This document shows, in pieces, positions 1 to 64,000 of a stretch of 64,000 nt of DNA. Made by a program: the position numbers and the translations under genes. How positions within the stretch are numbered: position 1 is the first letter of the stretch; each line of letters starts with the position of its first letter. Below the pieces are notes generated by a model. That model was not told where the DNA came from. It worked only from the letters and a program-made list of their open reading frames with translations, and made no database searches. Source of the DNA: a virus; the IMG/VR virus record IMGVR_UViG_3300022935_000005, positions 186,001 through 250,000 of that record; one strand, given 5' to 3'.

Positions 1-11
1 TAGAACGATTT

Positions 12-233
12 ATGGACGAATTAGAGTTAATGTTGATAGCTGCTCCTCCCAACGTGGAGAAGGCTCTTTTCTGGATTAGGGAAACTCCGTGGGATGCTTT
101 TAATGGCACGAAAATGCCACACGAGATTTACGGCATTCTTGATCGGGAGATTAGAAATCAACAGAAGGTCTTTACACAGATGACTGAACTCTCTAGAATG
201 ACTAGACTACCTCCAGACGAAGAGTGGAATTGA
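12..233 (+). CDS. hypothetical protein
   Basis: A 73-residue acidic protein that I do not recognise. It starts at an ATG close to the window edge, so an upstream in-frame start outside the window cannot be excluded. It is followed after one base by the next gene, so the two are probably co-transcribed. No membrane segment or motif is visible. Confidence 0.6.
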   Translation: MDELELMLIAAPPNVEKALFWIRETPWDAFNGTKMPHEIYGILDREIRNQQKVFTQMTELSRMTRLPPDEEWN

Positions 234-234
234 T

Positions 235-606
235 ATGAGAAATCTCAAGGCGTATCTAAACCGCCGCCGCATAAAAGACTTAAAGAGTTGGGCTTTACAA
301 AACAACATATTCAATGAAGAAGATCTAAACAGCTTCTGTGCAAGTAAAGAGTTGATGGTTGGAAATGCTATCTCTGAGTTCACGTTCTTTAAAGAGTTGT
401 CTAAAGAAGAGAAGCCCAGCAAAGTTAGTCCAACAAACGAAACCACAGAGAACGCTTCTGATGCTAAGAGAACGTCGGAAAGCTGGCATACCCCTGCCGC
501 TCTTCGTCCTTTAAGAAAAGCAACTCCTGAAGTTACTTCTAGCTCTGCTAGAAAGAAGACAAGAAAGCCGAGATCACGTAAGGGAACTGTTAAGGCAGAA
601 GAATGA
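235..606 (+). CDS. hypothetical protein with basic tail
   Basis: A 123-residue protein. The first ~60 residues look helical and mixed charge; the last ~30 residues are rich in Lys, Arg, Ser and Thr (ARKKTRKPRSRKG), which suggests nucleic-acid contact or a disordered tail. Its stop overlaps the start of the next small membrane protein (ATGA). Function unknown. Confidence 0.65.
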   Translation: MRNLKAYLNRRRIKDLKSWALQNNIFNEEDLNSFCASKELMVGNAISEFTFFKELSKEEKPSKVSPTNETTENASDAKRTSESWHTPAALRPLRKATPEVTSSSARKKTRKPRSRKGTVKAEE

Positions 607-776
607 TACCAAAGTCAGCAAAAGGGTGGTTGTTCCTAGCATTGACTTTTGTGAATGCAACTTTAACGACACATTTTTTGCTAGAGTCTTTGGTGACTCA
701 ATCTGTCATCAGCGCGATATCGTGCTTTTTATGCGCGATTGTTTGGTCGACTGAAACAGAAACAAAGAAGGGATAA
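603..776 (+). CDS. small membrane protein
   Basis: A 57-residue reading frame whose ATG overlaps the stop of the preceding gene. It encodes two hydrophobic stretches (around residues 8-28 and 31-48) and a short charged C-terminus, so a two-pass inner-membrane protein is likely. It is immediately followed by the deformylase gene. The translational coupling is the main support for it being real. Family unknown. Confidence 0.55.
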   Translation: MIPKSAKGWLFLALTFVNATLTTHFLLESLVTQSVISAISCFLCAIVWSTETETKKG

Positions 777-778
777 AA

Positions 779-1444
779 GTGTACAGAAAGCCTTTAACGG
801 TGTTGGAGAATAGACTGACACTAAAAAAGAAGTCGCTACCGTTTCCTCCAACCTCAGAGATGGGTGACCAAGACTGGGCCGAGATCCAAGATCTGCAAGA
901 TACCTTCAACGTCCTAGAAGGGTATGGTCTTGCACTACCACAATTGGGTATTTTAAAGCGCGCCGTTATCGTAAATTTTAACGCATTGGGTTTATCTGAT
1001 ATGCCTGCTGCAGAGGTGATGGTGAATCCTGAGATAGAAGCGTGGGGTGAAGACCAGCGCAACGAGGAAGCATGCTTCTCGGTACCCCATATCTCTGCTT
1101 TTGTTCGCCGACCCATTTCTTGTCGTGTCAAGTATACCAACTTACAGGGAGAGCTTAAAACGATAGAACTAGAGGGTTTTCCCGCTGCTTGTTTACAGCA
1201 TGAGATCGACCACCTTGATGGTACACTATATATCGATAAGTCGGGCCGAGTATACGCTGGGATGTTGTTAAAGAAGTGTCTGAAAGCAGAAAAGAAGCTC
1301 CAGAAAGAAAAAGAAGCTGCGCGTCTGGAGTTCGAGAATGAACATAGGGAGCTTATGGGCTTTACGAAGACTAAAACGACTAGTACTCGAAAGCGCGCCT
1401 CAAAGAAGAGAAAAAAACGTCCAAACCGCTCCAAGAAGAAGTGA
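779..1444 (+). CDS. def: peptide deformylase
   Basis: Removes the N-formyl group from nascent proteins. The three deformylase metal-site motifs are in order: GYGLALPQ at residues 48-55 (motif I), EEACFS at 96-101 with the metal Cys99 (EGCLS in the usual form), and HEIDH at 141-145 (HExDH). Beyond residue ~165 there is a long Lys/Arg-rich tail (KRASKKRKKRPNRSKKK) not found in host enzymes. The start is GTG, two bases after the previous stop. Phage deformylases are known from marine cyanophages, where they favour deformylation of short-lived photosystem proteins; the target here is unknown. Confidence 0.9.
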   Translation: MYRKPLTVLENRLTLKKKSLPFPPTSEMGDQDWAEIQDLQDTFNVLEGYGLALPQLGILKRAVIVNFNALGLSDMPAAEVMVNPEIEAWGEDQRNEEACFSVPHISAFVRRPISCRVKYTNLQGELKTIELEGFPAACLQHEIDHLDGTLYIDKSGRVYAGMLLKKCLKAEKKLQKEKEAARLEFENEHRELMGFTKTKTTSTRKRASKKRKKRPNRSKKK

Positions 1445-1500
1445 GTTCTTTCTGTATAATCTTTACTCGCTCTCTACTATTACTAGACTGGAGCTACAAA

Positions 1501-1739
1501 TGATTAATCGAATTAAGCTAGAGGAAGGATATATCGTAAGAGTGTCAGAGTTGGGTGAGAGAGGCTTCTTTTATCCTTCCTCTCGCAAGATTAGGATAAC
1601 TTCACGCTGCGTCGGTAACCCGGTCCCGGGCTGGCTCACTCAAGAAGACCTGATACCCATCTCAATACCTTCAAGCTGCGTAGAAGATGACAACAGGTAT
1701 GATGAGAAGCCTTACATGGTCGTGTGGTGCTCTAAATAA
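1501..1739 (+). CDS. hypothetical protein
   Basis: A 79-residue protein starting at the ATG preceded by CTGGAGC. The frame is open further upstream into def, but only this ATG has a ribosome-binding site in the intergenic space. The sequence alternates hydrophobic and charged residues, as in a small beta-barrel protein. A possible -10 (TATAAT) lies about 45 bases upstream. Confidence 0.55.
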
Positions 1740-1753
1740 GAAAGGATGTAGAT

Positions 1754-2083
1754 TTGGCAAAGCGAAAAAACGTAAGAGTCAGAAAAGTAAACACAACTAA
1801 CTGGGGTCAGCGTGGTGTCTCGATACCTCTAGCAGCGACGATACTAGTTCCATCAGGTCAATGTCCTTTTGTGATAGATGAATACTCAAGAGAAAATGTG
1901 ATCGATTGGATTATTGACCTGACTGAAGAGAAGCATGAAGTAATCACGTACGATAGGAATGTGTACACTTATTGGTTGCGACATTCATTTAGCCCTTTTT
2001 CACAAGACTATAACGACGCTAAAGAGATTGTGGAAGAGATTGTGCCAGACAGAGTTAAGGGAGTAAAAGACTTAATGCTATGA
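1754..2083 (+). CDS. hypothetical protein
   Basis: A 109-residue protein using a TTG start preceded by AAGGATG. The N-terminus is strongly basic (MAKRKNVRVRKV); the remainder is a mixed alpha/beta sequence. No family recognised. It overlaps the next gene by four bases. Confidence 0.6.
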   Translation: MAKRKNVRVRKVNTTNWGQRGVSIPLAATILVPSGQCPFVIDEYSRENVIDWIIDLTEEKHEVITYDRNVYTYWLRHSFSPFSQDYNDAKEIVEEIVPDRVKGVKDLML

Positions 2084-2292
2084 TTGGGCACTTGTTCAGA
2101 TATAGGCCAAACCAGCAATTAGATCTTTTTCAACACCTCTCTTTACCAGAGCCCTTGCTAGACGAATCAGTTTTGTTTGTTAGTATGCTAGGGCAACATA
2201 CTTGTCTGGTACTTGCTGCTTGCGGTACTTGCGTAGTTCCCGCGGCATACTTAGAGACATGGCAGGTAACCACAAAAAAGGAGATGTTGTAA
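2080..2292 (+). CDS. hypothetical protein
   Basis: A 70-residue frame coupled to the preceding gene by an ATGA overlap. It has a hydrophobic centre (LFVSMLGQHTCLVLAACGTC) containing three cysteines. It overlaps the next gene by 34 bases, which is unusual, so one of the two starts may be wrong. Function unknown. Confidence 0.45.
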   Translation: MIGHLFRYRPNQQLDLFQHLSLPEPLLDESVLFVSMLGQHTCLVLAACGTCVVPAAYLETWQVTTKKEML

Positions 2293-2426
2293 GACTCAGA
2301 ACGGGTGAGAGTTGTCTCATTACTGAAATCCTCATTCTAAAGGGAATCGGTACTTTTTACGAAGTGTTATTACCAGATGGAGATCAACTTCTTATCGATG
2401 AGTCTGATATTGTTGTGAAATTATGA
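2259..2426 (+). CDS. small beta-barrel-like protein
   Basis: A 55-residue protein starting at MAGNHKKGDVVRL. The pattern KKGDVVRLRTG...TFYEVLLPDGDQLLIDESDI resembles the short SH3/KOW-like phage proteins that recur in this window. It overlaps the next gene by four bases. Function unknown. Confidence 0.6.
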   Translation: MAGNHKKGDVVRLRTGESCLITEILILKGIGTFYEVLLPDGDQLLIDESDIVVKL

Positions 2427-2770
2427 GTATTAACGCGAATCTTTTTTATTGTTTTATCTGTTTTGTATTACTACAGGTTGGAGCGTGGTTTAGCACGAAC
2501 TTGCAACTTGCGGGACACTCTCAAGTAAAGACTTTGACACTGGCAGTATTATTATCGATACCAACTACTTTGCTGGCTTATTTCGGGACCAAATTTGGAT
2601 ACCAATCTCTTGGAGCCGCGTGGAGCGTCCGGTTTTTCGTTTTTGCAGTGTCTTACCTTGTTTTTCCAGCATTAACTTGGTGGTTCCTTGGAGAGTCAAT
2701 GTTCACCGTTAAAACGATGTCGTGTATTGTTTTATCGATTATCATCATGCTAATTCAAATATATTTGTAA
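2423..2770 (+). CDS. four-helix membrane protein, DMT/SMR-like
   Basis: A 115-residue very hydrophobic protein with four predicted transmembrane helices. The last part (WWFLGESMFTVKTMSCIVLS) resembles the final helix of small DMT/SMR-type transporters (GE...K..G..L), and the size fits. No charged drug-transport Glu in helix 1 is visible, so substrate and activity are unknown. Confidence 0.6.
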   Translation: MSINANLFYCFICFVLLQVGAWFSTNLQLAGHSQVKTLTLAVLLSIPTTLLAYFGTKFGYQSLGAAWSVRFFVFAVSYLVFPALTWWFLGESMFTVKTMSCIVLSIIIMLIQIYL

Positions 2771-2783
2771 TAAAGGAGGCAAT

Positions 2784-3467
2784 ATGCGCTTTAGAAGAAG
2801 TAACAGGCTAAAATCTTTACCTTTGAAGAGGTACGGGTTGAATGAGCAAGAAGCCGTCGAGCTCGAACAACAGGAGCTATCAGAACAGCAGGCACTTGCT
2901 CTTCTTATGAGCGAAGAAAAGTCTCCAACTACGGGAGTCGATGCAGATGAGAATCATGTATATTTTTACTCTCCCGTGACAGAAAAGTCTTCTCTGGAGC
3001 TGATTAGATTGATTAGACGGCTAGATATAGAGATGAGTTATCTCGCATCCCGGATCGGCTTACCAAAAAACCCGCCGATACACTTATATATTCAAAGTCC
3101 TGGAGGCGACGTCTTTTCCGGTCTTAACATATGCGATGCGATCGATAGATGCAAGACCGATGTATACACCTACATAGAGGGATCTGCCGCCTCAGCGGCC
3201 ACTCTAATTTCCTCTATGGGCAAAAAGAGATTCATGGCCAAGAGGTCATTTATGCTTGTACATCAACCACAGATCTTGTGGCATGGCAAGCATGATGAGT
3301 TTATAGACGAAATTGAGAACCAGAAGCACATCTTTCGAGCAGTCAAAGACATATATCTACAAAAGTGCACTATAGACGAAGAAGAGCTCGAAGAGTTATT
3401 GAAGCATGAACTTTGGCTGCCTGCCGAGAAGTGCTTAGAGCTTGGTTTGGTGGACAAAATCATTTAG
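2784..3467 (+). CDS. clpP: ClpP-family serine protease
   Basis: A 227-residue ClpP-type peptidase. QSPGGDV at 104-110 forms the oxyanion region, GSAASAATL carries the catalytic Ser137, and MLVHQPQ the catalytic His160. The usual acidic residue of the RD(R)F motif aligns with Glu209 (KHELWLPAEKC), so the triad is Ser-His-Glu rather than Ser-His-Asp. An extra ~55 residues precede the peptidase domain, Glu/Gln rich. A good AAGGAGG site lies before the ATG. Phage ClpP-like enzymes can serve in head maturation or replace host ClpP; no ClpA/X partner is seen here. Confidence 0.88.
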   Translation: MRFRRSNRLKSLPLKRYGLNEQEAVELEQQELSEQQALALLMSEEKSPTTGVDADENHVYFYSPVTEKSSLELIRLIRRLDIEMSYLASRIGLPKNPPIHLYIQSPGGDVFSGLNICDAIDRCKTDVYTYIEGSAASAATLISSMGKKRFMAKRSFMLVHQPQILWHGKHDEFIDEIENQKHIFRAVKDIYLQKCTIDEEELEELLKHELWLPAEKCLELGLVDKII

Positions 3468-3485
3468 AATATTCTGCGGTGAGTC

Positions 3486-4040
3486 TTGAATTTATTCGTA
3501 TTAGACACTGATCCTGATGTAGCAGCTTCGTACCATTGTGATAAACACGTGCTAAAGATGATCATCGAAACTGGTCAACTTTTGTGCACTGCTCATTGGG
3601 TTCTTTGGCTTAAGCATCTTGGGAAAAATCGAGATGACTTTCGTCTTTTGCGCGATGTGAATGATTTCCTACTACAGAGTATACCAGTTGACGAACAGCC
3701 ACCCTGGAAAATGACACATGTTAATCACCCTTGTGCGATATGGGTTAGGGAAACTGTGTCGAACTATAGTTGGGCCCTTCGACTAATGAAGGCGCTTCTT
3801 TTACAATACAAAATTCGTTATAAGAAAGCTCATAAATCTCAAGCTGTCTATAGGTGGCTACATCAAAACATTCCACCCGGCATAAAAGACGAGTCTCTTA
3901 CGGACTTCCCGATATGCATGCCTGAAGACTGCAAAGTAAATGAAGATCCAGTTTTGTCATATCAAAAATACTACTTGGAAAAAAAGTCATACATGGCGAA
4001 GTGGAAGACCGGTAAAGTTCCCCCATGGTGGCGGGATTAG
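3486..4040 (+). CDS. pyrimidine-dimer glycosylase-like phage protein
   Basis: A 184-residue protein with the N-terminal pattern FVLDTDPDVAASYHCDKHV followed by KMIIETGQLL, shared with the Pyr_excise-like family common in marine phages and related to T4 DenV. Conserved aromatic and His residues (HPCAIWVRET, SYQKYYLEKK, KWKTGKVPPWW) match that family as I know it. Start is TTG. A DNA-repair or DNA-binding role is inferred from family only. Confidence 0.65.
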   Translation: MNLFVLDTDPDVAASYHCDKHVLKMIIETGQLLCTAHWVLWLKHLGKNRDDFRLLRDVNDFLLQSIPVDEQPPWKMTHVNHPCAIWVRETVSNYSWALRLMKALLLQYKIRYKKAHKSQAVYRWLHQNIPPGIKDESLTDFPICMPEDCKVNEDPVLSYQKYYLEKKSYMAKWKTGKVPPWWRD

Positions 4041-4182
4041 GAATATTTCTGTGCTATTCCATATTTAATAGGGGAAAAGGTTTAATAATTTGGCTTCTAC
4101 TATACTAAGATCTTATCATGGTTTATACGACACAAGAAGCCCAAAAGAGAACAGCTTACAAAACTTAAGTGAGGAAGAACAT

Positions 4183-5265
4183 ATGTCAAGTAACAACAAA
4201 GATGATCAATACATTAACACACCTCAGGCGGATGACGATTTTGATTTCGTCATGGCATACGATGATGATCCTGCGGAGGGAGATGAAAGGCTCTTGCCTG
4301 AAAACTCTGCACGTTCCGCTATAAGCTGTGGTTTCATCGGAGTCGGGGGCGGAGGTGGAAAGCTTGCTAGCGCCTTTCTTGATGTAGGATTCAATAAGAC
4401 TCTACTAGTTAATACAACAGAGAAAGACCAGCCTGGCGGACTTGATGCAAACCACTTCCTATTAGTACCAGGCGCTGATGGTGTAGGTAAAGATGTCGAG
4501 TTGGGTAAGCAGGTTCTCGGTGAGAATTCAGCCATGGTTGAAGACGCTGTACGAACGCGTATTGGTCAGGTGGATTGGCTTTTCGTACTCGCTGGCGGCG
4601 GCGGAGGTACGGGTTCAGCTTGTCACGAGCTTCATTCTTCTCTATCACGTTATCTCGGGTCGGTAGAAGCTTCTGGCAATGTCGTCTATATAATTTCAAA
4701 GCCGACAGCTCAAGAGCTACTAAATCCAGCTATTAAGAAGAATTACTCTACCCTCATGTCGGATGTTGCCGATCACCCGCATATTGTGATCGACAATGAA
4801 AAACAGCTCCAGCTTCTGCGAGGCAAAGTTGGTATGCTTAATATGTTCCCTGCTGCTAATAAGAACTTTGCTAAGCTCTTTAGTCAAGTTCTCAAGCTTG
4901 CTGACGAGCACACCGAGATCCAGACTTTCGATAGTAAAGACCTAGAGCGTTGTCTAAAAGCTCCTGGTCGAATTGTTATTGGCTCTACGATCATCAAGGA
5001 TGTTAATAGAAATGACCTTGGGTCACTCGTCTATCAAGGATGCTTGCGTTCATCACCTTGCCCGACACCATCTGGTACTGCTACAACGGGTACACTACTT
5101 TTGATCGTCGACGGAAACATGGCTGCAGATCCTGATGTTAGTAGACGACTCGAATCAGCGTTCTCATATGTCGGTGGTAGAGCGGACGTCTTATTCTCGG
5201 GAGTTTATATGAAGGAAGGAATCCCTGGTTTAATTGGTCTAACGATGTTAGGTGGTTTGAAGTAA
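4183..5265 (+). CDS. tubulin/FtsZ-like GTPase
   Basis: A 360-residue protein of the tubulin/FtsZ fold. GFIGVGGGGGKLASAF at residues 50-65 matches the T1 nucleotide loop, and AGGGGGTGSA at 137-146 is the tubulin signature (GGGTGSG) that binds GTP phosphates. An acidic, low-complexity N-terminal extension of ~45 residues precedes it. I chose the ATG with GAGGAAG six bases upstream; the frame is also open back to a TTG at 4090. Phage homologues (PhuZ, TubZ) form filaments that centre or segregate DNA. The following gene is convergent and overlaps by 18 bases. Confidence 0.85.
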   Translation: MSSNNKDDQYINTPQADDDFDFVMAYDDDPAEGDERLLPENSARSAISCGFIGVGGGGGKLASAFLDVGFNKTLLVNTTEKDQPGGLDANHFLLVPGADGVGKDVELGKQVLGENSAMVEDAVRTRIGQVDWLFVLAGGGGGTGSACHELHSSLSRYLGSVEASGNVVYIISKPTAQELLNPAIKKNYSTLMSDVADHPHIVIDNEKQLQLLRGKVGMLNMFPAANKNFAKLFSQVLKLADEHTEIQTFDSKDLERCLKAPGRIVIGSTIIKDVNRNDLGSLVYQGCLRSSPCPTPSGTATTGTLLLIVDGNMAADPDVSRRLESAFSYVGGRADVLFSGVYMKEGIPGLIGLTMLGGLK

Positions 5266-5838
5266 TAGAACTTCTCTAACAAGCTTTCGAAGCCCTGATA
5301 TTTCTTTACTTTCTGTAAGAGATGTCAGGGCTTCCCAATGTTTGGGGCTTATACCCTTCGGTATTCCACCGGCCACGTCCGATATTTGGTCTATCGCATT
5401 TGCGTATTTCTGCTTCTGGCGAGGTGTGGGAGTAGAGCTTAGATTGTGTACCATGTCAGCAAGCTTTACTCTTAGAGCAAGCTGGTTGTTCAATAGCCCA
5501 ACCACATACTCGCTGTAAGGCGCGCCCTTCTCGTGCGTTAACGCTTTCACTGCGTCTATCACAACCTGACCAGCTTGTGGGTCTCGGATCGAACCTCTTA
5601 TAAATTGTTCCATCTCTTCGACACTATCAACAGTCAACCCTGGTGCGTCTTCGATACTATCATGCAAGAGTGCGACCATCTGTGCAGCGTGATCTCTAGG
5701 GTAGAATTTTCTTATTATGTTACGAACTTCTGACGGGTGAGTGAAATAATCTTCGCCTGACCTACGTTTTTGTCCTGTATGTGCCATTCGTGCAGTCGCA
5801 TATACATCTCTGAAGTCATCTCTAGTAAATTGCATCAA
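5248..5838 (-). CDS. HD-domain hydrolase, SpoT/MESH1-like
   Basis: A 196-residue HD-superfamily phosphohydrolase. The motifs of the SpoT/MESH1 group are in order: H20...RSGEDYFTHP (His34), LLHDSIEDAPG (HD at 59-60, ED at 63-64) and KLADMVHN near residue 125. Members hydrolyse (p)ppGpp or related nucleotides; there is no synthetase domain. The extreme C-terminus, LRKLVREVLLLQ, resembles the amphipathic tag found at the N-termini of many proteins in this window. Its start overlaps the end of the next upstream minus-strand gene by four bases. Confidence 0.8.
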   Translation of the reverse strand: MMQFTRDDFRDVYATARMAHTGQKRRSGEDYFTHPSEVRNIIRKFYPRDHAAQMVALLHDSIEDAPGLTVDSVEEMEQFIRGSIRDPQAGQVVIDAVKALTHEKGAPYSEYVVGLLNNQLALRVKLADMVHNLSSTPTPRQKQKYANAIDQISDVAGGIPKGISPKHWEALTSLTESKEISGLRKLVREVLLLQTT

Positions 5839-6425
5839 GTTGTCCCTTCGTAGTACCCTTGTACTTGAAACAACTGCTTCTTTATGAAGAGAGCTCCACC
5901 GCTATTACCACTGAAGTCATCGTTCAGCACTATCTCAAGACGTTCGTTATTCGCACCAACAAGTCGTAGTGGGTACCCAGAACGAGAGAACGTCCACCTA
6001 ACCCTAAGGTAGCTATCAACGTTACCATTGCTTGACGGATAAACTTCTGCATCGAAGCACAAGCCGCCCCAGTCTGCATTAGTTTTAATTGGTATACCGT
6101 CGGTGAGTTCTAAGAGCGTTCCAGAATCGTTTTGTATTCTGACTGTTATACCGTTAGTCAGACCGCCGGCGATCCCACCATAAGAGTCTGTATAGAATTC
6201 GTTCTTCCTACCACCTACGAGAACTAACATACGTTCTAGTCTAATAATCTCGCTGGGGCCTGGTTGTATATAGAAGATTTCTGGAGTTACAGAGTAATTG
6301 CCGTTCGCGTTTGATGTCCCTGTACCATCGCCGTCCGTATCTAAATAGCGATATAAGGCAGTTGGGACAGGCCCATACCCGCCTGAGCTCGGTCCGCCAC
6401 CACCGTTAAGATCTGTAAATCCCAT
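5835..6425 (-). CDS. probable virion structural protein
   Basis: A 196-residue Gly/Ser/Asn-rich, beta-strand-like protein with a glycine-rich N-terminus (NGGGGPSSGGYGPVP). It resembles the small decoration or tail-associated proteins that are often paired with the neighbouring gene type in marine phages. No catalytic motif. Translated from the same minus-strand unit as 6427-6837. Confidence 0.55.
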   Translation of the reverse strand: MGFTDLNGGGGPSSGGYGPVPTALYRYLDTDGDGTGTSNANGNYSVTPEIFYIQPGPSEIIRLERMLVLVGGRKNEFYTDSYGGIAGGLTNGITVRIQNDSGTLLELTDGIPIKTNADWGGLCFDAEVYPSSNGNVDSYLRVRWTFSRSGYPLRLVGANNERLEIVLNDDFSGNSGGALFIKKQLFQVQGYYEGTT

Positions 6426-6426
6426 C

Positions 6427-6837
6427 TTAGCCGACTCCTGCTGATCCTGAGTAGTTATTTATTAGCATATTCGATTCGATTCCAGTAAGTCCGGCCACAA
6501 CTGAAGCAGTAACTCCAGTCGTCGAATCGCTGAGCAAGAAAACACTGGAGACCCTAAGTTCTCCCTCAAAGCTTTCTTGATTATTCAAGATGAAGTAGTT
6601 GTTGTTCACGACACCTTTGACACCGTTAGCGGAGAACCCTACTCTTAGCGGTACATTTCCGCTCGAGCCGGCGAGGTTATTCGTTACCATTATGAATCTT
6701 GTGATGTTCGGGAATTCTACTTCTATAGGTTCTTCGCTAGAGGCAGGCACGGCCAGAGATGAAGTAACATACGGCACCGCACTAATGGCGTACGAAGACA
6801 CATCACCAAGTCCTCTTTTCGGCCACGAACTGCTCAA
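6427..6837 (-). CDS. probable virion structural protein
   Basis: A 136-residue protein, low in charge and rich in Ser, Val, Asn and Gly, with a predicted all-beta character. It begins with TTG behind a strong AGAGGAGG site. The protein is followed one base later by 5835-6425. Probably a decoration, head or tail protein; family not recognised. Confidence 0.55.
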   Translation of the reverse strand: MSSSWPKRGLGDVSSYAISAVPYVTSSLAVPASSEEPIEVEFPNITRFIMVTNNLAGSSGNVPLRVGFSANGVKGVVNNNYFILNNQESFEGELRVSSVFLLSDSTTGVTASVVAGLTGIESNMLINNYSGSAGVG

Positions 6838-6878
6838 CAGGTACCTCCTCTTACAACACTTTTATTAAATATTCTTTG

Positions 6879-7136
6879 CTACCCATTAATAACAATCAAT
6901 TTTGAGCATTTTGCTGGACCGAAATGACAGCACAAGCCACAAGAGACACAGTACTCACTAATCTCTTCCTCTGTGTTCAAGACTAGTTGCTCTTCCATAG
7001 TACGTAACTTCTTGTTCTCCACATCGATAAAGATACATTTTTCGAAGTGAGAATTAGCGAAGTTCCAAGGGTATTCTATACACGAGATAGGTCTATCTTT
7101 ATAGACGCTACAAACATATTTCAATTTCTTTTCCAT
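6879..7136 (-). CDS. YkgJ-like cysteine-cluster protein
   Basis: An 85-residue protein with KYVCSVYKDRPISCIEYPW at the N-terminus and CVSCGLCCHFGPAKC near the C-terminus, the CxxCGxCC metal- or iron-sulfur-binding signature of YkgJ/UPF0153-like proteins. The frame is open 93 bases further upstream, but that part overlaps the 3' end of the tmRNA, so I place the start at the internal ATG. The gene lies just downstream of the tmRNA on the same strand and may share its transcript. Confidence 0.6.
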   Translation of the reverse strand: MEKKLKYVCSVYKDRPISCIEYPWNFANSHFEKCIFIDVENKKLRTMEEQLVLNTEEEISEYCVSCGLCCHFGPAKCSKLIVING

Positions 7137-7169
7137 ACTGCATTCTATATACAGCGGAAAGAAGATAAA

Positions 7170-7509
7170 TGGTGGACCCGTCCGGTACTGCCCCGGAGTC
7201 CAAAACAACATTAGATTAAAGTCATTCACAAGCTTGTCTGGTCATTTCTCCGGCCAGAAGGATATTCACCATAGCTTTTCGCCTCCGTTGTGAAGTGGGA
7301 GGACTGGCGGCTTTTTATTTCTTGGCAGAACCACCTGCTAAAGTCTAAATTGGATAGATGGTTTTAGACAACCACCCGACTAAGCTGCTAGAGCAACGTT
7401 GTCGTAGTGATAATTGTTATTGGCAATTATAATTGTTGAACTTTTAAGGATGTATCTTTCCTGCTTGCACTCAAACCCTCCGTCGCCCTGTCGAAACTAG
7501 TTCGGGCCC
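7170..7509 (-). ncRNA. ssrA: tmRNA (transfer-messenger RNA)
   Basis: Read on the minus strand, the RNA begins GGGCCCG and continues with AGTTTCGACAGGG, the hallmark 5' end of tmRNA. The 3' end CGGGTCC-ACCA pairs with the 5' end over seven base pairs (one G-U). An internal frame at 7424-7380 encodes ANNNYHYDNVALAA followed by TAG, a typical proteolysis tag ending in ALAA. Length 340 is normal. The 3' TPsiC-like stem TCCGG/CCGGA is present, but its loop reads GGCAGTA instead of the canonical TTCRANT. It rescues stalled ribosomes; the closest known precedent is tmRNA in Bxz1-type mycobacteriophages. Confidence 0.88.
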
Positions 7510-7594
7510 ATGTTCATTTTAAGTATATTATGTAGAATAAAGTCGTAATACATGAGATATTTAAGATAGCGTGGTATAACAATAGGAGCCGCTT

Positions 7595-8470
7595 TTGAAG
7601 AATTTGCAAGACAAGCTTTTTGAAGCAGTACTTAAACGTCTGGTGTCTTCTCGTCTTGAAGAGTGTATCATCGTCGCCGGCGAGACGCAGGGTAAAAATA
7701 TCTTAGCTAAGTCTCGAGACAGAAACTATCATGCGCGTGTCGAGATAATCAGAGACCTATTAGATGACGGGACAGAAGTCGTTTACTTTGAGGATCTTGA
7801 TACTGGGTACGCTGAAGGTATGAACTCCCACGGCTTGGGAGTGGTGAATGCTGCCCTATCCATCAGCGATGACGAGAATGCAGTGAAAGGTAAAGTGAGA
7901 TCAGACGATGGTCCCAGAATGATTCAAGCCTTAAAGCATTCCAGCATAGACGATGCTGTCAAGTCTCTTGTCGGTTATAAGGGCGGCATTAAAGGTCATA
8001 CTTTCGTAGGGACTCCAGACGCAGTTTACAGTATAGAAATGTCATCCGAACACACGCCTGTCATTAATAAGCTTGACCCAACAACAGGTTTCGACGTTCG
8101 AACCAACCACGGTAAAGATCACCATGGTGCTGGGTACACTCCTGACAGACGCCCAAAAGATTACATGTCTTCTAAGATTAGAAAGGCTCAAGCAGAAGTG
8201 GAGCTAGCTGGAGTCAATGATTTTGATGAAGTCGCTCCTGCTTTAGCGAAGCAACACTTTGATCACGACTCAAATGATAACATGCTTCGTAGAGTACCAG
8301 ACAAAGCCGGGATGGTAACGACGAGTCAAGTGGCGATGCATCTTCCAAAAAGAGAGTTCGTATTCTACTACTTCCCAAACGAATGCGATTTTGAGGGCAT
8401 CGTCGATAAAACACCTGATGATTATGAACCCAAGATCAACGTTCGTGTCGTTCGCCGCGACGAGAAGTAG
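7595..8470 (+). CDS. Ntn-hydrolase, C45/acyltransferase-like, with N-terminal tag
   Basis: A 291-residue protein. From residue 24 it matches the C45/choloylglycine-hydrolase style Ntn fold: Cys24, then KSRDRNY near 39-45 (GRNxD region) and GMNSHGLGVVNAALS near 79. In this family the catalytic Cys must be exposed as the new N-terminus by cleavage. Here Cys24 directly follows RLEE at the end of an amphipathic leader (MKNLQDKLFEAVLKRLV), so removal of the leader after an L-x-E motif would activate it. Start is TTG after AATAGGAG. Substrate (an amide or peptide bond) unknown. Confidence 0.7.
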   Translation: MKNLQDKLFEAVLKRLVSSRLEECIIVAGETQGKNILAKSRDRNYHARVEIIRDLLDDGTEVVYFEDLDTGYAEGMNSHGLGVVNAALSISDDENAVKGKVRSDDGPRMIQALKHSSIDDAVKSLVGYKGGIKGHTFVGTPDAVYSIEMSSEHTPVINKLDPTTGFDVRTNHGKDHHGAGYTPDRRPKDYMSSKIRKAQAEVELAGVNDFDEVAPALAKQHFDHDSNDNMLRRVPDKAGMVTTSQVAMHLPKREFVFYYFPNECDFEGIVDKTPDDYEPKINVRVVRRDEK

Positions 8471-8514
8471 AAGCGTAAAGTACATCTGGATGATTCTTCT
8501 TATAATACTAAAGG

Positions 8515-9258
8515 ATGGAAAAGAAGATTAAGAAAGTGGTGGCGTTTGATTTTGACGACACCTTGGCCGTTACGAACTCACACGTAGGGATAAGGTCTAA
8601 TTTACTCGAGAATGCTTTCACCATTGCATCTCGTCTCGGATTAGATATCGCCTCCCGAGACGAAGACTGGATCTGGGTTAACTCGACCAACTACGAGACT
8701 TTTCTGTCTTTTTCTAGTGTGTCGATATCTGATTTTGAATATGATTATTCAGAAACAATGGCAGTAGATTTAGATTCAGTGTCCCCAATCCCTTCAATGA
8801 TTATACAGTTGAAGGAATATCTCGCAGATCCCGATTGTTTGGTAATAATCTTGACGGCAAGGGCAGGCTACACTGACGTCTGGAGTCCTGTGAATAAGTG
8901 TGTAATTCCCTCCACAAACAGAGAGGGTATCGCTTCGTTCCTTAATTCACAAGGAATTATCATTCCTGATCACCACATCCATACCGTAGGTGATGTAGCT
9001 GCTGAAGGTGGTCTTACATCAGTGGCTAAGGCGAATGTTTTATCTCATTATGCGATCGCCTACCAACCTGAGGAAATCATATTTTATGATGACAGCGAGA
9101 GAAATATCGCTCGCGCGTCCAAGATACACTTGAGAGAAGGTGTAAATTCCAGGATCACGCTAAACTACGTAAAAGACGGTCATGTCGCACGTTCCGTCCA
9201 GAGCAATAAAGGGTTAAAACAGTGGTTGTACCGCATATTTAAGACTATGCTGGAGTAA
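8515..9258 (+). CDS. HAD-superfamily phosphatase
   Basis: A 247-residue HAD hydrolase. AFDFDDTLAVT at residues 10-20 supplies the catalytic Asp pair, LTARAGY motif II, and FYDDSERN motif IV. The enzyme is related to the tagged HAD protein at 14525-15073 (FDFDDTLAVT in both), but here no amphipathic tag precedes the catalytic domain. Possible roles are nucleotide 5'/3' phosphatase. A stop-start overlap of one base joins it to the next gene. Confidence 0.8.
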   Translation: MEKKIKKVVAFDFDDTLAVTNSHVGIRSNLLENAFTIASRLGLDIASRDEDWIWVNSTNYETFLSFSSVSISDFEYDYSETMAVDLDSVSPIPSMIIQLKEYLADPDCLVIILTARAGYTDVWSPVNKCVIPSTNREGIASFLNSQGIIIPDHHIHTVGDVAAEGGLTSVAKANVLSHYAIAYQPEEIIFYDDSERNIARASKIHLREGVNSRITLNYVKDGHVARSVQSNKGLKQWLYRIFKTMLE

Positions 9259-10067
9259 TGCCTGTGAAAGACCTGAGAAAACTAGTTTCCCTGCTTTTAG
9301 AAGAAGGGTACCAAAGCCATACTTTCGAGCCCGTAGTTGGTGATATTGTTGCCAATGATAACCCAAACTGTAAGCATCGAGGATCGATTGGCAGAGTCCT
9401 AACCATCCAAGCTCTGGATAATGACCAGGGAAAGACGGCGTCTTACGAATGCTTAAACTCTGGAGATGAGTGGGAAGAAGGTGATGTTTTAACAAAGACG
9501 CTCGATCAGTTGGTACCTGCTGTCTCAAAAGACTTCGCGTATCATATGACGAATGGTCTAGGCATGACTGAATCGATATATCGCCCCGGTTCCAGAGCTT
9601 TTTTTGACCTCGTAAGAGAGTTTCGAGTTTTGTCTCACAGAGGAGCCTACTCACCCTCCTACTTCGAGTCGTACTATCTTTTTGAGACTGACTTGGGCGA
9701 ATATGGTATGTATGATGGTCACCCGGTACCGCTTGACTGGCCAATGCCAGATGAAGACCTTTTCGAAGCAGAATATAAGGGCCGGGATGTCGACCTGAAT
9801 TCTCCTATGAGATCTTCTGGGCCTAAGAAGTACAAGGTCTACACCAAGAATGATAAGGGTAACGTTATCCAAGTTAACTTTGGAGACGCCAAGGGTGGGT
9901 TATCAGCAAAGATGGACGATGATGATGCCCGAGCGAACTTTGCTTCTCGGCACAATTGTGATAGTAAAGCAAAGGAAGATAAGACCAAGCCAGGCTACTG
10001 GTCCTGTCGGCTGCCCAGGTACTGGAAAGAGCTTGGGTTTAAGAAGAATAGTTATAGATTTTGGTAG
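9258..10067 (+). CDS. tagged protein with conserved phage C-terminal domain
   Basis: A 269-residue protein. The first 16 residues (MPVKDLRKLVSLLLEE) form an amphipathic helix ending in an L-x-E motif, like the tags of its neighbours. The last ~90 residues (KKYKVYTKNDKGNVIQVNFG ... ARHNCDSKAKEDKTKPGYW region) match a domain I know as a C-terminal module of many large marine-phage proteins, with a conserved Cys pair and RxW residues. Middle part unknown. Probably packaged or structural (inference). Confidence 0.6.
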   Translation: MPVKDLRKLVSLLLEEGYQSHTFEPVVGDIVANDNPNCKHRGSIGRVLTIQALDNDQGKTASYECLNSGDEWEEGDVLTKTLDQLVPAVSKDFAYHMTNGLGMTESIYRPGSRAFFDLVREFRVLSHRGAYSPSYFESYYLFETDLGEYGMYDGHPVPLDWPMPDEDLFEAEYKGRDVDLNSPMRSSGPKKYKVYTKNDKGNVIQVNFGDAKGGLSAKMDDDDARANFASRHNCDSKAKEDKTKPGYWSCRLPRYWKELGFKKNSYRFW

Positions 10068-10073
10068 GGGATT

Positions 10074-10856
10074 ATGAGACCATTTAAACAAGTCACGATA
10101 TCAGAGGGCGTTTTTGTTAGGGAGTTTTCTGGCGATGTAGACTCAGAAGAGCTCGTCTGGCACCGTGATCAAGAAGACAGACTTATTACGGTGACCGAGT
10201 CTGCTGGCTGGAAGATTCAGCGTGATAATGAGATGCCCGTGGAGATGAAGTCTGGAGATCAATTCTTTATTCCTGCCCTCGAGTGGCACAGGGTCATCAA
10301 GGGCACCGGAAGTTTGTTGATTGAAGTCGACACCAAGGCCGCGCATCCAAGACAGTACGGGGCATCTCAGGGCTCGAAGCGTGATAAACAGCTTGACCAG
10401 ACCAAGAAGGATCTAGAGAAAGCAAAGCAACTTCGTAAGGACGGAAAATCAAAGCAAGCTGATGAGCTTGAGAAAAGAGCATATGCCCGCCGGGACCGCA
10501 TGGAAAAGCAACAAAGAGAAAAGAAAGGGTTCGAAAACACTCCTCGTTCCGATACCAAGAAAGAGTCAATCGATAACGACGATGCAGTTTTAAGAGCTTT
10601 TGTGGAAGAGCTTCTTCTTTCTGAGAAGAAGACGAAAATGTCTAAGAAGACAGAAAAGGCTTTGGAGAAAAAAGCGAAAGAAAAGGGATACACTCTTGGA
10701 TCTGTCAAACAGGAATACAGGAAGGGTCTCGGCGCTTATTATAGCAGCGGGTCTCGAAAAGGAATGACTGCACATCAGTGGGCCATGGCAAGAGTCAATT
10801 CAGCGACTCCCTCTAAGTCTTGGGCTGTTGTTAAGAAATCGAAGGCAAAGAAATGA
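10074..10856 (+). CDS. cupin-like domain, internal tag, DUF5824-like C-terminus
   Basis: A 260-residue three-part protein. Residues ~20-90 form a cupin-like beta-barrel (VWHRDQEDRLITV ... GDQFFIPALEWHRVIKG) seen in marine myophages. Residues ~100-165 are highly charged and probably coiled coil. Then DDAVLRAFVEELLLSEKK is a tag-like helix with L-S-E, and the C-terminus (KQEYRKGLGAYYSSGSR, AHQWAMARVNS) is a small domain found as a module in phage head or tail proteins. The order suggests a polyprotein cut at the internal tag. Confidence 0.6.
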   Translation: MRPFKQVTISEGVFVREFSGDVDSEELVWHRDQEDRLITVTESAGWKIQRDNEMPVEMKSGDQFFIPALEWHRVIKGTGSLLIEVDTKAAHPRQYGASQGSKRDKQLDQTKKDLEKAKQLRKDGKSKQADELEKRAYARRDRMEKQQREKKGFENTPRSDTKKESIDNDDAVLRAFVEELLLSEKKTKMSKKTEKALEKKAKEKGYTLGSVKQEYRKGLGAYYSSGSRKGMTAHQWAMARVNSATPSKSWAVVKKSKAKK

Positions 10857-11221
10857 AAGTTACAAAAACACATTTGAAGCAGCTGATTGAAACAGCGGTT
10901 TTAAAGGAACAAGTTAGGGGATTGCTCATAGAGCGGATGTCTGTGGCAACAGTTAGTGACATCACAAGATTTAGACCATCGATAGAAGAGTGGGCTGAAG
11001 TTCTTGTGGATGAACTACAGAAAAAAGCTGAGAGGATGAAGGGGCTTGATGATAAAAGGCGGAATAGCATTATTACTATGCTGGTTGATGCAGTCGCCAA
11101 GTCTTTGATCAGCTCGACAGGTTCGATGACGGTCTCTAGTCTTGAGCGACAGAAAAAAGACAAAGAAGAAGAACAATACAAAAAGATGAGAGACTCAAGG
11201 CGTTACGGATATAGCGGATAA
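10853..11221 (+). CDS. small tagged protein
   Basis: A 122-residue helical, charged protein beginning MKVTKTHLKQLIETAVLKEQ, a variant of the MKITKxQLRRIIKEE tag that dominates 52-56 kb. L-K-E at the tag end fits the (L/I)-x-E pattern. The remainder is helical with a Lys/Glu-rich end. It overlaps the previous gene by four bases. Confidence 0.65.
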   Translation: MKVTKTHLKQLIETAVLKEQVRGLLIERMSVATVSDITRFRPSIEEWAEVLVDELQKKAERMKGLDDKRRNSIITMLVDAVAKSLISSTGSMTVSSLERQKKDKEEEQYKKMRDSRRYGYSG

Positions 11222-11227
11222 AAGACA

Positions 11228-11497
11228 ATGAGAATCACAAGACGACAACTTAGAGACATTATCCGTGAAGCTCTCGAGCTTGATGAAGACGTCCGCAAGC
11301 GCGGAGACGAGTGGTGTGCTTATGTCGATGACAAGCTGACCAAGGCAGAGAAAGAAAACAACCCCAAGAAATATAAGGGTAAGAAGGTCGGAAGTGTCCA
11401 GCGAACCAAGTCAGGCAAAATCAGGATGAAGGCTCGTGCTTGCTACAAATCAAAGAAAAAGGCCAACAATGCAATGGCCGCAGCAATGATGGGATAA
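11228..11497 (+). CDS. small tagged basic protein
   Basis: An 89-residue protein with the tag MRITRRQLRDIIREALEL. The remainder is basic (PKKYKGKKVGSVQRTKSGK, CYKSKKKANNA) with two Cys residues, consistent with nucleic-acid binding. Function unknown; the operon position between tagged genes suggests a packaged protein. Confidence 0.65.
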   Translation: MRITRRQLRDIIREALELDEDVRKRGDEWCAYVDDKLTKAEKENNPKKYKGKKVGSVQRTKSGKIRMKARACYKSKKKANNAMAAAMMG

Positions 11498-11500
11498 CAA

Positions 11501-11845
11501 ATGTCTACTAGCCCGGAGCTTTACACATATCGAGCGTTCGTTAGGAAAGTGTACGATGGGGATACGGTCACAGTTGACGTCGATCTCGGGTGGTCAGTTG
11601 TGCTCAAAGCTCAAAAGATCCGCCTCGTCCGCATTAATGCTCCAGAAGTTCGTGGAGAACAGCGCACGGAAGGTCTAAAATCTAGAGACGCTTTACGAGA
11701 CAAAATCGGAAACAAGTGGGTAAAGATCAAAACTGAAAAGGATAAGAAGGGTAAATTCGGCCGATGGCTCGGAGAGATCTGGCTTGAAGACGAGTGCGTC
11801 AATGATTGGCTTCTCAAGGAAGGTCATGCTGAGGAGTATAAATGA
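11501..11845 (+). CDS. thermonuclease-like nuclease (SNase fold)
   Basis: A 114-residue staphylococcal-nuclease domain. KVYDGDTVTVDVDLG carries the calcium-binding Asp residues, IRLVRINAPEVRG the first catalytic Arg, RTEGLKSRDAL the catalytic Glu region, and KKGKFGRWLGEIW the second catalytic Arg. Short SNase proteins are common in marine phages. No signal peptide or tag, so it probably acts in the cytoplasm. Overlaps the next gene by four bases. Confidence 0.85.
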   Translation: MSTSPELYTYRAFVRKVYDGDTVTVDVDLGWSVVLKAQKIRLVRINAPEVRGEQRTEGLKSRDALRDKIGNKWVKIKTEKDKKGKFGRWLGEIWLEDECVNDWLLKEGHAEEYK

Positions 11846-13137
11846 GTCTACTGCTAGAATACAGTAAGTACAATCCTGTGATAAGGGATAGAAGCTATAT
11901 CACTGAAGTTTTAGGGATTAAAGTCCCTCTGTACGAGTCGTATGAGTACTATACTCCAGAGCTACAGTCAAGGATTATTCGAGAGCACTTGCTTCTTGAG
12001 GGCTTCTTTGACGGTTTAAAGAGACTGAAGGATGACGCTCTATTATTCGGTAAATCTCTTAAGCAGATAATCACTAAACCTGACCTCATTGGATCGTTTG
12101 TGGCGGCCCTCAATAAGATGGTACTTAACAAGATGATTAGACCGATAGGGTCTTTTCTTAAGATGGTCAAGGAGAAGCTTACTGAGTTGGGGGCGGACAA
12201 GTTTCCGACGTTCATAAAGTTTGCAGACGGCTTGCTTACAAGCCTCAATAAGATCTTAGAAAAAGTGAATGGTCTAGATGGGTGGAAGAAAGCTGTGGGA
12301 GCGATGAGCTTAGCATTATCCATGAAATACATCTGGAACGAGATCGGTGAGCTGATCGAAGAAGGTCAAAAGAAGATTGGAGAAGTGGTACCAGCTTTTG
12401 ACATAATCAAAGCAGCAGCGGAAGGAGCTGCTGAGGCCGCAGGCGATAAACTGGAGAAAGCCAAGGAGGCTGTAAAGGGTCTTTTGAGCTGGCTGAAAGA
12501 GCAGATAGTAGAGAAAGCCGGTGAATTTATAAAAGAGAAGCTTAAGGGTCTAGCTACGTCTGTTTTAGGGTCTGCGATATCAGGTGGTGTTAAAAAAGTC
12601 TGGGACACCCTTACAGCTCTTTACGGAGGAGCGAAATTTGTTATGGATACGTTAAATCCAGCGTTCAAGCGTTTTACACACAAAGTGACTGCCGAAAGTA
12701 CACTTCGTGAATACGTAAGAGAGCTTTTATCTGAGCAAGCCAGTTACGGGTCAGCAGACGGCCAGTCTCGGATTGTCAAAGTCAATAACATGAAGATTCG
12801 TATAGACTTAGAAGATCTAGACTACAGAGCCACTCAGCACTCTAGAGAGCGTCAGCACCGACATAAGGATTCTTCCGGCCGCGGATTCAAGATATCGGGT
12901 GATTCCATCCAGAGAGCTATTGACGCTGCAATTGGTAACATCATAAACGACTATGCCAATGGCGAACTCAGGAACAACGAGCGGTTCTTGATCGCCGCGA
13001 AAACAGGGAAAGGTGACCCGCTGAATATTGTTGGCGCTCTGAATATGCAGAAGGGTCCTGACGATTTTGCAGTTATTACAGTAATGAGAAAGCAGAATTT
13101 TATGTCTGATCTGCCGACGTACGAGGTGAGTCTATGA
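11842..13137 (+). CDS. multidomain helical protein with internal tag and nuclease-like C-terminus
   Basis: A 431-residue protein. Residues ~50-285 are long amphipathic and Ala-rich helices (possibly membrane-interacting or scaffold-like). Near residue 291 lies STLREYVRELLSEQ, an internal copy of the LLREYIRELLxE tag. After it, a ~130-residue domain has HSRERQHRH, a Ser/Thr-rich turn and AVITVMRKQN, which resembles the BECR (barnase/EndoU/colicin/RelE-like) ribonuclease pattern. A two-part protein matured at the internal tag is my inference; nuclease identity is tentative. Confidence 0.5.
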   Translation: MSLLLEYSKYNPVIRDRSYITEVLGIKVPLYESYEYYTPELQSRIIREHLLLEGFFDGLKRLKDDALLFGKSLKQIITKPDLIGSFVAALNKMVLNKMIRPIGSFLKMVKEKLTELGADKFPTFIKFADGLLTSLNKILEKVNGLDGWKKAVGAMSLALSMKYIWNEIGELIEEGQKKIGEVVPAFDIIKAAAEGAAEAAGDKLEKAKEAVKGLLSWLKEQIVEKAGEFIKEKLKGLATSVLGSAISGGVKKVWDTLTALYGGAKFVMDTLNPAFKRFTHKVTAESTLREYVRELLSEQASYGSADGQSRIVKVNNMKIRIDLEDLDYRATQHSRERQHRHKDSSGRGFKISGDSIQRAIDAAIGNIINDYANGELRNNERFLIAAKTGKGDPLNIVGALNMQKGPDDFAVITVMRKQNFMSDLPTYEVSL

Positions 13138-13442
13138 AGCTGTTATCATGGCTCAAACATCGATTAAGCCACAAACTAGAACATTTCTCCCTAGAAAATC
13201 TTAAACGTTTCCTGAAAGAAAACGGTCTCGCGTTTGTTGTTATATTTCTAGCGTGGGAGATTATCGAGGATGTACTTTTCCCGATCCTCTTTACCGTTTT
13301 AGGAACATACGTCCACCCTGTGTTTTACGCAGGTGTTCCAGCAGCTTGGCTCCTTTGTTTACACTGGCTAGCAGTACCACTGATGTGGGGTGCATGGGTA
13401 AAGATTAGAGGAAAAAGGAAAGACAATGAGCCTTCTTCGTGA
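13134..13442 (+). CDS. membrane protein
   Basis: A 102-residue protein with a charged amphipathic first ~30 residues followed by two strong transmembrane helices (around 32-57 and 64-90) and a basic C-terminus. It is coupled by four-base overlap to the previous gene and overlaps the next by 17 bases. Its place in the tagged-enzyme operon is notable; function unknown. Confidence 0.6.
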   Translation: MKLLSWLKHRLSHKLEHFSLENLKRFLKENGLAFVVIFLAWEIIEDVLFPILFTVLGTYVHPVFYAGVPAAWLLCLHWLAVPLMWGAWVKIRGKRKDNEPSS

Positions 13443-13950
13443 ATACATCAAAGAGATCCTAAATGAGGGTGTTGAGTTCCATGAGCTTGATTCGCCCTTA
13501 ACCTATAATAGATCACGTAACGTGAAGCGCTTGGCATATTGTGATACATCAGTCACCGAACCGCCAGAAGGTCATGACACATATTTCACGGAATATCAGA
13601 GGATGGAAAGATATGGAAAAACCGGCCGGCGTCTGAAGAAGCCACGAAAAGGTGAGCTAATCCCAGGAGTTTCGAATGTTTGTGTTATCGGCTTTCTTGA
13701 CTATCACCACTACGGTAAAACTGCAGAAGGAAAGGACATGTGGTACATTGACTACATGAAGACCCGGGGTGATTCAACAGGTCAAGGCGTTGCCAGTAAA
13801 CTCATAGATGAATTCTTTGAGAGGTACGTCGATCCAGACGGTGGGTACGTTCACTTCGGCAAGATGATGAGAAAAGAGATCGGGCATCTTAAAGACAAGA
13901 TGGCCGAGAAGTACCCTAATGCAGAAGTAATCGGGGCTGTGAATTATTGA
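13426..13950 (+). CDS. tagged GNAT-like acetyltransferase
   Basis: A 174-residue protein beginning with the tag MSLLREYIKEILNE. The segment WYIDYMKTRGDSTGQGVASK fits GNAT motif A (strand, then R/Q-x-x-G-x-G/A loop binding the acetyl-CoA pyrophosphate) followed by helix LIDEFFERY. Substrate is unknown. It starts a run of eight genes that all open with nearly the same peptide and each overlap the next by about four bases. Confidence 0.6.
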   Translation: MSLLREYIKEILNEGVEFHELDSPLTYNRSRNVKRLAYCDTSVTEPPEGHDTYFTEYQRMERYGKTGRRLKKPRKGELIPGVSNVCVIGFLDYHHYGKTAEGKDMWYIDYMKTRGDSTGQGVASKLIDEFFERYVDPDGGYVHFGKMMRKEIGHLKDKMAEKYPNAEVIGAVNY

Positions 13951-14528
13951 TGAGACTACTTCGCGAATACATAAGAGAGCTGCTGAAAGAATCTGTTGAT
14001 CCCAAGATCATGTCAATGATCGATCGTGCAGAAAAGGCTGGCTTCAAGGTCGTTGTTAGGAGTGGTTATACGGCTGTGTACGACCCTAATATCGATGTTT
14101 CAGACTGGTATGAGGGCTATATTGGTCCAGCAAACAGGGTAGCAGGTATATCTTGGAACCCAAGTCCGGGAGCACATGGGCAACCTTGTTCTGGCGCCAA
14201 GGAAGTATCAGTTTCCGGCGCCAAAGAATTCGGGATGGGTCCATTAGCTTATGACGTTGCGATCGAAGCTTCGGGTGGTCTAATGTCTGACAGGCTGGAG
14301 GTTTCGAAAGACGCAAGAAATGTGTGGAAACATTACATGAAGAAGCGACCTGACGTGATAATCCAACAACTTGACAACCTGAAAAACGAGCTCACCCCAG
14401 AAAGAGAAGACAACTGTGATCATCCAGATGGATTTTCGGTTAGCTCACCACTTACAAAAATGTACTCTAAGATTGGAACGCCAGTCATGGATGAGCTGCG
14501 ACGACGAGGGATGTTGGAAGAACAATGA
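13950..14528 (+). CDS. tagged protein, YDVAIE family, paralogue 1
   Basis: A 192-residue protein starting MRLLREYIRELLKE. It is one of three paralogues in this operon (also 15070 and 17508) that share SVDPKIMSM(I/V)DR, GPLAYDVAIEASGGL, a DVIIQQLD segment and a final GTPVMDELRRRGML. The family occurs widely in marine phages as I recall, without a firm function; an acyltransferase-like fold is possible. The first ~55 nucleotides are almost identical among the three, pointing to recent duplication. Confidence 0.65.
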   Translation: MRLLREYIRELLKESVDPKIMSMIDRAEKAGFKVVVRSGYTAVYDPNIDVSDWYEGYIGPANRVAGISWNPSPGAHGQPCSGAKEVSVSGAKEFGMGPLAYDVAIEASGGLMSDRLEVSKDARNVWKHYMKKRPDVIIQQLDNLKNELTPEREDNCDHPDGFSVSSPLTKMYSKIGTPVMDELRRRGMLEEQ

Positions 14529-15073
14529 GACTACTTCGTGAGTATATAAGGGAAATCTTGAGTGAGAACAAGCTGCGTGTCTTCGATTTTGATGACACAC
14601 TTGCTGTCACTGATTCCATGATTATACTTACTAAAGCGACGGGTGAGCAGATAAAGCAGACTCCTGGAGAGTGGGCCATATACATACCTGAACCCGGCGA
14701 TGAGTTCGATTACAGCGAGTTCGGCGGCGAGTTAATGAACCCTCGAGAAATCAAAGACTACATGAATATCCTCCGCCGCGTTTTGGGAGCAGGTACAGAC
14801 GGTCGCAAAGCTGTGATCTTAACTGCTCGTGCTGAAGTTGCTCGACAGGGCATCATTAACTTTTTACAAGACATTGGTCTCAACGTAAACGACATTGAGA
14901 TTGTAACGCTTGGTGAATCCGACCCACAATTTAAGGCGCGATGGATTGAAGACAAGATAAATAGCGGTTATGACGATGTGTATTTTGTCGATGACTCTGA
15001 TAAAAATATAGCGGCTGTGCAAGCGCTAGCTGTGAAATATCCCAATATAAAGTTGAGGACACAACTGGTATGA
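14525..15073 (+). CDS. tagged HAD-superfamily phosphatase
   Basis: A 182-residue HAD hydrolase fused directly to the tag MRLLREYIREILSE. The catalytic motif RVFDFDDTLAVTDS follows after only three residues, LTARAEV is motif II and FVDDSDKNI motif IV. The catalytic domain is a homologue of the tag-less protein at 8515-9258, so the tag is an addition to an otherwise complete enzyme. Likely a nucleotide or polynucleotide phosphatase. Confidence 0.78.
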   Translation: MRLLREYIREILSENKLRVFDFDDTLAVTDSMIILTKATGEQIKQTPGEWAIYIPEPGDEFDYSEFGGELMNPREIKDYMNILRRVLGAGTDGRKAVILTARAEVARQGIINFLQDIGLNVNDIEIVTLGESDPQFKARWIEDKINSGYDDVYFVDDSDKNIAAVQALAVKYPNIKLRTQLV

Positions 15074-15687
15074 AACTATTGCGCGAATACATAAGAGAGC
15101 TACTGAAAGAATCTGTTGACCCCAAGATCATGTCAATGATTGACAGAGCTGAAGCTGCAGGTTACAAAGTCAGACTGTTTGTGGTCCCAAAGCAGGGAGG
15201 ATCTGTCAGGTTGGTTGAACCCGGTGACAAACCTCTACGACTGGACGGCAAAAACGCAATAGGTTCGGTTGAATGGAGAAAACCAAAGTTCAGCGATCAT
15301 GGCAATTGCTCAGGCGGACAAAGCGTAGGTTGGTCTGAAGCTGATGGTGGATTCGGGCCGCTGTTATATGATGTTGCGATCGAAGCATCAGGCGGTTTAA
15401 TGCCCGATAGATTCGAAGTATCCGGTGAGGCAGAGGCAGTGTGGGATAGATACATGAACTCTCGTTCTGATGTTATTGTTCGCCAGCTGGATATCTTACC
15501 TGACTACGAAGAACCACAGATCACCCCCGACAATCCCAACGATGATTGCAGCCAAGTTCCAGCGCACGACATGCTGAAGGACAAGTGGCATACATCTTCC
15601 CTCAGCAAGATATACAGCAAGTCAGGTACTCCCGTTATTGATGAACTGATCAAGCGCGGCATGTTGATAGATAATAGGACAGTGTGA
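15070..15687 (+). CDS. tagged protein, YDVAIE family, paralogue 2
   Basis: A 205-residue relative of 13950-14528, with the same tag (MKLLREYIRELLKE), the shared VDPKIMSMIDRAEAAGYK, GPLLYDVAIEASGGL and C-terminal GTPVIDELIKRGML. The middle is more divergent, with acidic insert DNPNDDCSQ. Conservation of two Cys residues (GNCSGG and DDCSQ) across the three copies may mean a structural or metal site. Function unknown. Confidence 0.65.
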   Translation: MKLLREYIRELLKESVDPKIMSMIDRAEAAGYKVRLFVVPKQGGSVRLVEPGDKPLRLDGKNAIGSVEWRKPKFSDHGNCSGGQSVGWSEADGGFGPLLYDVAIEASGGLMPDRFEVSGEAEAVWDRYMNSRSDVIVRQLDILPDYEEPQITPDNPNDDCSQVPAHDMLKDKWHTSSLSKIYSKSGTPVIDELIKRGMLIDNRTV

Positions 15688-16049
15688 TGAATCTACTGCG
15701 CGAGTACGTAAGGGCTTTGCTTACTGAAAAGACTATCGCCATTGGCCAATGTTATCCCCATGCGATCAAGATGGCTCAACAGTCATCTGATGAAGAGTGG
15801 GATGATCTAGACAAGTTCAAGGTGGTCCACGGAAAAGTGACGAACAAATGGAATGATGAGTCATATGAGCATGCTTGGGTTGAAAAGGGTGACATGATAT
15901 TCGACTGGCAAACACACGTAACAAAGCCAGAAGGGATTCCAAAAGCTGTGTACTACGATAACTTCCAACCTGAAGCTTATGAAGAATACACTGCTGAAGA
16001 AGCTATAATCAATTGTACTAAGTCAGGGCAAGCGGGGCCTTGGAGATGA
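15687..16049 (+). CDS. tagged papain-like cysteine hydrolase candidate
   Basis: A 120-residue protein with tag MNLLREYVRALLTE. After it the pattern C22YPHA...VVHGKV...HAWVEKGDMIFDWQ suggests a Cys-His-Asp catalytic set as in small papain-like/transglutaminase folds (C, then HAWxE, then D). The domain begins only seven residues after the tag. Peptidase or deamidase activity is inferred from the motif spacing only. Confidence 0.5.
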   Translation: MNLLREYVRALLTEKTIAIGQCYPHAIKMAQQSSDEEWDDLDKFKVVHGKVTNKWNDESYEHAWVEKGDMIFDWQTHVTKPEGIPKAVYYDNFQPEAYEEYTAEEAIINCTKSGQAGPWR

Positions 16050-16552
16050 ACCTGCTTCGCGAATACATAAGAGAGTTACTGACCGAGGAATCTACTACTG
16101 TTTCTCTACACAGAGGGTCAACTGAAGATTACTTCAGAGTGAATTTCAGCGTGGACGGTAGAATGGTTGGTTATGCAGAGGTCAACTCAACTCGTAGGTA
16201 CTCGAACTGCCAAGAAAATGTTATGGAACTTGAACAATCTCCAGAGTACATTGAAGCCAAAGAACGGCACGAGGCGACAAGCAAGTGGAGCTGGTCACCA
16301 AAGATGTACGTTACGAATAACGTCTGGATCCCCAACGAAGCTGACAGAGGGAAAGGTTACGGTAAGTTGATATATCAGGCAGCCATTGACCAGGCAATTC
16401 AATACGCAAGGTCTAGCGGTGGTGTGTTTATCGGTTCGGACGCATGCGATTCTGCCGGTTCCACCTCAGCTGATGCGGGCCGTGTATGGAGTTCACTGGG
16501 ACAACAGTTCGGTGCTAGCTCAGGCCAACTGATATTCGTGAGGACAAACTAA
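16046..16552 (+). CDS. tagged GNAT acetyltransferase
   Basis: A 168-residue protein with tag MNLLREYIRELLTE. The segment VWIPNEADRGKGYGKLIYQA is a clear GNAT motif A (R-G-K-G-Y-G). A Cys/Ser-rich C-terminal part is unlike standard GNATs. A TTG six bases upstream is possible, but the ATG matches the tag consensus of the neighbours. Target unknown. Confidence 0.7.
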   Translation: MNLLREYIRELLTEESTTVSLHRGSTEDYFRVNFSVDGRMVGYAEVNSTRRYSNCQENVMELEQSPEYIEAKERHEATSKWSWSPKMYVTNNVWIPNEADRGKGYGKLIYQAAIDQAIQYARSSGGVFIGSDACDSAGSTSADAGRVWSSLGQQFGASSGQLIFVRTN

Positions 16553-17511
16553 TGAACCTACTCCGCGAGTACATAAGAGAGCTGCTGTTAAAAGAAGTCA
16601 AGTCCTCTGAACTTCCATGGGCAGAACTGTCTGATATTTTACGTAAAAAATTTCCTGGGTTTGGCGAAGAAGTAGAGATGCCGGCAGGAGGGAAACGTAA
16701 GCCTTTCGAGATAGAGCAGAGGACGGTGGCAGATAGGGGTCCCCAGAGATTGGCTAGCTTTACCATCGGATATGGTGACTTCTCCTACGATAAGCCTGCC
16801 ACTAAATTCTCTGACGCTGATTTAGACGCTGTCGTTGATGAGATCGATAAGTGGGCTGCTAATTTTGGATTACATGTGGCAAGAGACCAACTCGCCATGA
16901 ATAGCAATATCGCAATGCTCAAAGTCGGGCTGATGGATCTGGAGACAGACGAAGTCGAGAAACCAGCGAAACTATATCATGTAACAGATCCTGTGACAGC
17001 TGAGACGATTCTCTCGCAAGGTTTAGAACCTCAGTCAGCTAGACGGCGAGGCAAGGCTGGAAAAGCAGGTGATATGATGGGTGCAGCAGGGAGAAGTTAC
17101 CCTGGCAGAATATTCATGTTCACAGATGCACAGACTGCCCTCGCTAGAGCTTCGAAGACTGCAAAGATTATGCATAGGCTTTCCTTTGTTAGGGATGTCT
17201 TAGAAGACGAAGCAGAGTACGAGAAGGGCGCCTCTCAAACAATCGGTAAGTCAGAAACCCCAGTTGTTTTAGAGATTGACGGATCTGCTGTCGGTAAAGT
17301 AATGGCAGATCCAGATTTTGAGATGGGTAAGGGTGCCGTATTCTCAACAGATGCAGTTCCACCATCTGCGATATCGAAGTATAAAGATGTAGACAGGGGC
17401 AGCTTCGAATACGATTGGCGAGATAACTATAAAGTAAGAGAGATGCTCAGAAGTGATTATGGCGGCACAATGTCAAAAATCAAAGCATGGGAGCAGAGCC
17501 AAGGATTATGA
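16552..17511 (+). CDS. tagged ADP-ribosyltransferase-fold candidate
   Basis: A 319-residue protein with tag MNLLREYIRELLLKE. In the C-terminal half, KLYHVTDPVTAETILSQGL, then YPGRIFMFTDAQTALARA and PVVLEID resemble the H-Y strand, loop and third motif of ART-type or RNA 2'-phosphotransferase-like folds (Y/LYHVT... IL..GL.P). T4 Alt, an ADP-ribosyltransferase, is packaged and cleaved in the head, which makes this call attractive, but I cannot identify the catalytic Glu. The N-terminal ~140 residues are unknown. Confidence 0.5.
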   Translation: MNLLREYIRELLLKEVKSSELPWAELSDILRKKFPGFGEEVEMPAGGKRKPFEIEQRTVADRGPQRLASFTIGYGDFSYDKPATKFSDADLDAVVDEIDKWAANFGLHVARDQLAMNSNIAMLKVGLMDLETDEVEKPAKLYHVTDPVTAETILSQGLEPQSARRRGKAGKAGDMMGAAGRSYPGRIFMFTDAQTALARASKTAKIMHRLSFVRDVLEDEAEYEKGASQTIGKSETPVVLEIDGSAVGKVMADPDFEMGKGAVFSTDAVPPSAISKYKDVDRGSFEYDWRDNYKVREMLRSDYGGTMSKIKAWEQSQGL

Positions 17512-18059
17512 AACTACTACGCGAATACATAAGAGAGCTACTGAAAGAATCTGTTGATCCCAAGATCATGTCAATGGTTGATAGACTCGAAGCGGACGGG
17601 GGATATGTTAGAATTAGCAAGAACGCTGCAAGAGTTATTATTGATGGACACAATGTCGCGTTTGTCCAATTCGAAACACCGGGAGTTTGGTCCAAAGGTG
17701 AGTGTTCGGGCGCGAAAATAGTATCTTACTCTGAAGCGGAAAGAAGTTACGGTCCTTTAGCATATGATATCGCCATTGAAGCAACAGGCGGACTTGCACC
17801 AGATCGCGAAGAAGTTTCAGGAGATGCAAAAAACGTTTGGTCTTACTACGAAAAGAATAGACCTGATGTAACAATCGCCCAGCTAGATGATGAAAACAAT
17901 ATGTTGACCCCTGACGGTGGAGACAATTGCAATCAGAAGTCTGCCATGCTGGATGCAGAAAGTTACCACTTTGATAGATCACCGCTCAGTAAGGTATACA
18001 GGAAGTCAGGTACGCCCGTTATAGATGAGTTGCGGAAACGAGGGATGTTGAAGGAATGA
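17508..18059 (+). CDS. tagged protein, YDVAIE family, paralogue 3
   Basis: A 183-residue relative of 13950-14528 and 15070-15687: tag MKLLREYIRELLKE, then SVDPKIMSMVDRLEADGG, GPLAYDIAIEATGGL and GTPVIDELRKRGML. I place the start at the ATG overlapping the previous stop rather than at an upstream ATG, because the tag then begins exactly as in its paralogues. Function unknown. Confidence 0.65.
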   Translation: MKLLREYIRELLKESVDPKIMSMVDRLEADGGYVRISKNAARVIIDGHNVAFVQFETPGVWSKGECSGAKIVSYSEAERSYGPLAYDIAIEATGGLAPDREEVSGDAKNVWSYYEKNRPDVTIAQLDDENNMLTPDGGDNCNQKSAMLDAESYHFDRSPLSKVYRKSGTPVIDELRKRGMLKE

Positions 18060-18904
18060 ATCTACTTCGTGAATACATAAAAGAGGTATTAAGCGAGGTA
18101 ACAGCTCTTCCTCAGGAATACTTCACTGCAATCGATGCCGCTGTGTCTTCTTCAAATTTTTGGGAAGAGCCGAATTCTCAAGATGATATAGACTACTATG
18201 AGTCTAAGGCAGGAGGGGTCATGGCTACTCCTGCCGCAGAGGCTCTTTCTGAGGCTCTAGAAGGGGCTATGGAAGAGGTTGGTCTAGACATGGACATATT
18301 GGTTAGGTCACACGATACAGATGATCTGATGGGAATGTCTCTACATCCCGAGCATCCTGCTTGGCCTAATAGATGGCTCATCGACGCGAAGTGGTACGTC
18401 TCAAAAGAACGCCCGGGAAGAAGCACTATTGACATAGAGATGATGACATCAGAGGATGAAGACAACATTTCTCAAGCTCTGAACACCAGTGAGCTAGTCC
18501 GTCATATTACAGCAACAGTGAGACACGAGCTAGTACATTATCGACAGATGAAAAAACAGGCTGCCCATAAGGGGCTGGATGACACCGCCGCTTTTGAGGA
18601 AATGCTGAAAGATCCCCGCCAGATTCCGCCGGGCTCCGCGGATGATCCGGAGTGGCAGAAGAAGTACTTGAGTTCTCATATAGAGATCGATGCTCACGCT
18701 CACGATGCCGCCGAAGACTTGATCGCTGTATACTCCGCTAAAGAGATTGACGCAATACTCAGTAAAAAGGTTGATCTGTCTGATGATAGACTGCCCAACG
18801 CTGTTAAGCACTATATCGAGGTTCTTGGGCCCGACGATAAATCAACTCGTAAGTTCATGAGTAAGCTTTATACACAAGTCGAAAAGATGAAAAGTAGAAG
18901 ATAA
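18056..18904 (+). CDS. tagged zinc metallopeptidase
   Basis: A 282-residue protein with tag MNLLREYIKEVLSE. VRHELVHYRQMKK in the middle is an HExxH zinc site, and the downstream SHIEIDAHAHDAAEDL may give the third ligand. An acidic ~110-residue N-terminal part precedes the site. Likely a gluzincin-like peptidase; substrate unknown. It ends the tight run of tag-coupled genes. Confidence 0.65.
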   Translation: MNLLREYIKEVLSEVTALPQEYFTAIDAAVSSSNFWEEPNSQDDIDYYESKAGGVMATPAAEALSEALEGAMEEVGLDMDILVRSHDTDDLMGMSLHPEHPAWPNRWLIDAKWYVSKERPGRSTIDIEMMTSEDEDNISQALNTSELVRHITATVRHELVHYRQMKKQAAHKGLDDTAAFEEMLKDPRQIPPGSADDPEWQKKYLSSHIEIDAHAHDAAEDLIAVYSAKEIDAILSKKVDLSDDRLPNAVKHYIEVLGPDDKSTRKFMSKLYTQVEKMKSRR

Positions 18905-18933
18905 CAGGAATACTTAACACTAAAGGTAGTACA

Positions 18934-19572
18934 ATGGACGTTCTAAGACAGTTTATAAGACAAATAATTCTTGAGCAAATAGAGCAACCCGCTCCTGAAG
19001 CCTCTTTACCAAAGGGTGAATGGGTTTCTGTTGAGGCAGGAGACCCTATGAGATCTGTTATCGTTGACGACCTTTATGATATGCTGCAGTCGACATACGC
19101 TCCAATTGGTGGTCACTTTAAAGTCAAGAAGCCGTCCGACCTTGAAAGGTACAGGTTCTGGGTAGTTGCAGACATCGACGAAGATCCTGAACCTGACGTC
19201 GCTTTATTTGCGAAGCCTGATATCGGTGGTACGAAGATGGGCGCCGCCGCGAATGATGGTACAGCTGCAGCAGCTAACGCTTACAAAGACAAATCTTCTG
19301 AGTTGAGAGCTGGCGGCTCTATTGGCTCTGGCTCGAACTGGTGGGGTGAAGTTAGCGGCAAGCCCGCTTATGCGATGCTTAAGCGTGGTGCGCCAGCAGT
19401 CGAGGATGAAGCTGTAGTAATGCAGTTACTTGCTGGGGATGATATTATCTTTCACGGAGCTCATCCTGACCCGAATGCTCCAGCCCTTTTTAAGAGCGTG
19501 AACGGGTGGTATACCAAGAAGTTCGGAGCAAAGTCATCTACCAAGATTATTCTTGGGTCTCCGAGTTTGTAG
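18934..19572 (+). CDS. tagged protein, marine-phage GNAT-like family
   Basis: A 212-residue protein with divergent tag MDVLRQFIRQIILEQ. The rest (DDLYDMLQSTYAPIGGHFKV, DIDEDPEPDVALF, NGWYTKKFGA) follows a family I recognise from marine myophages, where it is annotated as hypothetical or N-acetyltransferase-like. Conserved Gly-rich and Asp-rich turns are present. A short intergenic gap and its own AAGGTAG site precede it. Confidence 0.6.
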   Translation: MDVLRQFIRQIILEQIEQPAPEASLPKGEWVSVEAGDPMRSVIVDDLYDMLQSTYAPIGGHFKVKKPSDLERYRFWVVADIDEDPEPDVALFAKPDIGGTKMGAAANDGTAAAANAYKDKSSELRAGGSIGSGSNWWGEVSGKPAYAMLKRGAPAVEDEAVVMQLLAGDDIIFHGAHPDPNAPALFKSVNGWYTKKFGAKSSTKIILGSPSL

Positions 19573-19684
19573 AAACGCGTTCCAGGTGACTAAAAATTAA
19601 ATTTTAGATTGTAACCGAAAACCAGTACTATTTCATGATCTAATTTACGGTTCTCCCTACTATATGTTTGTAAGGAGGTTAAGC

Positions 19685-20080
19685 ATGAAAAAAGCAGTTG
19701 TAACTATAGTCTGTGGGTTGCTCTTAGGCGGGTGTGAATTCGGAGCAGCTCCCGTTGTATACTACCCGGCTCATCATCACGAGCCCCCTGTTGTTGTGGT
19801 AGAAGAATCGACCGACGTACCACAGGTAATTGAAGAGCAAGTTACCGTAGTAGAGACGTATACATACACGAGCTGTGATCCGTATTTTGAAACCCTAGAG
19901 GCACCTTTCTATCATCAGCCTGTTACATGTACTGACTATGGGTACGAAGTTGGCTATTGTTGCACTTGGGAATACCTCAATGGTGACTATGCTGGATGCT
20001 CTCATGAATCTTGCTTTTGGGAAGATATTTGCGAATGGGAGTTCGTAATTGAAGAATGTGTTTATGACGATTACTACTAG
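19685..20080 (+). CDS. Tyr/Cys-rich lipoprotein
   Basis: A 131-residue protein with a type II signal peptide (MKKAVVTIVCGLLLGGC; lipobox LGGC). The mature part is rich in Val, Glu, Tyr, His and Cys, including HHHEPPVVVVEES and many Cys in the last 60 residues. A strong AAGGAGG site precedes the ATG. Probably anchored in the host outer membrane or periplasm; a role in exclusion or envelope alteration is inference. Confidence 0.65.
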   Translation: MKKAVVTIVCGLLLGGCEFGAAPVVYYPAHHHEPPVVVVEESTDVPQVIEEQVTVVETYTYTSCDPYFETLEAPFYHQPVTCTDYGYEVGYCCTWEYLNGDYAGCSHESCFWEDICEWEFVIEECVYDDYY

Positions 20081-20100
20081 AGAAAGGAGGTAAGTAAAGT

Positions 20101-20412
20101 ATGAAATACATCGCGTTTTTGTCTGTTTTATTTTTTTCGACTGTAGGCTGCGCCGCCACGTTTCACTCACCATACTATGTTTATGATGACTGTGAGTACG
20201 AGTACGTGTATGTGCCCGCAAAAAAGATTGTGACTGTGTACGGTCCTGGCTATCACCATGGTTACAGTCACCACCACAAAAGCAGCTATAGAGTTGTGAA
20301 ACATGGACCTTCCTATCACAAGCATAAGAAGCACAAGGGTTACAAGAAATATAAGACCCATCCACACAAAAAAGTATACAAGAAGAAAGTATACAGTCAC
20401 AAGCATCACTGA
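20101..20412 (+). CDS. His/Lys/Tyr-rich lipoprotein
   Basis: A 103-residue protein with a signal peptide ending STVGC (lipobox) and a mature region made almost entirely of His, Lys and Tyr (YHHGYSHHHKSS, HKKHKGYKKYKTHPHKK). The composition suggests metal binding or contact with anionic surfaces. AAAGGAGG lies before the ATG. It pairs with the preceding lipoprotein gene. No homologue recognised. Confidence 0.65.
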   Translation: MKYIAFLSVLFFSTVGCAATFHSPYYVYDDCEYEYVYVPAKKIVTVYGPGYHHGYSHHHKSSYRVVKHGPSYHKHKKHKGYKKYKTHPHKKVYKKKVYSHKHH

Positions 20413-20483
20413 TACAGTTTAACCTGTAATCCTCCACCTGGTCCGCATATTTATTATTGTTGTTTGATCTTAAGGATTGTCTT

Positions 20484-21305
20484 GTGAACGAATCTACAAT
20501 AAGAACCTACGTACGTGAGTGTCTTCTAGAGTCCAAAGAGAAAGTACGCGGTTATGTGAAACCAGACTCTAGTTTCTTTACTCTTGACGAGTGGCAGCTG
20601 GCTGTTGAGATGCTCCTAGAACTCCAGAAAGAAGGTGTCGATACCAGAGGTGGACAGTATACAGACCCAAGACTCATAGCGATCGTAGAGAGATATTTCG
20701 GATACCAACTAAACGATGAGGTCGAGAGATGGGACCTTCTAACAAAGAAGAACGTCCTTGATTTTGTGGAGGACTTTGTCAATCACCGCTTTTGGGGGTT
20801 GAGGAAAGAGTTTGGTCACTACTTTAAGGACATAAATCGCTTGCGATTTGCGTATTTCTACTCTCGAGGAGATCTAGAGCCATATGTCCTGATGGATGAT
20901 GAGTTCACTACTCAATTGTACGGTTCCACCAACAACCCAAAAGAACTTCTCCACTACACAACAATCAGAGGTGTTGAGAGGATTCAAAAAGCCATTGATT
21001 CTGGTTCTGCGTTTGATATATCAACGTTTACAGTCGCAGAGAGACCGTTTTTTCGTCCCGATTCGAATATCATCATAAAGCTTTTGGGAAATGTTCGGGC
21101 TGGCTTCAGAAGCGACATAAAATCTATGGCTGTTGATACCGGCCGCCGTGCTTGTAATCTTTATCGTCTAGAGTACCCTGGCGAAGACTTCAATAACATC
21201 TGTTACGAGTTAGAAACCTGTGACGGTGAGCTAAGGACGTCTTTGTGGAATGAATATATTGCTACTCCAATCGAGATATTGGAAGTTTTGAAGGTGAAAG
21301 TATGA
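20484..21305 (+). CDS. tagged protein, possible ADP-ribosyltransferase fold
   Basis: A 273-residue protein. I place the start at GTG (with AAGGA upstream), giving an N-terminus MNESTIRTYVRECLLES like the tags of the preceding operon. In the C-terminal half ELLHYTTIRGVERI, FDISTFTVAERPFF and SLWNEYIATPIEI mirror an H-Y / S-T-F / E arrangement typical of ADP-ribosyltransferase folds in phages. NGRRACNLYRLEYPG-like conservation suggests a defined marine-phage family. Activity not proven. Confidence 0.5.
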   Translation: MNESTIRTYVRECLLESKEKVRGYVKPDSSFFTLDEWQLAVEMLLELQKEGVDTRGGQYTDPRLIAIVERYFGYQLNDEVERWDLLTKKNVLDFVEDFVNHRFWGLRKEFGHYFKDINRLRFAYFYSRGDLEPYVLMDDEFTTQLYGSTNNPKELLHYTTIRGVERIQKAIDSGSAFDISTFTVAERPFFRPDSNIIIKLLGNVRAGFRSDIKSMAVDTGRRACNLYRLEYPGEDFNNICYELETCDGELRTSLWNEYIATPIEILEVLKVKV

Positions 21306-22168
21306 ACGAATGTATGGTGCTATGCGGAAACACGCCCTTGGTTAAAATAGCTGATCATTTGTACGCAAAGCTAGAGACATACAACCCTTCTGGATCTGTC
21401 AAGGACAGGATGATAACCTACGTTGTGGGTTCTGCCTTGAAAAGAGGCGAGATTAATGACAAGACTGTGCTTTGCGATGCGACTAGTGGAAACACAGGCA
21501 TAGCTTTAAGCATGGTAGCTGCTTCTTTAGGCCTCCGCTGCGTGATATTTATGCCTCGTAACATGTCTGAAGAAAGAAAGCAGATGATGCGTGTTTACGG
21601 AGCTGAAATAATTGACGCTCCAGATGATGACTTCACTGGAGCGATAGAGATGCGCGATGAGTTTATAGCTCGTAATGATAATGTGTGGTCGCCGAAGCAA
21701 TTTAGTAATAAAGAGAACGTTCAATGTCATTTTACTACAACAGGACCAGAGATCTACAACGACGTATCATCTCGGGGCCTAAAGCTATCCGCCTTCATCC
21801 ACGGTTCAGGTACAGGCGGTACTATAGAGGGTGTCCGTAGGTTTCTAAAGGACTCCTCTGTAGATGCCAAGGTAATCATGGTCCAGCCTGAAGAGTCGCC
21901 TCATGGGATTCAAGGGATTGCTGATGGGAAAGAATTTCTAGCATTAGACAATGATATGGACGAGATCATAAAGGTTCGTACTGCTGATGCAATAGAGAGA
22001 GCGGAAAGATTAGCGAAAGAATCAGGACTTTTGGTCGGTATCAGTGCTGGTGCTAATATTGTTGCTAGCGAAGCCTGGATAGAAAAAAACAACCCAGAAG
22101 GTGTTGTTGTTACTATGCTCTGTGACCGAGGCGAACGCTATATGTCGATTTATGGAGAGCACGAGTGA
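21302..22168 (+). CDS. cysK: cysteine synthase (O-acetylserine sulfhydrylase)
   Basis: A 288-residue PLP enzyme. NPSGSVKDR carries the Lys that binds PLP, ATSGNTGIAL the Asn loop, HGSGTGGTIEGV the phosphate-binding loop and LLVGISAGANIVA the C-terminal Ser that contacts the PLP nitrogen. It makes cysteine from O-acetylserine (CysK) or a related acceptor (CysM). Slightly shorter than the usual ~310 residues, all core motifs kept. An auxiliary metabolic gene, coupled to its neighbours by four-base overlaps. Confidence 0.88.
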   Translation: MNECMVLCGNTPLVKIADHLYAKLETYNPSGSVKDRMITYVVGSALKRGEINDKTVLCDATSGNTGIALSMVAASLGLRCVIFMPRNMSEERKQMMRVYGAEIIDAPDDDFTGAIEMRDEFIARNDNVWSPKQFSNKENVQCHFTTTGPEIYNDVSSRGLKLSAFIHGSGTGGTIEGVRRFLKDSSVDAKVIMVQPEESPHGIQGIADGKEFLALDNDMDEIIKVRTADAIERAERLAKESGLLVGISAGANIVASEAWIEKNNPEGVVVTMLCDRGERYMSIYGEHE

Positions 22169-23235
22169 ACGTTTCGATAAAAGGCGTCCCGCTTGTAGTC
22201 CATGCAGCGGATGATGACGCTTCTAGAGCAAAAGGCCTTATGTACGCCGCAGATCTAGAAGAAAATTCTGGAATGCTGTTCAGGTGGCCCACATCTGAGC
22301 CTCGATCATTCTGGATGAAAGATACAGGGATCCCGCTTGATATTGCATTCATATCTGACACCGGCGAAATTATGAGCATACAAGAAATGGAACCCTTTAG
22401 TTTAAAGTCTGTCGTTTCGCCAGGTCCTGCTTCCTGTGCTCTAGAAGTTAACCGAGGATGGTTCAAAAAAAATGGGCTTCAAGCCGGCGATTTTGTAAAT
22501 GGAGTATTCAACGACATGCCTAAGCTTAGTGAAGCAGTTGACTTACAAGAGCAGTCAGAATATAGACTTTCAGACGCCGACTTCTATTATAACGATGTCA
22601 TAGATGATGTGATTAACGATGTCATGAGCCTCTTACCTGATGAAATGGGTGACGAGGAGATTGAAGTAGATGAAGTCTTCGACTATAGTTGGCCGTACCC
22701 TATAGATTCTGATGCATGGGCTGAGAATTACGATGATGATTCTACACCTTTTTTCGAAGTAAACGTAGAGATCGTGCCAGTAGACTTTGAAGAGTCGCAT
22801 CCGGGTTGGAACGTCGACGCTCATGCTGGCTGGGGTGGGGAAAGTGGTAGTGTGGAGATTACGATCAGTTTAAGACCCGGGTTCCAGGTTACAACTAAAG
22901 AGATAATGACCCTTGAGCGTGAGCTAGCCAATGTTGTCGCACATGAGGTACACCACCTGACCCAAGAAGGCGGCCCCTTTGAGAGACCGAGTTGTGCTAG
23001 GCTCCCGCCAGCCGAAGGCGATTCTTACTACGATTATTTCACTAGCGCTTGCGAGGTACCAGCGTTCCTAATCGGTTTCCGAGCTGAGGCTTCCAGAACT
23101 GGTCGCAGCGTTGATGATTTAATCAGAGGTTATTTAGAAAATCAAGTTGGCGCGAAGCTTATTGATTTATCACAAGCGGATGATATAGCCAGCAGGTGGC
23201 TAAGTCACAGTAAGTGGAATAGAGAGGAAGAGTAA
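22165..23235 (+). CDS. DUF192 domain fused to zinc metallopeptidase
   Basis: A 356-residue fusion with a GTG start. Residues ~1-112 form a DUF192 barrel (SRAKGLMYAADLEENSGMLF, SFWMKDTGIPLDIAFI). A linker with MPKLSEAVDLQEQ contains an L-S-E/A site. The C-terminal half carries NVVAHEVHHLTQEGG (HExxH) and the downstream EVPAFLIGFRAEA. Similar metallopeptidase motifs occur at 18056 and 50954. Possibly matured into two proteins at the linker. Confidence 0.68.
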   Translation: MNVSIKGVPLVVHAADDDASRAKGLMYAADLEENSGMLFRWPTSEPRSFWMKDTGIPLDIAFISDTGEIMSIQEMEPFSLKSVVSPGPASCALEVNRGWFKKNGLQAGDFVNGVFNDMPKLSEAVDLQEQSEYRLSDADFYYNDVIDDVINDVMSLLPDEMGDEEIEVDEVFDYSWPYPIDSDAWAENYDDDSTPFFEVNVEIVPVDFEESHPGWNVDAHAGWGGESGSVEITISLRPGFQVTTKEIMTLERELANVVAHEVHHLTQEGGPFERPSCARLPPAEGDSYYDYFTSACEVPAFLIGFRAEASRTGRSVDDLIRGYLENQVGAKLIDLSQADDIASRWLSHSKWNREEE

Positions 23236-23237
23236 GT

Positions 23238-23603
23238 ATGTTTCCAATTTTTATAGAGAATTCCAGACTCCCAGTGTGGTTGTCCAAGATCGCACCCATC
23301 GATGTCTATGCATTTTCTTTTGCATTCCTTGTTGTCTGTCGTGGTGTGATGAGCGAGAAGACAAAGAATCATGAGACGATACATTACCGCCAACAGCTAG
23401 AGATGCTTTTTGTGTTTCAATGGCTGATGTACGGGCTGTTTCATATCATAGGGTTGTTTAGATACAGGGACGGTAAGACCGCGTATTACGAGAACCCGTT
23501 TGAACGTGAAGCATATGACAATGATCAAAATCTCGATTACCTAAAGACGCGTAAACACTACGCCTGGGTGCCTTATATTTGGAAAAGAGCCGAACAGGAG
23601 TAG
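23238..23603 (+). CDS. membrane protein with HExxH motif
   Basis: A 121-residue protein. NHETIHYRQQLEML is an HExxH zinc site, followed by a hydrophobic segment (FVFQWLMYGLFHIIGLF) and ENPFEREAYDNDQNLDYL. This pattern is a small conserved family in marine phages and bacteria. Likely an inner-membrane-associated metal protein. It follows the metallopeptidase fusion after two bases. Confidence 0.6.
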   Translation: MFPIFIENSRLPVWLSKIAPIDVYAFSFAFLVVCRGVMSEKTKNHETIHYRQQLEMLFVFQWLMYGLFHIIGLFRYRDGKTAYYENPFEREAYDNDQNLDYLKTRKHYAWVPYIWKRAEQE

Positions 23604-23605
23604 AT

Positions 23606-23818
23606 ATGAACAAGTTTAGAGTTGGGATGCCAGTGTACCACTTTATGCAGATGAATAGAGTAGGGACGATCGTTGCTATTGAAGATGTGCCGCTTCAACA
23701 CATGCACTATTCGACAGAGGGTACACCTTCCGTAGCTCGAAAAGCCAGAGTCAGATACCCTGACGGCACAGAAGTGCTTCATAGTTTTTCTGACTTGATG
23801 AGAGCAGACCTAGATTAA
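23606..23818 (+). CDS. hypothetical small protein
   Basis: A 70-residue protein (MNKFRVGMPVYHFMQ) with the KVG-MPVYH / V-R-Y-P-D-G-T pattern of short SH3-like phage proteins. CAGGAG precedes the ATG; the upstream-open frame overlaps the previous gene and is ignored. Function unknown. Confidence 0.6.
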   Translation: MNKFRVGMPVYHFMQMNRVGTIVAIEDVPLQHMHYSTEGTPSVARKARVRYPDGTEVLHSFSDLMRADLD

Positions 23819-23820
23819 AT

Positions 23821-23849
23821 TTGTAAACTGATATCCCCAAACATAAAAT
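23821..23849 (+). promoter_or_regulatory. promoter, TTGTAAAC class
   Basis: TTGTAA at 23821-23826, a 17-base spacer and TAAAAT at 23844-23849. The -35 matches the TTGTAAAC form seen before the tRNA units and several other operons in this window. Confidence 0.55.
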
Positions 23850-23854
23850 AGCAT

Positions 23855-23977
23855 ATGAGCATTAGACAAGCAGCTTACCGCAAGATGTCTAAAGTAGCCA
23901 TTAAGCTGCTGGTTTTATATTGCGGTGTCTGTGTTGTCATAGGTGACGCTTTATCAAGGGAGTCAGATGCTAATTAA
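23855..23977 (+). CDS. small membrane protein
   Basis: A 40-residue frame with a basic N-terminus and one hydrophobic stretch (KLLVLYCGVCVVIG). It begins right after a promoter-like element and overlaps the next start by 11 bases. No ribosome-binding site is obvious, so it may be an upstream regulatory reading frame rather than a protein gene. Confidence 0.35.
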   Translation: MSIRQAAYRKMSKVAIKLLVLYCGVCVVIGDALSRESDAN

Positions 23978-24257
23978 AGAGTGTCAGCCCGGAGACTTTG
24001 TTGAAGCTCTTGGGTGGGATGTTGCAGTCAGTCGTAAGACAAAATCAGATATCCCTGTAGGCTGGCTGATTCCCCATGAGATGAATCACAAGAAAGCTCG
24101 AGAGCGTGGGTTCAAATCTACGTTGTTTTATGTCGGTCCAGTTTCGATCCACATTGACGACGTCAAGAGAAAGATGCATCACTTCTTAACATCGGATGGA
24201 GAGTCTGTTTGTTTAGAGGGTAATGAATTTAGACTACTTTCTCTCTGTACAAATTAG
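23967..24257 (+). CDS. hypothetical protein
   Basis: A 96-residue protein starting MLIKECQPGDFVEAL, preceded by AAGGGAG. Contains HEMNHKKARERGFKS and a C-terminal beta-rich part. No known family. It is the last protein gene before the first tRNA. Confidence 0.6.
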   Translation: MLIKECQPGDFVEALGWDVAVSRKTKSDIPVGWLIPHEMNHKKARERGFKSTLFYVGPVSIHIDDVKRKMHHFLTSDGESVCLEGNEFRLLSLCTN

Positions 24258-24283
24258 CTCGCTTTTATACTATATCATCATGA

Positions 24284-24361
24284 GGGGCTATAGCTCAATC
24301 AGGTCAGAGCAACCGGCTCATAACCGGCAGGTTGTAGGTTCAAATCCTACTAGCCCTACCA
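24284..24361 (+). tRNA. tRNA(CAU), Ile2 or Met
   Basis: Cloverleaf GGGGCTA/TAGCCCT, D-arm, anticodon loop CTCATAA, T-arm GTAGG-TTCAAAT-CCTAC and encoded ACCA. The anticodon is CAU. Directly downstream lies tilS, whose product converts C34 of tRNA-Ile(CAU) to lysidine to read AUA, so this tRNA is probably Ile2 rather than Met. The first pair is G1-U72. The copy at 27390 is nearly identical, differing only at the base of the anticodon stem. Confidence 0.85.
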
Positions 24362-24386
24362 AATGTTTAATCGGAGAAATGAATCA

Positions 24387-25040
24387 ATGATCCGACTTTC
24401 TTTTAAGCTTCCTTCTGAGATTGCAGTTGCCGTTTCTGGAGGGGCTGATTCTATGGCAGCCCTTGACTTTTTGCGACAGAATAGAAGGGTCAAGGTCCTC
24501 CACTTTAATCACGGCACCCACGGCGCCTCCGCCGCCGAGAGGGTAGTAACGAAGTATTGTGATCTACACAATCTAGAATTGGTGGTAGGCCATCTTGATG
24601 AATCCCCTGATTCGGGACAGTCACTTGAAGATTTCTGGCGTCAAGCTCGTTATTCTTTTTTTAGTGACAGTTGCGGTGGTCTTCCTGTAGTCACATGTCA
24701 TCACCTTGACGATGTGGCTGAGACATGGCTGTTCACCTCTTTGAATGGAAACCCTAAGCTTATTCCTTCTAAGAGAGACAATTACTTGAGACCCTTTCTG
24801 CAAACCCGGAAAGCCGTCTTTGAAGATTGGTGTGACAGGAAAGACGTGGTGTATCACTACGATGAGAGTAACAACGACACGAGGTTTAATAGAAACTTCA
24901 TCCGACATGAGATCATGCCTCGCGCGCTAAGGGTGAATCCGGGACTACATAAAGTTCTCCGTAAGAAGATCCAGCAAGATGTTGACGCTCATAGTTCTAT
25001 CCACCAAGAAATGCGGATGATGTGGGCAAGCCTCACATAG
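24387..25040 (+). CDS. tilS: tRNA(Ile)-lysidine synthase
   Basis: A 217-residue N-type ATP pyrophosphatase. AVSGGADSMAA is the PP-loop; VLHFNHGTHGASA, VTCHHLDDVAETW, YLRPFLQTRKAVFEDWC and DESNNDTRFNRNFIRHEIMP are the successive TilS motifs. It is shorter than bacterial TilS (~430 residues) and lacks the C-terminal tRNA-binding domains, as in minimal TilS forms. I place the start at the ATG with GGAG upstream. It modifies C34 of tRNA-Ile(CAU); the tRNA gene lies 25 bases upstream. Confidence 0.88.
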   Translation: MIRLSFKLPSEIAVAVSGGADSMAALDFLRQNRRVKVLHFNHGTHGASAAERVVTKYCDLHNLELVVGHLDESPDSGQSLEDFWRQARYSFFSDSCGGLPVVTCHHLDDVAETWLFTSLNGNPKLIPSKRDNYLRPFLQTRKAVFEDWCDRKDVVYHYDESNNDTRFNRNFIRHEIMPRALRVNPGLHKVLRKKIQQDVDAHSSIHQEMRMMWASLT

Positions 25041-25055
25041 TAACAGAGTTTAAGA

Positions 25056-25316
25056 ATGCTTAGTATTAAGACGGGTGATATTGTCAAGTTTAAACCAAAG
25101 TACTATGGCCCTAACCAACCTGACCAGTGGGTAGGTGTCACAGGTATAGTACTTGAGGTGATTGATGCCGACGGCTCGAACACTGGATTAGAAGTGCTAG
25201 TTCAGCATCCTGATGAGCCAGCACCGATACCTGTTTTTGCTTTTGTTTCTGACGTAGAAAAGGTCAACTGTGAAGTCTGTGATTGTTATCCTTGTGATTG
25301 CCACCCTTGGGACTAA
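25056..25316 (+). CDS. protein with C-terminal cysteine cluster
   Basis: An 86-residue protein: a beta-barrel-like N-terminal part (MLSIKTGDIVKFKPKYYG) and a C-terminus CEVCDCYPCDCHPWD, six Cys within fifteen residues, which is likely a metal or zinc knuckle. Function unknown. Overlaps no gene; lies between tilS and the methyltransferase. Confidence 0.6.
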   Translation: MLSIKTGDIVKFKPKYYGPNQPDQWVGVTGIVLEVIDADGSNTGLEVLVQHPDEPAPIPVFAFVSDVEKVNCEVCDCYPCDCHPWD

Positions 25317-25318
25317 AG

Positions 25319-25867
25319 ATGATTACGTATGATTTCCCTCCTTCTACTCGTTCAATGACACGTAGAGAGAGGTATGCTGAAAAGCAGAAGACAGCAGAGT
25401 ATCTACCAGTCATTATCGGCTGTGTTAATTTCGAGCATGATGGAAACCTTGCTTTCGTGATGCGTGCCGCTGCATGTTTTGGCGTGAAAGAGGTCCATGT
25501 TGTCGGATCTGTGCCCCACCGCGCAGAGCTAAAGAAGCTTTCTGGATCAATGTGCGATCTCGTAGAGATTGTTCAGCATAAGAGTCCTCGTTCATTTATC
25601 GAGTGGTGTACAGATAACCACGTGAAGATCGTAGCTGCTGAGCTTTGCGAAAAGTCTGAAAAGCTTCGTGATTATAATTTCATGTTTGAGGGTCTTACAT
25701 GCATCTTTACCGGACATGAAACATCTGGAGTCCCTGGAGAGATTATTCATGTTGCCGACTGCGTAGAGATCGATATGAGAGGCCCAGGCTTTTGCTTGAA
25801 CACCGCTCAGACGGCGAATATCATGTTGTATGAAGCATCAAAGCAGTACATCGGAGGTGCAGCTTGA
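25319..25867 (+). CDS. SpoU/TrmH-family RNA 2'-O-methyltransferase
   Basis: A 182-residue SPOUT protein. NFEHDGNLAFVMRAAACFG is motif 1, TGHETSGVPGEI motif 2 and FCLNTAQTANIMLYEASKQ motif 3 (SLNVxxxxxIxxYE). SpoU enzymes methylate the ribose of tRNA or rRNA using SAM, commonly Gm18 of tRNA. Placed next to tilS and the tRNA cluster, a tRNA target is likely. The start ATG follows an overlapping stop. Confidence 0.85.
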   Translation: MITYDFPPSTRSMTRRERYAEKQKTAEYLPVIIGCVNFEHDGNLAFVMRAAACFGVKEVHVVGSVPHRAELKKLSGSMCDLVEIVQHKSPRSFIEWCTDNHVKIVAAELCEKSEKLRDYNFMFEGLTCIFTGHETSGVPGEIIHVADCVEIDMRGPGFCLNTAQTANIMLYEASKQYIGGAA

Positions 25868-26037
25868 AAGTAAAAGATCTTATCAAAATGTTAGAGCTCC
25901 AAGACCCTGAAGAGCGAGTCGTGATGAAGAACCTGCAGGCAGACCCTCGTGAGCGACCTCATGTATATGAACAGTTCAGAGTATATGAGCGTGACGGAGA
26001 CGTCGTGGTCGACGCTTACAGGAAGGTCTATAAGTGA
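25864..26037 (+). CDS. hypothetical small protein
   Basis: A 57-residue frame with TTG start overlapping the previous stop and GTGA overlap with the next gene. Begins MKVKDLIKMLELQDPEERV, a pattern common to small phage proteins of the 'KDLIxxLxxxDPxxxV' type, whose function is unknown. Confidence 0.6.
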   Translation: MKVKDLIKMLELQDPEERVVMKNLQADPRERPHVYEQFRVYERDGDVVVDAYRKVYK

Positions 26038-26285
26038 TTCGTAGCTGCGAATTCATAGAAGCGCACAATGTCGATGCGCTCGGAAATAAGATCAAGTCAA
26101 TATGGGTCCCTCGCCCGACAAGCTGGCTGGGAGGCTGGGCTCGACATCAGTGGCTTAAGAAACACTTCGGTCAAGAGTGCTCGATTGCGAGCCCTGAGTG
26201 GTGGAAAGTTTTGACAGACCGACACGGTCCACCAAAGGTACTTATCGAAGAAGACGGAGTTTACAGAGTGGAGAGCAAAGAATGA
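26034..26285 (+). CDS. hypothetical protein
   Basis: An 83-residue protein, GTG start, rich in Trp (six residues, including SWLGGWARHQWLKKHFG). No known family. Overlaps the next gene by four bases. Confidence 0.55.
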   Translation: MIRSCEFIEAHNVDALGNKIKSIWVPRPTSWLGGWARHQWLKKHFGQECSIASPEWWKVLTDRHGPPKVLIEEDGVYRVESKE

Positions 26286-26431
26286 AGTGGGAAGTTAGAC
26301 CCCTCGAGCCCGACGGCTGGGGAATTTTTTTGATGCAGAAATTTTGCAAGACCGATGAACCTGTCTGTTATGCGAGGTCAGCCTCGAAAGAAGCAGCCGA
26401 GCGTATGGTCAAGCGGATGAACGAAGGATGA
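26282..26431 (+). CDS. hypothetical small protein
   Basis: A 49-residue protein starting MKWEVRPLEPDGWGIF, with a C-terminal helix (KEAAERMVKRMNEG). I choose the ATG at the four-base overlap with the previous stop; the frame is open further upstream inside the previous gene. Function unknown. Confidence 0.55.
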   Translation: MKWEVRPLEPDGWGIFLMQKFCKTDEPVCYARSASKEAAERMVKRMNEG

Positions 26432-26727
26432 GGTGCCACAAGTGTGACGAGGGTGTCCTGCAGATAACAGCACTAACCCCGCCAGACGAAGGGTGGGCTA
26501 TTGGCTGTAATCGGTGTGATTATTCCAGTTGGATCCCAACAGCAGACCAAATGGTAACAGCACAGCCTATGATTGCGCCAACAAAGATCAAGTGGAAAAT
26601 CAAATGGATTCCTCAAAGGGAAAGCTCTTATCAAGGGCTATCTGAGCATCCACTAGATTGCCCTTGGCATAAAGATTGGCACGCTTGTAATTGTGGTTTA
26701 TATAATACAAAGGAAGACGAAGAATGA
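26428..26727 (+). CDS. zinc-ribbon-like protein
   Basis: A 99-residue protein with MRCHKCDEG...IGCNRCDYS, two CxxC knuckles of a zinc ribbon, and a second Cys/His cluster near the C-terminus (CPWHKDWHACNCG). Possibly nucleic-acid binding. Last protein gene before the intron-containing tRNA cluster. Confidence 0.6.
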   Translation: MRCHKCDEGVLQITALTPPDEGWAIGCNRCDYSSWIPTADQMVTAQPMIAPTKIKWKIKWIPQRESSYQGLSEHPLDCPWHKDWHACNCGLYNTKEDEE

Positions 26728-26776
26728 AAGTCGTCACCTAAGTCTAAACAAGAAGTCATAAATAATCTTCTAAAGC

Positions 26777-26805
26777 GTGTAAACGAACGGCCACTGTGAT
26801 ATAAT
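26777..26805 (+). promoter_or_regulatory. promoter of the tRNA-Arg unit
   Basis: GTGTAA at 26777-26782, 17-base spacer, TATAAT at 26800-26805. Eight bases downstream comes TTGGTGG, paired with CCACC at 26833-26837 as a leader hairpin, the same start as other transcripts here. Confidence 0.65.
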
Positions 26806-26884
26806 CTAAATGTTGGTGGGGATGGAAACTAACCACCGCGACCTTTGAAAACTTAATAGCGAAAAGCATTTAGTTATTGTGAAT

Positions 26885-27166
26885 GCGCTCATAGCTCAGC
26901 TGGATAGAGCAACGGCCTTTAAGCAATAGGAGCCTCATATTGGAAACAGTATGTTGCGTACACTCTCAAATTCGGGGAAACCTTTAAAATGGCAATCCCG
27001 AGCCAAGCCTCGAAAGAGGAAGGTGTAGAGACTAAACGGGAGTGGCCTAAGTCCCAATGGGATATGGTTGAGAGATAGTCCAGACCACAAACACTTCGGT
27101 GGTAGCGAAAGCTATAGTGGTAAGCTAAGCCGTGGGTCCCAGGTTCGAGTCCTGGTGAGCGCGCCA
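26885..27166 (+). tRNA. tRNA-Arg(UCU) split by a group I intron
   Basis: Exons join as GCGCTCA...ACGGC-CTTCTAA-GCCGT...CCAGG-TTCGAGT-CCTGG-TGAGCGC-GCCA, a close match to bacterial tRNA-Arg(UCU). The intron (26920-27124) interrupts the anticodon loop between U34 and C35, ends in G as group I introns do, and carries the core elements described in the intron entry. CCA is encoded. Confidence 0.88.
26920..27124 (+). other. group I intron in tRNA-Arg
   Basis: A 205-base intron. AATTCGGGGAAACC, AATCCCGAGCCAAGC, GGTGTAGAGACTA and ATAGTCCAGACCACAAAC correspond to conserved group I core stretches (P, Q, R, S), with a P9-like hairpin at the end (TTCGGTGG...). The same stretches recur in the two other introns, so they are recent relatives. 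No endonuclease gene inside. Confidence 0.85.
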
Positions 27167-27177
27167 TTTATGTGGGG

Positions 27178-27258
27178 GACACAGACCAGAGAGAAACAGG
27201 TGATGCTGGCTCGTGGTTGCGTAAGCGTGGTCGAAGTACTGACCTTACAGGCTGTGTC
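27178..27258 (+). ncRNA. candidate small structured RNA
   Basis: GACACAG at 27178-27184 pairs perfectly with CTGTGTC at 27252-27258, enclosing about 67 bases, and a terminator follows at once. It lies between the tRNA-Arg gene and the next promoter, and contains no plausible protein gene. It may be processed from the tRNA-Arg transcript. Structure beyond the closing helix is not resolved. Confidence 0.4.
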
Positions 27259-27260
27259 TA

Positions 27261-27291
27261 GATGAGGAAGCTGGGAACCTCATCACTTTTT
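27261..27291 (+). terminator. rho-independent terminator
   Basis: GATGAGG at 27261-27267 pairs with CCTCATC at 27278-27284, followed by A-C and a run of five T at 27287-27291. It ends the tRNA-Arg transcript. Confidence 0.75.
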
Positions 27292-27316
27292 CTTCAAAAA
27301 ATATATCGCTGAAGTC

Positions 27317-27345
27317 TTGTAAACACAGGTCCTTGGAGATATAAT
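27317..27345 (+). promoter_or_regulatory. promoter of the second tRNA unit
   Basis: TTGTAA at 27317-27322, 17-base spacer, TATAAT at 27340-27345. Downstream leader hairpin GTTGGTGG (27358-27365) with CCAC-A-CAAC (27371-27379). Drives tRNA(CAU) copy 2 and the following genes. Confidence 0.68.
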
Positions 27346-27389
27346 CTAAAAGTAAAAGTTGGTGGAAATACCACACAACTTCAAAATAC

Positions 27390-27467
27390 GGGGCTATAGC
27401 TCAATCAGGTCAGAGCGTCCGGCTCATAACCGGCAGGTTGTAGGTTCAAATCCTACTAGCCCTACCA
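27390..27467 (+). tRNA. tRNA(CAU), second copy
   Basis: Nearly identical to 24284-24361 (same acceptor, anticodon loop CTCATAA and T-arm), differing in two bases just before the anticodon stem. Anticodon CAU; could serve as Met or, after lysidine formation, Ile2. G1-U72 first pair as in the other copy. Encoded ACCA. Confidence 0.85.
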
Positions 27468-27472
27468 ATTTT

Positions 27473-27796
27473 GGCTGAATGGTGGAATCGGTATACACAG
27501 GAGACTTCGCGGGATCAAGGTAAAAACTTGATCAAATATTGAGCACCTTGGGAGAAATCCCATGAGTGAATCTGGTCAAATTCGGGGAAACCTTAACAGA
27601 TAAAGCTGATGGCAATCCCGAGCCAAGCCCGAAAGGGAAGGTGTAGAGACTTGACGGCCAGCCCTTAACAGGTAATGCTGAAGGTGAAGAGAAAGTCCAG
27701 ACCACAAACAACTTCGGTTGGCAGTGAAAACTGTAGAGGGTAAGAAAATCTCCCGGTCACATGACCTTGCGGGTTCGAGTCCCGCTTCAGCTACCA
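27473..27796 (+). tRNA. tRNA-Leu(UAA) split by a group I intron
   Basis: Class II tRNA: GGCTGAA/TTCAGCT acceptor with G1-U72, D-arm GTGGAATCGGTATACAC, joined anticodon stem-loop GGAGA-CTTAAAA-TCTCC, a long variable arm (CGGTCACATGACC) and T-arm GCGGG-TTCGAGT-CCCGC, ending ACCA. The intron interrupts between U34 and A35, as in the tRNA-Leu(UAA) introns of cyanobacteria and chloroplasts. Confidence 0.88.
27508..27744 (+). other. group I intron in tRNA-Leu
   Basis: A 237-base intron ending in G, with the core strings AATTCGGGGAAACC, AATCCCGAGCCAAGC and GGTGTAGAGACT and the AAGTCCAGACCACAAAC segment. Longer than the Arg intron mainly through inserts in the first part and in the region before AAGTCCAGACC. 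No open reading frame. Confidence 0.85.
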
Positions 27797-27952
27797 ATCA
27801 TCGATATATTTATCAACAACAAAATCGTCATTGGGTGTTTCGGTGACGTTGCAACGCCGCTGGCGCCATAGTACATTATACCTAGTACATGTGAACCCAG
27901 GAGAAACACCCTCCTGGTAGTAACATCATTCCGACATATTCATAACACATAT
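27797..27952 (+). other. tRNA spacer with hairpin
   Basis: No gene seen. Contains a promoter-like TTGCAA with a TTATAC box about 20 bases later, and an inverted repeat CCAGGAG...CTCCTGG (27899-27919 region) that could be a leader hairpin or a processing site before tRNA-Asn. Confidence 0.35.
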
Positions 27953-28027
27953 TGGGGAGTAACTCAGTGGTAGAGTGCGCGGCTGTTAACCGCTCGGTCG
28001 TGGGTTCGAATCCCACCTTCCCAGCCA
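27953..28027 (+). tRNA. tRNA-Asn(GUU)
   Basis: TGGGGAG/CTTCCCA acceptor, anticodon stem-loop CGCGG-CTGTTAA-CCGCT with anticodon GUU, T-arm GTGGG-TTCGAAT-CCCAC, encoded GCCA. Confidence 0.9.
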
Positions 28028-28033
28028 TCTTTC

Positions 28034-28108
28034 GCTCCCATAGTTTAACGGTAAGAATTCGGCGTTTTCACCGCTGCGGTAGGGGTTCGATTCCCCTTGG
28101 GAGTACCA
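28034..28108 (+). tRNA. tRNA-Glu(UUC)
   Basis: GCTCCCA/TGGGAGT acceptor (G1-U72), anticodon stem-loop CGGCG-TTTTCAC-CGCTG with anticodon UUC, T-arm AGGGG-TTCGATT-CCCCT, encoded ACCA. Seven bases after tRNA-Asn. Confidence 0.88.
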
Positions 28109-28143
28109 AAACTTTTCGCTATTTCAAATATTGATATAATTTA

Positions 28144-28417
28144 GGGCCTATAGCTCAACAGGTAGAGCATCGGACTTTCAATGGGAGCTTCATCAGGTAA
28201 CTGATGTCGAATAACTGCTCAAATTCGGGGAACTCTTAACAGGTAATGCTGATGACAATCCCGAGCCAAGCTTCGAAAGAAGAAGGTGTAGAGACTAGAC
28301 GGGCAGCACCCCACGTGGGTGAAGGGATAGTCCAGACCACAAACACTTCGGTGGTAGCGAAAGCTATAGTGGTACGTAATCCGCAGGTTCAGGGTTCGAG
28401 TCCCTGTGGGCCCACCA
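28144..28417 (+). tRNA. tRNA-Lys(UUU) split by a group I intron
   Basis: GGGCCTA/TGGGCCC acceptor, joined anticodon stem-loop CGGA-CTTTTAA-TCCG with anticodon UUU, T-arm CAGGG-TTCGAGT-CCCTG, encoded ACCA. The intron ends in G and interrupts, by my reading, between U35 and U36, one base further than in the Arg and Leu genes. Confidence 0.85.
28179..28376 (+). other. group I intron in tRNA-Lys
   Basis: A 198-base intron with the same core strings as the other two (AATTCGGGGAAC, CAATCCCGAGCCAAGC, GGTGTAGAGACTAGACGG, ATAGTCCAGACCACAAAC) and an almost identical 3' segment (ACTTCGGTGGTAGCGAAAGC). The similarity to the Arg intron is high enough to suggest recent spread between tRNA genes of the same phage. 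Confidence 0.85.
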
Positions 28418-28439
28418 TTCTACTTCAAGGAACACCACT

Positions 28440-28631
28440 ATGTTAGTTACAAGACTGTCAGCGCCTTCGCCGGGTATGCCAGATTACTTTGAACTGTACT
28501 CTAAGTGGTGGGCTGTAGCTGTTCGCACTGGAGAAAATCATGCGCTACAGGAAGCTCATCGCTTTGCGAGACTAGCTGAAGAGTTCGGTCAAGCGATTAT
28601 TCATGATGACGAAACACAAGAAGATTTTTAG
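28440..28631 (+). CDS. small protein within the tRNA cluster
   Basis: A 63-residue acidic helical protein (KWWAVAVRTGENHALQEAHR). Its stop codon shares its last base with the first base of tRNA-Leu(CAA). No RBS of good quality beyond CAAGGAACA. Unknown function; the tight fit between tRNAs supports it as real. Confidence 0.5.
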   Translation: MLVTRLSAPSPGMPDYFELYSKWWAVAVRTGENHALQEAHRFARLAEEFGQAIIHDDETQEDF

Positions 28632-28716
28632 CCTGAGTGATGGAATGGTAGACATGAAGCACTCAAAATGCTTTGCTCTTAAGAGCGTGTGAGTTCGAAT
28701 CTCACCTCAGGCACCA
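28631..28716 (+). tRNA. tRNA-Leu(CAA)
   Basis: Class II: GCCTGAG/CTCAGGC acceptor, anticodon stem-loop AAGCA-CTCAAAA-TGCTT with anticodon CAA, long variable arm (GCTCTTAAGAGC), T-arm GTGAG-TTCGAAT-CTCAC, encoded ACCA. No intron. Confidence 0.9.
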
Positions 28717-28734
28717 GTTTATTTTTTATTTTGT

Positions 28735-28810
28735 TGGGGTATGGCGCAATAGGTAGCGCAGCGGCCTTTGACTCCGCAGGTTCTAGGTTCGAGTCCTAGT
28801 GCCCCAGCCA
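28735..28810 (+). tRNA. tRNA-Gln(UUG)
   Basis: TGGGGTA/TGCCCCA acceptor, typical of bacterial tRNA-Gln, anticodon loop CTTTGAC with anticodon UUG, T-arm CTAGG-TTCGAGT-CCTAG, encoded GCCA. Confidence 0.88.
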
Positions 28811-28831
28811 GTTTCTATAAGAGAGTGTGAT

Positions 28832-28966
28832 ATGGATACAGCAACTTTCATTCTAGGTCTTGGTGTAATTATTATAGGAGTTTTGTCCCTGATCGTGGTC
28901 AAGCTGCCTAAGTTCCCAGGACCGCCCACCGACGTAGAAGATGAAGATCCAGGACGTGAAGTATGA
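28832..28966 (+). CDS. small membrane protein
   Basis: A 44-residue protein with one N-terminal membrane helix (FILGLGVIIIGVLSLIVV) and an acidic C-terminal tail. Its stop overlaps the next start (ATGA). Inserted between tRNA genes. Function unknown. Confidence 0.5.
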   Translation: MDTATFILGLGVIIIGVLSLIVVKLPKFPGPPTDVEDEDPGREV

Positions 28967-29052
28967 AGTTTCGACCTGAACTTCCTGACGTTTTTGGCTT
29001 TTTTGTTATCATTCTTTACGCTGTTTTTATTGTGAAGCTTTTTTGTGGTTAG
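28963..29052 (+). CDS. very small membrane protein
   Basis: A 29-residue frame coupled by ATGA to the previous small gene. Mostly one hydrophobic helix (VFGFFVIILYAVFIVKLF). Supported only by coupling and hydrophobicity; function unknown. Confidence 0.4.
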   Translation: MKFRPELPDVFGFFVIILYAVFIVKLFCG

Positions 29053-29056
29053 CGCG

Positions 29057-29085
29057 GTGTAAATGATCTTGGGGTTTCCTATAAT
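29057..29085 (+). promoter_or_regulatory. promoter of the structured RNA / tRNA-Thr unit
   Basis: GTGTAA at 29057-29062, 17-base spacer, TATAAT at 29080-29085, the same class as the other tRNA-unit promoters. Confidence 0.6.
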
Positions 29086-29147
29086 CCTATAGATAGATTA
29101 AAGGATAGAAAAAACTGATGAACAAAAGTGTTTAATACCTTCTTATC

Positions 29148-29313
29148 GGGGGTAGGCTTCAGAAGCTTAGGGTCCTGCGGTTTCTGGTGACATTCGGGAA
29201 GCTTTTTGCTGTGTATGTGAAACATGTCAAGGCCCCTTGGCATGAAGTAACTTTGGAAAAGTTGTTCTTTTGCGTTTAAATGAAGAAGGTTATGCCTTCC
29301 CGATTCTACCCCC
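29148..29313 (+). ncRNA. candidate structured RNA of unknown class
   Basis: A 166-base region without a coding frame. GGGGGTAG at 29148-29155 pairs with CTACCCCC at 29306-29313; nested inside, TCGGGAAG at 29194-29201 pairs with CTTCCCGA at 29296-29303; two local hairpins follow: CATGTCAAG/CTTGGCATG (29223-29244) and AACTTT/AAAGTT (29249-29263). Two 8-bp perfect nested helices 100 or more bases apart are unlikely by chance. It lies between a promoter and tRNA-Thr, so it is transcribed. I do not recognise it as RNase P, 6S or tmRNA. Confidence 0.6.
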
Positions 29314-29320
29314 ACTTTTT

Positions 29321-29396
29321 GCCGCCGTAGCTCAGTTGGTAGAGCCATCGATTTGTAATCGATCTGTCGGAGGTTCGAGTCCTCTCGGCGGCTCCA
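29321..29396 (+). tRNA. tRNA-Thr(UGU)
   Basis: GCCGCCG/CGGCGGC acceptor, anticodon stem-loop ATCGA-TTTGTAA-TCGAT with anticodon UGU, T-arm GGAGG-TTCGAGT-CCTCT, discriminator T and encoded CCA. Lies eight bases after the structured RNA. Confidence 0.88.
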
Positions 29397-29431
29397 TTTT
29401 GTTAGCAAGAGCAGGAGCTATATAAGAATTG

Positions 29432-30097
29432 ATGCCCGAAGTACTAGATCAAGCGATATACCTTTTAGCAGCCGCCTCTCTCGGTTCTATGATCGGACTA
29501 GAGAGAGAAGTGCATGGCCAACCTGCTGGTCTTAGGACACACATGATCCTCTCCACTGGGGCTGCGCTAGCTGCAATACTATCCATATCATATTCTCAAT
29601 TTCTGTCAAATCCAGACTTGCCGTCTGACCCTGGTCGCATTGTAGCTCAAGTAGTCAGCGGAGTGGGTTTTCTCGGCGCCGGCGCGATTATGAAGATGGG
29701 CGTTACTGTTAAGGGGCTAACAACGGCTAGCTCACTTTGGACGACTGCTATCGTAGGTATTGCGTGCGGTAGCGGCTATTTAGAGCTTGGGGCTATAACG
29801 ACGGTCCTCGTGTTTGTGATCTTGACAATTATTAATAAGGTTGAGAAAGCCTTGTTGACGACGTACAAAACTCACACTCTTAAAATTACTCTAGATGATA
29901 GACCTGGGATCGTGAAAGACGTCAAGACTTGCCTCGAGGAAAATAACGTCAAGCTTGTGTCTTTAAGCGCTGGTATGCCTGATAGAGAGAGTCTAAATCT
30001 TTCCATGGTGATCAGGAAACCTGAAGATCTTGGCATGGACAGTCTAATAAATACTTTGAACGGGTTCGCCGAGACTCGGTCGATGGATTTAAAATGA
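29432..30097 (+). CDS. mgtC: MgtC/SapB-family membrane protein
   Basis: A 221-residue protein. GLEREVHGQPAGLRTHMIL and GVGFLGAGAIMKMG...GLTTASSLW are the two signatures of MgtC, within four to five membrane helices; the C-terminal ~80 residues form an ACT-like soluble domain (TLKITLDDRPGIVKDV). MgtC of pathogens inhibits the F1Fo ATP synthase and adapts cells to low magnesium. A phage copy is unexpected. Start ATG follows GCAGGAG; a TTG three bases earlier is possible. Confidence 0.85.
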   Translation: MPEVLDQAIYLLAAASLGSMIGLEREVHGQPAGLRTHMILSTGAALAAILSISYSQFLSNPDLPSDPGRIVAQVVSGVGFLGAGAIMKMGVTVKGLTTASSLWTTAIVGIACGSGYLELGAITTVLVFVILTIINKVEKALLTTYKTHTLKITLDDRPGIVKDVKTCLEENNVKLVSLSAGMPDRESLNLSMVIRKPEDLGMDSLINTLNGFAETRSMDLK

Positions 30098-30100
30098 ACC

Positions 30101-30129
30101 ATGTAAATCTTCACCGACATTTCTATTAT
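30101..30129 (+). promoter_or_regulatory. promoter, TGTAA class
   Basis: ATGTAA at 30101-30106, 17-base spacer, TATTAT at 30124-30129, upstream of the deaminase gene. Confidence 0.45.
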
Positions 30130-30160
30130 CTAATATAAAACCAGGAGGTAACTGTGCCAA

Positions 30161-30526
30161 GTGTACTATCAAGCTAAGCAGCTAGCAATGAACAATGGTC
30201 GTCCTTACCATCTAGCAGCTATTCTGAGAAGGAATGGTCGAGTCGTTAAGGTCGGCGAAAATACTAATAAGACACACCCACGGTTCAAGCGCCAATATAA
30301 AGACGGTACGTGGGGATCCCATATGCATGCTGAAATGAACGTTCTACGTTTCGCTCAGCCTGGCGATGAGATTGAGGTGATGCGCTTTACCAAGTGTAGT
30401 GATCATCCGACGATGGCAAAGCCTTGTTCCATTTGTGAGTCAGAGATTCGTAAGTCTGGAATCAAGCGTGTCAAGTACACAAACTGGGATGGTGACTGGG
30501 AAGTGCTTGAAGTATCGAATACTTAA
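30161..30526 (+). CDS. CMP/dCMP-type deaminase-like protein
   Basis: A 121-residue deaminase-fold protein: HAEMNVLRFA has the HAE zinc/catalytic motif and AKPCSICESEIRK the PCxxC zinc motif. Length is shorter than T4 dCMP deaminase (193). GTG start twelve bases after AGGAGGT. Probably acts on a cytidine nucleotide or guanine-type substrate; the exact substrate is not determined. Confidence 0.7.
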   Translation: MYYQAKQLAMNNGRPYHLAAILRRNGRVVKVGENTNKTHPRFKRQYKDGTWGSHMHAEMNVLRFAQPGDEIEVMRFTKCSDHPTMAKPCSICESEIRKSGIKRVKYTNWDGDWEVLEVSNT

Positions 30527-30550
30527 TCTCGAAAAAGAGGTAACATCTTA

Positions 30551-32023
30551 ATGATGCATTATAACACAGACTCAAAAATTCTCGCTGAGATATCAGTGAA
30601 TAAGGGGGAGAGCGTAAAGCTAAAGACAGGTGCTATCTGTACTGAGACTGGCACCTACAAGGGTCGAGCTCCTTCTGCTAAATCTTACGCTATAGATGAG
30701 ATTACGAGGGACAAAATTGACTGGTCTGCCAATAGAGGGATATCAGAAGATGAATTCGCGGAAGAGCTTTCTGCGTTCCAAGATTATAAGGGTACAATAG
30801 TTCCCTTATTTTGTCAAGAGCTGCAAGCGGTTAGAGATACAGGTCATAGAACTGACATTGTCGTTTTTACGGAAATGGCTCACCACGCATTGTTCGCCAG
30901 GAACATGTTCATTACGGATGTCGTGGGATTCGGGAAAACACAGCAGCCATGGCGGATTTATCACTTCCCAAAAAAAGAGGAAGAAGCTAAAGTACTAATA
31001 TCTTTCAAGAAGAAAGCGATTCTGATCACTGGGACATTTTATTCGGGAGAGATCAAGAAGAGTATTTTTTCGGTACTAAATTTCGAGTTTCCTCAATCTG
31101 GCCACTTGCCGATGCATTGCTCAGTGAATGTAGACAAAGAGCGAAGGAACCCTGCTGTTTTCTTCGGTCTGTCAGGAACAGGAAAGACAACTCTTTCTTC
31201 TGACGAAAATCGCATTTTGATCGGTGACGACGAGCATGGGTGGACCGATAGCGGCTTGACTAATTTCGAAGGCGGTTGCTATGCGAAGACGATTCGACTA
31301 TCTAAAGAAGCTGAACCCCAGATCTGGGATGCGTGCAATAAGCCTGGAACAATATTGGAGAATGTTGCCTTTAATGAAGACCTGATGCCGGATTTTGATG
31401 ACGGCACTCTTACCGAGAACAGCAGAGCTTCATACGCATGTTCTAGTGTTCCCGGCGCTGATCATAAAGGGTATGTCAATGAACACCCTGAGAACGTTAT
31501 CATGCTTACCTGTGACGCATTTGGTGTGCTACCTCCAGTGATGAAACTGTCACCTGACGAGGCTGTTACACAATTTTTGCTTGGTTATACCGCGAAAGTA
31601 GCCGGTACTGAAGCTGGTGTCGTAGAACCGCAAGCAACATTCTCTGCATGCTTTGGCGCTCCCTTCATGCCTCTGCACCCTCGAGAGTATGCTGCTATCT
31701 TAAGGGAAAAGTTGGTAAAACACGGCACCTCGTGTTGGCTGGTGAATACTGGCTGGACGGGAGGCTCTTACGGAGTGGGAAGAAGAATGCCGATATCTAC
31801 TACGAGAGAGATTATCCAGAAGATTCATACCGGTGAGTTACGAGACTGCGCTACATTCGTTCATGAACCAACAGGCTTTACAGTACCGGACTGCGATAGT
31901 ATTGAAGAAACAATTCTTTACCCAGAAAAGGGCTGGAGCTCTAGAGAAGATTATGATTCCAAGTCTGCTGAGCTAATGTCTTTGTTCCGGGAACAGATGA
32001 AAAACATTGGGATCTCTAGTTAA
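30551..32023 (+). CDS. pckA: phosphoenolpyruvate carboxykinase (ATP)
   Basis: A 490-residue enzyme that interconverts oxaloacetate + ATP and PEP + CO2 + ADP. GEIKKSIFSVLNF near 166 matches the substrate loop, FFGLSGTGKTTLSSD at ~204-218 the kinase-1a P-loop, and LIGDDEHGW at 223-231 kinase-2. NFEGGCYAK follows. It is 40-50 residues shorter than typical bacterial PckA, apparently from the N-terminus, with all catalytic motifs kept. I do not know it as a usual phage gene. Sits downstream of mgtC and the deaminase. Confidence 0.92.
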   Translation: MMHYNTDSKILAEISVNKGESVKLKTGAICTETGTYKGRAPSAKSYAIDEITRDKIDWSANRGISEDEFAEELSAFQDYKGTIVPLFCQELQAVRDTGHRTDIVVFTEMAHHALFARNMFITDVVGFGKTQQPWRIYHFPKKEEEAKVLISFKKKAILITGTFYSGEIKKSIFSVLNFEFPQSGHLPMHCSVNVDKERRNPAVFFGLSGTGKTTLSSDENRILIGDDEHGWTDSGLTNFEGGCYAKTIRLSKEAEPQIWDACNKPGTILENVAFNEDLMPDFDDGTLTENSRASYACSSVPGADHKGYVNEHPENVIMLTCDAFGVLPPVMKLSPDEAVTQFLLGYTAKVAGTEAGVVEPQATFSACFGAPFMPLHPREYAAILREKLVKHGTSCWLVNTGWTGGSYGVGRRMPISTTREIIQKIHTGELRDCATFVHEPTGFTVPDCDSIEETILYPEKGWSSREDYDSKSAELMSLFREQMKNIGISS

Positions 32024-32121
32024 CTGGCTGTTTTTCACTATTATATTTTCACATAATGAGACAAGTTCAGAGGTGAAAAGAGTTCGCTTCTAGTAACCGT
32101 TAATTAGTCTGAAAAGACATG

Positions 32122-32145
32122 AGAGGGAACCACGGTTCCCTCTTA
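32122..32145 (+). repeat. perfect inverted repeat before the motor-like operon
   Basis: AGAGGGAACC at 32123-32132 and GGTTCCCTCT at 32135-32144 form a 10-bp perfect inverted repeat (loop effectively a few bases). No U-run follows, so it is more likely a leader hairpin or operator than a terminator. A TATATT box lies about 80 bases upstream. Confidence 0.5.
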
Positions 32146-32168
32146 CCATCTACAAAAAGGGTCTAGAC

Positions 32169-32873
32169 TTGAGTAACAGAAATTTGCAAATTCCTTGGGC
32201 AAATATCTCTGATATGATGTCTGCCTTGATGATGGTGTTTTTGCTGATCAGCGTTACATACAGCTCTCAAGTGAAAAACAAGTCTGAGCAGCTAGAAGAG
32301 AAAAATAAGAAGATCCACAAGATTACGGCGGATTTCTCAGACAGCAGGTATGAGATATACGCTAGTTTGAATGAAGCTTTTTCTCATAAGTTTGAAGAGT
32401 GGCACGCTACGCTAGACAGAGAAACTCTGACTTTACGCTTTAACAATCCTGCTATCTTATTCGAGCCGGGTAGCGACAGGTTGACGCCAGCTTTTGAAAA
32501 GATACTTGCTGACTTGTGGACAAATTACATAGAAGTGCTTCGTAGATACCCAGAAGATGTGGCTGAGGTCAAAATACAAGGTCATACTTCTTCTGAATGG
32601 TCTGATTCCACCATCGAAGAGTCTTATTTCAACAACATGAAACTGTCTCAAGAAAGGACTCGCTCTACGCTTATCTTCTGCTATAACTTGACCCCTATGG
32701 ACAAAAGGGATTGGGTGATAGAGAATGTTACTGCTAACGGTATGTCTTTTGCTAGAACAATTAAGGCACCTGACGGCTCTGAAGACGTGGTGAGGTCAAG
32801 AAGAGTAGAGTTTACAGTCGTTGTCAATTCACATATCGCTCTAGAAAAGATAGGAGAAGCTTTAGATGATTGA
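32169..32873 (+). CDS. ZorB/MotB-like protein
   Basis: A 234-residue protein with one N-terminal helix, NISDMMSALMMVFLLI, containing the Asp15 expected to be the proton-carrying residue of MotB/ZorB stators, then a coiled-coil segment and an OmpA-like peptidoglycan-binding domain (KIQGHTSSEW, ARTRSTLIFCY region). PW..ISDMM.ALMM resembles ZorB of the Zorya defence system. It is coupled to the channel-like partner by an eight-base overlap. No other Zorya gene is adjacent. Confidence 0.75.
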   Translation: MSNRNLQIPWANISDMMSALMMVFLLISVTYSSQVKNKSEQLEEKNKKIHKITADFSDSRYEIYASLNEAFSHKFEEWHATLDRETLTLRFNNPAILFEPGSDRLTPAFEKILADLWTNYIEVLRRYPEDVAEVKIQGHTSSEWSDSTIEESYFNNMKLSQERTRSTLIFCYNLTPMDKRDWVIENVTANGMSFARTIKAPDGSEDVVRSRRVEFTVVVNSHIALEKIGEALDD

Positions 32874-33597
32874 GCACATCACATGGACCACTTTTCTTCC
32901 ATTGATATTCTTGGTTCCGCTCATACCACCCTTAAATCGCGTATTTTCTTTCATTGACCCCTCGAAGATGTCATATGGAGCCGCGACTTCTGGGGTTCTT
33001 CTGACTTTTTTTGGCGTTTGGCAGGGTCTAATAGGCTTTGACATTACTAACACTTCTGAGAGTCTTCCTTTTTTGATCGAGGGCTTGAAGATTGCGTTTG
33101 GTTCGTCGGTGGTTGGCCTCGGCACGAGCATGGTCATTAATCTCATTTTCGTTACTAATGATTTATCTGAGGCTGACAGCACCGCTAAAATTGTGGAGCA
33201 TCTGGAAGAGGTAAGGGTGAGCTTAGAGAAGTTCTCTGAAACTTCCACACAGTTGCAGACCACAGCGCTTGTATCTGCTATCGAAACTCTTATAACAGAT
33301 CTAGAGATGGGAATTAATACGGAGACAAGGGAAGTGATGTCACGTTTTCGAACATCTGTTGAGTTTTTGAGAGAATGGCAAGAAAAATACGTCGATGAAA
33401 TCAAAAATGTTACTGAAGCTATGGATAAAAACGCGATTGTTACGCAGGCGACATCAGCACAGCTAGATAGGACTAATGAAGTGCTAGCAGAGCTAGCGCC
33501 CGTTACAGAAACCATAGCGGATAGCATTGGTTGGGTCCGGACAGCGCTTCCAGCGATGAGAAAGAGAAACAACACTGGAGATAAAAGTGAAGAATGA
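32866..33597 (+). CDS. ZorA/MotA-like membrane protein
   Basis: A 243-residue protein. LLTFFGVWQGLIGFDI and LPFLIEGLKIAFGSSVVGLG fit the MotA/ExbB/ZorA channel helices (GTFLGL...GM..AF..S). A long coiled-coil tail (~130 residues) follows. Together with the preceding gene it forms a complete proton-driven stator pair. A truncated cytoplasmic tail compared with ZorA is noted. Confidence 0.75.
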   Translation: MIEHITWTTFLPLIFLVPLIPPLNRVFSFIDPSKMSYGAATSGVLLTFFGVWQGLIGFDITNTSESLPFLIEGLKIAFGSSVVGLGTSMVINLIFVTNDLSEADSTAKIVEHLEEVRVSLEKFSETSTQLQTTALVSAIETLITDLEMGINTETREVMSRFRTSVEFLREWQEKYVDEIKNVTEAMDKNAIVTQATSAQLDRTNEVLAELAPVTETIADSIGWVRTALPAMRKRNNTGDKSEE

Positions 33598-34147
33598 GTT
33601 CGTGATTTTTGTTGGTCCGATGTTCGGTGGCAAAACAACAAAGCTGTTAAGCGCGATTGACCGATACAAATACCAGGGCAGAGATATCCATGTCTTTAAG
33701 CCTATTGTTGACGAAAGATATTCTGCTTCTGAAGTGGTTACCCATTGGGGTGCAAAAATACCTGCGACCCGGATTAACTCCGAGTCGATGTACGATACAT
33801 TACAACCCTTTTTCTATCAGGCGTCTGACAAAGACAGGGCTGTTATCGCTGTTGATGAAGCTTTTATGATAGGTGGCATCGGTGATGCTTTGGTTCAGCT
33901 ATTTAAGAATGGTCACACAATATTGGCGTCGTCTTTACAGCTGTCCTCTGACTTCACACCATATAAGGAGCTTGCAGCCATGCTGCCTTACGCCACGAAG
34001 GTAGAAGTCTGTCCAGCTGTCTGTTCTATATGCGGGGCGGATGCATACTACACGGAAAAGATCGGAGGCAGATCTGACCACGGTATCGAGGTCGGCGGTG
34101 CAGATATGTATCAGCCGAGATGTTTTAATCATTTTTTGAAGGAGTAA
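33587..34147 (+). CDS. tdk: thymidine kinase
   Basis: A 186-residue type II thymidine kinase. FVGPMFGGKTTK at 8-19 is the Walker A loop, AVDEAFMIG corresponds to the DEAQF motif, and VCPAVCSICGADAYYTEK plus YQPRCF are the zinc-binding lasso. It phosphorylates thymidine to TMP for phage DNA synthesis. GTG start overlapping the previous gene by 11 bases. Confidence 0.9.
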   Translation: MKNEFVIFVGPMFGGKTTKLLSAIDRYKYQGRDIHVFKPIVDERYSASEVVTHWGAKIPATRINSESMYDTLQPFFYQASDKDRAVIAVDEAFMIGGIGDALVQLFKNGHTILASSLQLSSDFTPYKELAAMLPYATKVEVCPAVCSICGADAYYTEKIGGRSDHGIEVGGADMYQPRCFNHFLKE

Positions 34148-34151
34148 ATAC

Positions 34152-34577
34152 ATGAGGAAAGGGATAATTGCCGGTAATTTTGACGTGATCCATCCGGGGT
34201 ACGTTCGCTTTTTCAAAGATGCGAAAGAGAACGCATGCGATTGGCTCATAGTCGCTCTTCACGTTGATCCGACAATCGAACGTCCACTTAAGGCAAAGCC
34301 GATACTTTCGGCGGATGAGCGAACAGAGATCTTACTTTCCCTAAAGTACGTAGATGAAGTCTTATATTACAACACTGAGAAAGAGCTTACACAGGTCTTG
34401 TCGAGCGTACCAGACCATGTAAGAGTGATAGGATCAGATTACCTCGGGAAAGAATTCACTGGTAAGTCTCTCGCAGGTGATATTTATTACCATAAGCGCG
34501 ACCACAATTGGTCAACCACGAGGTTCAAGACTGAAATAGCACAGCAATGTATGAGACAGGGTTACATAGACAGATAG
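34152..34577 (+). CDS. cytidylyltransferase-like protein
   Basis: A 141-residue protein of the nucleotidylyltransferase alpha/beta superfamily. AGNFDVIHPGYVRFFKDAK holds the HxGH-like motif (HPGY), and HKRDHNWSTTRFK resembles the C-terminal S/TTR motif of TagD/RfaE-type cytidylyltransferases. Likely transfers CMP or AMP to a sugar or polyol phosphate. Confidence 0.75.
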   Translation: MRKGIIAGNFDVIHPGYVRFFKDAKENACDWLIVALHVDPTIERPLKAKPILSADERTEILLSLKYVDEVLYYNTEKELTQVLSSVPDHVRVIGSDYLGKEFTGKSLAGDIYYHKRDHNWSTTRFKTEIAQQCMRQGYIDR

Positions 34578-34864
34578 GCCACCAAGTCTTTTTTGTTATT
34601 TTAAATCTTCTCGATTATCTAACAACTCATACCTTGATCTCGACTGACGGGCAAGAGTTGATGCCTGTCGGTAACGCTGTTATAGAAAATTATGGTCTTA
34701 TCGGGCTCTTGGTATTTAAGCTGTCATTGACATTTTTAGTCATTCTACTGGGTAAGGTATTCAGGTTCAAAGATTCACTGTGGGAACTATTGAACGGCTT
34801 CCTGACAGCGGTCGTTGTTTGGAACAGCACAGGGATATTTCTGTCAATGTTCTTCCCCGTCTAG
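34547..34864 (+). CDS. membrane protein
   Basis: A 105-residue protein with three hydrophobic segments (VFFVILNLLDYLTTH, LIGLLVFKLSLTFLVILLG and a C-terminal one). LDYLTTH is a feature of DUF5658-like membrane proteins. It overlaps the cytidylyltransferase gene by 31 bases and the convergent fibre gene by four. Function unknown. Confidence 0.55.
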   Translation: MYETGLHRQIGHQVFFVILNLLDYLTTHTLISTDGQELMPVGNAVIENYGLIGLLVFKLSLTFLVILLGKVFRFKDSLWELLNGFLTAVVVWNSTGIFLSMFFPV

Positions 34865-36759
34865 GCGGTGGGATCTTCGTACCATTCTTCCATGAATGAT
34901 TCACCGGTGATTTCTTCTAGTCTTCTGATCATTTTTTCCATATTGATTTTTACAACTTTACCAGTTTTGACATTTCTAGAAAAATACTGCCACTCACCTT
35001 CTTCGTTGTGAGGGGATATTTGCGTAACATTGCCTGCTTCGTCTCTTACAAAAACTTCAGCAGAAGAAGCAACGTCTTTGGAGTAAATGTGAGCGTAATT
35101 GGTTACAGTGCTAGGATCACTTGTTGCTTGCATCGCAATTCTGCCATCAATCTCTAAATCTCCTAAAAACCTAGAATTACCTTTTACATCTAGTTCAGCA
35201 CTTGGGTTGCTAGTTCCAATTCCCACACTTCCGGAAGTGTTAAAATGAATAGTACTCGACACATCACTTCCTAGTGTTGCTTCAGACACAATCGATGCAT
35301 CACCACCTAAAGTGCCATGATATCCTCCGACATAATCTTTTATTCCATCTTGACCTGTGGTGTCAATGTGGTCTCCCATTTTCCACCAGTGGACTAAATC
35401 ACTGTATGCAGAGTACTCTTCCATGTTCTTTACATTTCCGTCGTTGTAAAGTTCTTGAACTTCTGTGGGAGTAAGTACGCGATTAAACCTACACACATCT
35501 GCTAATTTACCAGCGAGCGCATTACTTGTTGAGTCGTTAACATCGATGCCGCCTAAAGTTGTTGGTATTGAGGTTTGAGGCATCCCGGAATAGTTCGTTG
35601 AGGTTTGTGTTGTGAAATATATTAGGTTGGGTACGTTCAAATCATTATTGATTGATGATCCACCGCCTCCCTCATAAATACTTCCATTCCCAACTGGATG
35701 TGAGTTCTTATAAACTCTTATTCCGGACGTCGCTTTGCTTCCATCGTAAGTAACACAAAGATGAAACCAAGTATTTTCTGCGTGGAAAAATTTACTATTT
35801 GCAGAGGTTTGGGCTACCGCTATCCTGTTTGATGTACTAAAGGTTCCAACACCGTTTTGATCTGGGTCTGCATATAAAATAATTTGTAGCAGACCGCTTC
35901 CAACCCCAATATAAATTTCGCCATCATTAGGTGAAGTAGACCTTTTTGTATATAACCCACCTGCATGCTTCCCGTTTGTTCCATCGTAGTCTATCTCTTC
36001 TAGATTGACCCACATAGAAATAGTGAATGCTTTGTCAGTGCCCTGGCCAGAACTAAATGAAGTGTCTGTTGTAGCATCAGAAATAGTTACTTCATCAAAC
36101 GGAGAGAGTCCGTCGAGCTGAATTGCCTTCTGGTTTACTAATGAGTCTGATTTTATTTGCACAGACCCAGTGACGCTAAAACTTCCTGTCACAAATGTAT
36201 TACCTTGAAGTTTTGAAGTACCTTCTACATGAAGCACGTCAGTTGGCGTTGACGTTCCAATTCCGACTTTATCGTTCGCACCATCAACATAAAGCATATG
36301 TGTGTTGTTGTCTGACTCAACTCGAAAGTTAACTAGCGAGTCTGATGTTTGGTTAACGACAACCTCTGGAACAGCACCATCCAATCGCAATCCTTCACGG
36401 GAAGTTCCTGCGTCACTTGCTTTAAAAACGATATGTTTGTTTGAGTATAGGTTTTCAATTAGGATATTATTTGATGAATTGATCCCAATCAGAGCTCGAT
36501 CACTATCATCTTCGGTAAATCTAATGAACGTTTCGTCACTCTGTCCTTCAACTCCGTTTATAGTGAGTTTCTCTGACGGAGTCTCGGTACCGATGCCTAC
36601 ATTCCCATGATCGTCGATGATAGCTCTTTCCGAACCGTTCGTTGAGAATCTAATTTTATTTTCATTAGGGTTCTGTTCAACTTCTACCTTCGTGTCTCCA
36701 TCTTTATCTTCTAGGGTGTCCTCAGTGATGGCACCGGCTCTAATTTTGGTAATTGGCAT
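34861..36759 (-). CDS. LamG-containing virion/tail fibre protein
   Basis: A 632-residue structural protein. The N-terminus (MPITKIRAGAITEDTLEDK) is typical of marine phage fibre proteins. It has repeated GNVGIGTETPSEKL-like units (also KVGIGTSTPTDVLHVEG and SVGIGTSNPSAELDVKG), and a central concanavalin/LamG domain starting TISMWVNLEEIDYDG with WFHLCVTYDG and ELYNDGNV. The C-terminus (EWQYFSRNVKTGKVVKINME) is a conserved phage module. Likely recognises a glycan on the host. Oriented opposite to its neighbours. Confidence 0.8.
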   Translation of the reverse strand: MPITKIRAGAITEDTLEDKDGDTKVEVEQNPNENKIRFSTNGSERAIIDDHGNVGIGTETPSEKLTINGVEGQSDETFIRFTEDDSDRALIGINSSNNILIENLYSNKHIVFKASDAGTSREGLRLDGAVPEVVVNQTSDSLVNFRVESDNNTHMLYVDGANDKVGIGTSTPTDVLHVEGTSKLQGNTFVTGSFSVTGSVQIKSDSLVNQKAIQLDGLSPFDEVTISDATTDTSFSSGQGTDKAFTISMWVNLEEIDYDGTNGKHAGGLYTKRSTSPNDGEIYIGVGSGLLQIILYADPDQNGVGTFSTSNRIAVAQTSANSKFFHAENTWFHLCVTYDGSKATSGIRVYKNSHPVGNGSIYEGGGGSSINNDLNVPNLIYFTTQTSTNYSGMPQTSIPTTLGGIDVNDSTSNALAGKLADVCRFNRVLTPTEVQELYNDGNVKNMEEYSAYSDLVHWWKMGDHIDTTGQDGIKDYVGGYHGTLGGDASIVSEATLGSDVSSTIHFNTSGSVGIGTSNPSAELDVKGNSRFLGDLEIDGRIAMQATSDPSTVTNYAHIYSKDVASSAEVFVRDEAGNVTQISPHNEEGEWQYFSRNVKTGKVVKINMEKMIRRLEEITGESFMEEWYEDPTA

Positions 36760-36803
36760 CTTAAAATCCTCCTGGCTTTAGTGTTTAAATATCTTCAACA
36801 ATC

Positions 36804-36832
36804 GTGCAAAACTAAACCACGCTTGATATAAT
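36804..36832 (+). promoter_or_regulatory. promoter, AATCGTGCAA class
   Basis: GTGCAA at 36804-36809 within AATCGTGCAA, 17-base spacer, TATAAT at 36827-36832. The decanucleotide recurs in four other promoters of the window. Confidence 0.7.
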
Positions 36833-36865
36833 ACTTACATCATAGGATTAGAAACAGGAGAAAAA

Positions 36866-38803
36866 ATGGGAGCACTTGGCGGCCACATGGCTCATCTTCA
36901 TGAGTCATTAGAACTTACGTTTGATGAACTTTCGACTATTCTTGATAGTGTAGCAAACGCTGACATATCGGCGACTGAAAAGGTTGATGGTCAAAACCTG
37001 TTTTTGACAGTGAAGAGTGACGGGTCTATCAACACTGCCCGTAATGGCGGGGACCTAAAGAAGGGTGGAATGACTCCTAATGAGTTTGCTGCTAAGTGGA
37101 AGGGTCACCCCGCGGAGAGCGCTTTCACTAAGGGGTTCGAGGCAATCTCTCAAGCTATTAAATCCCTTGACCAGTCGACTTTAAATGACTTGTTTGCCAA
37201 TGGGACGAGATACGTTAATATGGAAGTCATGTACCCAGGCAATCCGAACATGATCGTGTATGATGCCGGCAACGTGGTACTTCATAACTTCCAAACGTTC
37301 GATTCTTCTGGCGCTCCCGTCGATGATCCAGACGCCCGCACCGCATTTCAACAGCTTGTTTCTGCTGTCGATGAAGCTGAGTCTGATGTCGATGGTGAAG
37401 CTTGGCTAGTGAAGGGTCCTGTAATCGCCCAGCTGCAGAGGCTAGCAGATGGGACAGCGCTCAAGGAAGTTCAAGCAGCGATCCAGAGGATTGCTTCGCC
37501 AGTGGGGATGTCTGCGACACTTGGGGATCTCGCAGAGTTGCGCTTGAGAGCCACGGCAATTCAGGCCGGTATACCAGAAAATAAGGTCGACCAGATGATG
37601 GACGCTGCGTTCGAGCGTGAGGGCGCTGCGTCTGTTAGGGACATCAAGAAAGGTTTGACGAAAGAACAGCAGGGCGTTGTTTCGAAGTTGGCAACTAAAG
37701 CCAACGCCAGGAAAGCGGTTGGTGCAGCCATGAAGCCGCTTGAATTAGCGATTACTGACTTTGCGATTGAAGTCCTCAGAGGGATGGAGAGCTACTTTGT
37801 TTCTGATACTGATAAGGAATTGGCCCGACAACGGAATGAGCTTTCTAGGGCCATTGACTACCTCGAGGGACTAGCTACATCAGGTGACGAGGAGGTCGGT
37901 AAGATGGTCGACCGCCAGCTTGAGAAGTTGACTGACATCGAGAATCAGATTAATAGTACGATGGAGGGTATCGTCTTTGAATATCCACCTGGATCGGGAG
38001 AACTTAAGAAGCTTACCGGATCATTTGCGATGATGAATCAATTGGTTGGGAGAGCAAAGCGAGCAGGTATGCCTTCTGGTAGTGCGGTCGAGGAATCGTA
38101 TGGTCGAGCTGCGTTCTCTTCTAGTGAATCAGCTTCGATTTACGACTTGATCTTGAATGAGCAAGCCTTCGTCGATAAGGGAAAGAGGGTCGGGTTGATT
38201 CCTGTCTCTGGAAAGCCGTATCACGCAGGACATCATTATCTTGTAGAGCAGGCAGCTGCCGATAATGACGAAGTTGTGCTTTTCGTTTCTACCTCTGATA
38301 GGAAAAGGAAAGGTGAAATGTCTATCTTGGGTGTAGACATGCTTCAAGTCTGGAAGCAAGAGCTAGAGAAGATTATGCCTACAAATGTCCGGGTAGAGTA
38401 CGGAGGATCTCCTGTTCGTAAAGTCTATGACACCATTGGGAAAGCGTGTGAAGCGGGTGACGCTGAGGAAACCTACGTCATCTATTCAGATCCCACAGAC
38501 ACGATGCAGAACTACCCGCAAGTGAATAGAGACAAATACATGCAGCCTATGTGTCGAATGGGACAAGTGGTTTTTGCGGCAGAAGAAGACCCGACAAGGT
38601 TTGAGAGAGGGGAGGGTTCACCAGATGTAAGCGGTACGAAAATGCGCGCCGCCATGGCAGCTGGAGATTTTGAAACCTTTGCAGCTGGTATGCCCGCAGG
38701 GGTTAACTCAAGAAATGTCTGGAGCATCTTGACTCACGATGAACCTTCTCCCACGTCGGAATCCAAGAAGTACTCTCTGGTATCAGCCCTTTACGGAAGT
38801 TAG
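36866..38803 (+). CDS. RNA-ligase-like / nucleotidylyltransferase fusion
   Basis: A 645-residue protein. MGALGGHMAHLHESLELT and ATEKVDGQNLFLTV (Lys39 in KVDGxN) form a nucleotidyltransferase domain of the ligase superfamily, with RNGGDLKKGGM and NMEVMYPGNPN as later motifs, a family common in large marine phages. The C-terminal third has VSGKPYHAGHHYLVEQ (HxGH, near residue 452) and SGTKMRAAM of a cytidylyltransferase. Between them lies a coiled coil and SIYDLILNEQAF, an L-N-E site similar to the packaging tags. Confidence 0.75.
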   Translation: MGALGGHMAHLHESLELTFDELSTILDSVANADISATEKVDGQNLFLTVKSDGSINTARNGGDLKKGGMTPNEFAAKWKGHPAESAFTKGFEAISQAIKSLDQSTLNDLFANGTRYVNMEVMYPGNPNMIVYDAGNVVLHNFQTFDSSGAPVDDPDARTAFQQLVSAVDEAESDVDGEAWLVKGPVIAQLQRLADGTALKEVQAAIQRIASPVGMSATLGDLAELRLRATAIQAGIPENKVDQMMDAAFEREGAASVRDIKKGLTKEQQGVVSKLATKANARKAVGAAMKPLELAITDFAIEVLRGMESYFVSDTDKELARQRNELSRAIDYLEGLATSGDEEVGKMVDRQLEKLTDIENQINSTMEGIVFEYPPGSGELKKLTGSFAMMNQLVGRAKRAGMPSGSAVEESYGRAAFSSSESASIYDLILNEQAFVDKGKRVGLIPVSGKPYHAGHHYLVEQAAADNDEVVLFVSTSDRKRKGEMSILGVDMLQVWKQELEKIMPTNVRVEYGGSPVRKVYDTIGKACEAGDAEETYVIYSDPTDTMQNYPQVNRDKYMQPMCRMGQVVFAAEEDPTRFERGEGSPDVSGTKMRAAMAAGDFETFAAGMPAGVNSRNVWSILTHDEPSPTSESKKYSLVSALYGS

Positions 38804-38867
38804 TGAACAAGCACGGTTATTTTCTTATACTTGTTATGGCTTAAGCCGCAAGCAAAAGGAGAAAAAC

Positions 38868-39875
38868 TTGTTCCGTAAAGCCCTATCTTTTGACGACGTC
38901 TTACTCGTACCGAAGTATTCTGGCGTTCACTCACGTTCTGATATCGATCTCACTCTTGAGATTATGACAGACGAATCCATGAAGCTGCCGGTATTTGCAG
39001 CTCCAATGGATACCATCATGAATGCAGAGATGGCTAGAGTTTTATTCGAAGCTGGAGCTCGCGGTGTTATGCATAGATACTGCAGTATCGAAGAGCAGGT
39101 CGCAGTTGTCAAGGAGGTAACTGATCAGGCTGAAATATTCGCTGCAGTAGGTATAACAGGAGATTATTATGATAGAGCAGGAGCCCTTATCGATGCAGGA
39201 GCTGTTGGGATTTGTGTGGACGTGGCTCATGGACATCACCGATCTGCAATTGATGCTATTCGAAACCTTAGTCGCACTTACAGAAATACTCATATAATGG
39301 CAGGCAACGTTGCCACCCTACGGGCTTTTGATGATTTAGCGGAAGCTGGAGCCAACTCTATCCGTGTTGGTGTCGGAGGTGGTTCCATCTGTAGTACCAG
39401 GATTATGACCGGTCACGGTGTACCGACATTACAGAGTGTTCTGGACTGCGCGTTGTCAGAGTCGGATGCTTTGCTTATCGCTGATGGTGGTATTAAGAAC
39501 ACTGGAGATATGGTGAAAGCGTTGGCTGCAGGTGCTGATGCAGTAATGGTTGGTAGAATGCTGGCTGGAACCACCGAGACCCCTGGACAGGTTATTGTTA
39601 ACCCTGGAGAGAGGCCCACGAAAGTGTACAGGGGTATGGCAAGCCCGGAGGCTCAAGTTGCTTGGAGAGGTCGATATTCATCAAATGAAGGTGTAAGTAG
39701 GACTGTACCACTAAGAGGTTCTGCAAGAGCTGTGCTGTTTGAGATTGATAAGGGAATTCGTAGTGGTATATCTTATTCTGGAGCATTTTCTGTGAGAGAG
39801 CTACAGGCAAGGGCTGAGTTTATTGAGCAGTCTGCTGCTGGAGCTCGCGAGAGTTCGACGCATATTGACAACTAG
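38868..39875 (+). CDS. guaB: IMP dehydrogenase-like enzyme without CBS domains
   Basis: A 335-residue barrel enzyme of the IMPDH/GMP-reductase family. LSFDDVLLVPKYS and PVFAAPMDTI are N-terminal signatures, GGGSICSTRIMTG contains the catalytic Cys175, and VYRGMASPEAQ is the IMPDH-type YRGM motif, which favours dehydrogenase over reductase. No CBS pair is inserted. Start TTG after AAAGGAG. Would raise GMP supply; CBS-less copies are unusual. Confidence 0.8.
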   Translation: MFRKALSFDDVLLVPKYSGVHSRSDIDLTLEIMTDESMKLPVFAAPMDTIMNAEMARVLFEAGARGVMHRYCSIEEQVAVVKEVTDQAEIFAAVGITGDYYDRAGALIDAGAVGICVDVAHGHHRSAIDAIRNLSRTYRNTHIMAGNVATLRAFDDLAEAGANSIRVGVGGGSICSTRIMTGHGVPTLQSVLDCALSESDALLIADGGIKNTGDMVKALAAGADAVMVGRMLAGTTETPGQVIVNPGERPTKVYRGMASPEAQVAWRGRYSSNEGVSRTVPLRGSARAVLFEIDKGIRSGISYSGAFSVRELQARAEFIEQSAAGARESSTHIDN

Positions 39876-39938
39876 GGGATAATAAACCTCGTTAACTCAA
39901 TATTTAGATTTGAACACCAACGTGGAGAAGATTGAGAT

Positions 39939-40391
39939 ATGGCGAGCACAATCAGTACAGCTACTCTACAAGTCCAGATACTTGAAGACATTGAGCTTAA
40001 TGGAGTCAAGAGGGGGTCTAGGGCGTACCACACATTTGCTAATATTAAGCAAATCGATGAGAGAATTCTAACGGTACCTACATATGAGGTAGATATTCTG
40101 CTTCTTAGCTCTTCAGCTGCTGCTGGTACTTATGCTACCAATAGCTTTAAGTACGCGAGGCTTACCAATCTAGATGATACTAATTATGTTTCGATCACCC
40201 TGCTGTCTGGTTCGCAGGGCTCGAAGTCAGTCCAGAAATTGCTTCCTAAGACGAGTATGATGATAACAGACCTTGCTCTATCAGGGTCATCAGCGGGTGT
40301 TTCTTTCGGGTCATTCAACGATATCACAGCTGTAAAGGCTAGCGCTAATTCTGCTAATGTTGATTTGTCGCTTTTTGTGGCTACAACTTAG
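39939..40391 (+). CDS. probable virion structural protein
   Basis: A 150-residue protein rich in Ser, Ala, Thr and Leu with beta-strand character (TATLQVQILEDIELNGV, VSITLLSGSQGSK). It resembles the small decoration/tail proteins at 5835 and 6427. No enzymatic motif. GGAGA site precedes the ATG. Confidence 0.5.
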   Translation: MASTISTATLQVQILEDIELNGVKRGSRAYHTFANIKQIDERILTVPTYEVDILLLSSSAAAGTYATNSFKYARLTNLDDTNYVSITLLSGSQGSKSVQKLLPKTSMMITDLALSGSSAGVSFGSFNDITAVKASANSANVDLSLFVATT

Positions 40392-40424
40392 TGTCTAACG
40401 AATATAATCCAAGGTGAGATTCAT

Positions 40425-40466
40425 ATGAACAGTAACCAAAGAACTGACAGAGGCAAGAATGGTTGA
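40425..40466 (+). CDS. 13-residue leader-like frame
   Basis: MNSNQRTDRGKNG with an AAGGTGA site and a possible TATAAT box upstream; its stop overlaps the start of the next gene. Very short; it could be a coupling or leader peptide. Evidence limited to RBS and overlap. Confidence 0.3.
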   Translation: MNSNQRTDRGKNG

Positions 40467-40746
40467 TCTTGAATTGAGCTTAAAGGCACTACAAGCGGGT
40501 ATTTTACCTGCCTTCTCCGGTGATGAGGTTGCCAAGCTGCTTGAGACATGTGATCCAGAAGAGGCTCATCGTCTTAAGCGGAGGTTTCGTAAGCTGTGGC
40601 GGAAAGAAATGAAAGCTCAACTTCGTGATTGTTCTTCTGATATTGAGATTAAGCGCACTGCCGCTACATTTTCGACGCCTGCTTCGAAAAGAGCAACTGT
40701 TAAGTTCAAGCTATTAAGCGAGATTTTAGGAAAAAAAGAAGAGTAA
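40459..40746 (+). CDS. basic helical protein
   Basis: A 95-residue protein, acidic N-terminus (GDEVAKLLETCDPEEAHRL) and a strongly basic centre (KRRFRKLWRKEMKAQ), then a Thr/Ser-rich part. Possibly DNA- or RNA-binding. No family recognised. Confidence 0.55.
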   Translation: MVDLELSLKALQAGILPAFSGDEVAKLLETCDPEEAHRLKRRFRKLWRKEMKAQLRDCSSDIEIKRTAATFSTPASKRATVKFKLLSEILGKKEE

Positions 40747-40753
40747 GAAAGCT

Positions 40754-42301
40754 ATGCCTTATAATAAAAGAAAGCAAAAGTGCACACAGTCAGACGGTGA
40801 CAAAGGAAACTATGTCCTTTCTTATACTGACAAGAAAGGGAAAAAGCACCGTGCCTGTCATACCAGTAAGAAGAACATGCAAGGTCAGATCGCTGCGATA
40901 GAAGCTGAAGCTGACACGTCTGAATCTGACATGCTCGAAGAAATTAGAGCTTTAGTAAGAGAAGAGGTGATGAGGCTTGGGGGATCTTCAGCAGAGGTTG
41001 GTCCAATCAAGCAAGATATGGATCTTATGTCTGTAGCTAAGGATATGTTGGAAGCAGGCGACTCTGAAGGACTTGAGGATCTAGTTGACCTTAACAACGC
41101 TATCTATACTTCTATCGATAAGCGGGACGCTTGGGAGTCTATTGGCGAACAGCTATTAACCGCTTGGGGCTTTGACGCTCCAGCTCAAGGTAAGAAGGCT
41201 GCTGCTGCTTCCGAGGGTGGTAGCGACGGCTCTGTCGCGACTTTTTGGGACGTGAGAAAAGAAGGTGTGCTATATTCTGTGAAGACGAGTTTTAAGACTC
41301 CAACGAAGCCGACTAACTACAAGCAAGCAACTCAAAGCTCCAATATAAAGTTGTCAGCACTTTTTTCTGCAATAAAAGAAAATCCGCCAGGAACAAAGCT
41401 GGGAAATATTGGCTGTATTTACTCTGAGGAAGAAAACTCTCGTGTTATTGGGTGGGGAAACGTGACAGCACCAATATCGTCTGACGATCTTAGTCAAAAA
41501 ATAAGGAGCATCATCCAGAAAAATGTTGCCCCTGAAAATGTTGAAATCATTTTAAGCTCGTACGATTCTTTAGTGGGAACTGCTACTGGCAAAAAAATGT
41601 CTAAAGACGAGACAGTTACAACAAAGCTTATCATTCGTGCACTCTCTTCAGCCGGACTATCGACCTCAGATGGAAGGCTTACAGGTAAGGCTGAACAATT
41701 TTTAGGCAGCTACTCTGAAGGAACACCGATAGCATCTCTCGCTGTTTATGAACCGTCATATTTCTTTAAGGAGACGATGGGTAAATTAGGTGACGTTGAT
41801 GATAACCAATTGTCTCTCTTTGATTTGCCAAAGGCAGATAAAGAATTTGCTTCTGACGGAGAAAGAAATGACGTTGTTAAGAGGCTTGGGACGCTAGCAA
41901 GAGGAATGTCTACGACACAGCTTGACAAGCTATTGTCAGCAGCCAGAGAAATTATGAATGAGTCATTAATACGTGAGTACATTAGTGAGGCCACACTAAT
42001 CAATGAAGAGTTAACGGGCTCTGATAAGTCTGAAATCAAGCGGATGATAAAGAAAGAGATCGAAGGTGCCACCAACCGTAAAGAGATCGATAAGGCTTTT
42101 AAGAAAGCTTTCGATTCAGAGCTCAAGAAATCCCTTAGCTCAAAGTCTGTTGTAGACGAGATCCAGAAAGAAGTTGAGAAGAGCATGGGCTCATCTGCGA
42201 ACCGAGAAGTGGTGGTCCGGATTTGCAAAGACGTTTTAGTCAAGCTGTACAGAGAGCTTAGTTTCTCGTATAAGCCAGTTATTGACAGAATGAAAGTGTA
42301 A
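40754..42301 (+). CDS. multidomain protein with two tag-like segments
   Basis: A 515-residue protein. An N-terminal basic Cys/His region (CTQSDGDKGNYV, KGKKHRACHTSKK) is followed by SDMLEEIRALVREEVMRL, a tag-like helix; then an alpha/beta domain with WDVRKEGVLYSVKTS that could be a PD-(D/E)xK-like nuclease; then ESLIREYISEATLINEEL, the second tag, with I-S-E/A and I-N-E; and a basic helical C-terminus. Candidate polyprotein cut at the two tags. Nuclease call is tentative. Confidence 0.55.
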   Translation: MPYNKRKQKCTQSDGDKGNYVLSYTDKKGKKHRACHTSKKNMQGQIAAIEAEADTSESDMLEEIRALVREEVMRLGGSSAEVGPIKQDMDLMSVAKDMLEAGDSEGLEDLVDLNNAIYTSIDKRDAWESIGEQLLTAWGFDAPAQGKKAAAASEGGSDGSVATFWDVRKEGVLYSVKTSFKTPTKPTNYKQATQSSNIKLSALFSAIKENPPGTKLGNIGCIYSEEENSRVIGWGNVTAPISSDDLSQKIRSIIQKNVAPENVEIILSSYDSLVGTATGKKMSKDETVTTKLIIRALSSAGLSTSDGRLTGKAEQFLGSYSEGTPIASLAVYEPSYFFKETMGKLGDVDDNQLSLFDLPKADKEFASDGERNDVVKRLGTLARGMSTTQLDKLLSAAREIMNESLIREYISEATLINEELTGSDKSEIKRMIKKEIEGATNRKEIDKAFKKAFDSELKKSLSSKSVVDEIQKEVEKSMGSSANREVVVRICKDVLVKLYRELSFSYKPVIDRMKV

Positions 42302-42360
42302 ACTATTTCTTCGTCTGCTATAATCTCTGTATGTATGGCAGAATCCCAAATGAAGAGAAG

Positions 42361-42549
42361 ATGTTTGAGCCAGGTGATACTTTCTTGTATCAGGGTTCTC
42401 AAGTGACAGTAGATCGTCTTATACCCCACACGGTATACTACGAACATCGCCCCATCGCTAGCTACCAAGCTTATTATTACGTCGTGACGTTACCTGATGG
42501 TTCTTCAAGGTCGCTGAGCTTGCAAGACATCAAGCCGGAGGAGCAGTGA
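42361..42549 (+). CDS. small beta-barrel-like protein
   Basis: A 62-residue protein (MFEPGDTFLYQGSQVTV... VVTLPDGSSRSLSLQDIK) of the short SH3/KOW type. I use the ATG after GAAGAGAAG because a TATAAT at 42319-42324 would start the transcript near 42332, downstream of an earlier ATG. Function unknown. Confidence 0.55.
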   Translation: MFEPGDTFLYQGSQVTVDRLIPHTVYYEHRPIASYQAYYYVVTLPDGSSRSLSLQDIKPEEQ

Positions 42550-42776
42550 GTGAATCCTACAAAATTGGCGAAGTTGTGTATGTGACTCAATACTACGACG
42601 ACATGATAGTCAAGGAAAGGTCTATCGGCTTGATAACTGACATAGATAGATATTCTTGGCTGAATGTCCACGGGGGTAAGACGGAGTTTGAGATTTACAA
42701 AATACTAGACTCTAGAACTAACACAACCGTGACAGCTGAGAAATTTGCAATTAGCAAGCTCGAGGAGTATGTGTAA
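42546..42776 (+). CDS. small beta-barrel-like protein
   Basis: A 76-residue GTG-start protein (MSESYKIGEVVYVTQYYDD... GGKTEFEIYKIL), similar in pattern to the previous gene. Coupled to both neighbours by overlaps. Function unknown. Confidence 0.55.
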   Translation: MSESYKIGEVVYVTQYYDDMIVKERSIGLITDIDRYSWLNVHGGKTEFEIYKILDSRTNTTVTAEKFAISKLEEYV

Positions 42777-43012
42777 TGAGAGATTTCCTAATAAGCGCAG
42801 TTTCTTTTGCAATTATCGCAACAATTCTCTGGGGCTCTTTTTTACTGCTTTGTGTGGTGATCGACTTTTTATCTGGAATGGGCATATCTGCTGGCTTTTT
42901 GTGGTTTACGTCTGGTCTAGCTGTGGCTTACTGTAAGCCTGCCGCGGCCCTGCTAAAGTTGTGTGAGTCAGTTTATATTAAGGTTCACGATATATTCTGG
43001 AGACTTGATTGA
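42776..43012 (+). CDS. membrane protein
   Basis: A 78-residue protein with two membrane helices (AVSFAIIATILWGSFLLLCV and GISAGFLWFTSGLAVAY). Starts at the last base of the preceding stop. Function unknown. Confidence 0.55.
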   Translation: MRDFLISAVSFAIIATILWGSFLLLCVVIDFLSGMGISAGFLWFTSGLAVAYCKPAAALLKLCESVYIKVHDIFWRLD

Positions 43013-43272
43013 AGGTCACACCATCACCAAGCCTGATGAGACACCATCAGAGAGAGTACTATGACCCATCTCGTCTGATTCAGATCATCGACGAGCTGAT
43101 AATAACATCACCTGATATTCCAAATTCTTACAGATTTATGACCTCGACAGGACTAATCATACATGAGAAGTGTAGGTCTTTAGAGGAGTTTCTTAAAAAT
43201 AAGACTGATGCGAGGAGCTTGCGAGTCAAGAATCTTCTGTCCAGACTTCTAAGGCTTAATCAGGAGGTCTGA
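43009..43272 (+). CDS. hypothetical protein
   Basis: An 87-residue TTG-start protein, basic and helical at the C-terminus ([19 protein letters not shown]). Placed between the membrane protein and DnaJ. No family recognised. Confidence 0.5.
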
Positions 43273-43276
43273 TAAG

Positions 43277-44032
43277 ATGGACCCGTACGCTGTCTTAGGA
43301 GTGCAAAAGTCTGCATCACAAGATGAGATAAAGAAGTCATATCGAAAGTTAGCCCTTAAGTACCATCCTGACAGAAATACAGCCCCCGAAGCATCAGAAC
43401 AATTTAAGAAAGTCTCTGAAGCTTATTCCATGATAGGTGATCCGCAAGCTAGGAAAGACTACGAGTTGAAGTCTGGAAACCCGCGAAGCCGAGACTTTGA
43501 AGAGTTCTTCCGCGGAAGCCAGTGGGGATCATGGGATGAGATGTTCGGGACAAGATATCAAAAGACGCGACCTTACATTATAAAGGTGAAAATAGACTTC
43601 TCTCTGGAAGAGCTGAACAGCAGGCCCATGAAAAGCTTCCACTTGGATGGTCAGAGGATCGACTTTCGAGTCCCTCGTGGCGTTCGTCCAGGAGAAATCT
43701 TCAACGTCGAGTTAGGTGGTGGTCAGGAATTACATATAACTGCGGGAGTACTAAAGAATAAGCTGTTTGAGCTTAAGGGTGATGACCTGCATACACAAGT
43801 GAGTGTCCCTATTGACATTGCGCTGAAGGGTGGCGAGTTAAAGGTCCCGACGTTGTCAGGAACAATTAGTCTAAAGATTCCCGCGAGAACAAGTTCACAC
43901 ACAAAGCTAAGAGTGAAGTCATCTGGCCTACCTTTGAAAATTGCAGGTTTCGGATCTATAATCTATGAAGTGAGGTTGGATCTGAAGAAAATAAGTCCTG
44001 AATTATTATCATGGTCTTCTTCTTTCAATTAA
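43277..44032 (+). CDS. DnaJ-class co-chaperone
   Basis: A 251-residue J-domain protein of the CbpA/type II group. [19 protein letters not shown], then KYHPDRN with HPD at 30-32; no zinc-finger repeats. Two beta-rich C-terminal domains follow ([31 protein letters not shown]). It would recruit host DnaK. A phage DnaJ may help head assembly or protein folding. Confidence 0.85.
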
Positions 44033-44033
44033 T

Positions 44034-44061
44034 TTGTACTTTACATTTTTGTTCGTATAAT
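44034..44061 (+). promoter_or_regulatory. promoter, TTGTAC class
   Basis: TTGTAC at 44034-44039, 16-base spacer, TATAAT at 44056-44061, overlapping the end of the DnaJ gene and serving the next operon. Confidence 0.5.
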
Positions 44062-44091
44062 ATCAATAGTGGAGTTAAAGGAGTTTTAGCC

Positions 44092-44355
44092 ATGGGAGAA
44101 GTTGTGGACCTTCTTGAGTACAAACGGCTCAAGAAGACAGAGGAGGAAGAAGAGATAGAAAAGCTGAAGGCTGAACTACGTTCTCTCATTGGCGAGATAG
44201 GCGGGATTCATGTTGTACCTCTGGCGATGTCACGAGATATGACTGATCTTACGCACTTAGGTTTCGGATATTCTTTCGACCCGGGTGTGTACATGAGCTC
44301 TTCCTGTCCGTTCTACACGGTGAGTACATCAGGGGACAAAAGAGAAGATGAATAG
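44092..44355 (+). CDS. hypothetical protein
   Basis: An 87-residue protein: a charged coiled-coil N-terminus (YKRLKKTEEEEEIEKLKAE) and a Gly/Tyr-rich C-terminus. AAAGGAG precedes the ATG. Reading frames open upstream belong to noncoding sequence before the promoter. Function unknown. Confidence 0.55.
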   Translation: MGEVVDLLEYKRLKKTEEEEEIEKLKAELRSLIGEIGGIHVVPLAMSRDMTDLTHLGFGYSFDPGVYMSSSCPFYTVSTSGDKREDE

Positions 44356-44563
44356 CGAACATTCTCTAAATACTGGAGATATTCTAGAAGATAGATATGG
44401 CAACAAAATGGTGATCGTAGATGTTTTGGCGCCTGAGAATACAGGTGCTGATTGTTTAGAATGCTTTGTTTTAGTTAACGGAAGAATCAAGAGGGTGAAC
44501 GCCAATAGTCCCTCTATTATCAAGTCTTATAAAAAAGAGAAAAGGAGCTTAAAAAATGGCTAA
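44348..44563 (+). CDS. small protein
   Basis: A 71-residue protein (LNTGDILEDRYGNKMVIVDV) with the beta-barrel start seen in several neighbours and a basic tail (KKEKRSLKNG). Overlaps both neighbours by eight bases. Function unknown. Confidence 0.55.
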   Translation: MNSEHSLNTGDILEDRYGNKMVIVDVLAPENTGADCLECFVLVNGRIKRVNANSPSIIKSYKKEKRSLKNG

Positions 44564-44789
44564 TCAGGAAATTGTTACAGAGTTCGTAGAGAAAGTACTT
44601 GCTTTCGAGTCTGAAAAGCGTGAGCTAGCAGAGGCAGAGAAGGAGCTGTACGCAGATTACAAGGACAAGCTTGACGTAAAGGCTTTCAAGATTGCCCTCC
44701 GGATTGCAAAGATGCGTGCAAAACTAGACTCCTCAGAAGATGCCGAAGTAGATCAAATTCTTGGTGTCGTTTCCACCCGCGTGCCATAA
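44556..44789 (+). CDS. DUF2312/GapR-like DNA-binding protein
   Basis: A 77-residue helical protein. VEKVLAFESEKRELAEAEK, then KDKLDVKAFKIALRIAKMR match the DUF2312 pattern (ER.E.LEEE.K.IA.D...DVK..R..IR.RK). GapR of alphaproteobacteria binds overtwisted AT-rich DNA. Suggests an alphaproteobacterial link, not proof. AGGAGC site precedes it. Confidence 0.65.
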   Translation: MANQEIVTEFVEKVLAFESEKRELAEAEKELYADYKDKLDVKAFKIALRIAKMRAKLDSSEDAEVDQILGVVSTRVP

Positions 44790-44832
44790 TTAACTGCGAC
44801 TTATTTATCACACTTTTTGGAGTTAATGTCCC

Positions 44833-45174
44833 ATGTTAGATATTAGAAATGATATGTATAAGGTCGGGCTGATTGGTGGAATAGTACTTTTATACGCCGC
44901 CTCAGCCTATAGTTATCTAAGCTCAACCGGTGATCGACAAACGTCTGGTGAATACTTGGCTACGCCTTCGACAGACAAAACGATGATCAGGGTTTTGGAA
45001 ACAGCGCGAGCTCATGGCGATCACAAGATACCTCACAAAAGCCTCCAGTCTGCGAATGTCATTGTACCGGGATCTACTTGCGTTATAACTAGTGAAAATC
45101 TAGACTTCAGTGGCGACTTTGTCGAGGTATCTGCCGACTGTTTTGCCGTGGGAAGCTCACAGGAAGCAGAGTGA
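44833..45174 (+). CDS. membrane-anchored protein
   Basis: A 113-residue protein with one N-terminal membrane helix (VGLIGGIVLLYAASAYSYL) and a periplasmic, Cys-containing part. Coupled by four bases to the OmpA-VWA gene that follows, so the products may act together in the envelope. Confidence 0.55.
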   Translation: MLDIRNDMYKVGLIGGIVLLYAASAYSYLSSTGDRQTSGEYLATPSTDKTMIRVLETARAHGDHKIPHKSLQSANVIVPGSTCVITSENLDFSGDFVEVSADCFAVGSSQEAE

Positions 45175-46067
45175 AATTTGCTGCCGGCCTGCTTACGCTA
45201 TTTCTACTATCCAGTAGCACCGCTGCTGATGAAAAGGCGTCTGAGTATATACTCTACAAGCATGAGCTACCAGACTGGGATGAAAGGTTTCAGTTAGCAG
45301 CTGGTACAGCGAAGGATAGATGCCAGCTCCATGAATGCTTGTGCTCTGTTTCTCGCCCGGTATCCTCTTCGCAATCGACCTTTGGCACAGGCACAGACCG
45401 CAGACATTCTCTCTATTTTTCAGAGGCAGGTTATGTCCCGAAAGAGAGTCAGAAAAGAAGTCTGGAGAACTGGATCAAGAAGCATTCTTTTAGTACGTCT
45501 ATCACACTCATCGGATACACAGATAGTTGCGGTACCCACGATTATAATGAGAAGCTGGTAAGAAACAGAGTCTCTGAAGTACGGCAAACGCTAACGGGCA
45601 TGGGATACCCGAAGGCTAGTTCTATCATTTTTAGGGCGGAAGCTAGTTACGGTCATGATCCTTCTTCCCGAAGGGTCGATGTGATAGTTCACCGAACAAG
45701 CCGGTTAACAACCATGATTGAAAAGGTACAAGCAGATGTCTACTTAATAGATGCCTCTGGTTCGATGTGGGGTAGCTGGAGAAAATGGTCTGATATAGTC
45801 GCTGTTTCTTTTAAACCCGGTTCGAGGATATACCTTTCGAAGTCTGAAGACTGCTATTCTGGACAATCACTTGACAAGGTGTCTCCGTCAGGCGCAACAG
45901 AAATATGGTACTCTTACTGGAAGGTATTGGATAAGATGAAGGCAGGAGAGACTCTAGTGGTGATATCAGACTTTCGATCAACTGTTCCACTTACTCGTAG
46001 AGAGGCGGAAATGATTGAAGAGAAAGTCAGGTCGAAGGGCATAAAGGTTATAGCTCTGAAGCCTTAA
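45171..46067 (+). CDS. secreted OmpA-like / VWA-like protein
   Basis: A 298-residue protein with signal peptide (FAAGLLTLFLLSSSTAA). ITLIGYTDSCGTHDYNEKL...RVSEVRQTL is an OmpA-like peptidoglycan-binding domain; then VYLIDASGSMWGSW is a VWA-type MIDAS. This joining of domains is uncommon for a phage protein. Four Cys residues occur in the mature N-terminal part. GTG start in the previous gene's end. Confidence 0.7.
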   Translation: MKFAAGLLTLFLLSSSTAADEKASEYILYKHELPDWDERFQLAAGTAKDRCQLHECLCSVSRPVSSSQSTFGTGTDRRHSLYFSEAGYVPKESQKRSLENWIKKHSFSTSITLIGYTDSCGTHDYNEKLVRNRVSEVRQTLTGMGYPKASSIIFRAEASYGHDPSSRRVDVIVHRTSRLTTMIEKVQADVYLIDASGSMWGSWRKWSDIVAVSFKPGSRIYLSKSEDCYSGQSLDKVSPSGATEIWYSYWKVLDKMKAGETLVVISDFRSTVPLTRREAEMIEEKVRSKGIKVIALKP

Positions 46068-46129
46068 CGTTACGCTTTTCCTTAATATGATATGAGGGTA
46101 AGGGATACAACATCAGGAGGGATCCTCAA

Positions 46130-46336
46130 ATGGCAAGAATGCAATCAGAAGACGTACAAGCTCTTCTAAACTTAAGGGCAAATTTAATCAACGATCACAT
46201 CCGGATGCTCGACGGCGCGACTAGCCCTCACACCGCGATGGTGAAGCAGGCCGATGTAGCTCGTTGCTTGTCAACAGCCATTCGAAATTTAGAGGAAATT
46301 CTAGCCACCGCCGGCGGCGTAGAATTTAATAAGTAG
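46130..46336 (+). CDS. hypothetical helical protein
   Basis: A 68-residue all-helical protein (DVQALLNLRANLINDHIRM). CAGGAGG precedes the ATG. Function unknown. Confidence 0.55.
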   Translation: MARMQSEDVQALLNLRANLINDHIRMLDGATSPHTAMVKQADVARCLSTAIRNLEEILATAGGVEFNK

Positions 46337-46338
46337 CT

Positions 46339-46367
46339 TTGTAAACTCCTCTTTCTAGAGTTATTAT
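46339..46367 (+). promoter_or_regulatory. promoter, TTGTAAAC class
   Basis: TTGTAA at 46339-46344, 17-base spacer, TATTAT at 46362-46367, upstream of 46401. Confidence 0.6.
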
Positions 46368-46400
46368 AGAAATAGTTCTAGCAATCAAATAGGAGAACTT

Positions 46401-46808
46401 ATGAAGCAGTATCGTAACAACTATAAGAATATGCACCCACAGTCAGCAAGGCACATCGGCCGAGAGATTGTGCTAGCCACTCTTTCTGACTCTAATGCTG
46501 AGAATGTTAATCGACGTCTAAAGTCTGCCGGAGTTACCAATCCTGACGGTACAGACGTTGTGTTTTCAGAGCCACACTTGGATCAGATGAAGACAGGACT
46601 AGCTTCTATTATTGAGATGGTTCAGGATAGGGCTCCACATCGATTCGAGGAAGCTCTTGACCTTGTAATCAATATGCACACAGGTGGATCTTACGGCCCA
46701 TGGTATCGTAAGTGGTACATCCCATACGCTTTAGAGACCGGAGCTCCTCTTTGGGTATCTTCATCTGAAGCTCATGAAGTTGTAGACCGACTACGCAGCG
46801 CAGCGTAA
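46401..46808 (+). CDS. hypothetical protein
   Basis: A 135-residue protein with its own TTGTAAAC promoter and a terminator after it, so it is a one-gene unit. Contains YGPWYRKWYIPYAL. No family recognised. AGGAG site precedes the ATG. Confidence 0.6.
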   Translation: MKQYRNNYKNMHPQSARHIGREIVLATLSDSNAENVNRRLKSAGVTNPDGTDVVFSEPHLDQMKTGLASIIEMVQDRAPHRFEEALDLVINMHTGGSYGPWYRKWYIPYALETGAPLWVSSSEAHEVVDRLRSAA

Positions 46809-46831
46809 CAACATTTCTTATATGAGTATAT

Positions 46832-46854
46832 GGGGGGGCTTTGCTCCCCTTTTT
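46832..46854 (+). terminator. rho-independent terminator
   Basis: GGGGGGC pairs with GCTCCCC (one G-T pair) around a TTT loop at 46832-46849, followed directly by five T. Confidence 0.8.
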
Positions 46855-46907
46855 ACTTTTTCGCTCTATTTATCTATAGATAACTTTGTTGTAAAGGGTA
46901 CAACGCC

Positions 46908-47372
46908 GTGAGCGGAAAAAACAATAAGGAAGAAGAGACTTTATTTGTAAAGGGTAACTATGTTGCCGTAATGAATGGTAAGGTCGACGCTAGCGGTCTT
47001 GTATCAACCTCTGTGACAGTATGTACCATTTTGCACGTAGGCTGTGATGACGTGTTTGTGCAGTCTACATCCAGCCAGTTTTCTAATCCAGTAAGGTATA
47101 TCGTTTCTAAACAAGCGTGCGTTCCTCTCTCCATAGATCCCGGGAATGTCGTTGGTTGTGTGCCTGCCCAGCCCTCAATCGGAGATATGGTTTTGTTTCA
47201 TGATAAGCTGACGTGGTCGAGTAAAGAGCTTGAACTTATAGTTGGTACTGTATATGAAATATCTTTTATGAAGGGACGTCCGTCAACCGCGACTGTAATG
47301 AGAGGCACTGACATGATCGAGCTACCGTACGCCAGTTTGCTGGTTTTACAGAAGGCACATTCGGTAGTGTAA
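46908..47372 (+). CDS. hypothetical protein
   Basis: A 154-residue GTG-start protein with two repeats of a beta-barrel pattern (FVKGNYVAVMNG... and PSIGDMVLFHDK). Perhaps two tandem SH3-like domains. Function unknown. Confidence 0.55.
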   Translation: MSGKNNKEEETLFVKGNYVAVMNGKVDASGLVSTSVTVCTILHVGCDDVFVQSTSSQFSNPVRYIVSKQACVPLSIDPGNVVGCVPAQPSIGDMVLFHDKLTWSSKELELIVGTVYEISFMKGRPSTATVMRGTDMIELPYASLLVLQKAHSVV

Positions 47373-47401
47373 TTGTTCGACCAAACGCTTATAGTATAGC
47401 C

Positions 47402-47857
47402 ATGAGCAAAGAAAGCAGCAAACCAACAAGTAAGAAAGCATCGGCACGGGGCGCACGTAAGTCTCTCGTCGCGGAATATAAGGCGAAAGCAAGGGGCAAA
47501 AAAACTTCTAGCGTTTCCTCAAAGAAAAGTGCCGATAAGAGTAAGCCAGTTCGACGAACGCCCACGAAGATTACATACAACCCTATCACGGAAATGGAAG
47601 TGGCCGGAGAAGTTTATCGCACCGGTGACATCGCACACTTCGTTTTAGAGGGCCGGATGGAGTCCAAGAAGCCTCACACCGGTGAGATCAAGGAATGTTA
47701 TCCCAACGATCGGATGGAGCCGAGCGTGGCAGTTTGGGACCAGACCGACGGCAAATACAGAACAATCAGAGCCAGATTGGTTGGATGGACAGCCACAGAA
47801 GCAAAGAAGAAATGGCAGGAGTTCCTCGGTGACAACCCGGAAAAAGATTACTACTAA
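47402..47857 (+). CDS. protein with Lys-rich N-terminus
   Basis: A 151-residue protein; residues 1-57 are a basic, Ser/Lys/Ala-rich disordered tail (PTSKKASARGARKS), the rest an alpha/beta domain with KKPHTGEIKECYPND. A TATAGT box lies only a few bases before the ATG, so the transcript may be leaderless. Likely nucleic-acid binding. Confidence 0.55.
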   Translation: MSKESSKPTSKKASARGARKSLVAEYKAKARGKKTSSVSSKKSADKSKPVRRTPTKITYNPITEMEVAGEVYRTGDIAHFVLEGRMESKKPHTGEIKECYPNDRMEPSVAVWDQTDGKYRTIRARLVGWTATEAKKKWQEFLGDNPEKDYY

Positions 47858-47870
47858 TAAAGAGAGTGAT

Positions 47871-48158
47871 GTGATTCAATCGTCACGCCGTAAGCGTGCC
47901 TCTAGAATCGACCCCCTCTCAGAGCACTGGTTCCACCCCAGAACCCCTTTCGCTCCCGGAGACATAGTTGCCATCAAGTGGGCAGATGATGCGCTTTCTC
48001 ACCTCATGAATGAGGGTCCTCGGAGAACAGGAGTTGTCCTGACCGTGCTTGACGATACCACACCTGAGGGTGTTGAAGTCATGTGGGACTCGGGGGATAT
48101 TGATTGGGATTACGCCGATGACCTCCGACACGTTGAGGAGAGTCCACGACATGAGTAA
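47871..48158 (+). CDS. small beta-barrel-like protein
   Basis: A 95-residue GTG-start protein. RTPFAPGDIVAIKW...TGVVLTVLDD...DIDWDYADDLRHVE follows the short SH3-type pattern. I use the GTG after AGAGAGTGAT rather than an upstream ATG inside the previous gene. It begins the GC-rich stretch. Confidence 0.55.
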   Translation: MIQSSRRKRASRIDPLSEHWFHPRTPFAPGDIVAIKWADDALSHLMNEGPRRTGVVLTVLDDTTPEGVEVMWDSGDIDWDYADDLRHVEESPRHE

Positions 48159-48981
48159 AGAGAGAAAACACATACTTCACATTCACGTTCCCAAGACAGG
48201 CGGGACTTGGTTCAACAGAGTCATGCACGAGCACCTGGGTACCGCATTTACTAGTGCCGATCACAACGCTGTCGAGTGGGCCGTCGAGGGCACGATGAAG
48301 GTCCCGTTCTGGATCACAAGCGGAGCTGAGCACGTCGCTATAACGCTGCAAGGCATCGATGCCGAGGGTAACCGCGTCCCAAACCTCCTCCGCCCGGAGA
48401 TTTACACGCGAGTCGGCATCTGCCGGAATCCGTTCGAGCTGCTTGTGAGTCACTGGAGCCACGACCACCCCGCTGACCGCGAGCGTGCCGCTCGCTGGGG
48501 CGCGCTGCCAGCCGGCCCGGTCGGTTGGGACTGCACCAACGCGGTTCACGGCATCTCAAGTTTTGACGGCTTCATCAAACGCCTGACAGATCCTGAGTTT
48601 CCCTGGGCTCACGCAACGTTGCAGCAGTCGCTGCACTACCAGTTACTGACGACAAAACGCCCACCCCGGGTCACTGTTGACTATGTGCTGAGGAACGAGC
48701 GGTTGACGGAGGCAACGCGAGAGCTCTTGGGCTTTCTGGGCATTGAACCCAATGAGACCACGCTCGCGAGCGATCGCGCCAGCAACAGCAGCCGCCACCG
48801 AGACTACCGGAGCTACTATACCGACGAGTTGCGCGAGCTTGTGGAGACCCACTATGCCCGAGACCTGGACACGCTTGGGTACGATTTTGACGGGTCAACG
48901 ATCGACGCGGCGTGGTTTGCCATGGACCCTGCTGAAGAGCTGCCCGAGACCGCCATTGACACATATGTGTTAAAGGTGTAA
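48151..48981 (+). CDS. sulfotransferase family protein
   Basis: A 276-residue protein. LHIHVPKTGGTWFNRV is the 5'-phosphosulfate loop for PAPS and VGICRNPFELLVSHWS the 3'-phosphate motif of sulfotransferases. The encoding DNA is much richer in G+C than the genes before it (46 of 60 bases at 48481-48540). It would transfer sulfate to a glycan or lipid, perhaps changing the host surface; no target seen. Confidence 0.78.
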   Translation: MSKERKHILHIHVPKTGGTWFNRVMHEHLGTAFTSADHNAVEWAVEGTMKVPFWITSGAEHVAITLQGIDAEGNRVPNLLRPEIYTRVGICRNPFELLVSHWSHDHPADRERAARWGALPAGPVGWDCTNAVHGISSFDGFIKRLTDPEFPWAHATLQQSLHYQLLTTKRPPRVTVDYVLRNERLTEATRELLGFLGIEPNETTLASDRASNSSRHRDYRSYYTDELRELVETHYARDLDTLGYDFDGSTIDAAWFAMDPAEELPETAIDTYVLKV

Positions 48982-48994
48982 TTGCTCGACAATC

Positions 48995-49024
48995 GTGCAA
49001 AGGTGCACCCACTTAGTGTATAAT
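48995..49024 (+). promoter_or_regulatory. promoter, AATCGTGCAA class, with leader hairpin
   Basis: GTGCAA at 48995-49000 in AATCGTGCAA, 18-base spacer, TATAAT at 49019-49024. GTTGG at 49031-49035 pairs with CCAAC at 49049-49053 and GGG with CCC inside, a leader hairpin at the presumed 5' end. Confidence 0.72.
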
Positions 49025-49067
49025 ATAGATGTTGGTGGGGCTGATCCCCCAACACTGGAGAGTGCTC

Positions 49068-49262
49068 ATGGACATCATCGTTACCGACAAGATCACCGCC
49101 GTCTGGGGCCGCGATGTTACCGGCGTCAAGTACGTCCTCAACATCATTGAGACCGAAAACCTGACTCTGCCCCGCACCGCCGCCACCGGTCTCACCGGTG
49201 CCGACCTGGGCTGGACTGCCTACCCCACGGCGCGGGTGACCCTCGACCGTCGGGCGCGATGA
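49068..49262 (+). CDS. hypothetical protein
   Basis: A 64-residue protein (MDIIVTDKITAVWGRDVTGV) after the leader hairpin and a TGGAGAG site. GC-rich codons. Function unknown; overlaps the next gene by four bases. Confidence 0.55.
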   Translation: MDIIVTDKITAVWGRDVTGVKYVLNIIETENLTLPRTAATGLTGADLGWTAYPTARVTLDRRAR

Positions 49263-49486
49263 CGCGCTATGATGATACCACCGGGCCTGCGCCGGGCACG
49301 CTTGTCGCTAACTGCAACGAGTTCAGCGCTTGTTACGGGAGTGTTGGCCTTGTCATTGAGGAAAACCGGTCGACGCTCGCCGCTCTCGTTTACTTTTTTG
49401 TTGACCAGAAAATGCGACCTGAACGCTGGGTGTACTGGCGACACTTGTGCGATGTGGAGGATGTAGATGACGCGCAACTCACTTGA
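49259..49486 (+). CDS. hypothetical protein
   Basis: A 75-residue protein (PGTLVANCNEFSACYGSVG) coupled to the preceding gene by four bases and overlapping the next by 20. GC-rich. Function unknown. Confidence 0.5.
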   Translation: MTRYDDTTGPAPGTLVANCNEFSACYGSVGLVIEENRSTLAALVYFFVDQKMRPERWVYWRHLCDVEDVDDAQLT

Positions 49487-49928
49487 CTTTTTCTCTGGTC
49501 GATCACAGGATGGGTTTGACCGCTTTGATCCGGATCCCTATGTGACCCAAACCCGGGACCACTTCCTGGCGCTGGTCGGCGGCGAGTTTGATTACTACGG
49601 TGCTGACGGTGCCGAGCATGAGTTCAAGATTGACGGCATTGTCTTCAGGGTCCTTGAGGATCCCCAAGACGGGTACCGAAGCTGCCTGGGCGTGATCGAG
49701 TACAGCCCCGACCAGAGCCGCGGGATCTTCTTCACTCAACCTCTGGCGCGAGTCCGGCTGGAACAGTACGACTTGTACAAGGGCGATGACGTCTACAACG
49801 AGGCGTGTCAAGGGTACCGGTTGGTCGACGTTGATGACGCTCACGTCTGGCTTGAGTTCGGGACTGACAACTACAATGACTACTACCCGATATTCATCTT
49901 CCGGCACTGGGCAAAACCGCCGGCATAG
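49467..49928 (+). CDS. hypothetical acidic protein
   Basis: A 153-residue protein rich in Asp, Tyr and Phe (DGFDRFDPDPYVTQTRDHF, GTDNYNDYYPIFIF). No family recognised. Ends the first unit of the GC-rich island; the next AATCGTGCAA promoter follows. Confidence 0.55.
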   Translation: MTRNSLDFFSGRSQDGFDRFDPDPYVTQTRDHFLALVGGEFDYYGADGAEHEFKIDGIVFRVLEDPQDGYRSCLGVIEYSPDQSRGIFFTQPLARVRLEQYDLYKGDDVYNEACQGYRLVDVDDAHVWLEFGTDNYNDYYPIFIFRHWAKPPA

Positions 49929-49939
49929 TTTTGAAAATC

Positions 49940-49969
49940 GTGCAAAACGCACTCGCTCTATGGTATTAT
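49940..49969 (+). promoter_or_regulatory. promoter, AATCGTGCAA class, with leader hairpin
   Basis: GTGCAA at 49940-49945, 18-base spacer, TATTAT at 49964-49969. Downstream GTGGGG at 49980-49985 pairs with CCCCAC at 49992-49997 in the same ATGTTGGTGG context as the other leaders. Confidence 0.7.
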
Positions 49970-50017
49970 AATGATGTTGGTGGGGATTGGACCCCACTCA
50001 CGAAACAAGAGGTGACA

Positions 50018-50185
50018 ATGCGTTGCAACTACAATTGGGTTCAGGTTCGCCGGCGTGGCGAGTGGGTTGACAACGATGAGGGGTATAACTACCGTTACTG
50101 CCCGTGCTGCGCTCGGACCACCGAGCATGATCTCGACAAGTGCGTTCCCTGTGACGACCGGCGCGCCCGCGCCCGGCGGCGCTAG
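50018..50185 (+). CDS. zinc-knuckle protein
   Basis: A 55-residue protein (MRCNYNWVQVRRRGE) with YCPCCARTTEHDLDKCVPC, a four-to-five Cys zinc site, and an Arg-rich tail (DDRRARARRR). I use the ATG with AAGAGGTGA upstream; the frame is open further, but would start before the promoter -10. Likely RNA or DNA binding. Confidence 0.6.
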   Translation: MRCNYNWVQVRRRGEWVDNDEGYNYRYCPCCARTTEHDLDKCVPCDDRRARARRR

Positions 50186-50194
50186 GGGGTGGTG

Positions 50195-50449
50195 ATGAAG
50201 ACTGCTGAGGTTCACGTTTCTTTTGACGGCTCTGACTGGCGCAACCGGTTCACGATGCGGAGCCCGACAGGTCGTGTTGTCACTCTGCATTGCAACGGCA
50301 AGTGGAGCAAGATGAGCCGGGAGCTGCGGCGCCTCGTCAATAAGTACCAGTTCGCAGACGCGGCAGACATTCCCTGGGGTAGTACACGGAAAGAAACTGT
50401 TACTTACGACGTGATGGCTGAGATCCTGAGCCTCAGCAAGGTGTACTAA
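50195..50449 (+). CDS. hypothetical protein
   Basis: An 84-residue basic protein with Trp and Arg (SDWRNRFTMRSPTGR, KMSRELRRLVNKYQF). I pick the ATG with AGGGGGTG upstream over two GTG codons. Overlaps the next ATG by one base. Function unknown. Confidence 0.55.
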   Translation: MKTAEVHVSFDGSDWRNRFTMRSPTGRVVTLHCNGKWSKMSRELRRLVNKYQFADAADIPWGSTRKETVTYDVMAEILSLSKVY

Positions 50450-50616
50450 TGGAGCTCAACGTCGGAGACATCGTCACCTGCAACTGCGAGGCGAAGACGT
50501 GGTACCAGGGAATCCCTGGCATCATTGTCGAGATTGACGCGCTCAAGGACGTTCATGTCCTCTATGACAACGGTCGGGTCATTCGCCTTGCCCGTTCTGG
50601 GTTGGTGCTGGCATGA
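50449..50616 (+). CDS. small beta-barrel-like protein
   Basis: A 55-residue protein (MELNVGDIVTCNCEAKTWY... VHVLYDNGRVIRLARS) of the KOW/SH3-like type. Starts at the last base of the previous stop, four-base overlap with the next gene. First of three short related-looking proteins in a row. Confidence 0.55.
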   Translation: MELNVGDIVTCNCEAKTWYQGIPGIIVEIDALKDVHVLYDNGRVIRLARSGLVLA

Positions 50617-50807
50617 AGGTCGGTGATGTTGTTCTCATGATCGGTGTTCGGGGCATGGGGGTCGAAGTCACAGCTGTTGTGGGAGTCATCATGGCACCCT
50701 GGAAGATTGATGACTGGTGGGAGGTCATGACACCGCATCACGGTATCATTCACTGGCCTGAGAGTCAGATGCAGAGAGTGGAGATGGGCGATGATGAAAC
50801 CCGGTGA
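50613..50807 (+). CDS. small beta-barrel-like protein
   Basis: A 64-residue protein (MKVGDVVLMIGVRGMGVEV) with the same VGDVV start as its neighbours; the C-terminal WPESQMQRVE resembles the SH3-like proteins. Function unknown. Confidence 0.55.
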   Translation: MKVGDVVLMIGVRGMGVEVTAVVGVIMAPWKIDDWWEVMTPHHGIIHWPESQMQRVEMGDDETR

Positions 50808-50970
50808 TCTTGTGTACGATCATGACCTGGATATGATGGGCCTTGTGATCAATGAGTGGGCAAAGGGGGAGAAGTCAACACTGTTCCAGGTCATGTTCAG
50901 CACCAGCTTCCTCACCATCTGCTCAAGTTCGGACCCAAGCACGGAGGTGATTAGTGAAAATCAGAACTAG
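50791..50970 (+). CDS. small beta-barrel-like protein
   Basis: A 59-residue protein (MMKPGDLVYDHDLDMMGLVI), again of the KPGDLV type, so three adjacent genes encode a similar small fold. Overlaps both neighbours by 17 bases. Too short for much else; function unknown. Confidence 0.5.
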   Translation: MMKPGDLVYDHDLDMMGLVINEWAKGEKSTLFQVMFSTSFLTICSSSDPSTEVISENQN

Positions 50971-51292
50971 CGCGCTTGACGGCGAGACGCTCGTCATTGA
51001 GATCGAAGAGGGAGACGACAACGAGCTTGTTCGGCTGCTTGACGGACCTCGTCCCAACGGCTTTGCTGTGTTCGGTCCTGAGGTCCCGGCACCTATTGCC
51101 GTCATTGACGGTCGGATCCTCAACACGGGTCTGACACCCGATCATTTGCTTGCCGTCGAGGCTCACGAGCTCGGGCACATCCACGAAAATACGATTGTTG
51201 AGCGCGTTGCAGAACAGTTCGCTGTCGACTTGCTTGAAGAGCTGGGTTTGGTGGAGGCTCGGCAGATCTTGCTCGCGAGGGGTATTGTCTAG
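50954..51292 (+). CDS. HExxH metalloprotein
   Basis: A 112-residue GTG-start protein. VEAHELGHIHENT is a zinc-binding HExxH site, and AEQFAVDLLEELG supplies a downstream Glu that could be the third ligand. Very small for a gluzincin. It is the last gene of the GC-rich island. Confidence 0.6.
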   Translation: MKIRTSALDGETLVIEIEEGDDNELVRLLDGPRPNGFAVFGPEVPAPIAVIDGRILNTGLTPDHLLAVEAHELGHIHENTIVERVAEQFAVDLLEELGLVEARQILLARGIV

Positions 51293-51347
51293 AATGCTCT
51301 CTGTACACACTTACACGATCCGTTAATATTATCCAAGGAGAACAGCA

Positions 51348-51563
51348 ATGCGTATCACAGTACCTTACACAGCCATCTTCCGCAACCCTGATGGGACCTA
51401 TGAGTTCGAATACATCGAGCTCCCACAAGGGATTCGAGCAGCTCGACAGTGGTTGGACACTGACTTGCACTTGAACCTGCAGGGCGATGTTGAAGTCGCG
51501 GCCCTGATCCCTGGAGTTCACACGACAGATCTTCCAAAGAGAATGGAGAAAAACTGCGCGTAA
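51348..51563 (+). CDS. hypothetical protein
   Basis: A 71-residue protein (MRITVPYTAIFRNPDGTYEF) with AAGGAGA upstream and a TATTAT-like box at 51328-51334. No known family. Confidence 0.5.
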   Translation: MRITVPYTAIFRNPDGTYEFEYIELPQGIRAARQWLDTDLHLNLQGDVEVAALIPGVHTTDLPKRMEKNCA

Positions 51564-51636
51564 CCTGTATAAGAGACTGCTGAGAGTGCTATATTAGATA
51601 TAAGGGCGCGCCCTACTCTTCTTAGGACACTCATCA

Positions 51637-52128
51637 ATGATACTCACACTACAGTTACTTCTCTTTGTGGGAGGGCACGCTATTAGCGCCCTCCTTTTTT
51701 ATTTTTTCCACAGGGTGATCTTTCACGGACCCTTGGCACGCTATCCAGTTTTCAAACAGTGGGCTGCCATTCACACTCGGCATCACGCTCGTCCCGGCGA
51801 ACCCGGAGCATTTTTCTTCACATGGTGGGCGAATGCTGCGATCTGGGCACTCACAGCATCAGCACTTTACGCTGCCCCCGCTTTCGGAGCCGGGATGATC
51901 AGCTTCTTCTGTGTGTATGCCTACAATCACATCTCGGCGCATGCTGGCTCTCCATCACGCCAGTCCCATCACCACCTGAGCCACCACTATGTTGCTCCAA
52001 AGGCGAACTTTTCAGTATCATATCCAGCGCTCGATAAGCTCTTTGGATCATACCACCGCGTAAGCCCGGATGCGTTAGCAGCGAAAATAATAAGAGTTCA
52101 GAGAAGTGAAAAGAAAAAATGTGATTGA
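51637..52128 (+). CDS. fatty-acid-hydroxylase-like membrane enzyme
   Basis: A 163-residue membrane protein with the His-box pattern of the fatty acid hydroxylase/carotenoid hydroxylase superfamily: FHRVIFHG, IHTRHH, YNHISAH and HHHLSHHYV. Three to four hydrophobic segments. Such di-iron enzymes hydroxylate lipids or carotenoids. Rare in phages; TTAGGA before the start. Confidence 0.75.
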   Translation: MILTLQLLLFVGGHAISALLFYFFHRVIFHGPLARYPVFKQWAAIHTRHHARPGEPGAFFFTWWANAAIWALTASALYAAPAFGAGMISFFCVYAYNHISAHAGSPSRQSHHHLSHHYVAPKANFSVSYPALDKLFGSYHRVSPDALAAKIIRVQRSEKKKCD

Positions 52129-52298
52129 AGCCGTGGACTTCCGTTAACTTTGCGCGGAGTCCATTATATTTAAAAGCATGGTGGGATTGCATGGTCTGAG
52201 CCCACCGTAAAATAAAATGAGACTGGACATAAGCACTTGCCTACGCATCCTGTTGAGCCCAGTCAGATTTTCGATGATTTAGACTTAGGAGTTCCAGA
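52129..52298 (+). promoter_or_regulatory. promoter and leader region of the tag array
   Basis: A 170-base gap. TATATT near 52166 follows GTTAAC at 52145 (16 bases), and GGTGGG...CCCACC downstream (52181-52206) forms a leader hairpin. A 21-codon frame (MRLDISTCLRILL) at 52217 overlaps nothing; I do not call it as a gene. Confidence 0.45.
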
Positions 52299-52526
52299 AT
52301 GAAAATCACAAAGAACCAACTTAGAAGAATTATCCGGGAAGAGCGCGCTAAGCTTGCACGTGGCAGAGCTGTTAACGAACAGTACTCACCGGGTCCCGAG
52401 GAGCGCCGCGCACGGTCCGCGATCGACCAGATTGTCACAGACTTTCTAGAGAGCGATGAGGGTGATCCGGCGTTAATTGCAGAGATTCTGAGAGAGATTG
52501 CCAACGACGTCGACGAAGAAATGTAG
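52299..52526 (+). CDS. tagged small protein, MKITK class
   Basis: A 75-residue protein with the full tag MKITKNQLRRIIREERAKL. After the tag comes an acidic, helical domain (RRARSAIDQIVTDFLES) ending DVDEEM. I-R-E and E-R within the tag fit the (I/L)-x-E pattern. First of a ten-gene array. Confidence 0.65.
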   Translation: MKITKNQLRRIIREERAKLARGRAVNEQYSPGPEERRARSAIDQIVTDFLESDEGDPALIAEILREIANDVDEEM

Positions 52527-52541
52527 TGGTCTGGGGGCGGC

Positions 52542-53078
52542 ATGAGAATCACAAAGAGACAACTTAGAAGAATTATCCGAGAAGCGATTGATGTTGTTGA
52601 TAGAGACACTGGCGAAGTTATGCGCTTTTCTGATGATAGTAGCGACAGCATGGCAGATCTTCCTGAAAAAGCCTGGCCTGACCTGGTAAAGCGGCTTGGG
52701 TTGAGCCCTAAAGACGTGGGTCTTGATGCTGCCGGTAATCAAGGATTTGAGCTAGACCAGAATGAGTTTATACGCCTTGACAACGAGACTCGTGAAAAAG
52801 CCTACAACCGTAAGATGAAAAAACAGGCAGCTGCCTACAAGGCTGATCGGGAAAGATTGGATATCGACAATCTCCTCGAGAGACTCCGCTATTGGGCACA
52901 AGACGCAGCGTCTGATTACATGGCTGACAATCCAGACACCGACCTGCAGGATATCGCCTATGACCTTGCGGACGCTTGGCAATTCGCGTTCGAAGAAGAT
53001 GAACGAGAAGAACTGTTGTGGCACTTTGACGGTGACCTTAACGACCTTAAGATTTTCGCAGCGGAGAGTATGGGATGA
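52542..53078 (+). CDS. tagged protein, MKITK class
   Basis: A 178-residue protein, tag MRITKRQLRRIIREAIDV (I-R-E/A). Rest acidic, helical, with EEDEREELLWHFDGD. A motif of charged coiled coil is visible around 85-105. Function unknown. Confidence 0.65.
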   Translation: MRITKRQLRRIIREAIDVVDRDTGEVMRFSDDSSDSMADLPEKAWPDLVKRLGLSPKDVGLDAAGNQGFELDQNEFIRLDNETREKAYNRKMKKQAAAYKADRERLDIDNLLERLRYWAQDAASDYMADNPDTDLQDIAYDLADAWQFAFEEDEREELLWHFDGDLNDLKIFAAESMG

Positions 53079-53371
53079 AAATCACAAAACGTCAACTACG
53101 AAGAATCATTAAGGAAGAGAAAGCTCGCATTTTGGCTGAGCAACAACTTGATCCTCAAGTTGCCGCCCAAGCTCTTGCGGAGCTAAAGAACGATGGGTGG
53201 TTTAGTATGATACAAACAGCGGCTACTGACGCAGCTGGTGACCTTGAGCAGCTCAGTGATCAGGTTGATGTCAAGTTAATGGACGCCGGCCTGAACGAGC
53301 TTGCCGTAGATATCAGAAGTGTTGTTGAGCTATTGGACAAGATTAGACAAGCAGCGTACGGTCAGAGGTAA
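53075..53371 (+). CDS. tagged protein, MKITK class
   Basis: A 98-residue protein with tag MKITKRQLRRIIKEEKARILAEQ (L-A-E). Helical thereafter (ALAELKNDGWFSMIQTAAT). Four-base overlap with the previous gene. Confidence 0.65.
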   Translation: MKITKRQLRRIIKEEKARILAEQQLDPQVAAQALAELKNDGWFSMIQTAATDAAGDLEQLSDQVDVKLMDAGLNELAVDIRSVVELLDKIRQAAYGQR

Positions 53372-53372
53372 C

Positions 53373-53480
53373 ATGATGAAAAAAAAGCTAATGGAGCTGC
53401 AAAAGCTCGCTAGAGATATTCGCGTGAATGTCCAACCGACAGCTGAGCAATCAGCAAGCAAACGAGGGAGTTTCGAATGA
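53373..53480 (+). CDS. very small basic protein
   Basis: A 35-residue frame (MMKKKLMELQKLARDIRV) between two tagged genes, overlapping the next start by four bases. It resembles a shortened tag-like helix. Supported by position and coupling only. Confidence 0.4.
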   Translation: MMKKKLMELQKLARDIRVNVQPTAEQSASKRGSFE

Positions 53481-53932
53481 AAATTACAAAGACGCAACTA
53501 AGACAGATTGTTAGAGAAAGCGCAGCGATGGACGATGCTGTTTATGAGGCTGGCTACAAAGACGCGATGCAAGATCGCCCACATGGTGCTAATGCAGATA
53601 TGCGTGATATGGATCCAAGATCATATGACTACGGTTTCGATAAGGGTACCGCTGACCGCATGGACATGCAGCGACCGCTTGGAACCAGAGGGTTTTACGA
53701 AGGTAAGGTGAGAATCAAAAAGAGCGACCTTCAAAGAATCGTCAAGGAAGAGCTTATGTCTGAAGTCCGGACCGACGCGGACCTTGAAATGGACGCTATG
53801 TGGGACGAACTGTTTCAGGCACTAAAGAACAAAAGCTTCGGACTTGACCACGGTCTAGAAAGAGATGAAATTTACATCATGACAGGTGCTGCTGAGGGCA
53901 TCACGGTCAAGATAATGCGAAGAGGTCGATAA
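53477..53932 (+). CDS. tagged protein with a second internal tag
   Basis: A 151-residue protein with N-terminal tag MKITKTQLRQIVRESAAM and, after about 75 residues, a second tag VRIKKSDLQRIVKEELMSE. Between them YKDAMQDRPHG...DPRSYDYGFDKG, after it an acidic helical domain. The two tags in one protein argue for processing at both. Confidence 0.65.
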   Translation: MKITKTQLRQIVRESAAMDDAVYEAGYKDAMQDRPHGANADMRDMDPRSYDYGFDKGTADRMDMQRPLGTRGFYEGKVRIKKSDLQRIVKEELMSEVRTDADLEMDAMWDELFQALKNKSFGLDHGLERDEIYIMTGAAEGITVKIMRRGR

Positions 53933-54159
53933 TGCGTATTGCAAAGTCAGAGCTTAGAAGAATTATTGCAGAAGAGAGAGCAAAGCTTCAAGAACAGCGC
54001 CGCGGCCCAAGCGAAGCGCAAATAGAAGACGCCGTCTCTGGGATCGAGTTTGAGTTAAACAGACTGTATGACCAAGGGATGGATAACGCTGGCTTGCACA
54101 AAGTGCTCGACCAGATTAAGATTGACATTGACCGTGGATTTGTAGGAGAGCCAAGATGA
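53932..54159 (+). CDS. tagged protein, MKITK class
   Basis: A 75-residue protein with tag MRIAKSELRRIIAEERAKL (I-A-E) and a short helical remainder (EAQIEDAVSGIEFELNRLY). Starts at the last base of the preceding stop. Confidence 0.62.
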   Translation: MRIAKSELRRIIAEERAKLQEQRRGPSEAQIEDAVSGIEFELNRLYDQGMDNAGLHKVLDQIKIDIDRGFVGEPR

Positions 54160-54416
54160 AAATCACAAAGAACCAATTACGAAGAATCATCAAAGAAGAG
54201 CGTGCTAAGCTGCTCAAAGAAGGTGGATATCGTCACCCGAAAACCGGTGAGGATCTGCTTCTTATGTTAAATGACGTCGTCGACAAACTCATGGACGCTG
54301 GTATGGATTTCTACGAGCTTGCTGATGAACTTCGAGGTTTGGCTGATGATGTGGAAAACAGCCAGCCTGAAGAGTCTCCGAAATTTATCGACATGACAGA
54401 TCCAAGGGAGTTGTAA
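54156..54416 (+). CDS. tagged protein, MKITK class
   Basis: An 86-residue protein with tag MKITKNQLRRIIKEERAKLLKE (I-K-E and L-K-E). The rest is acidic and helical (LMLNDVVDKLMDAGMDFYE), similar in style to 52299. Four-base overlap with the preceding gene. Confidence 0.65.
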   Translation: MKITKNQLRRIIKEERAKLLKEGGYRHPKTGEDLLLMLNDVVDKLMDAGMDFYELADELRGLADDVENSQPEESPKFIDMTDPREL

Positions 54417-54805
54417 TGAAAATCACGAAGAGCCAACTAAGAAGAATCATTAAGGAAGAGAAGGCGAAGCTGCTCAAAGAGTATGGCGCTATGAACATGG
54501 AAGCCCTGAGCCCGCTGGTTCAGTTTGGACAGGCGTATGTTGGTCTCGGCGATGCAGTTCAGTCACAGCTGATTGATCTTGTCAATGCACACATCGAAGG
54601 ACGCATCGAAGACGCAGTATATGAGATGAATCCAAATGCACTTGACATGGCGTTCCAGAGATTACAGCAACCCTTATCTGCTCTAGCAAGAGCAGGTAGC
54701 GAAGACGCCGAGGAAGTGATGGATGCCATGGAGGCAGCTGCTGAAATATTCGCAGAGGGCGACGCAGAAGTGGACGCCGATGCACGAGCTGCAGGAGATA
54801 TATAA
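54416..54805 (+). CDS. tagged protein, MKITK class
   Basis: A 129-residue protein, tag MKITKSQLRRIIKEEKAKLLKE. A low-complexity acidic end (EDAEEVMDAMEAAAEIF). Function unknown. Confidence 0.65.
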   Translation: MKITKSQLRRIIKEEKAKLLKEYGAMNMEALSPLVQFGQAYVGLGDAVQSQLIDLVNAHIEGRIEDAVYEMNPNALDMAFQRLQQPLSALARAGSEDAEEVMDAMEAAAEIFAEGDAEVDADARAAGDI

Positions 54806-54806
54806 A

Positions 54807-55124
54807 ATGAAAATCACAAAGAACCAACTTAGAAGAATTATCAAAGAAGAGAAGACAAAACTTCTCGTTGAGATGAACGCTGTGGCAGACGCCGAGCGCT
54901 CCCTGGGTTTGTACGCTAACGCATCCACAGTCGACAAGCTGTCTAGCGCCCTACAAAGTCTTTTGATGGAAGTCGAAACAGGTGCGATTGAAGACGGTCT
55001 TGAAGAAGATGAAGCTGAAGACATGGCAGCGAACGCTGGACTCATGGCAGTCGCTAACGCATTCCAGTCAGTGGGTATGATTGCTGAATACGACGCACTA
55101 TACAGATTACTACAGCGGGGTTAA
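54807..55124 (+). CDS. tagged protein, MKITK class
   Basis: A 105-residue protein, tag MKITKNQLRRIIKEEKTKLL. I use the ATG that begins the tag, one base after the previous stop; the longer upstream-open frame has no site. Helical, Ala- and Glu-rich. Confidence 0.65.
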   Translation: MKITKNQLRRIIKEEKTKLLVEMNAVADAERSLGLYANASTVDKLSSALQSLLMEVETGAIEDGLEEDEAEDMAANAGLMAVANAFQSVGMIAEYDALYRLLQRG

Positions 55125-55130
55125 GACAAG

Positions 55131-55424
55131 ATGAAAATCACAAAGAACCAACTGCGAAGAATTATCAAGGAAGAGAAAGCGAAGCTTATGAACGAGCAGT
55201 TCAATTTTGCTGCTGCCGATCAAGAGATGATTAAGTGCGCTACACAGATGGGAGCTCTATTGGCAGGCCGGCCTGACGTTGCCACGGCAGTCCGTGATGC
55301 TCTAGCTGCAGGTCCTTTTAAGAAGGGAGCCGAGGCTCTTTTTAAAGCGTATGAGTCTGCACAAGCTGCTGCCGACACAGAGTACATGAGCTTTGGTGCC
55401 GGATACGATGACGACGATTTTTAG
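55131..55424 (+). CDS. tagged protein, MKITK class
   Basis: A 97-residue protein, tag MKITKNQLRRIIKEEKAKL, followed by MNEQFNFAAADQEMI and an acidic C-terminus (GYDDDDF). Function unknown. Confidence 0.65.
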   Translation: MKITKNQLRRIIKEEKAKLMNEQFNFAAADQEMIKCATQMGALLAGRPDVATAVRDALAAGPFKKGAEALFKAYESAQAAADTEYMSFGAGYDDDDF

Positions 55425-55439
55425 GACTAGGAGAACAAA

Positions 55440-55901
55440 ATGAAAATCACAAAAAGACAATTACTTAGAATAATCAGAGAAGAAAAGGCCCGCATCGCTG
55501 AGCAGACTGTAGGTGTTGAAGACGTTTCTCAGTCAGAGGATGCGTTCGGTGGTGGAGACGTCGAGGAGGAGATCTTTGTCGATGCAGATGCCGATTCTTT
55601 ACTGAACCAGAACGATGATCCCGGTGAGGTTACCGACATCGAGGTCATACCTGAGCGTGTACGTTTGAAGAGACACCTCCGCAAGATTGTGTCAGAAGTT
55701 GCTGGCGGTGGTGGAGCGCTTCCTCCCGTTGATGACCTCGCTACTAAGCTTGCTAGTGTTGGATCTGAAGAAGCTCTTGACTTTATCCAGCGTGTTCTTG
55801 CCGCTATGTCGCGTAAAGCTGGCGCCTCGGCGGCTCCCGCTGAAGATGCAGTGGTAGAACCACCGGCTCCAATGCCCCCGGTTCCTGACGAAGAAGTTTA
55901 A
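55440..55901 (+). CDS. tagged protein with internal tag-like helix
   Basis: A 153-residue protein with tag MKITKRQLLRIIREEKARIAEQ (I-A-E) and an internal RLKRHLRKIVSEVAGGGG (V-S-E) near residue 77. Between them is a very acidic stretch (GGGDVEEEIFVDADAD); a Pro-rich end (EPPAPMPPVP) closes it. Function unknown. Confidence 0.65.
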   Translation: MKITKRQLLRIIREEKARIAEQTVGVEDVSQSEDAFGGGDVEEEIFVDADADSLLNQNDDPGEVTDIEVIPERVRLKRHLRKIVSEVAGGGGALPPVDDLATKLASVGSEEALDFIQRVLAAMSRKAGASAAPAEDAVVEPPAPMPPVPDEEV

Positions 55902-55925
55902 TTAGCTAGAAGAGGAGGATGCCTC

Positions 55926-56690
55926 ATGGAAAGCAAAAGCTTACGTCTTATAAGACAACTTATACGCGAATCTCTCCTCGCTGAAGGTGTCTATGATCCG
56001 GGGGTCCTGAAAGCTGTTTTTATGGCTGGCGGACCAGGAAGTGGAAAAAGCTTCACTGCTAAGAAGATCTTTGGTGTACCGAGAGAAGTTGCAGCATACG
56101 CGACAGGTACTGCTAGCGGCTTGAAGCTTGTCAATTCAGATCCAGCATTTGAACATTTCCTCAAGAAAGCGGGTATCGATCCTGCTAGCCTTGGAAAGAT
56201 GTCAAAAGAGGAGTTCGAAGCTGTAACAGTCGGACCCGATAGTCCACGTGGTAAGGCAAAGACTCTCAGGGGCCAAGCTCAAGAACTATATCAGGGCGGC
56301 CGACTAGGGCTAGTCATCGACGGCACTGGAGACGACTTTGAAAAGATTAGTCGGAAGAAAGGTGAGCTTGAAAAGCTTGGGTACGATACCTACATGATTT
56401 TCGTCAACACCTCAGAAGAAGTGGCACTACAAAGAAACAGAGATCGTGAACGCAAGCTTCCTGACGAACTCGTATCTCAGATCTGGGGTGATGTCCAAAA
56501 GAACCTCGGCGCGTTTCAACAACTCTTCGGTTCTGACCGCATCGCGATTATTGACAATACAGAGTACGGTCCAGTTCCAGAAAAAGTCCAGAAAGCCGTT
56601 GACAAGTTCATCTCTCAACCAGTTAAGAATATCATCGGTAAGAAGTGGATTGAGAACGAGCTTCGTATGAAAGACCGCTCTGACAAATAA
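55926..56690 (+). CDS. tagged zeta-toxin-like kinase
   Basis: A 254-residue P-loop kinase. Before it lies the tag MESKSLRLIRQLIRESLLAE (L-A-E). AVFMAGGPGSGKS at 30-42 is Walker A, KLVNSDPAFE and LVIDGTGDDFE suit the zeta/AAA small-kinase pattern, and FVNTSEEVALQRNRDRERK is the Arg-rich lid. Zeta toxins phosphorylate UDP-GlcNAc; the true substrate here is unknown. AGAGGAGG precedes the start. It ends the tag array. Confidence 0.68.
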   Translation: MESKSLRLIRQLIRESLLAEGVYDPGVLKAVFMAGGPGSGKSFTAKKIFGVPREVAAYATGTASGLKLVNSDPAFEHFLKKAGIDPASLGKMSKEEFEAVTVGPDSPRGKAKTLRGQAQELYQGGRLGLVIDGTGDDFEKISRKKGELEKLGYDTYMIFVNTSEEVALQRNRDRERKLPDELVSQIWGDVQKNLGAFQQLFGSDRIAIIDNTEYGPVPEKVQKAVDKFISQPVKNIIGKKWIENELRMKDRSDK

Positions 56691-56712
56691 ATAACCAATA
56701 ATTTTGAAAATC

Positions 56713-56741
56713 GTGCAATTGACTGCTCCCTGTGGTATAAT
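56713..56741 (+). promoter_or_regulatory. promoter, AATCGTGCAA class, with leader hairpin
   Basis: GTGCAA at 56713-56718 in AATCGTGCAA, 17-base spacer, TATAAT at 56736-56741. GGGGAA at 56759-56764 pairs with TTCCCC at 56769-56774 as a leader hairpin. Confidence 0.75.
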
Positions 56742-56794
56742 AAGAATGTAAGAGGGTAGGGGAAATGGTTCCCCACCTAACCATAGGAGTCAAC

Positions 56795-57610
56795 ATGCCC
56801 CGTAAGTCCCGCACTCTTCGTCTTCAGCAGGCTCAAGCCCTCGAGGCTGCGTGGGCAAAGTCTCCCTTCATCAACGACTACCGCCACCGGTTCATCCGTG
56901 ATATGATCGCTCGGCTCGAGCGTGATCGCGGTACATCCACCAAGCAGCGAAACTGGCTGGACACTCTCATCGAGGAGGGCGTCCCGGTTGTCGAGAACAA
57001 GAACCCCGAGCTCACGGCGCAGATTGATGCTGCCATTGCGGCTTTCGCCGCAGCTGGCACTTCCTACGACTGGGAGCACAACGTCCTCGTCGACATGCGA
57101 CCTCGAGTTCTTCTCGGTAAGTCGATGTCGGAAAAGCAGATGGGCCTTCTTACTCGGCTCTGCTTTGACGGCGAGCAGCTCGCGAAGGGTAACGTCTGGA
57201 CACCAGACGAAGAAACAATCGAACAACTCAAGAACGCCGTACGCCTCTACAAGGGTTACGCCGTGCAGTGGCGGGCAGAGCGCCCAGCGGTTTTCCGAGC
57301 TGTCACCGATGTCGAAAACTTCCTAAACCTGGGTGATCAGCTCAAAGCAGCCGCGGCCGATAAGCTCCTCAATGCTGTTTCTGGCAAGCTCAAGAAGGTC
57401 AATAAGCCTCGCTTCAAGACTGGAGACGTTGGCAAGAAAACCGTGACCAAATGGAACCCGTCCACCCACCGCCACGAAGCTGTTGAAACCCAGCGCCTTG
57501 TCTGCGTGAGTGATGTGTATGTCACTAAAGACGGGTTGATCGTCAATGACTGGCTACTCCCCACTGGTGAGTTCAAGACTATTGCTGCTGAGCAGGTGGC
57601 AAAGCGATGA
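56795..57610 (+). CDS. hypothetical protein, helix-repeat type
   Basis: A 271-residue protein starting MPRKSRTLRLQQAQ after AGGAG. STKQRNWLDTLIEEG and SEKQMGLLTRLC look like two copies of a helical unit, and the C-terminal ~70 residues form a beta-rich domain (FKTGDVGKKTVTKW). Higher G+C than its neighbours. Function unknown. Confidence 0.6.
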   Translation: MPRKSRTLRLQQAQALEAAWAKSPFINDYRHRFIRDMIARLERDRGTSTKQRNWLDTLIEEGVPVVENKNPELTAQIDAAIAAFAAAGTSYDWEHNVLVDMRPRVLLGKSMSEKQMGLLTRLCFDGEQLAKGNVWTPDEETIEQLKNAVRLYKGYAVQWRAERPAVFRAVTDVENFLNLGDQLKAAAADKLLNAVSGKLKKVNKPRFKTGDVGKKTVTKWNPSTHRHEAVETQRLVCVSDVYVTKDGLIVNDWLLPTGEFKTIAAEQVAKR

Positions 57611-57822
57611 ATAAAAGCCAGCTCAATTGGTATGTCGGCAAAGTTGTCTATGATCACGCGTACTTCAAGACTGGTCTTGTGATTCGTACTCCCGCTAGCT
57701 GGACAGATACTGATGGTCAAGACCATGCTTGGGATTTCGATATCTTGTACGAAGATGGTGAACTCGGGCAAGCTGATCTAGATGAGCTAGAGGTGGTAAA
57801 TGCCGAAACTCAAGAAGGGTGA
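57607..57822 (+). CDS. hypothetical small protein
   Basis: A 71-residue protein (MNKSQLNWYVGKVVYDHAYF) of SH3-like pattern with an acidic end. Four-base overlap with the preceding gene, 23-base overlap with the next. Function unknown. Confidence 0.55.
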   Translation: MNKSQLNWYVGKVVYDHAYFKTGLVIRTPASWTDTDGQDHAWDFDILYEDGELGQADLDELEVVNAETQEG

Positions 57823-58000
57823 TCTGGTCCGGCTTAAAGGCGATTGGACACCTGAAGATGAATACTACAAACCAATGCTCGTTGTTGGTACATTCACTCG
57901 AAACAAGAGAGAAGGACAATGGGTTGTGTGCTTACGAGGCGAAGAAACCATATCGTATACTGCGCTGATGCTGGATAAAGTAGGAGATGACAATGACTGA
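57800..58000 (+). CDS. small beta-barrel-like protein
   Basis: A 66-residue protein (MPKLKKGDLVRLKGDWTPE) with a typical KKGDLVRL start of SH3/KOW-like phage proteins. Function unknown. Confidence 0.55.
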   Translation: MPKLKKGDLVRLKGDWTPEDEYYKPMLVVGTFTRNKREGQWVVCLRGEETISYTALMLDKVGDDND

Positions 58001-58202
58001 CAAGTGGCCACAATGCTGGGACTGCGGCGACGAGTTCAATCCGAAGAGAAAAGCTCTTGGATACGAGCACTGCCTTAGCTGTGGAGACGATTACGCTCAG
58101 AAAGAGGCGATCAGAAAAAGTAAGTGCACGGCCCCAGCTTATAATAAAGGTAACTATGTGTACATCAGTTCTAAAGCTGACGCTAGAGATATTGGGAGGT
58201 AG
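57993..58202 (+). CDS. zinc-ribbon protein, PAYNKG family
   Basis: A 69-residue protein with CWDCGDEFN...HCLSCGDDY as zinc ribbon and APAYNKGNYVYIS...ADARDIGR at the C-terminus, a pattern common in T4- and T7-like phage proteins. ATG with TAGGAG six bases upstream is preferred over the earlier one. Confidence 0.65.
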   Translation: MTDKWPQCWDCGDEFNPKRKALGYEHCLSCGDDYAQKEAIRKSKCTAPAYNKGNYVYISSKADARDIGR

Positions 58203-58204
58203 AA

Positions 58205-58414
58205 ATGGGATTTGAAGTCGGTGATACAGTCATGTGGACAGACACAGAGTCACCCTACTCTAAGTGGTTCTATAGCCAGATAGGTGTAATTAAGAACATC
58301 ACCAACGGTCACTGTAGGGTAAACTGGCTCTTTCCAGTGAAGTATTACAACACATACGTAAAGTCTAGCGATTTTGGGTTAGTGCACTTTTCAAAGCCGC
58401 AGATGAAAAGCTAG
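58205..58414 (+). CDS. small beta-barrel-like protein
   Basis: A 69-residue protein (MGFEVGDTVMWTDTESPYS... GVIKNITNGHCRVNW) of KOW-like pattern. GGAGG lies upstream. Function unknown. Confidence 0.55.
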   Translation: MGFEVGDTVMWTDTESPYSKWFYSQIGVIKNITNGHCRVNWLFPVKYYNTYVKSSDFGLVHFSKPQMKS

Positions 58415-58445
58415 TACTTCGAAACTATTATTTTAAGGGGGCGTC

Positions 58446-58595
58446 ATGAAAACAAAGAACCAGAAAAAGTTGTTTAAGACACGGAACTGGCTTGCTGTCA
58501 CCGCGCACTTTAAGACCGGTGCTGGTCATCATGGCGACAAGAACAAGTACAGCCGTAAGAAGAAGCATAAGAAATCACTAGCAGGAGATGAATAA
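58446..58595 (+). CDS. small basic phage protein
   Basis: A 49-residue basic protein (NWLAVTAHFKTGAGHHGDK) and a Lys-rich end (YSRKKKHKK). It resembles the 'LAVHAHLRNGAG' family found in many lytic phages, function unknown. Next ATG overlaps directly after the stop. Confidence 0.6.
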   Translation: MKTKNQKKLFKTRNWLAVTAHFKTGAGHHGDKNKYSRKKKHKKSLAGDE

Positions 58596-58787
58596 ATGTA
58601 CGTTACTGAAATCATACGTATTGAGTCTTGTCGGTCCATTGGACCTATTTTTTTCTCTGGAGAACTTGCGTCATCGCAGTTTAGGGAAGTAAGTGATGCT
58701 CGAAAAGCCGCTAGAGACTGGTGCGAAAAGAATAGTGTTGATATGGATACGATCAAGATCGTCAGTAGCATCGTGGGGTGCTTATGA
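58596..58787 (+). CDS. hypothetical protein
   Basis: A 63-residue protein (MYVTEIIRIESCRSIGPIFF) that begins at the base after the previous stop. Contains a helix with SDARKAARDWCEKN. Function unknown. Confidence 0.5.
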   Translation: MYVTEIIRIESCRSIGPIFFSGELASSQFREVSDARKAARDWCEKNSVDMDTIKIVSSIVGCL

Positions 58788-58936
58788 TCGAACTGATACC
58801 TGTCGTAGCAATCACCGCTCTCGTTTACATCATAGCTCGTACTGTTAGTTACGCTGAAGCAAGTCACAAAGCTGCGCAAAAAGAAAAGCTGGAACAAGAG
58901 CGAAAAAAGCGAATCGCTGAGCTTTACGGAAGATAA
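58784..58936 (+). CDS. small membrane protein
   Basis: A 50-residue protein with an N-terminal helix (LIPVVAITALVYIIA) and a charged helical tail. Four-base overlap with the previous gene; its stop overlaps the start of the next promoter motif. Function unknown. Confidence 0.5.
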   Translation: MIELIPVVAITALVYIIARTVSYAEASHKAAQKEKLEQERKKRIAELYGR

Positions 58937-58938
58937 TC

Positions 58939-58968
58939 GTGCAAGCACAGGTCAAACTGTTGTATAAT
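58939..58968 (+). promoter_or_regulatory. promoter, AATCGTGCAA class
   Basis: GTGCAA at 58939-58944 in AATCGTGCAA, 18-base spacer, TATAAT at 58963-58968. ATGTTGGT follows, as in the other members, then AAGGAGG. Confidence 0.72.
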
Positions 58969-58991
58969 ATAAATGTTGGTAAGGAGGTCAA

Positions 58992-59132
58992 TTGGAAAAC
59001 TTGACGAACATTGAGAACTGGATTATCGTTGGAAAAGCAATGATTCAGATCACTTACAACTTTTGGCCCTGTGTTGCTCTGTTCATGGGGTATTGTGTGT
59101 ACGAAACTTTTTTTATGAAGGAAGAGCGATAA
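58992..59132 (+). CDS. small membrane protein
   Basis: A 46-residue protein with TTG start and AAGGAGG five bases upstream. A hydrophobic helix (NFWPCVALFMGYCVYETFF) is followed by a short charged end. The next gene's start overlaps its stop. Confidence 0.55.
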   Translation: MENLTNIENWIIVGKAMIQITYNFWPCVALFMGYCVYETFFMKEER

Positions 59133-59587
59133 TGAAGTACGAGACTTTGGTAAAGAAACTTAAGAAACGACTTGGTGAAGACATCGATATTCAAGTTGGT
59201 GAATACAAGGATTTCCTTGTCTACGGGGGTAGAGTCCTCTCTTGGCGGAAGGACATCGATGGTCAAGTCCGAGGGTTTCACACAAAAGGCGTCGGCCAGG
59301 AGTCTTGTCCACACACTGATTATTATCCGGGAACGTGGTGGGATAACGCAACACAGATGATCGACAGCGTCTGCCCACCACCTCCGAAGTTTGTTCCAGG
59401 ACAGTACGTCCGATTCAAAGACAACAAGCGAAATCAACGCGCAGGTCTAGTCGGTAAGTCAGACTTGGTGGTTGAAGCTAAAAGTAAGTATTCAGTCACT
59501 TTGATGAATATGTCTACTAGCACCCATCCAGTCTGGGGTCAGCAAACAATCGTTTTCAATGAAAGAGATCTAGAGCTAGTAAGCTAG
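59132..59587 (+). CDS. hypothetical protein
   Basis: A 151-residue protein with two parts: an N-terminal alpha/beta domain (MKYETLVKKLKKRLGEDID, PHTDYYPGTWWDN) and a C-terminal SH3-like part (KFVPGQYVRFKDNK). I use the ATG that overlaps the previous stop. Unknown function. Confidence 0.58.
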   Translation: MKYETLVKKLKKRLGEDIDIQVGEYKDFLVYGGRVLSWRKDIDGQVRGFHTKGVGQESCPHTDYYPGTWWDNATQMIDSVCPPPPKFVPGQYVRFKDNKRNQRAGLVGKSDLVVEAKSKYSVTLMNMSTSTHPVWGQQTIVFNERDLELVS

Positions 59588-59598
59588 AAGGGAAAATA

Positions 59599-59964
59599 AT
59601 GGCCTTCGCGGTTAAGAACAACAAGGGTGATATCGACAAACGGAAGACAAACACTCTTGCGAAACAACTAGAAAAGTCTTGCAAGAATATTAATAAGACA
59701 GTCTTGAAAGAGGTTACTACATTCAAGAAGATGGCCGAAGAGTTCGAGGTTGATGATTCTTTCTGGCGTGCGGCAGCTCACCGAGCGATGCTTACGCTAC
59801 ACAAAGACAATATGGATGTCTGGCTGTCTGCCGAGTTTGGTGATCTCTTTGGTAATGCAGATTTGCATAATCCAACCAACATTAACAGCTGGGTCGACAT
59901 CGAGAGGCTAGAAAGCGCTCGACAGAAATGGGAAGAAAAACAAAAGAAGAAGGAGAACAAATGA
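59599..59964 (+). CDS. hypothetical helical protein
   Basis: A 121-residue protein: an N-terminal basic helix (DKRKTNTLAKQLEKSCKN) and a C-terminal Lys/Glu-rich tail. AAGGGAAAA precedes the ATG. Function unknown. Confidence 0.55.
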   Translation: MAFAVKNNKGDIDKRKTNTLAKQLEKSCKNINKTVLKEVTTFKKMAEEFEVDDSFWRAAAHRAMLTLHKDNMDVWLSAEFGDLFGNADLHNPTNINSWVDIERLESARQKWEEKQKKKENK

Positions 59965-60323
59965 AGAAGTATCACACGTATTTTTTTGATATCGATGGAA
60001 CGATTTTCGTATATCGAAAGTTTGAGACATACGGAGATTCGCCTGCGGTGCTGACCCCAGGAGCCCTTGAGAAGCTTCGAGAGATCAAGGATGCTGGTCA
60101 CACCATCATTCTTACTACAGCCCGGCCAGAAGAGCTCCGCGACCTTACAGTGGTAGAGTTGAGAGGTGCCGGAGTTCCTTACGACCAGCTGGTAATGGGA
60201 CTAGCTCGAGGGCCCCGCCATCTTGTGAATGATATGTCGCCGAATGAACCGGGTGAGAGGGCCACTGGCTGGAACCTAACCAGAGATGAAGGTCTTGAAA
60301 AAATTGAAGTTGTTAGAGTCTAA
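59961..60323 (+). CDS. HAD-superfamily phosphatase
   Basis: A 120-residue short HAD hydrolase: YFFDIDGTIF (catalytic Asp pair), IILTTARPEELR (motif II) and a C-terminal LVNDMSPNE (motif IV-like). No tag. Third HAD enzyme in the window. The next gene is on the other strand and overlaps by four bases. Confidence 0.78.
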   Translation: MKKYHTYFFDIDGTIFVYRKFETYGDSPAVLTPGALEKLREIKDAGHTIILTTARPEELRDLTVVELRGAGVPYDQLVMGLARGPRHLVNDMSPNEPGERATGWNLTRDEGLEKIEVVRV

Positions 60324-61282
60324 CTGCTGACCACGTAGCCGACTTCAACTAGAGCACCGCCACTGGGTATGACTGTGAAAAGCACAGTGTTAGTTGCGAC
60401 GTCGAACGTCCAATCAAGATATTCTGACCCGTCGACAAATACTCTTATTGTCTGTTCTATCGGAGTGTATGACAACGTGATGGATTCATAGGGTTCTATT
60501 TGATCGGTCGCCGCACTGACTCCGGGGGTCCAGTCTTCAGAACATATATCAACGATCGTACCGAACATCAGGTTAGTTGCATCCATGTATCGTACACCAA
60601 CGTCTGAGCTCCCTACGGGAACCTCACACACTGACTGGTCTTCTTCTTGCATAACAATGCTTGCAAGAAAAACGTTCCCGAACCGTCTAGAGGTATACCA
60701 CATCACAAACTCATTAGCTGTAGCGAATGTAGTGCTTTGATCATCTTCATCGCTAACGAAAACAACGAGAAGCGCAGCATCATGTCTCATCCAAGACGCA
60801 GCGTATGGATTATATTGCATATAGTGATATAACGCGTCAAAACCCTCTTCGTCAGCTCCCGTGCCCATCGCCGCGTACATGTCCTCTGCGTCAGTTATTG
60901 TATCACCCGGTACCAGAGGGAACTGCTGTTCCACCTCTGCTTCTTCCGGGTCTGTTGGTATCATTATCAACCGCCAACCAGTTGGGGGTAAAGATAGCAT
61001 CATTTGCTCAATGCCTACCAACAATCGATCTTGGAATTGCTGCATTGATCCGCTAGTATCAATAACCCATATGATATCGACACCATCGACAGCAGAAACC
61101 TGTACAAATGAATCAATCCAAATGTCTGCTTCCTCGATCGGTGTCTCGACTTCGACTGGCACTTCGACGACGACTTCGACTTCGACTGGTACTTCAACAA
61201 CTTTTTCGTATACTAGAGTCTGATCAGAGCCACAGCCGGCGAGCAGTGATATTGATAGGATGATGTGTGGGAAGAGCTTCAT
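60320..61282 (-). CDS. VWA-domain lipoprotein
   Basis: A 320-residue lipoprotein with signal peptide ending LLAGCGSD. The N-terminal mature part has repeated VEVPVEVE units, probably a spacer. VDIIWVIDTSGSMQQF is a VWA MIDAS motif, with FVSDEDDQST as a later part of the site. Sits in the opposite orientation to its neighbours. Envelope-exposed; role unknown. Confidence 0.7.
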   Translation of the reverse strand: MKLFPHIILSISLLAGCGSDQTLVYEKVVEVPVEVEVVVEVPVEVETPIEEADIWIDSFVQVSAVDGVDIIWVIDTSGSMQQFQDRLLVGIEQMMLSLPPTGWRLIMIPTDPEEAEVEQQFPLVPGDTITDAEDMYAAMGTGADEEGFDALYHYMQYNPYAASWMRHDAALLVVFVSDEDDQSTTFATANEFVMWYTSRRFGNVFLASIVMQEEDQSVCEVPVGSSDVGVRYMDATNLMFGTIVDICSEDWTPGVSAATDQIEPYESITLSYTPIEQTIRVFVDGSEYLDWTFDVATNTVLFTVIPSGGALVEVGYVVSS

Positions 61283-61374
61283 TGTGGTCCCTTATTTGTA
61301 ACTATACAGAAGAGAGCTATTTGTGTTTACCTAACACTCAAAGGCGTATATTTATATCTGCAAGGAGTTTGACT

Positions 61375-61764
61375 ATGAAAATAACAGAAAGCAACATCAG
61401 AAAGATAATCAGAGAAGAGCTCTCCTCACTTATGGAGCAGGACGAGGCGAAGCCAAAGAAGCTCGATGATCTTGACTTTAAGTCTGATGACCGAATGGAG
61501 TATGAGAGATGGGCTCGTTCTGCTGGTCACGTTTCTCCTGAAGTCCAATCAACTCTAGTTTCGTATTTCTTAAACCAAAATCTACAGAATGCTCATGACT
61601 TGCACCAGAGGCTCTGTGACGAACTCGGTTTAGACCATGATGCAGTGATGGCGGCTATGGAAAACCGACTAGAAAAAGAAGAAGATCCAGCTGCAGAGGA
61701 ATCTGCTCGAGAGCTCGATCTAGCACGCGTCGCAGAAGCAGTATCTGCAATCTCTAAGCTGTAA
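61375..61764 (+). CDS. tagged protein, MKITK class
   Basis: A 129-residue protein with a divergent tag MKITESNIRKIIREELSSLME (I-R-E, L-M-E). Remaining part acidic and helical (VSPEVQSTLVSYFLNQNLQ). It lies 5 kb from the main array. AAGGAG precedes the ATG; the upstream-open frame is not used. Confidence 0.62.
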   Translation: MKITESNIRKIIREELSSLMEQDEAKPKKLDDLDFKSDDRMEYERWARSAGHVSPEVQSTLVSYFLNQNLQNAHDLHQRLCDELGLDHDAVMAAMENRLEKEEDPAAEESARELDLARVAEAVSAISKL

Positions 61765-61821
61765 CATCTCATCAGGTTCCTGAAGAAAGAATACTTATAG
61801 AGTAAGGAACTGGAGATAGCG

Positions 61822-62118
61822 ATGAAAATTGAAGAGCTTGCGCCCGGAATGCTACTCAAGCCGATCCCGGGTTATGTCTGGGTAGAAATACCGTGGAAGG
61901 GCAGCTCTGGTAAAGTGGTCGGGTCGTACATCAAGGTTTGTACCGATAGGTATAACCCTGCTCCAGAAGAGATGGTTCGTTGCGAAAGAGTCTTGTACCT
62001 CGGAGATTCAAGCTTAACAGGTGTTATGCCCACTCCCGGTAAGCAGGTAGTCCTTGCATGGGGATCAAAAATGACGATCGATCCGACGAGCTGGCGTTTC
62101 ATCTGTCAAGTTACCTAA
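61822..62118 (+). CDS. hypothetical protein
   Basis: A 98-residue beta-rich protein (MKIEELAPGMLLKPIPGYV). Compare the SH3-like proteins. GGAG about 10 bases upstream. Function unknown. Confidence 0.55.
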   Translation: MKIEELAPGMLLKPIPGYVWVEIPWKGSSGKVVGSYIKVCTDRYNPAPEEMVRCERVLYLGDSSLTGVMPTPGKQVVLAWGSKMTIDPTSWRFICQVT

Positions 62119-62200
62119 AATTGTACATTGATTGTACAGAAGCATATTTCCCTATAGAATAAATGGTGTACAGTATTACTCGGTGGGAAATATTACTCAG

Positions 62201-62473
62201 ATGAAGAATATAGACATTAAACTTAGCTCTGGTGAAGGCGCGATAGTGTTTCGCGGTGAAGGAGTGGAGTTCTATTATCCAGATGGCGGGCCCATCGATC
62301 TTCGAGAAACGTTTGAGTTTTTAACTTTCGCGCTTATGAAGCACGAGTGGTTAGCTGAGTGGTACGAGTATCTCGCATCTGCCGAAGCGCTTAGAGACCT
62401 TGCTGGTGAAAATGATAAGCCGCATCTTAGGTTGATAGTTGGAGGAAAATCAGACGATGAAATTGAGTCATAG
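62201..62473 (+). CDS. hypothetical protein
   Basis: A 90-residue protein (MKNIDIKLSSGEGAIVFRG). I use the ATG downstream of a possible promoter (TTGTAC at ~62134, TATAGA box at ~62153); an in-frame TTG at 62132 would be inside it. Start uncertain. Confidence 0.45.
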   Translation: MKNIDIKLSSGEGAIVFRGEGVEFYYPDGGPIDLRETFEFLTFALMKHEWLAEWYEYLASAEALRDLAGENDKPHLRLIVGGKSDDEIES

Positions 62474-62675
62474 CACACAGAGAGCTATCGTTCTTGCTAC
62501 TTTTGTAGCTGGACTTTTAGTTATACTATACCCATTCTTAGAAGGTGTCGTCCTCGCTCCTTCTTCACAAGAGTTTCTTGCAAAACCAACGCAAGCTCCT
62601 GAAGAAAACCCAGCCTTCACCCCATTATATCCTGAGGGCTCTGGAGAGAGGGTTCCAGCAATTGGAAAACAGTAA
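62457..62675 (+). CDS. membrane-anchored small protein
   Basis: A 72-residue protein with GGAGGAAAA upstream. One membrane helix (IVLATFVAGLLVILYPFLEG) and a Pro/Glu-rich extracytoplasmic part (KPTQAPEENPAFTPLYPE). It overlaps the next gene by 14 bases. Confidence 0.55.
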   Translation: MKLSHSTQRAIVLATFVAGLLVILYPFLEGVVLAPSSQEFLAKPTQAPEENPAFTPLYPEGSGERVPAIGKQ

Positions 62676-63174
62676 CATCAAGATTGCTTTTTATAAAGGG
62701 AGCCACGACAGTCGTCTTCATCAGTTCATAAAGTGGTACACGAAAAGCAAATACAGCCACGCTGAGTTGGTACTACCTGATGGGAAAACGTGGGTCAGTA
62801 TTAGTCCTTTCCTTTCATCTACGGTAGAGACCAGGATCGTCGATCATCCAAACCCAGAAAATTGGGACTACCTGACTCTTAAGTTACACTGGCGCGAGCC
62901 TGTGAGGAAATACCAGCTTGAACAATTAGGGAAGTTCATAGGAATGACCGAAGGTTCTGGGTATGACTGGGTTGGAATGATTCTTTCTCAGCTTTGTCCG
63001 TTTGTAATAAAGCACAAAAAGAAGTGGTATTGCTCAGAGTGGATTGCATATGCATTGGTACATTCTAGGATCGTGATGTGGGACGATATAAAGCTATATA
63101 GGACACCTGATCTTCACCCTGGAAAGCTGTATAACATCCTGAGTAGTATTGACGAAAATGCGATGTACAAATAG
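62662..63174 (+). CDS. NlpC/P60-like or permuted papain-fold hydrolase
   Basis: A 170-residue TTG-start protein behind GGAGAGAGGG. IKIAFYKGSHDSR, WYTKSKYSHAELV (His) and KKWYCSEWIAYAL (Cys) fit the permuted papain-like YiiX/NlpC fold. It may act on peptide, lipid or peptidoglycan bonds. No signal peptide. I reject the longer upstream frame. Confidence 0.62.
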   Translation: MENSNIKIAFYKGSHDSRLHQFIKWYTKSKYSHAELVLPDGKTWVSISPFLSSTVETRIVDHPNPENWDYLTLKLHWREPVRKYQLEQLGKFIGMTEGSGYDWVGMILSQLCPFVIKHKKKWYCSEWIAYALVHSRIVMWDDIKLYRTPDLHPGKLYNILSSIDENAMYK

Positions 63175-63250
63175 ACAGCTTTTCTTATATTGACACATCA
63201 AATAATTTAGCGACTCAGGAACACGCTAACGAAGTCAAGGAGATGAAATA

Positions 63251-63688
63251 ATGAGTCAAGTTGTAGAGAATGGTAACACGATTGCCGTAAATTATGTTGG
63301 TACCCTCGAGGACGGTTCAGAGTTTGATAACTCATATGAGCGTGGAGAGCCGATCGGCTTTGAAGTCGGGGGAGCGCAGGTGATCAAAGGTTTCAGCAAT
63401 GCCGTCTTGGGTATGCAGGTCGGTGAGAAGAAATCTGTTACCATTGCACCTGAAGACGCCTACGGTGAACGTCAACTTGAGGCAGTACAAGTATTTCCTC
63501 GTGAAGCTTTTCCTGAAGATATGGAGCTAGCTCCAGGGATGCAAGTTACCGGGGCTGGACCCGAGGGGCAAGAGTTCCCTGCAATTGTTACAGCTATCGC
63601 ATTCAATGGTGTTATTCTTGATATGAACCACCCTCTTGCTGGTAGAACCTTAAACTTCGATATCGAAGTTGTAAGTATTGAGCAGTAA
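63251..63688 (+). CDS. FKBP-type peptidyl-prolyl isomerase, SlyD-like
   Basis: A 145-residue protein. VNYVGTLEDGSEFDNS, VIKGFSNAVLGMQVGEKK and NHPLAGRTLNFDIEVVS are FKBP/SlyD signatures, and IAPEDAYGE leads to the IF domain. There is no His-rich tail. AAGGAG before the ATG. It folds proteins at proline bonds; rare in phages. Confidence 0.87.
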   Translation: MSQVVENGNTIAVNYVGTLEDGSEFDNSYERGEPIGFEVGGAQVIKGFSNAVLGMQVGEKKSVTIAPEDAYGERQLEAVQVFPREAFPEDMELAPGMQVTGAGPEGQEFPAIVTAIAFNGVILDMNHPLAGRTLNFDIEVVSIEQ

Positions 63689-63690
63689 AC

Positions 63691-63719
63691 TTGTACAATC
63701 AGAAGTGCTCTGATAATAT
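63691..63719 (+). promoter_or_regulatory. promoter, TTGTAC class
   Basis: TTGTAC at 63691-63696, 17-base spacer, TAATAT at 63714-63719, upstream of the repetitive lipoprotein. Confidence 0.5.
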
Positions 63720-63777
63720 CTGATGGATTCACAGGTTGTGAACATCTTTATTGTTTAAAAAGAAAGGAGGAAAATCA

Positions 63778-64000
63778 ATGAAGAACATTATTTTGACGCT
63801 GCTCGCCGGAGTTGCTATCTATGGTTTTGGTGGATTCATGGTCGGTTGCGGTGATGGTGAAGATGAGACTGTAGAGACTGGAACTGAAGCAGAGACTGAT
63901 GCTGGAACTGAAGCAGAAGCAGAAGCAGAAGCTGGAACTGAAGCAGAAGCTGGAACTGAAGCAGAAGCTGGAACTGAAGCAGAAGCTGGAACTGAAGCAG
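63778..64000 (+). CDS. repetitive lipoprotein (cut by window end)
   Basis: The start of a lipoprotein: AAAGGAGG site, hydrophobic signal ending MVGCGDG, then an acidic tract dominated by units of G-T-E-A-E-A. The repeats continue to the last base, so full length is unknown. Sequence of this type often marks a disordered spacer at the cell surface. Confidence 0.65.
   Translation, partial: MKNIILTLLAGVAIYGFGGFMVGCGDGEDETVETGTEAETDAGTEAEAEAEAGTEAEAGTEAEAGTEAEAGTEA
63897..64000 (+). repeat. tandem repeat in lipoprotein
   Basis: Near-perfect repeats of GCTGGAACTGAAGCAGAA (18 bases, six codons) with a shorter GCAGAA variant. The run reaches the window edge. Such an array can expand and contract by slippage. 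Confidence 0.75.

Follow-up and report, generated by a model that had tools for sequence, protein, structure and literature searches.

Why do about 40 otherwise unrelated proteins of one aquatic bacterial virus share short helix tags at their N-termini? The window analysed here, a stretch of 64,000 nucleotides, is part of the 280.9-kb genome of a T4-superfamily phage. A preliminary description of this DNA had pointed to about 25 unrelated tagged proteins, and 26 are indeed present: 10 with an LLREY-type tag, 12 with an MKITK-type tag, and four with other amphipathic N-termini that end in L-x-E (Table 1). Tags of both major types sit at protein N-termini, although the MKITK-type proteins at 54807 and 61375 begin within the longest open reading frame. 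The LLREY run, previously placed at 8-19 kb, actually spans 13.4-19.6 kb.

Table 1. Tagged proteins of the window, with coordinates given relative to its first nucleotide
Position	Strand	Tag type	Tag features	Cargo and relatives
7595..8470	+	Other	23 residues, L-E-E then Cys24 (predicted nucleophile)	Putative C45/choloylglycine-type Ntn hydrolase
9258..10067	+	Other	MPVKDLRKLVSLLLEE/G	Similar cargo LLREY-tagged in relatives
10853..11221	+	MKITK	MKVTKTHLKQLIETAVLKE, lacks E14; L-x-E moved to 19	
11228..11497	+	MKITK	MRITRRQLRDIIREALELDE/DVRKRG	
13426..13950	+	LLREY	E14/G15	Weak GNAT match
about 13950..14528	+	LLREY		GNAT-like family; paralogues 15070, 17508
14525..15073	+	LLREY	E14/N15	HAD-like phosphatase (DUF2608); Pfam PF11019, 1.6e-6
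15070..15687	+	LLREY		GNAT-like paralogue
about 15687..16049	+	LLREY	E14/K15	Conserved GQCYPHA...HAWVE
about 16046..16552	+	LLREY	E14/E15	Weak GNAT match
16552..17511	+	LLREY	L-x-E slid to 15 (LLLKE/V)	NCBIfam NF002014, 9.6e-5
about 17508..18059	+	LLREY		GNAT-like paralogue
18056..18904	+	LLREY	E14/V15	HELVH; zinc peptidase-like
18934..19572	+	LLREY	LRQFIRQIILE/Q	Same cargo with at least four other tags in relatives
20457..21305	+	Other	STIRTYVRECLLE/S	Same cargo with MKLLREYIRELLNE in relative L093
52542..53078	+	MKITK	IIRE14/A15	
53075..53371	+	MKITK	Second site LAE22	
53477..53932	+	MKITK	IVRE14/S15; later tag-like segment RIKKSDLQRIVK	
53932..54159	+	MKITK	IIAE14 and LQE21	
54156..54416	+	MKITK	Second site LKE22/G	
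54416..54805	+	MKITK	Second site LKE22/Y	
54807..55124	+	MKITK	Second site LVE22/M; start within longer ORF	
55131..55424	+	MKITK	Second site MNE22/Q	
55440..55901	+	MKITK	Second site IAE21/Q	
55926..56690	+	Other	SLRLIRQLIRE15/S and LAE20/G	Zeta-toxin-type P-loop kinase; Pfam PF06414, 2.6e-9
61375..61764	+	MKITK	Second site LME21/Q; start within longer ORF	

The tags extend over the entire genome and into many related phages, and 143 cargo clusters (E 1e-4) that are otherwise unrelated bear the short N-terminal tag. To gauge chance, a pattern was set beforehand from the T4 internal protein IPIII (residues Y4, F7, I8 and E10) and scored in the first 30 residues. It occurs in 59 of the 389 open reading frames of the whole genome, compared to 21.1 +/- 4.1 expected from shuffles, which is an excess of about 38. 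The same pattern with Asp instead of Glu occurs 23 times. No close named relative emerged from Megablast, PHROGs provided no cargo function, and a tblastn search of named phages with a 20-residue tag, a query too short for the method, produced no match. Our literature searches found neither a paper mentioning the MKITK motif nor a proteomics paper on Flavobacterium phage vB_FspM_immuto (MW353175), a relative in culture that bears tags of its own.

Several of the cargo assignments in the preliminary description hold. The protein at 55926 matches Zeta_toxin/AAA kinases and has tagged relatives in genomes L063 and L095, a HELVH motif accompanies the proposed zinc peptidase, and a C45-type Ntn hydrolase match is found for 7595. 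The HAD-like assignment of the tagged protein at 14525 is likewise supported, and the HAD-like protein at 8515 lacks a tag. The protein at about 15687 is tagged, but its papain-like reading is unproven, with no family match. The GNAT matches are weak (0.005-0.006), as are the fold matches of the related family represented by 13950, where GNATs top the list. An AlphaFold model of 13950 (pLDDT 75.6) places the tag helix, residues 4-15, apart from the cargo and with pLDDT below 50. Relatives also have longer proteins that end with the cargo of 13426. The cargo of 16552 resembles the RNA 2'-phosphotransferase/ADP-ribosyltransferase fold and carries an LYHVT...ILSQGLEP motif; relatives diverse enough for a good fold were not found for this protein. 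The activity class suggested by its fold is that of T4 Alt. Collectively, the predicted activities of the tagged enzymes would be of ADP-ribosyltransferase-like, GNAT-like, kinase, nuclease, (p)ppGpp-hydrolase-like, phosphatase and peptidase types.

If the cargoes differ, what is held constant in the tags? In T4, the gp21 protease cleaves after L/I-X-E, and in IPIII residues 4 and 7 serve targeting, residues 8 and 10 serve processing, and Asp at position 10 blocks cutting while leaving packaging unaffected (PMC9026906). Aligning the T4 sequence MKTYQEFIAE/A with the tags pairs its residues 4, 7, 8 and 10 with conserved tag residues 8, 11, 12 and 14, the first three of which are hydrophobic as in IPIII. 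The (L/I)-x-E element had been noted in nearly every tag of the window, and the same constraint is found genome-wide and in relatives. All 65 LLREY tags examined have [LIVMF]xE at residues 11-13, including those in which the site has slid by one residue. The MKITK tags can have a further L-x-E at residue 21 or 22, whose frequency varies with residue 15: 168 of 219 tags with Glu at that position possess it, but just 5 of 97 in which the residue is small (Fisher 1e-35). This second site almost always has Glu rather than Asp (168 vs 3). MKITK tags that lack E14 carry a later L-x-E in 8 of 12 cases, at residue 18 or 19 in seven of these. Site information falls from 3.5 bits at the Glu to 0.7 and then to at most 0.2.

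The cargoes themselves avoid L-x-E, with a ln ratio of -0.27 [-0.49,-0.08] compared to +0.07 in untagged proteins, a modest effect that applies to Leu and is not clear for Ile. In relatives, the same cargo may bear different tags that are joined to it at L-x-E. For example, the 11228 cargo carries an LLREY-type tag with an identical junction in one relative (p850 vs L102 p3644, 85% identity). Because L-x-E is common in amphipathic helices, a weaker pattern would be expected anyway. Nevertheless, the constancy of the LLREY site, the behaviour of the second MKITK site, the preference for Glu over Asp, the avoidance in cargo and the tag swaps together show that the conserved element of the tags is a putative (L/I)-x-E cleavage site.

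A gp21-like prohead protease, which the earlier reading had called for, is encoded in the genome near the gp23 capsid protein gene. It is a Peptidase_S77 protein (E 1.3e-26; gp23, 3e-67) in which GECDHP, SSRG and WDFVSEPS align with the His, Ser and Asp of the T4 gp21 triad, and its gene is part of a portal-protease-scaffold-capsid block. In the 17 relatives read, the two genes directly after the protease have VKECLVEILxE- and LTPALLRKLVLQE-type tags. The scaffold N-terminus in relatives is usually LYxEAIAE/A, and L(R/K)E is retained ahead of the core of the capsid protein. Against the cleavage reading, a head protein of relative L150 has Asp at the site, and an N-terminal L-x-E in S77 itself is not kept in all relatives; the idea that the protease trims its own N-terminus at such a site was considered and rejected. 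Among tag-bearing IMG/VR records, S77 is present in all 17 that encode gp23, in 20 of 50 overall and in all 13 of at least 140 kb, although this association partly reflects shared ancestry because the relatives were retrieved by their tags. The tag is nearly missing from 257 Gb of prokaryote genomes, where it occurs in four MAG contigs, one of which (305,838 bp) has its own S77.

We consider it very likely that the tags are T4-type capsid targeting sequences that serve in head loading, S77 cutting and injection and that are swapped as modules. The head-targeting and cleavage reading proposed at the outset is supported by the site statistics, L-x-E avoidance, tag swaps, tagged head genes and the T4 register. 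Presumably, the N-terminal amphipathic helix docks its protein to the scaffold core while the prohead assembles. After shell closure, the S77 protease would cut behind (L/I)-x-E, where the tag ends, leaving cargo free in the head to exit with the DNA on infection and work inside the host cell. Recombination would shift the plug-in tag among unrelated enzymes, with the MKITK, LLREY and other tag families performing the same job. Docking, cutting, packaging, enzyme activation and, above all, injection are steps that we infer from sequence comparisons.

Other explanations for the tags have to be weighed against these same observations. Bacterial microcompartment encapsulation peptides are N-terminal amphipathic helices that load unrelated enzymes into a protein shell, and the phage tags might similarly load the head but stay uncut. 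The peptides are of similar form, and in the model the amphipathic helix of the phage tag stands apart from the fold of its cargo. Microcompartments are bacterial organelles without a prohead protease, and no L-x-E constraint is known in their peptides. Uncut loading does not account for why Glu and not Asp is kept, why L-x-E slides, why the second site appears only with Glu15, or why cargo avoids the motif, and we judge it improbable. It is slightly less probable still that the tag targets another phage structure, such as the tail, baseplate, membrane or infection compartment, with L-x-E forming part of a docking helix. Some tagged genes do lie far away from the head genes, but conserved head-module genes beside the protease bear the same register, which fits the mapped head-targeting residues of T4.

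The tags are clearly mobile between genes, as they would be if the shared 5' ends were a translation-initiation or recombination cassette whose peptide is incidental. Yet the LLREY core has 148 synonymous versus 50 non-synonymous codon differences, the DNA upstream of the tags is variable, and L-x-E is strict across unrelated tag types. These features indicate selection on the peptide and make a cassette extremely unlikely.

A separate question is raised by the putative Ntn hydrolase at 7595, whose match to NCBIfam NF040521 (1.5e-9; 37.7 bits, below the curated cut-off of 85) starts at residue 25. Its structural model is poor (pLDDT 53.9) and was used just for the direction of its Foldseek matches, which are nearly all Ntn hydrolases. 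Cys24 is invariant, and all relatives have [LIM][DE]E-C at this junction. Because L-E-E directly precedes the predicted catalytic Cys, the prohead cut under the targeting model may also expose this N-terminal residue and switch the enzyme on, such that head maturation would activate it. On the other hand, PurF and other Ntn enzymes autoprocess at Glu-Cys, so the junction is not necessarily a site for the protease. That the 7595 junction is an autoproteolytic site as in PurF-type amidotransferases, unrelated to the prohead protease, is quite possible, if short of probable. The NF040521 model is named autoproteolytic, and Chryseobacterium phages retain E-C as LNE-C or INE-C despite a short leader. 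Against this, position -3 is invariably occupied by Leu, Ile or Met, and the Chryseobacterium phages with the E-C junction also carry S77.

Comparison with known systems defines what is distinctive here. The targeting sequences of T4 IPI-III and Alt resemble the present tags in being short N-terminal peptides with hydrophobic residues in the same register, in pairing an L/I-x-E site with an S77 protease (the cut being predicted for our phage), and in preceding unrelated cargo, one of which is ADP-ribosyltransferase-like (PMC9026906). Unlike T4, with about four such proteins, the present phage has about 40, many of them enzymes, and uses other tag sequences, with several tag families in one genome. 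Moreover, orthologues swap tags, and one cargo has its predicted catalytic residue exactly at the putative cut. In the head ejection proteins of phiKZ and SPN3US, likewise, a gp21-related protease removes an N-terminal propeptide by cleaving behind x-x-E (PMC10052503, PMC5694885). As packaged proteins they parallel those predicted here, but their propeptides are mostly long, with S/A-x-E sites, and no short modular tag is shared by dozens of unrelated enzymes. Polyvalent phage proteins (PMC5512222) combine ART, GNAT, nuclease and peptidase domains that are believed to travel with the injected DNA, although these activities are fused in giant proteins, whereas here most are carried singly by small proteins that share a tag.

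The capsid-loading strategy of T4 was already known, and this phage very probably extends it to a much larger repertoire of exchangeable enzymes. More tentatively, we propose that several equivalent tag families on dozens of enzymes might constitute an exchangeable effector armoury, of which at least one member, with its catalytic Cys at the junction, would be activated by head maturation. If so, 7595 would represent a new means of holding an enzyme inactive until the particle is mature. If the targeting model is true, many new tags would become available to load enzymes into phage heads, and an N-terminal helix followed by L/I-x-E in a phage with S77 would serve as a rule that predicts injected proteins, sets of which are otherwise known in just a few model phages. 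It would also give a delivery route, and hence a role in early infection, to many aquatic phage proteins of unknown function.

Within the window, 26 proteins bear an N-terminal tag, in most cases one of two helices, the LLREY tag (LLREYIRELLxE) or the MKITK tag (MKITKxQLRRIIKEE). The preliminary description had read the tags as head-targeting signals cut after (L/I)-x-E, and sequence comparison supports this reading well, such that the tags very probably serve both targeting and cleavage. ORFs were taken from the whole IMG/VR record, read in pieces; it spans 280,913 bases, of which the window covers 186,001-250,000. The search for a gp21-like prohead protease proposed earlier yielded a Peptidase_S77 ORF (E 1.3e-26), which retains the active-site His, Ser and Asp when aligned to T4 gp21. 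The head block is T4-like in gene make-up (protease, small head genes, a scaffold-like gene and capsid), and the gp23 major capsid protein is encoded in the same record (E 3e-67).

In all 17 relatives read from this lineage, a gene starting MAK..R..LK.LVKECLVEIL.E comes directly or one gene after the protease, and its VKECLVEILxE segment has spacing identical to that of the LLREY tag. A short second protein follows, starting mostly ..LTPALLRKLVLQE. M..LYKEAIAEA is the usual beginning of the scaffold, and in the capsid protein an invariant L(R/K)E lies a short way upstream of the conserved core. A single relative (stretch L150) has Asp at the site in the head gene. Judged from these sequences, the head genes beside the protease bear the tag. 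The major capsid protein gene is present in two tandem copies in two relatives (L152 and L153).

T4 gp21 cleaves after L/I-X-E, and the first ten residues of the internal protein IPIII are enough for packaging; residues 4 and 7 are the main targeting positions, 8 and 10 act in processing, and Asp at 10 blocks processing while targeting is kept (PMC9026906). The N-termini of IPII and IPIII read MKTYQEFIAE/A. When aligned with the tag at Glu, as was done here, T4 residues 4, 7, 8 and 10 correspond to tag residues 8, 11, 12 and 14, which are among its most conserved positions. A pattern set beforehand from these residues (hydrophobic, two free, hydrophobic, hydrophobic, any, Glu) is matched within the N-terminal 30 residues of 59/389 ORFs, compared to 21.1 ± 4.1 in shuffled N-termini, and in 15% of N-termini versus 4-8% of internal segments. 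With Asp as the last residue it occurs in 23 ORFs. The tags resemble the T4 capsid targeting sequence in every feature open to testing, and very probably they act like it and belong with it, in a form that is much expanded and modular.

Coordinates of tag-related features
Feature	Coordinates	Source
Peptidase_S77 prohead protease ORF	106703-107323	whole record
Further tag sites	11-14 kb, 107-110 kb, 137-139 kb, 170-180 kb, 277-278 kb	whole record
RelA/SpoT-like HD domain protein	5248-5838, minus strand	window
431-residue protein, several L-x-E sites; MKITK tag on L095 relative	11842-13137	window
MKITK protein with second tag-like segment inside, GKVRIKKSDLQRIVK	53477-53932	window
Extra tag families of phage immuto	e.g. 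1803, 103806, 117631, 118632; 25061, 111675	L189-L191

An amphipathic helix by itself predicts none of the Glu patterns that the tags exhibit. In LLREY tags, [LIVMF]-x-E lies at 11-13 in 65/65 non-redundant sequences; in 86% this Glu occupies position 12, and the remainder are shifted by one residue with the hydrophobic residue two before Glu retained. This conservation is unbiased because the search pattern ended upstream of that Glu. In MKITK tags, Glu14 is found in 96% (95% among tags outside search-pattern selection) and Asp never, and 8/12 tags lacking Glu14 contain [LIMV]-x-E further along, at 18/19 in nearly every case. A second [LIMVF]-x-E at 21/22 accompanies Glu at 15 in 168/219 tags, compared to 5/97 with Ala, Ser, Gly or Thr at 15 (Fisher 1e-35); Asp replaces the second-site Glu in three cases. 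Information drops from 3.5 bits at this Glu to 0.7 one residue later and does not exceed 0.2 after that. These patterns argue that the conserved element of the tags is the cleavage site. Cargo, the protein behind the tag, shows a modest avoidance of the site that is clear for Leu alone: relative to Leu with other polar residues at the same spacing, Leu-x-Glu is depleted in 143 cargo clusters (ln ratio -0.27, 95% interval -0.49 to -0.08) versus +0.07 (-0.03 to 0.16) in untagged proteins of the phage, and substituting Val/Phe or Ala for Leu in the cargo test gave no difference.

The tagged protein at 7595, a probable C45-type Ntn hydrolase, has a profile match beginning directly after Cys24, with L-E-E at residues 21-23. 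In every relative, Glu-Cys is preceded by Asp or Glu, and that residue in turn by Leu, Ile or Met. Homologues (34% identity) in Chryseobacterium phages MA9V-1 and MA9V-2, which also encode S77, start MTSANNNEFLNE/C and MTSADNNAFINE/C. Since Ntn hydrolases of this sort require a free N-terminal Cys, a prohead protease cut before Cys24 would switch the enzyme on. Against this activation by the prohead protease stands the self-cleavage of PurF-type Ntn enzymes at Glu-Cys.

A given cargo can sit behind different tags. The cargo of 18934 is found with at least four other tags, the cargo DVRKRG...YVDDKLTK follows MRITRRQLRDIIREALELDE in the window and MEFELLREFIREALSE in stretch L102 with an identical junction, and in L093 MKLLREYIRELLNE precedes the cargo of 20457. 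The HD domain protein is untagged in the window and tagged in relatives (L027, L109). Codon differences among window LLREY cores are mostly synonymous, and a structure model of the 13947 family predicts the tag as a separate low-confidence helix ahead of a confident domain. Besides the Ntn hydrolase, supported cargo assignments are a zeta-toxin-type kinase (55926) and a HAD-like protein (14525); relatives add an exonuclease, an HD protein resembling (p)ppGpp hydrolases and an ART-PolyVal domain. The RNA 2'-phosphotransferase/ART-like (16552) and GNAT assignments are weak. For most cargo proteins, a known family was not found. The 13426 cargo forms the C-terminal part of longer multi-domain proteins in relatives (ORFs L051:1483, L106:1705 and L092:40), one of which carries a hydrophobic, pre-toxin-like segment reminiscent of polymorphic toxins.

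Searching IMG/VR with degenerate DNA patterns for both tags matched MKITK in 75 stretches and LLREY in 30. Across 257 Gb of prokaryote genomes, the MKITK pattern occurs in only four contigs, all from metagenome bins and one (305,838 bases) bearing its own S77, which argues that the tag belongs to phages. S77 is present in 20/50 tag-bearing records, in 13/13 of those of at least 140 kb and in 17/17 holding gp23. In the lineage of stretch L155, tags adjoin a protease just 46% identical to that of the window phage. NHDW01000006.1 (L166, L170, L180; 305,838 bases), and PBIO01000025.1 and a 108,871-base contig (L167, L169, L181), carry tags or S77 and are filed in Methylococcaceae TMED69 and Halobacteriovorax metagenome bins; they are almost surely phage, and the bin labels may hint at hosts.

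The Flavobacterium phage vB_FspM_immuto (MW353175.1) encodes S77 and has repeated N-termini of its own with L/I-x-E at the end, for example MENFDLKKFLVENKLTTNSKILKE/N and MKKQILSEQFRRMQKLAGIITE/S, as well as MKKSQLRQIIKE/A. Two more repeated N-terminal families, FDLKKFLVENKLTxNSxxLxE and MKKQILSEQFxRMQxLAGIITE, follow the same plan. This phage offers a culturable system for testing the tag idea, in which injection of the cargo would be a natural consequence of head targeting and cleavage.

Follow-up and report, generated by a model that had tools for sequence, protein, structure and literature searches.

The window, a stretch of 64,000 nt within a virus record of 280,913 bases, contains at positions 7595–8470 (+) an open reading frame for a protein of 291 amino acids starting at TTG, with a ribosome-binding-like AGGAG (recognised by eye) at 7584–7588 (+), 6 nt 5' of the start codon. 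The first 23 residues (7595–7663, +), MKNLQDKLFEAVLKRLVSSRLEE, were delimited from the ORF list together with the secondary structure and pLDDT values of an AlphaFold2 model and appear to form a leader, or propeptide, in which a helix is predicted at residues 4–17 and is followed by a flexible stretch, residues 16–19 being poorly defined (pLDDT < 50). This leader of 23 residues, where T4-type CTS propeptides have 10–20, has an internal L-x-E (LFE, residues 8–10). It is of a type, LLEAVLxRL, common to the subclade to which the window enzyme belongs, which suggests that this shared sequence may have a function of its own. It ends in L-E-E (7655–7663, +), which directly adjoins Cys24 (7664–7666, +) and which we consider a predicted prohead-protease motif (L/I-x-E) with cleavage expected 3' of 7663, on the basis of the motif as given in excerpts of PMC9026906, of a family census and of an offset control. 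Cys24 itself would be the Ntn nucleophile and the N-terminus of the mature protein, as judged from its invariance (76 of 76 rows) and from its position in the VIA-align comparison, and the remainder of the frame (7664–8467, +) would constitute the mature C45/AAT-type Ntn-hydrolase domain. Three further residues are candidate parts of the active site: Asp42 (Cys+18; 7718–7720, +) and Asn171 (Cys+147, within an RTNHG motif; 8105–8107, +), both invariant in 76 of 76 rows, and Arg232 (Cys+208; 8288–8290, +), present in 75 of 76. By their spacing from the Cys, their candidate counterparts in IAT (acyl-CoA:isopenicillin N acyltransferase) would be Asp121, Asn246 and Arg310, respectively.

The assignment of the domain combines an NCBIfam match, the AlphaFold2 model, Foldseek and VIA-align. 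The NCBIfam profile C45_proenzyme matched from residue 25 (E = 1.5e-9), its 37.7 bits lying below the curated cut-off of 85, and the Pfam AAT profile matched weakly (E = 0.078; 13.1 bits, below the cut-off of 23.2). Since both cut-offs were missed, the product is best read as a distant C45/AAT relative and not as a curated member. Among the 76 rows of the family alignment, 66 matched C45_proenzyme at E ≤ 1e-3 and 33 matched AAT at 0.01. Searches against PDB sequences gave no Ntn match, only flavodoxin matches at E of about 0.9, and searches against PHROGs returned nothing useful. The AlphaFold2 model, computed from an alignment of 75 sequences with the query counted, had a pLDDT of 91.7 and a pTM of 0.88, and its first core strand spans residues 24–31, with Cys24 as the first residue. 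The best Foldseek match was the IAT precursor 2x1c (7.9e-10), and choloylglycine hydrolase, penicillin V acylase, NAAA and acid ceramidase were also matched. In VIA-align, the first aligned pair placed residue 24 opposite residue 103 of mature IAT (2x1d), 126 of human NAAA (6dxx), 143 of acid ceramidase (5u7z), 1 of penicillin V acylase (3pva) and 2 of bile acid hydrolase (2bjf), with Z values of about 16–20 for these named enzymes; the top row was an uncharacterised protein (3gvz, Z 21.2). In IAT, NAAA, acid ceramidase, penicillin V acylase and bile salt hydrolase, the Cys aligned with Cys24 is the residue that starts the mature chain. The alignment with known nucleophiles and the start of the strand thus place Cys24, in the model, where the nucleophile of an Ntn fold belongs, yet in the precursor this residue is internal. 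The nearest named solved folds act on acyl-amide bonds, cleaving or transferring acyl groups, and by the model the phage enzyme would be related to them.

Relatives were collected from four scans of viral contigs, from the Chryseobacterium phages MA9V-1 and MA9V-2 and from the window's own record; as three of the scans contributed the best 80 of 273, of 432 and of 224 relatives, the census covers part of the family. A total of 252 ORFs matched the family profile, five of which were dropped because the contig start cuts them before the Cys, and the remaining 247 reduced to 135 unique sequences, which fell into 76 clusters at 85% identity, contigs obtained repeatedly under different locus ids being merged by this step. 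The residues preceding the Cys were [LI]xE in 62 clusters, [VMF]xE in 9, Met in 3 and xA in 2. Position P1 (-1) is Glu in 71 of the 76 clusters, P2 (-2) is free (Asn in 30 clusters, eleven other residues in the remainder), and family-wide conservation stops at -3, beyond which the leaders diverge; the number of residues ahead of the Cys ranges from a few to more than 600. An [LIVMF]xE ending at -1 was found in 71 of the 75 clusters whose Cys is preceded by three or more residues, compared with 0–15% at the other offsets from 2 to 25, and this offset control rules out a chance motif before Cys24. The higher percentages at offsets 9, 10 and 14 are mostly due to leaders that have a tag-like LxE further upstream, and those at 15 and 20 to mixed sequences. 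At the level of sequence, the conserved [LIVMF]xE|C has the pattern of a protease site positioned, to the exact residue, ahead of the catalytic Cys. An earlier note on this DNA had described Cys24 as directly following R-L-E-E at the end of the leader and had named structure prediction as a means of confirming it in the active site; residues 20–24 do read R-L-E-E-C, the census extends the motif to most of the family, and the predicted strand and the alignment with Ntn nucleophiles agree with such a place. Two pattern-based scans of genome contigs for cellular relatives returned 43 and 148 pattern stretches, none of which was confirmed by tblastn, and neither a cellular origin nor a cellular control set could be upheld from the genome contigs scanned.

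Several variants of the family are informative. The three Met-Cys clusters (L254, L064 and L251) begin with ATG-TGT and have no leader, and they are nested among LxE members in the tree, with low support for their exact placement; an LxE leader and a Met-Cys start would be two ways of exposing the same Cys. At the other extreme, the Cys of 16 clusters is preceded by 70 to 665 residues, and [LIVMF]xE|C is kept in all 16. In the fused protein L091, the Ntn strand of the model begins at Cys342, a little beyond a low-confidence stretch (324–336). Some of the 16 clusters belong to ORFs of 1000–1600 residues, and the Ntn domain lies in very large fused ORFs of 961–1597 aa (L072, L193, L204, L209, L210 and L217); among the five scanned (L072, L193, L209, L210 and L217), Zeta_toxin exceeded its cut-off in L193, L209 and L210, CTP_transf_like and AAA_33 were additionally found in L209, CTP_transf_like fell just under the cut-off in L072, and L217 (961 residues) had no match. 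These large fused ORFs are likely to be head-cargo polyproteins. In the group of L071, L081, L085 and L067, the leader is tag-like and contains one LxE, while another LxE directly adjoins the Cys, as in MKNLIRSILNE...IHE|C. Other leaders are very short, with at most 7–9 residues from the upstream stop (L247, L235, L249 and L027), which is too short for a known capsid-targeting sequence, so that targeting by the leader is not general. The two xA|C members (L028 and L250) form one clade, in which the large record G006 (265,895 bp) had no match to S77, gp23 or Terminase_6N; this would fit the use of a different head protease. A second protease type may lie behind the xA|C of L028 and L250, although inspection of the ORFs in 200 kb of G006 (ten stretches), by eye and with a tag pattern, did not uphold it.

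The record to which the window belongs encodes a T4-type prohead protease of the S77 family (PF03420; 1.3e-26, 90.6 bits against a cut-off of 27) and a gp23-type capsid protein (3e-67), and among the ORFs around these genes are some that look by eye like a portal gene and a scaffold gene. A candidate cleavage site of the major capsid protein (MCP) of the same phage, VLRE|S, was read by eye, the site being located by its match to the place of the T4 cut. At the matching place, 18 MCPs inspected by eye carry [LI]xE in 17 cases and MxE in one; the site is identical in G000, G001 and G002 and likewise in W01 and W02, and, as the enzymes of G001 and G002 are identical to that of the window and W01 and W02 are close relatives, these records are not independent in either the capsid-site or the co-occurrence counts. 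Phage MA9V-1 has FLNE at both its MCP site and its enzyme site (FLNE|CVIAAK), and a prohead serine protease is annotated in its genome paper (PMC10537231), whose main text makes no mention of mass spectrometry or LC-MS. For T4, excerpts of PMC9026906 state that gp21 cuts after L/I-X-E, and those of PMC9026906 and PMC7411985 that CTS leaders of 10–20 residues target cargo and are removed by gp21. In T4 IPIII, according to PMC9026906, an Asp at residue 10 of its targeting sequence prevents processing and leaves targeting intact.

Among 65 records (G000 and 64 others), gp23 exceeded the cut-off in 27 and S77 in 30, both did in 26 and neither in 34. The only record with gp23 and no S77 match was G028, where the capsid gene is a fragment at the contig end. 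Of the 34 records with neither, 26 are shorter than 90 kb and may miss the head genes simply by size, and eight exceed 100 kb (G005, G006, G007, G010, G014, G018, G021 and G022); seven of these eight, all except G006, nevertheless encode an [LIVMF]xE|C enzyme, the largest being G014 (213,924 bp; IKE|C). S77 and gp23 belong to one and the same T4-type head gene block, so their co-occurrence mainly shows that the family lives in T4-type phages.

Taken together, these results make it probable that the enzyme is a head-cargo zymogen whose leader is removed in trans by the S77 protease during head maturation, exposing Cys24 at the N-terminus. As the leader ends exactly at the motif of the phage's own capsid protease, it would probably be head building that switches the enzyme on. 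According to this model, an Ntn (C45/AAT-type) amide hydrolase or acyltransferase would be made with a short N-terminal leader that probably brings it into the prohead and that sets an S77 (T4 gp21-type) cut, L-x-E|, directly before the catalytic Cys. Upon prohead maturation, the protease that trims the major capsid protein would also remove the leader, Cys24 would become N-terminal with its free amino group available for catalysis, and the mature enzyme would stay in the head and be delivered with the DNA. Sequence and model show the fold, the place of Cys24, the motif with its conservation across the family and the presence of the protease and capsid genes in one phage; the cleavage by S77, the packaging, the inactivity before cleavage and the delivery into the host are inferences, the packaging being deduced from the motif and from its setting among the tagged ORFs of the window. 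Weighing against the model are (i) the three Met-Cys and two xA|C clusters among the 76, which indicate that unmasking by a prohead protease is not universal, (ii) the leader of the window enzyme, which is unlike the local tag pattern, and (iii) the 34 of 65 records without S77 or gp23.

The earlier note had assigned the motif ahead of Cys24 to a head protease, and this agrees with its T4-type L/I-x-E form and with the S77 protease (PF03420) encoded by the same phage; it had further seen in the arrangement a safety switch guarding against toxic or lytic effects, a part that is not supported. In Pfam, PHROGs, NCBIfam and PDB sequences, the Ntn domain showed no relationship to a toxin or a lysin. 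Moreover, Met aminopeptidase is expected to unmask the Met-Cys members at once, so that activity in the producing cell seems to be tolerated there; as these members are expected to be active from their synthesis on, the enzyme would not be generally too harmful for the producing cell, and the three Met-Cys clusters argue against a need for gating. A simpler reason may account for the arrangement: for a head-targeting leader at the N-terminus to be compatible with a free N-terminal Cys, cleavage has to occur immediately ahead of that Cys.

Other ways of unmasking, or of not unmasking, the Cys have to be considered. The precursor could cut itself in cis before the Cys like cellular C45 enzymes, with [LI]xE needed for that reaction. 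The matched NCBIfam profile is indeed named "C45 family autoproteolytic", the titles of related structures describe them as precursor, uncleaved or self-activated (2x1c, 6dxw, 5u84 and 5u7z), self-cleavage at this bond is common among Ntn enzymes, and the Glu at -1 is nearly invariant. Nevertheless, the fixed -3 and -1 with a free -2 reproduce the pattern of the gp21 motif, and this motif resembles the candidate capsid sites of the phages themselves. The phage leaders, besides, do not contain the stretch of about 90 positions that precedes the Cys in the C45_proenzyme profile (the match begins at profile position 93), the Met-Cys members need no autocleavage, and the xA|C members form a single clade with a large record, G006, free of S77 and gp23 matches. 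We therefore regard autocleavage as rather unlikely, and the trans cleavage by S77 as the reading to be preferred.

That a host protease or trimming from the N-terminus removes the leader of a cytoplasmic enzyme, without the head protease, seems very improbable to us: generic trimming needs no conserved L/I-x-E, and the motif equals the candidate MCP site in the same phages despite their different leaders, even if the Met-Cys members imply that unmasking in the cytoplasm is possible and some leaders amount to only a few residues. That the protein is not processed at all, Glu23-Cys24 being conserved for the fold and the enzyme being inactive or using an internal Cys, is hardly credible when its candidate catalytic residues show little or no variation, the Met-Cys members have no leader at all and the aligned Cys starts the mature chain in IAT, NAAA, acid ceramidase, penicillin V acylase and bile salt hydrolase. 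Extending the preferred reading, cleavage in trans by the prohead protease, to the whole family, we lean towards a widespread and apparently phage-borne Ntn family that gave up self-activation and has its nucleophile unmasked in trans inside the prohead by the capsid-maturation protease, in some phages from giant cargo polyproteins with kinase-like and nucleotidyltransferase-like domains, so that head assembly would accomplish both the packaging and the activation of an injected enzyme.

Among Ntn hydrolases, self-unmasking of the nucleophile or the loss of Met alone is the rule. IAT (C45; Pfam AAT, NCBIfam C45_proenzyme), the best Foldseek match through 2x1c, is autoproteolytic with a long propeptide; the phage enzyme shares with it the Ntn fold and the place of the Cys, whereas its leader is short and unrelated and terminates in the motif of a prohead protease, and the sequence match stays under the curated cut-offs. 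NAAA and acid ceramidase, N-acylethanolamine and ceramide amidases, respectively, are self-activated animal enzymes (the title of 5u7z reads self-activated) and are the closest named enzymes by VIA-align (Z of 19.1–20.4 for mature NAAA and 18.8 for acid ceramidase), although the phage enzyme has no sequence-level match to them in PDB. Penicillin V acylase and bile salt hydrolases are Ntn hydrolases whose Cys is residue 1 or 2; their Z values are lower (about 16–17), and they are not known to be associated with a capsid protease. The internal head proteins of T4 and Alt, which the phage enzyme would resemble, have an N-terminal propeptide of 10–20 residues cut by gp21 at L/I-X-E and are delivered with the DNA, but in the excerpts of PMC9026906 and PMC7411985 considered here this cleavage is described as the removal of a targeting sequence and not as the creation of a catalytic residue. 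In the giant phages phiKZ and SPN3US, head proteins including ejection proteins are also cut after Glu in a short motif; there, however, the protease is of the S80 type and the motif A-X-E or S-X-E, and the corresponding sections of PMC5694885 describe no Ntn enzyme. Literature searches found no open-licence paper coupling a prohead protease or capsid with an N-terminal nucleophile enzyme, joining Ntn hydrolases with jumbo phages, or joining isopenicillin N acyltransferase with bacteriophage genomes, and PMC9026906 and PMC7411985 each contain the word "zymogen" a single time, within the title of a cited work on the T4 protease. Both gp21 cargo and Ntn enzymes are well known, and it is their coupling that appears to be new. 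If the capsid protease unmasks the nucleophile, virion maturation would be an enzyme-activation step, and a cleavage motif at the Cys would predict which head proteins are timed enzymes. Our results further suggest that large phages carry sizeable sets of head cargo, some of it as polyproteins, with enzymes acting at the moment of infection.

As for the setting in the window, 23 ORFs, all on the plus strand, carry one of two amphipathic tags, of the LREYIRELLxE or the MKITKxQLRRIIxEE type, and lie at 9243–19569, 52278–55898 and 61264–61761. They constitute a probable head-cargo set, defined by a tag pattern drawn up from the same window; the leader of the Ntn enzyme falls outside the strict pattern, and its ORF is therefore not among the 23. 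Some of the tagged ORFs have weak acetyltransferase-like or HAD-like matches. Domains similar to those of the large fused ORFs occur in the window as separate genes, zeta-like at 55926–56690 and nucleotidyltransferase-like at 36866–38803. Furthermore, in L091, L144, L155, L159, L160 and L173 the Ntn domain is fused to a preceding stretch that looks, by eye, like part of the window gene at 9258–10067, which is two genes downstream of the Ntn gene. In the xA|C lineage, with RTA before the Cys, the ORF L028:3983-6115 fuses the Ntn domain to a PolyA_pol head domain (1.7e-14). Three proteins of G006 (L309 16650–17144, L311 10288–10692 and L313 19357–19776) share a repeated N-terminus, [LI]IRLA[YH]Q[NQ]P..RP[HQ][IL]LP[ML]L, which is perhaps the targeting tag of another phage group. 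Upstream of the Ntn gene, the window encodes at 5248–5838 (-) a protein with an HD_4 domain that may be ppGpp hydrolase-like and that ends in a C-terminus similar to the tags, GLRKLVREVLLLQTT, and at 4090–5265 (+) a protein with a GGGGGTGS motif (noted by eye) as in tubulin/FtsZ-like phage proteins.
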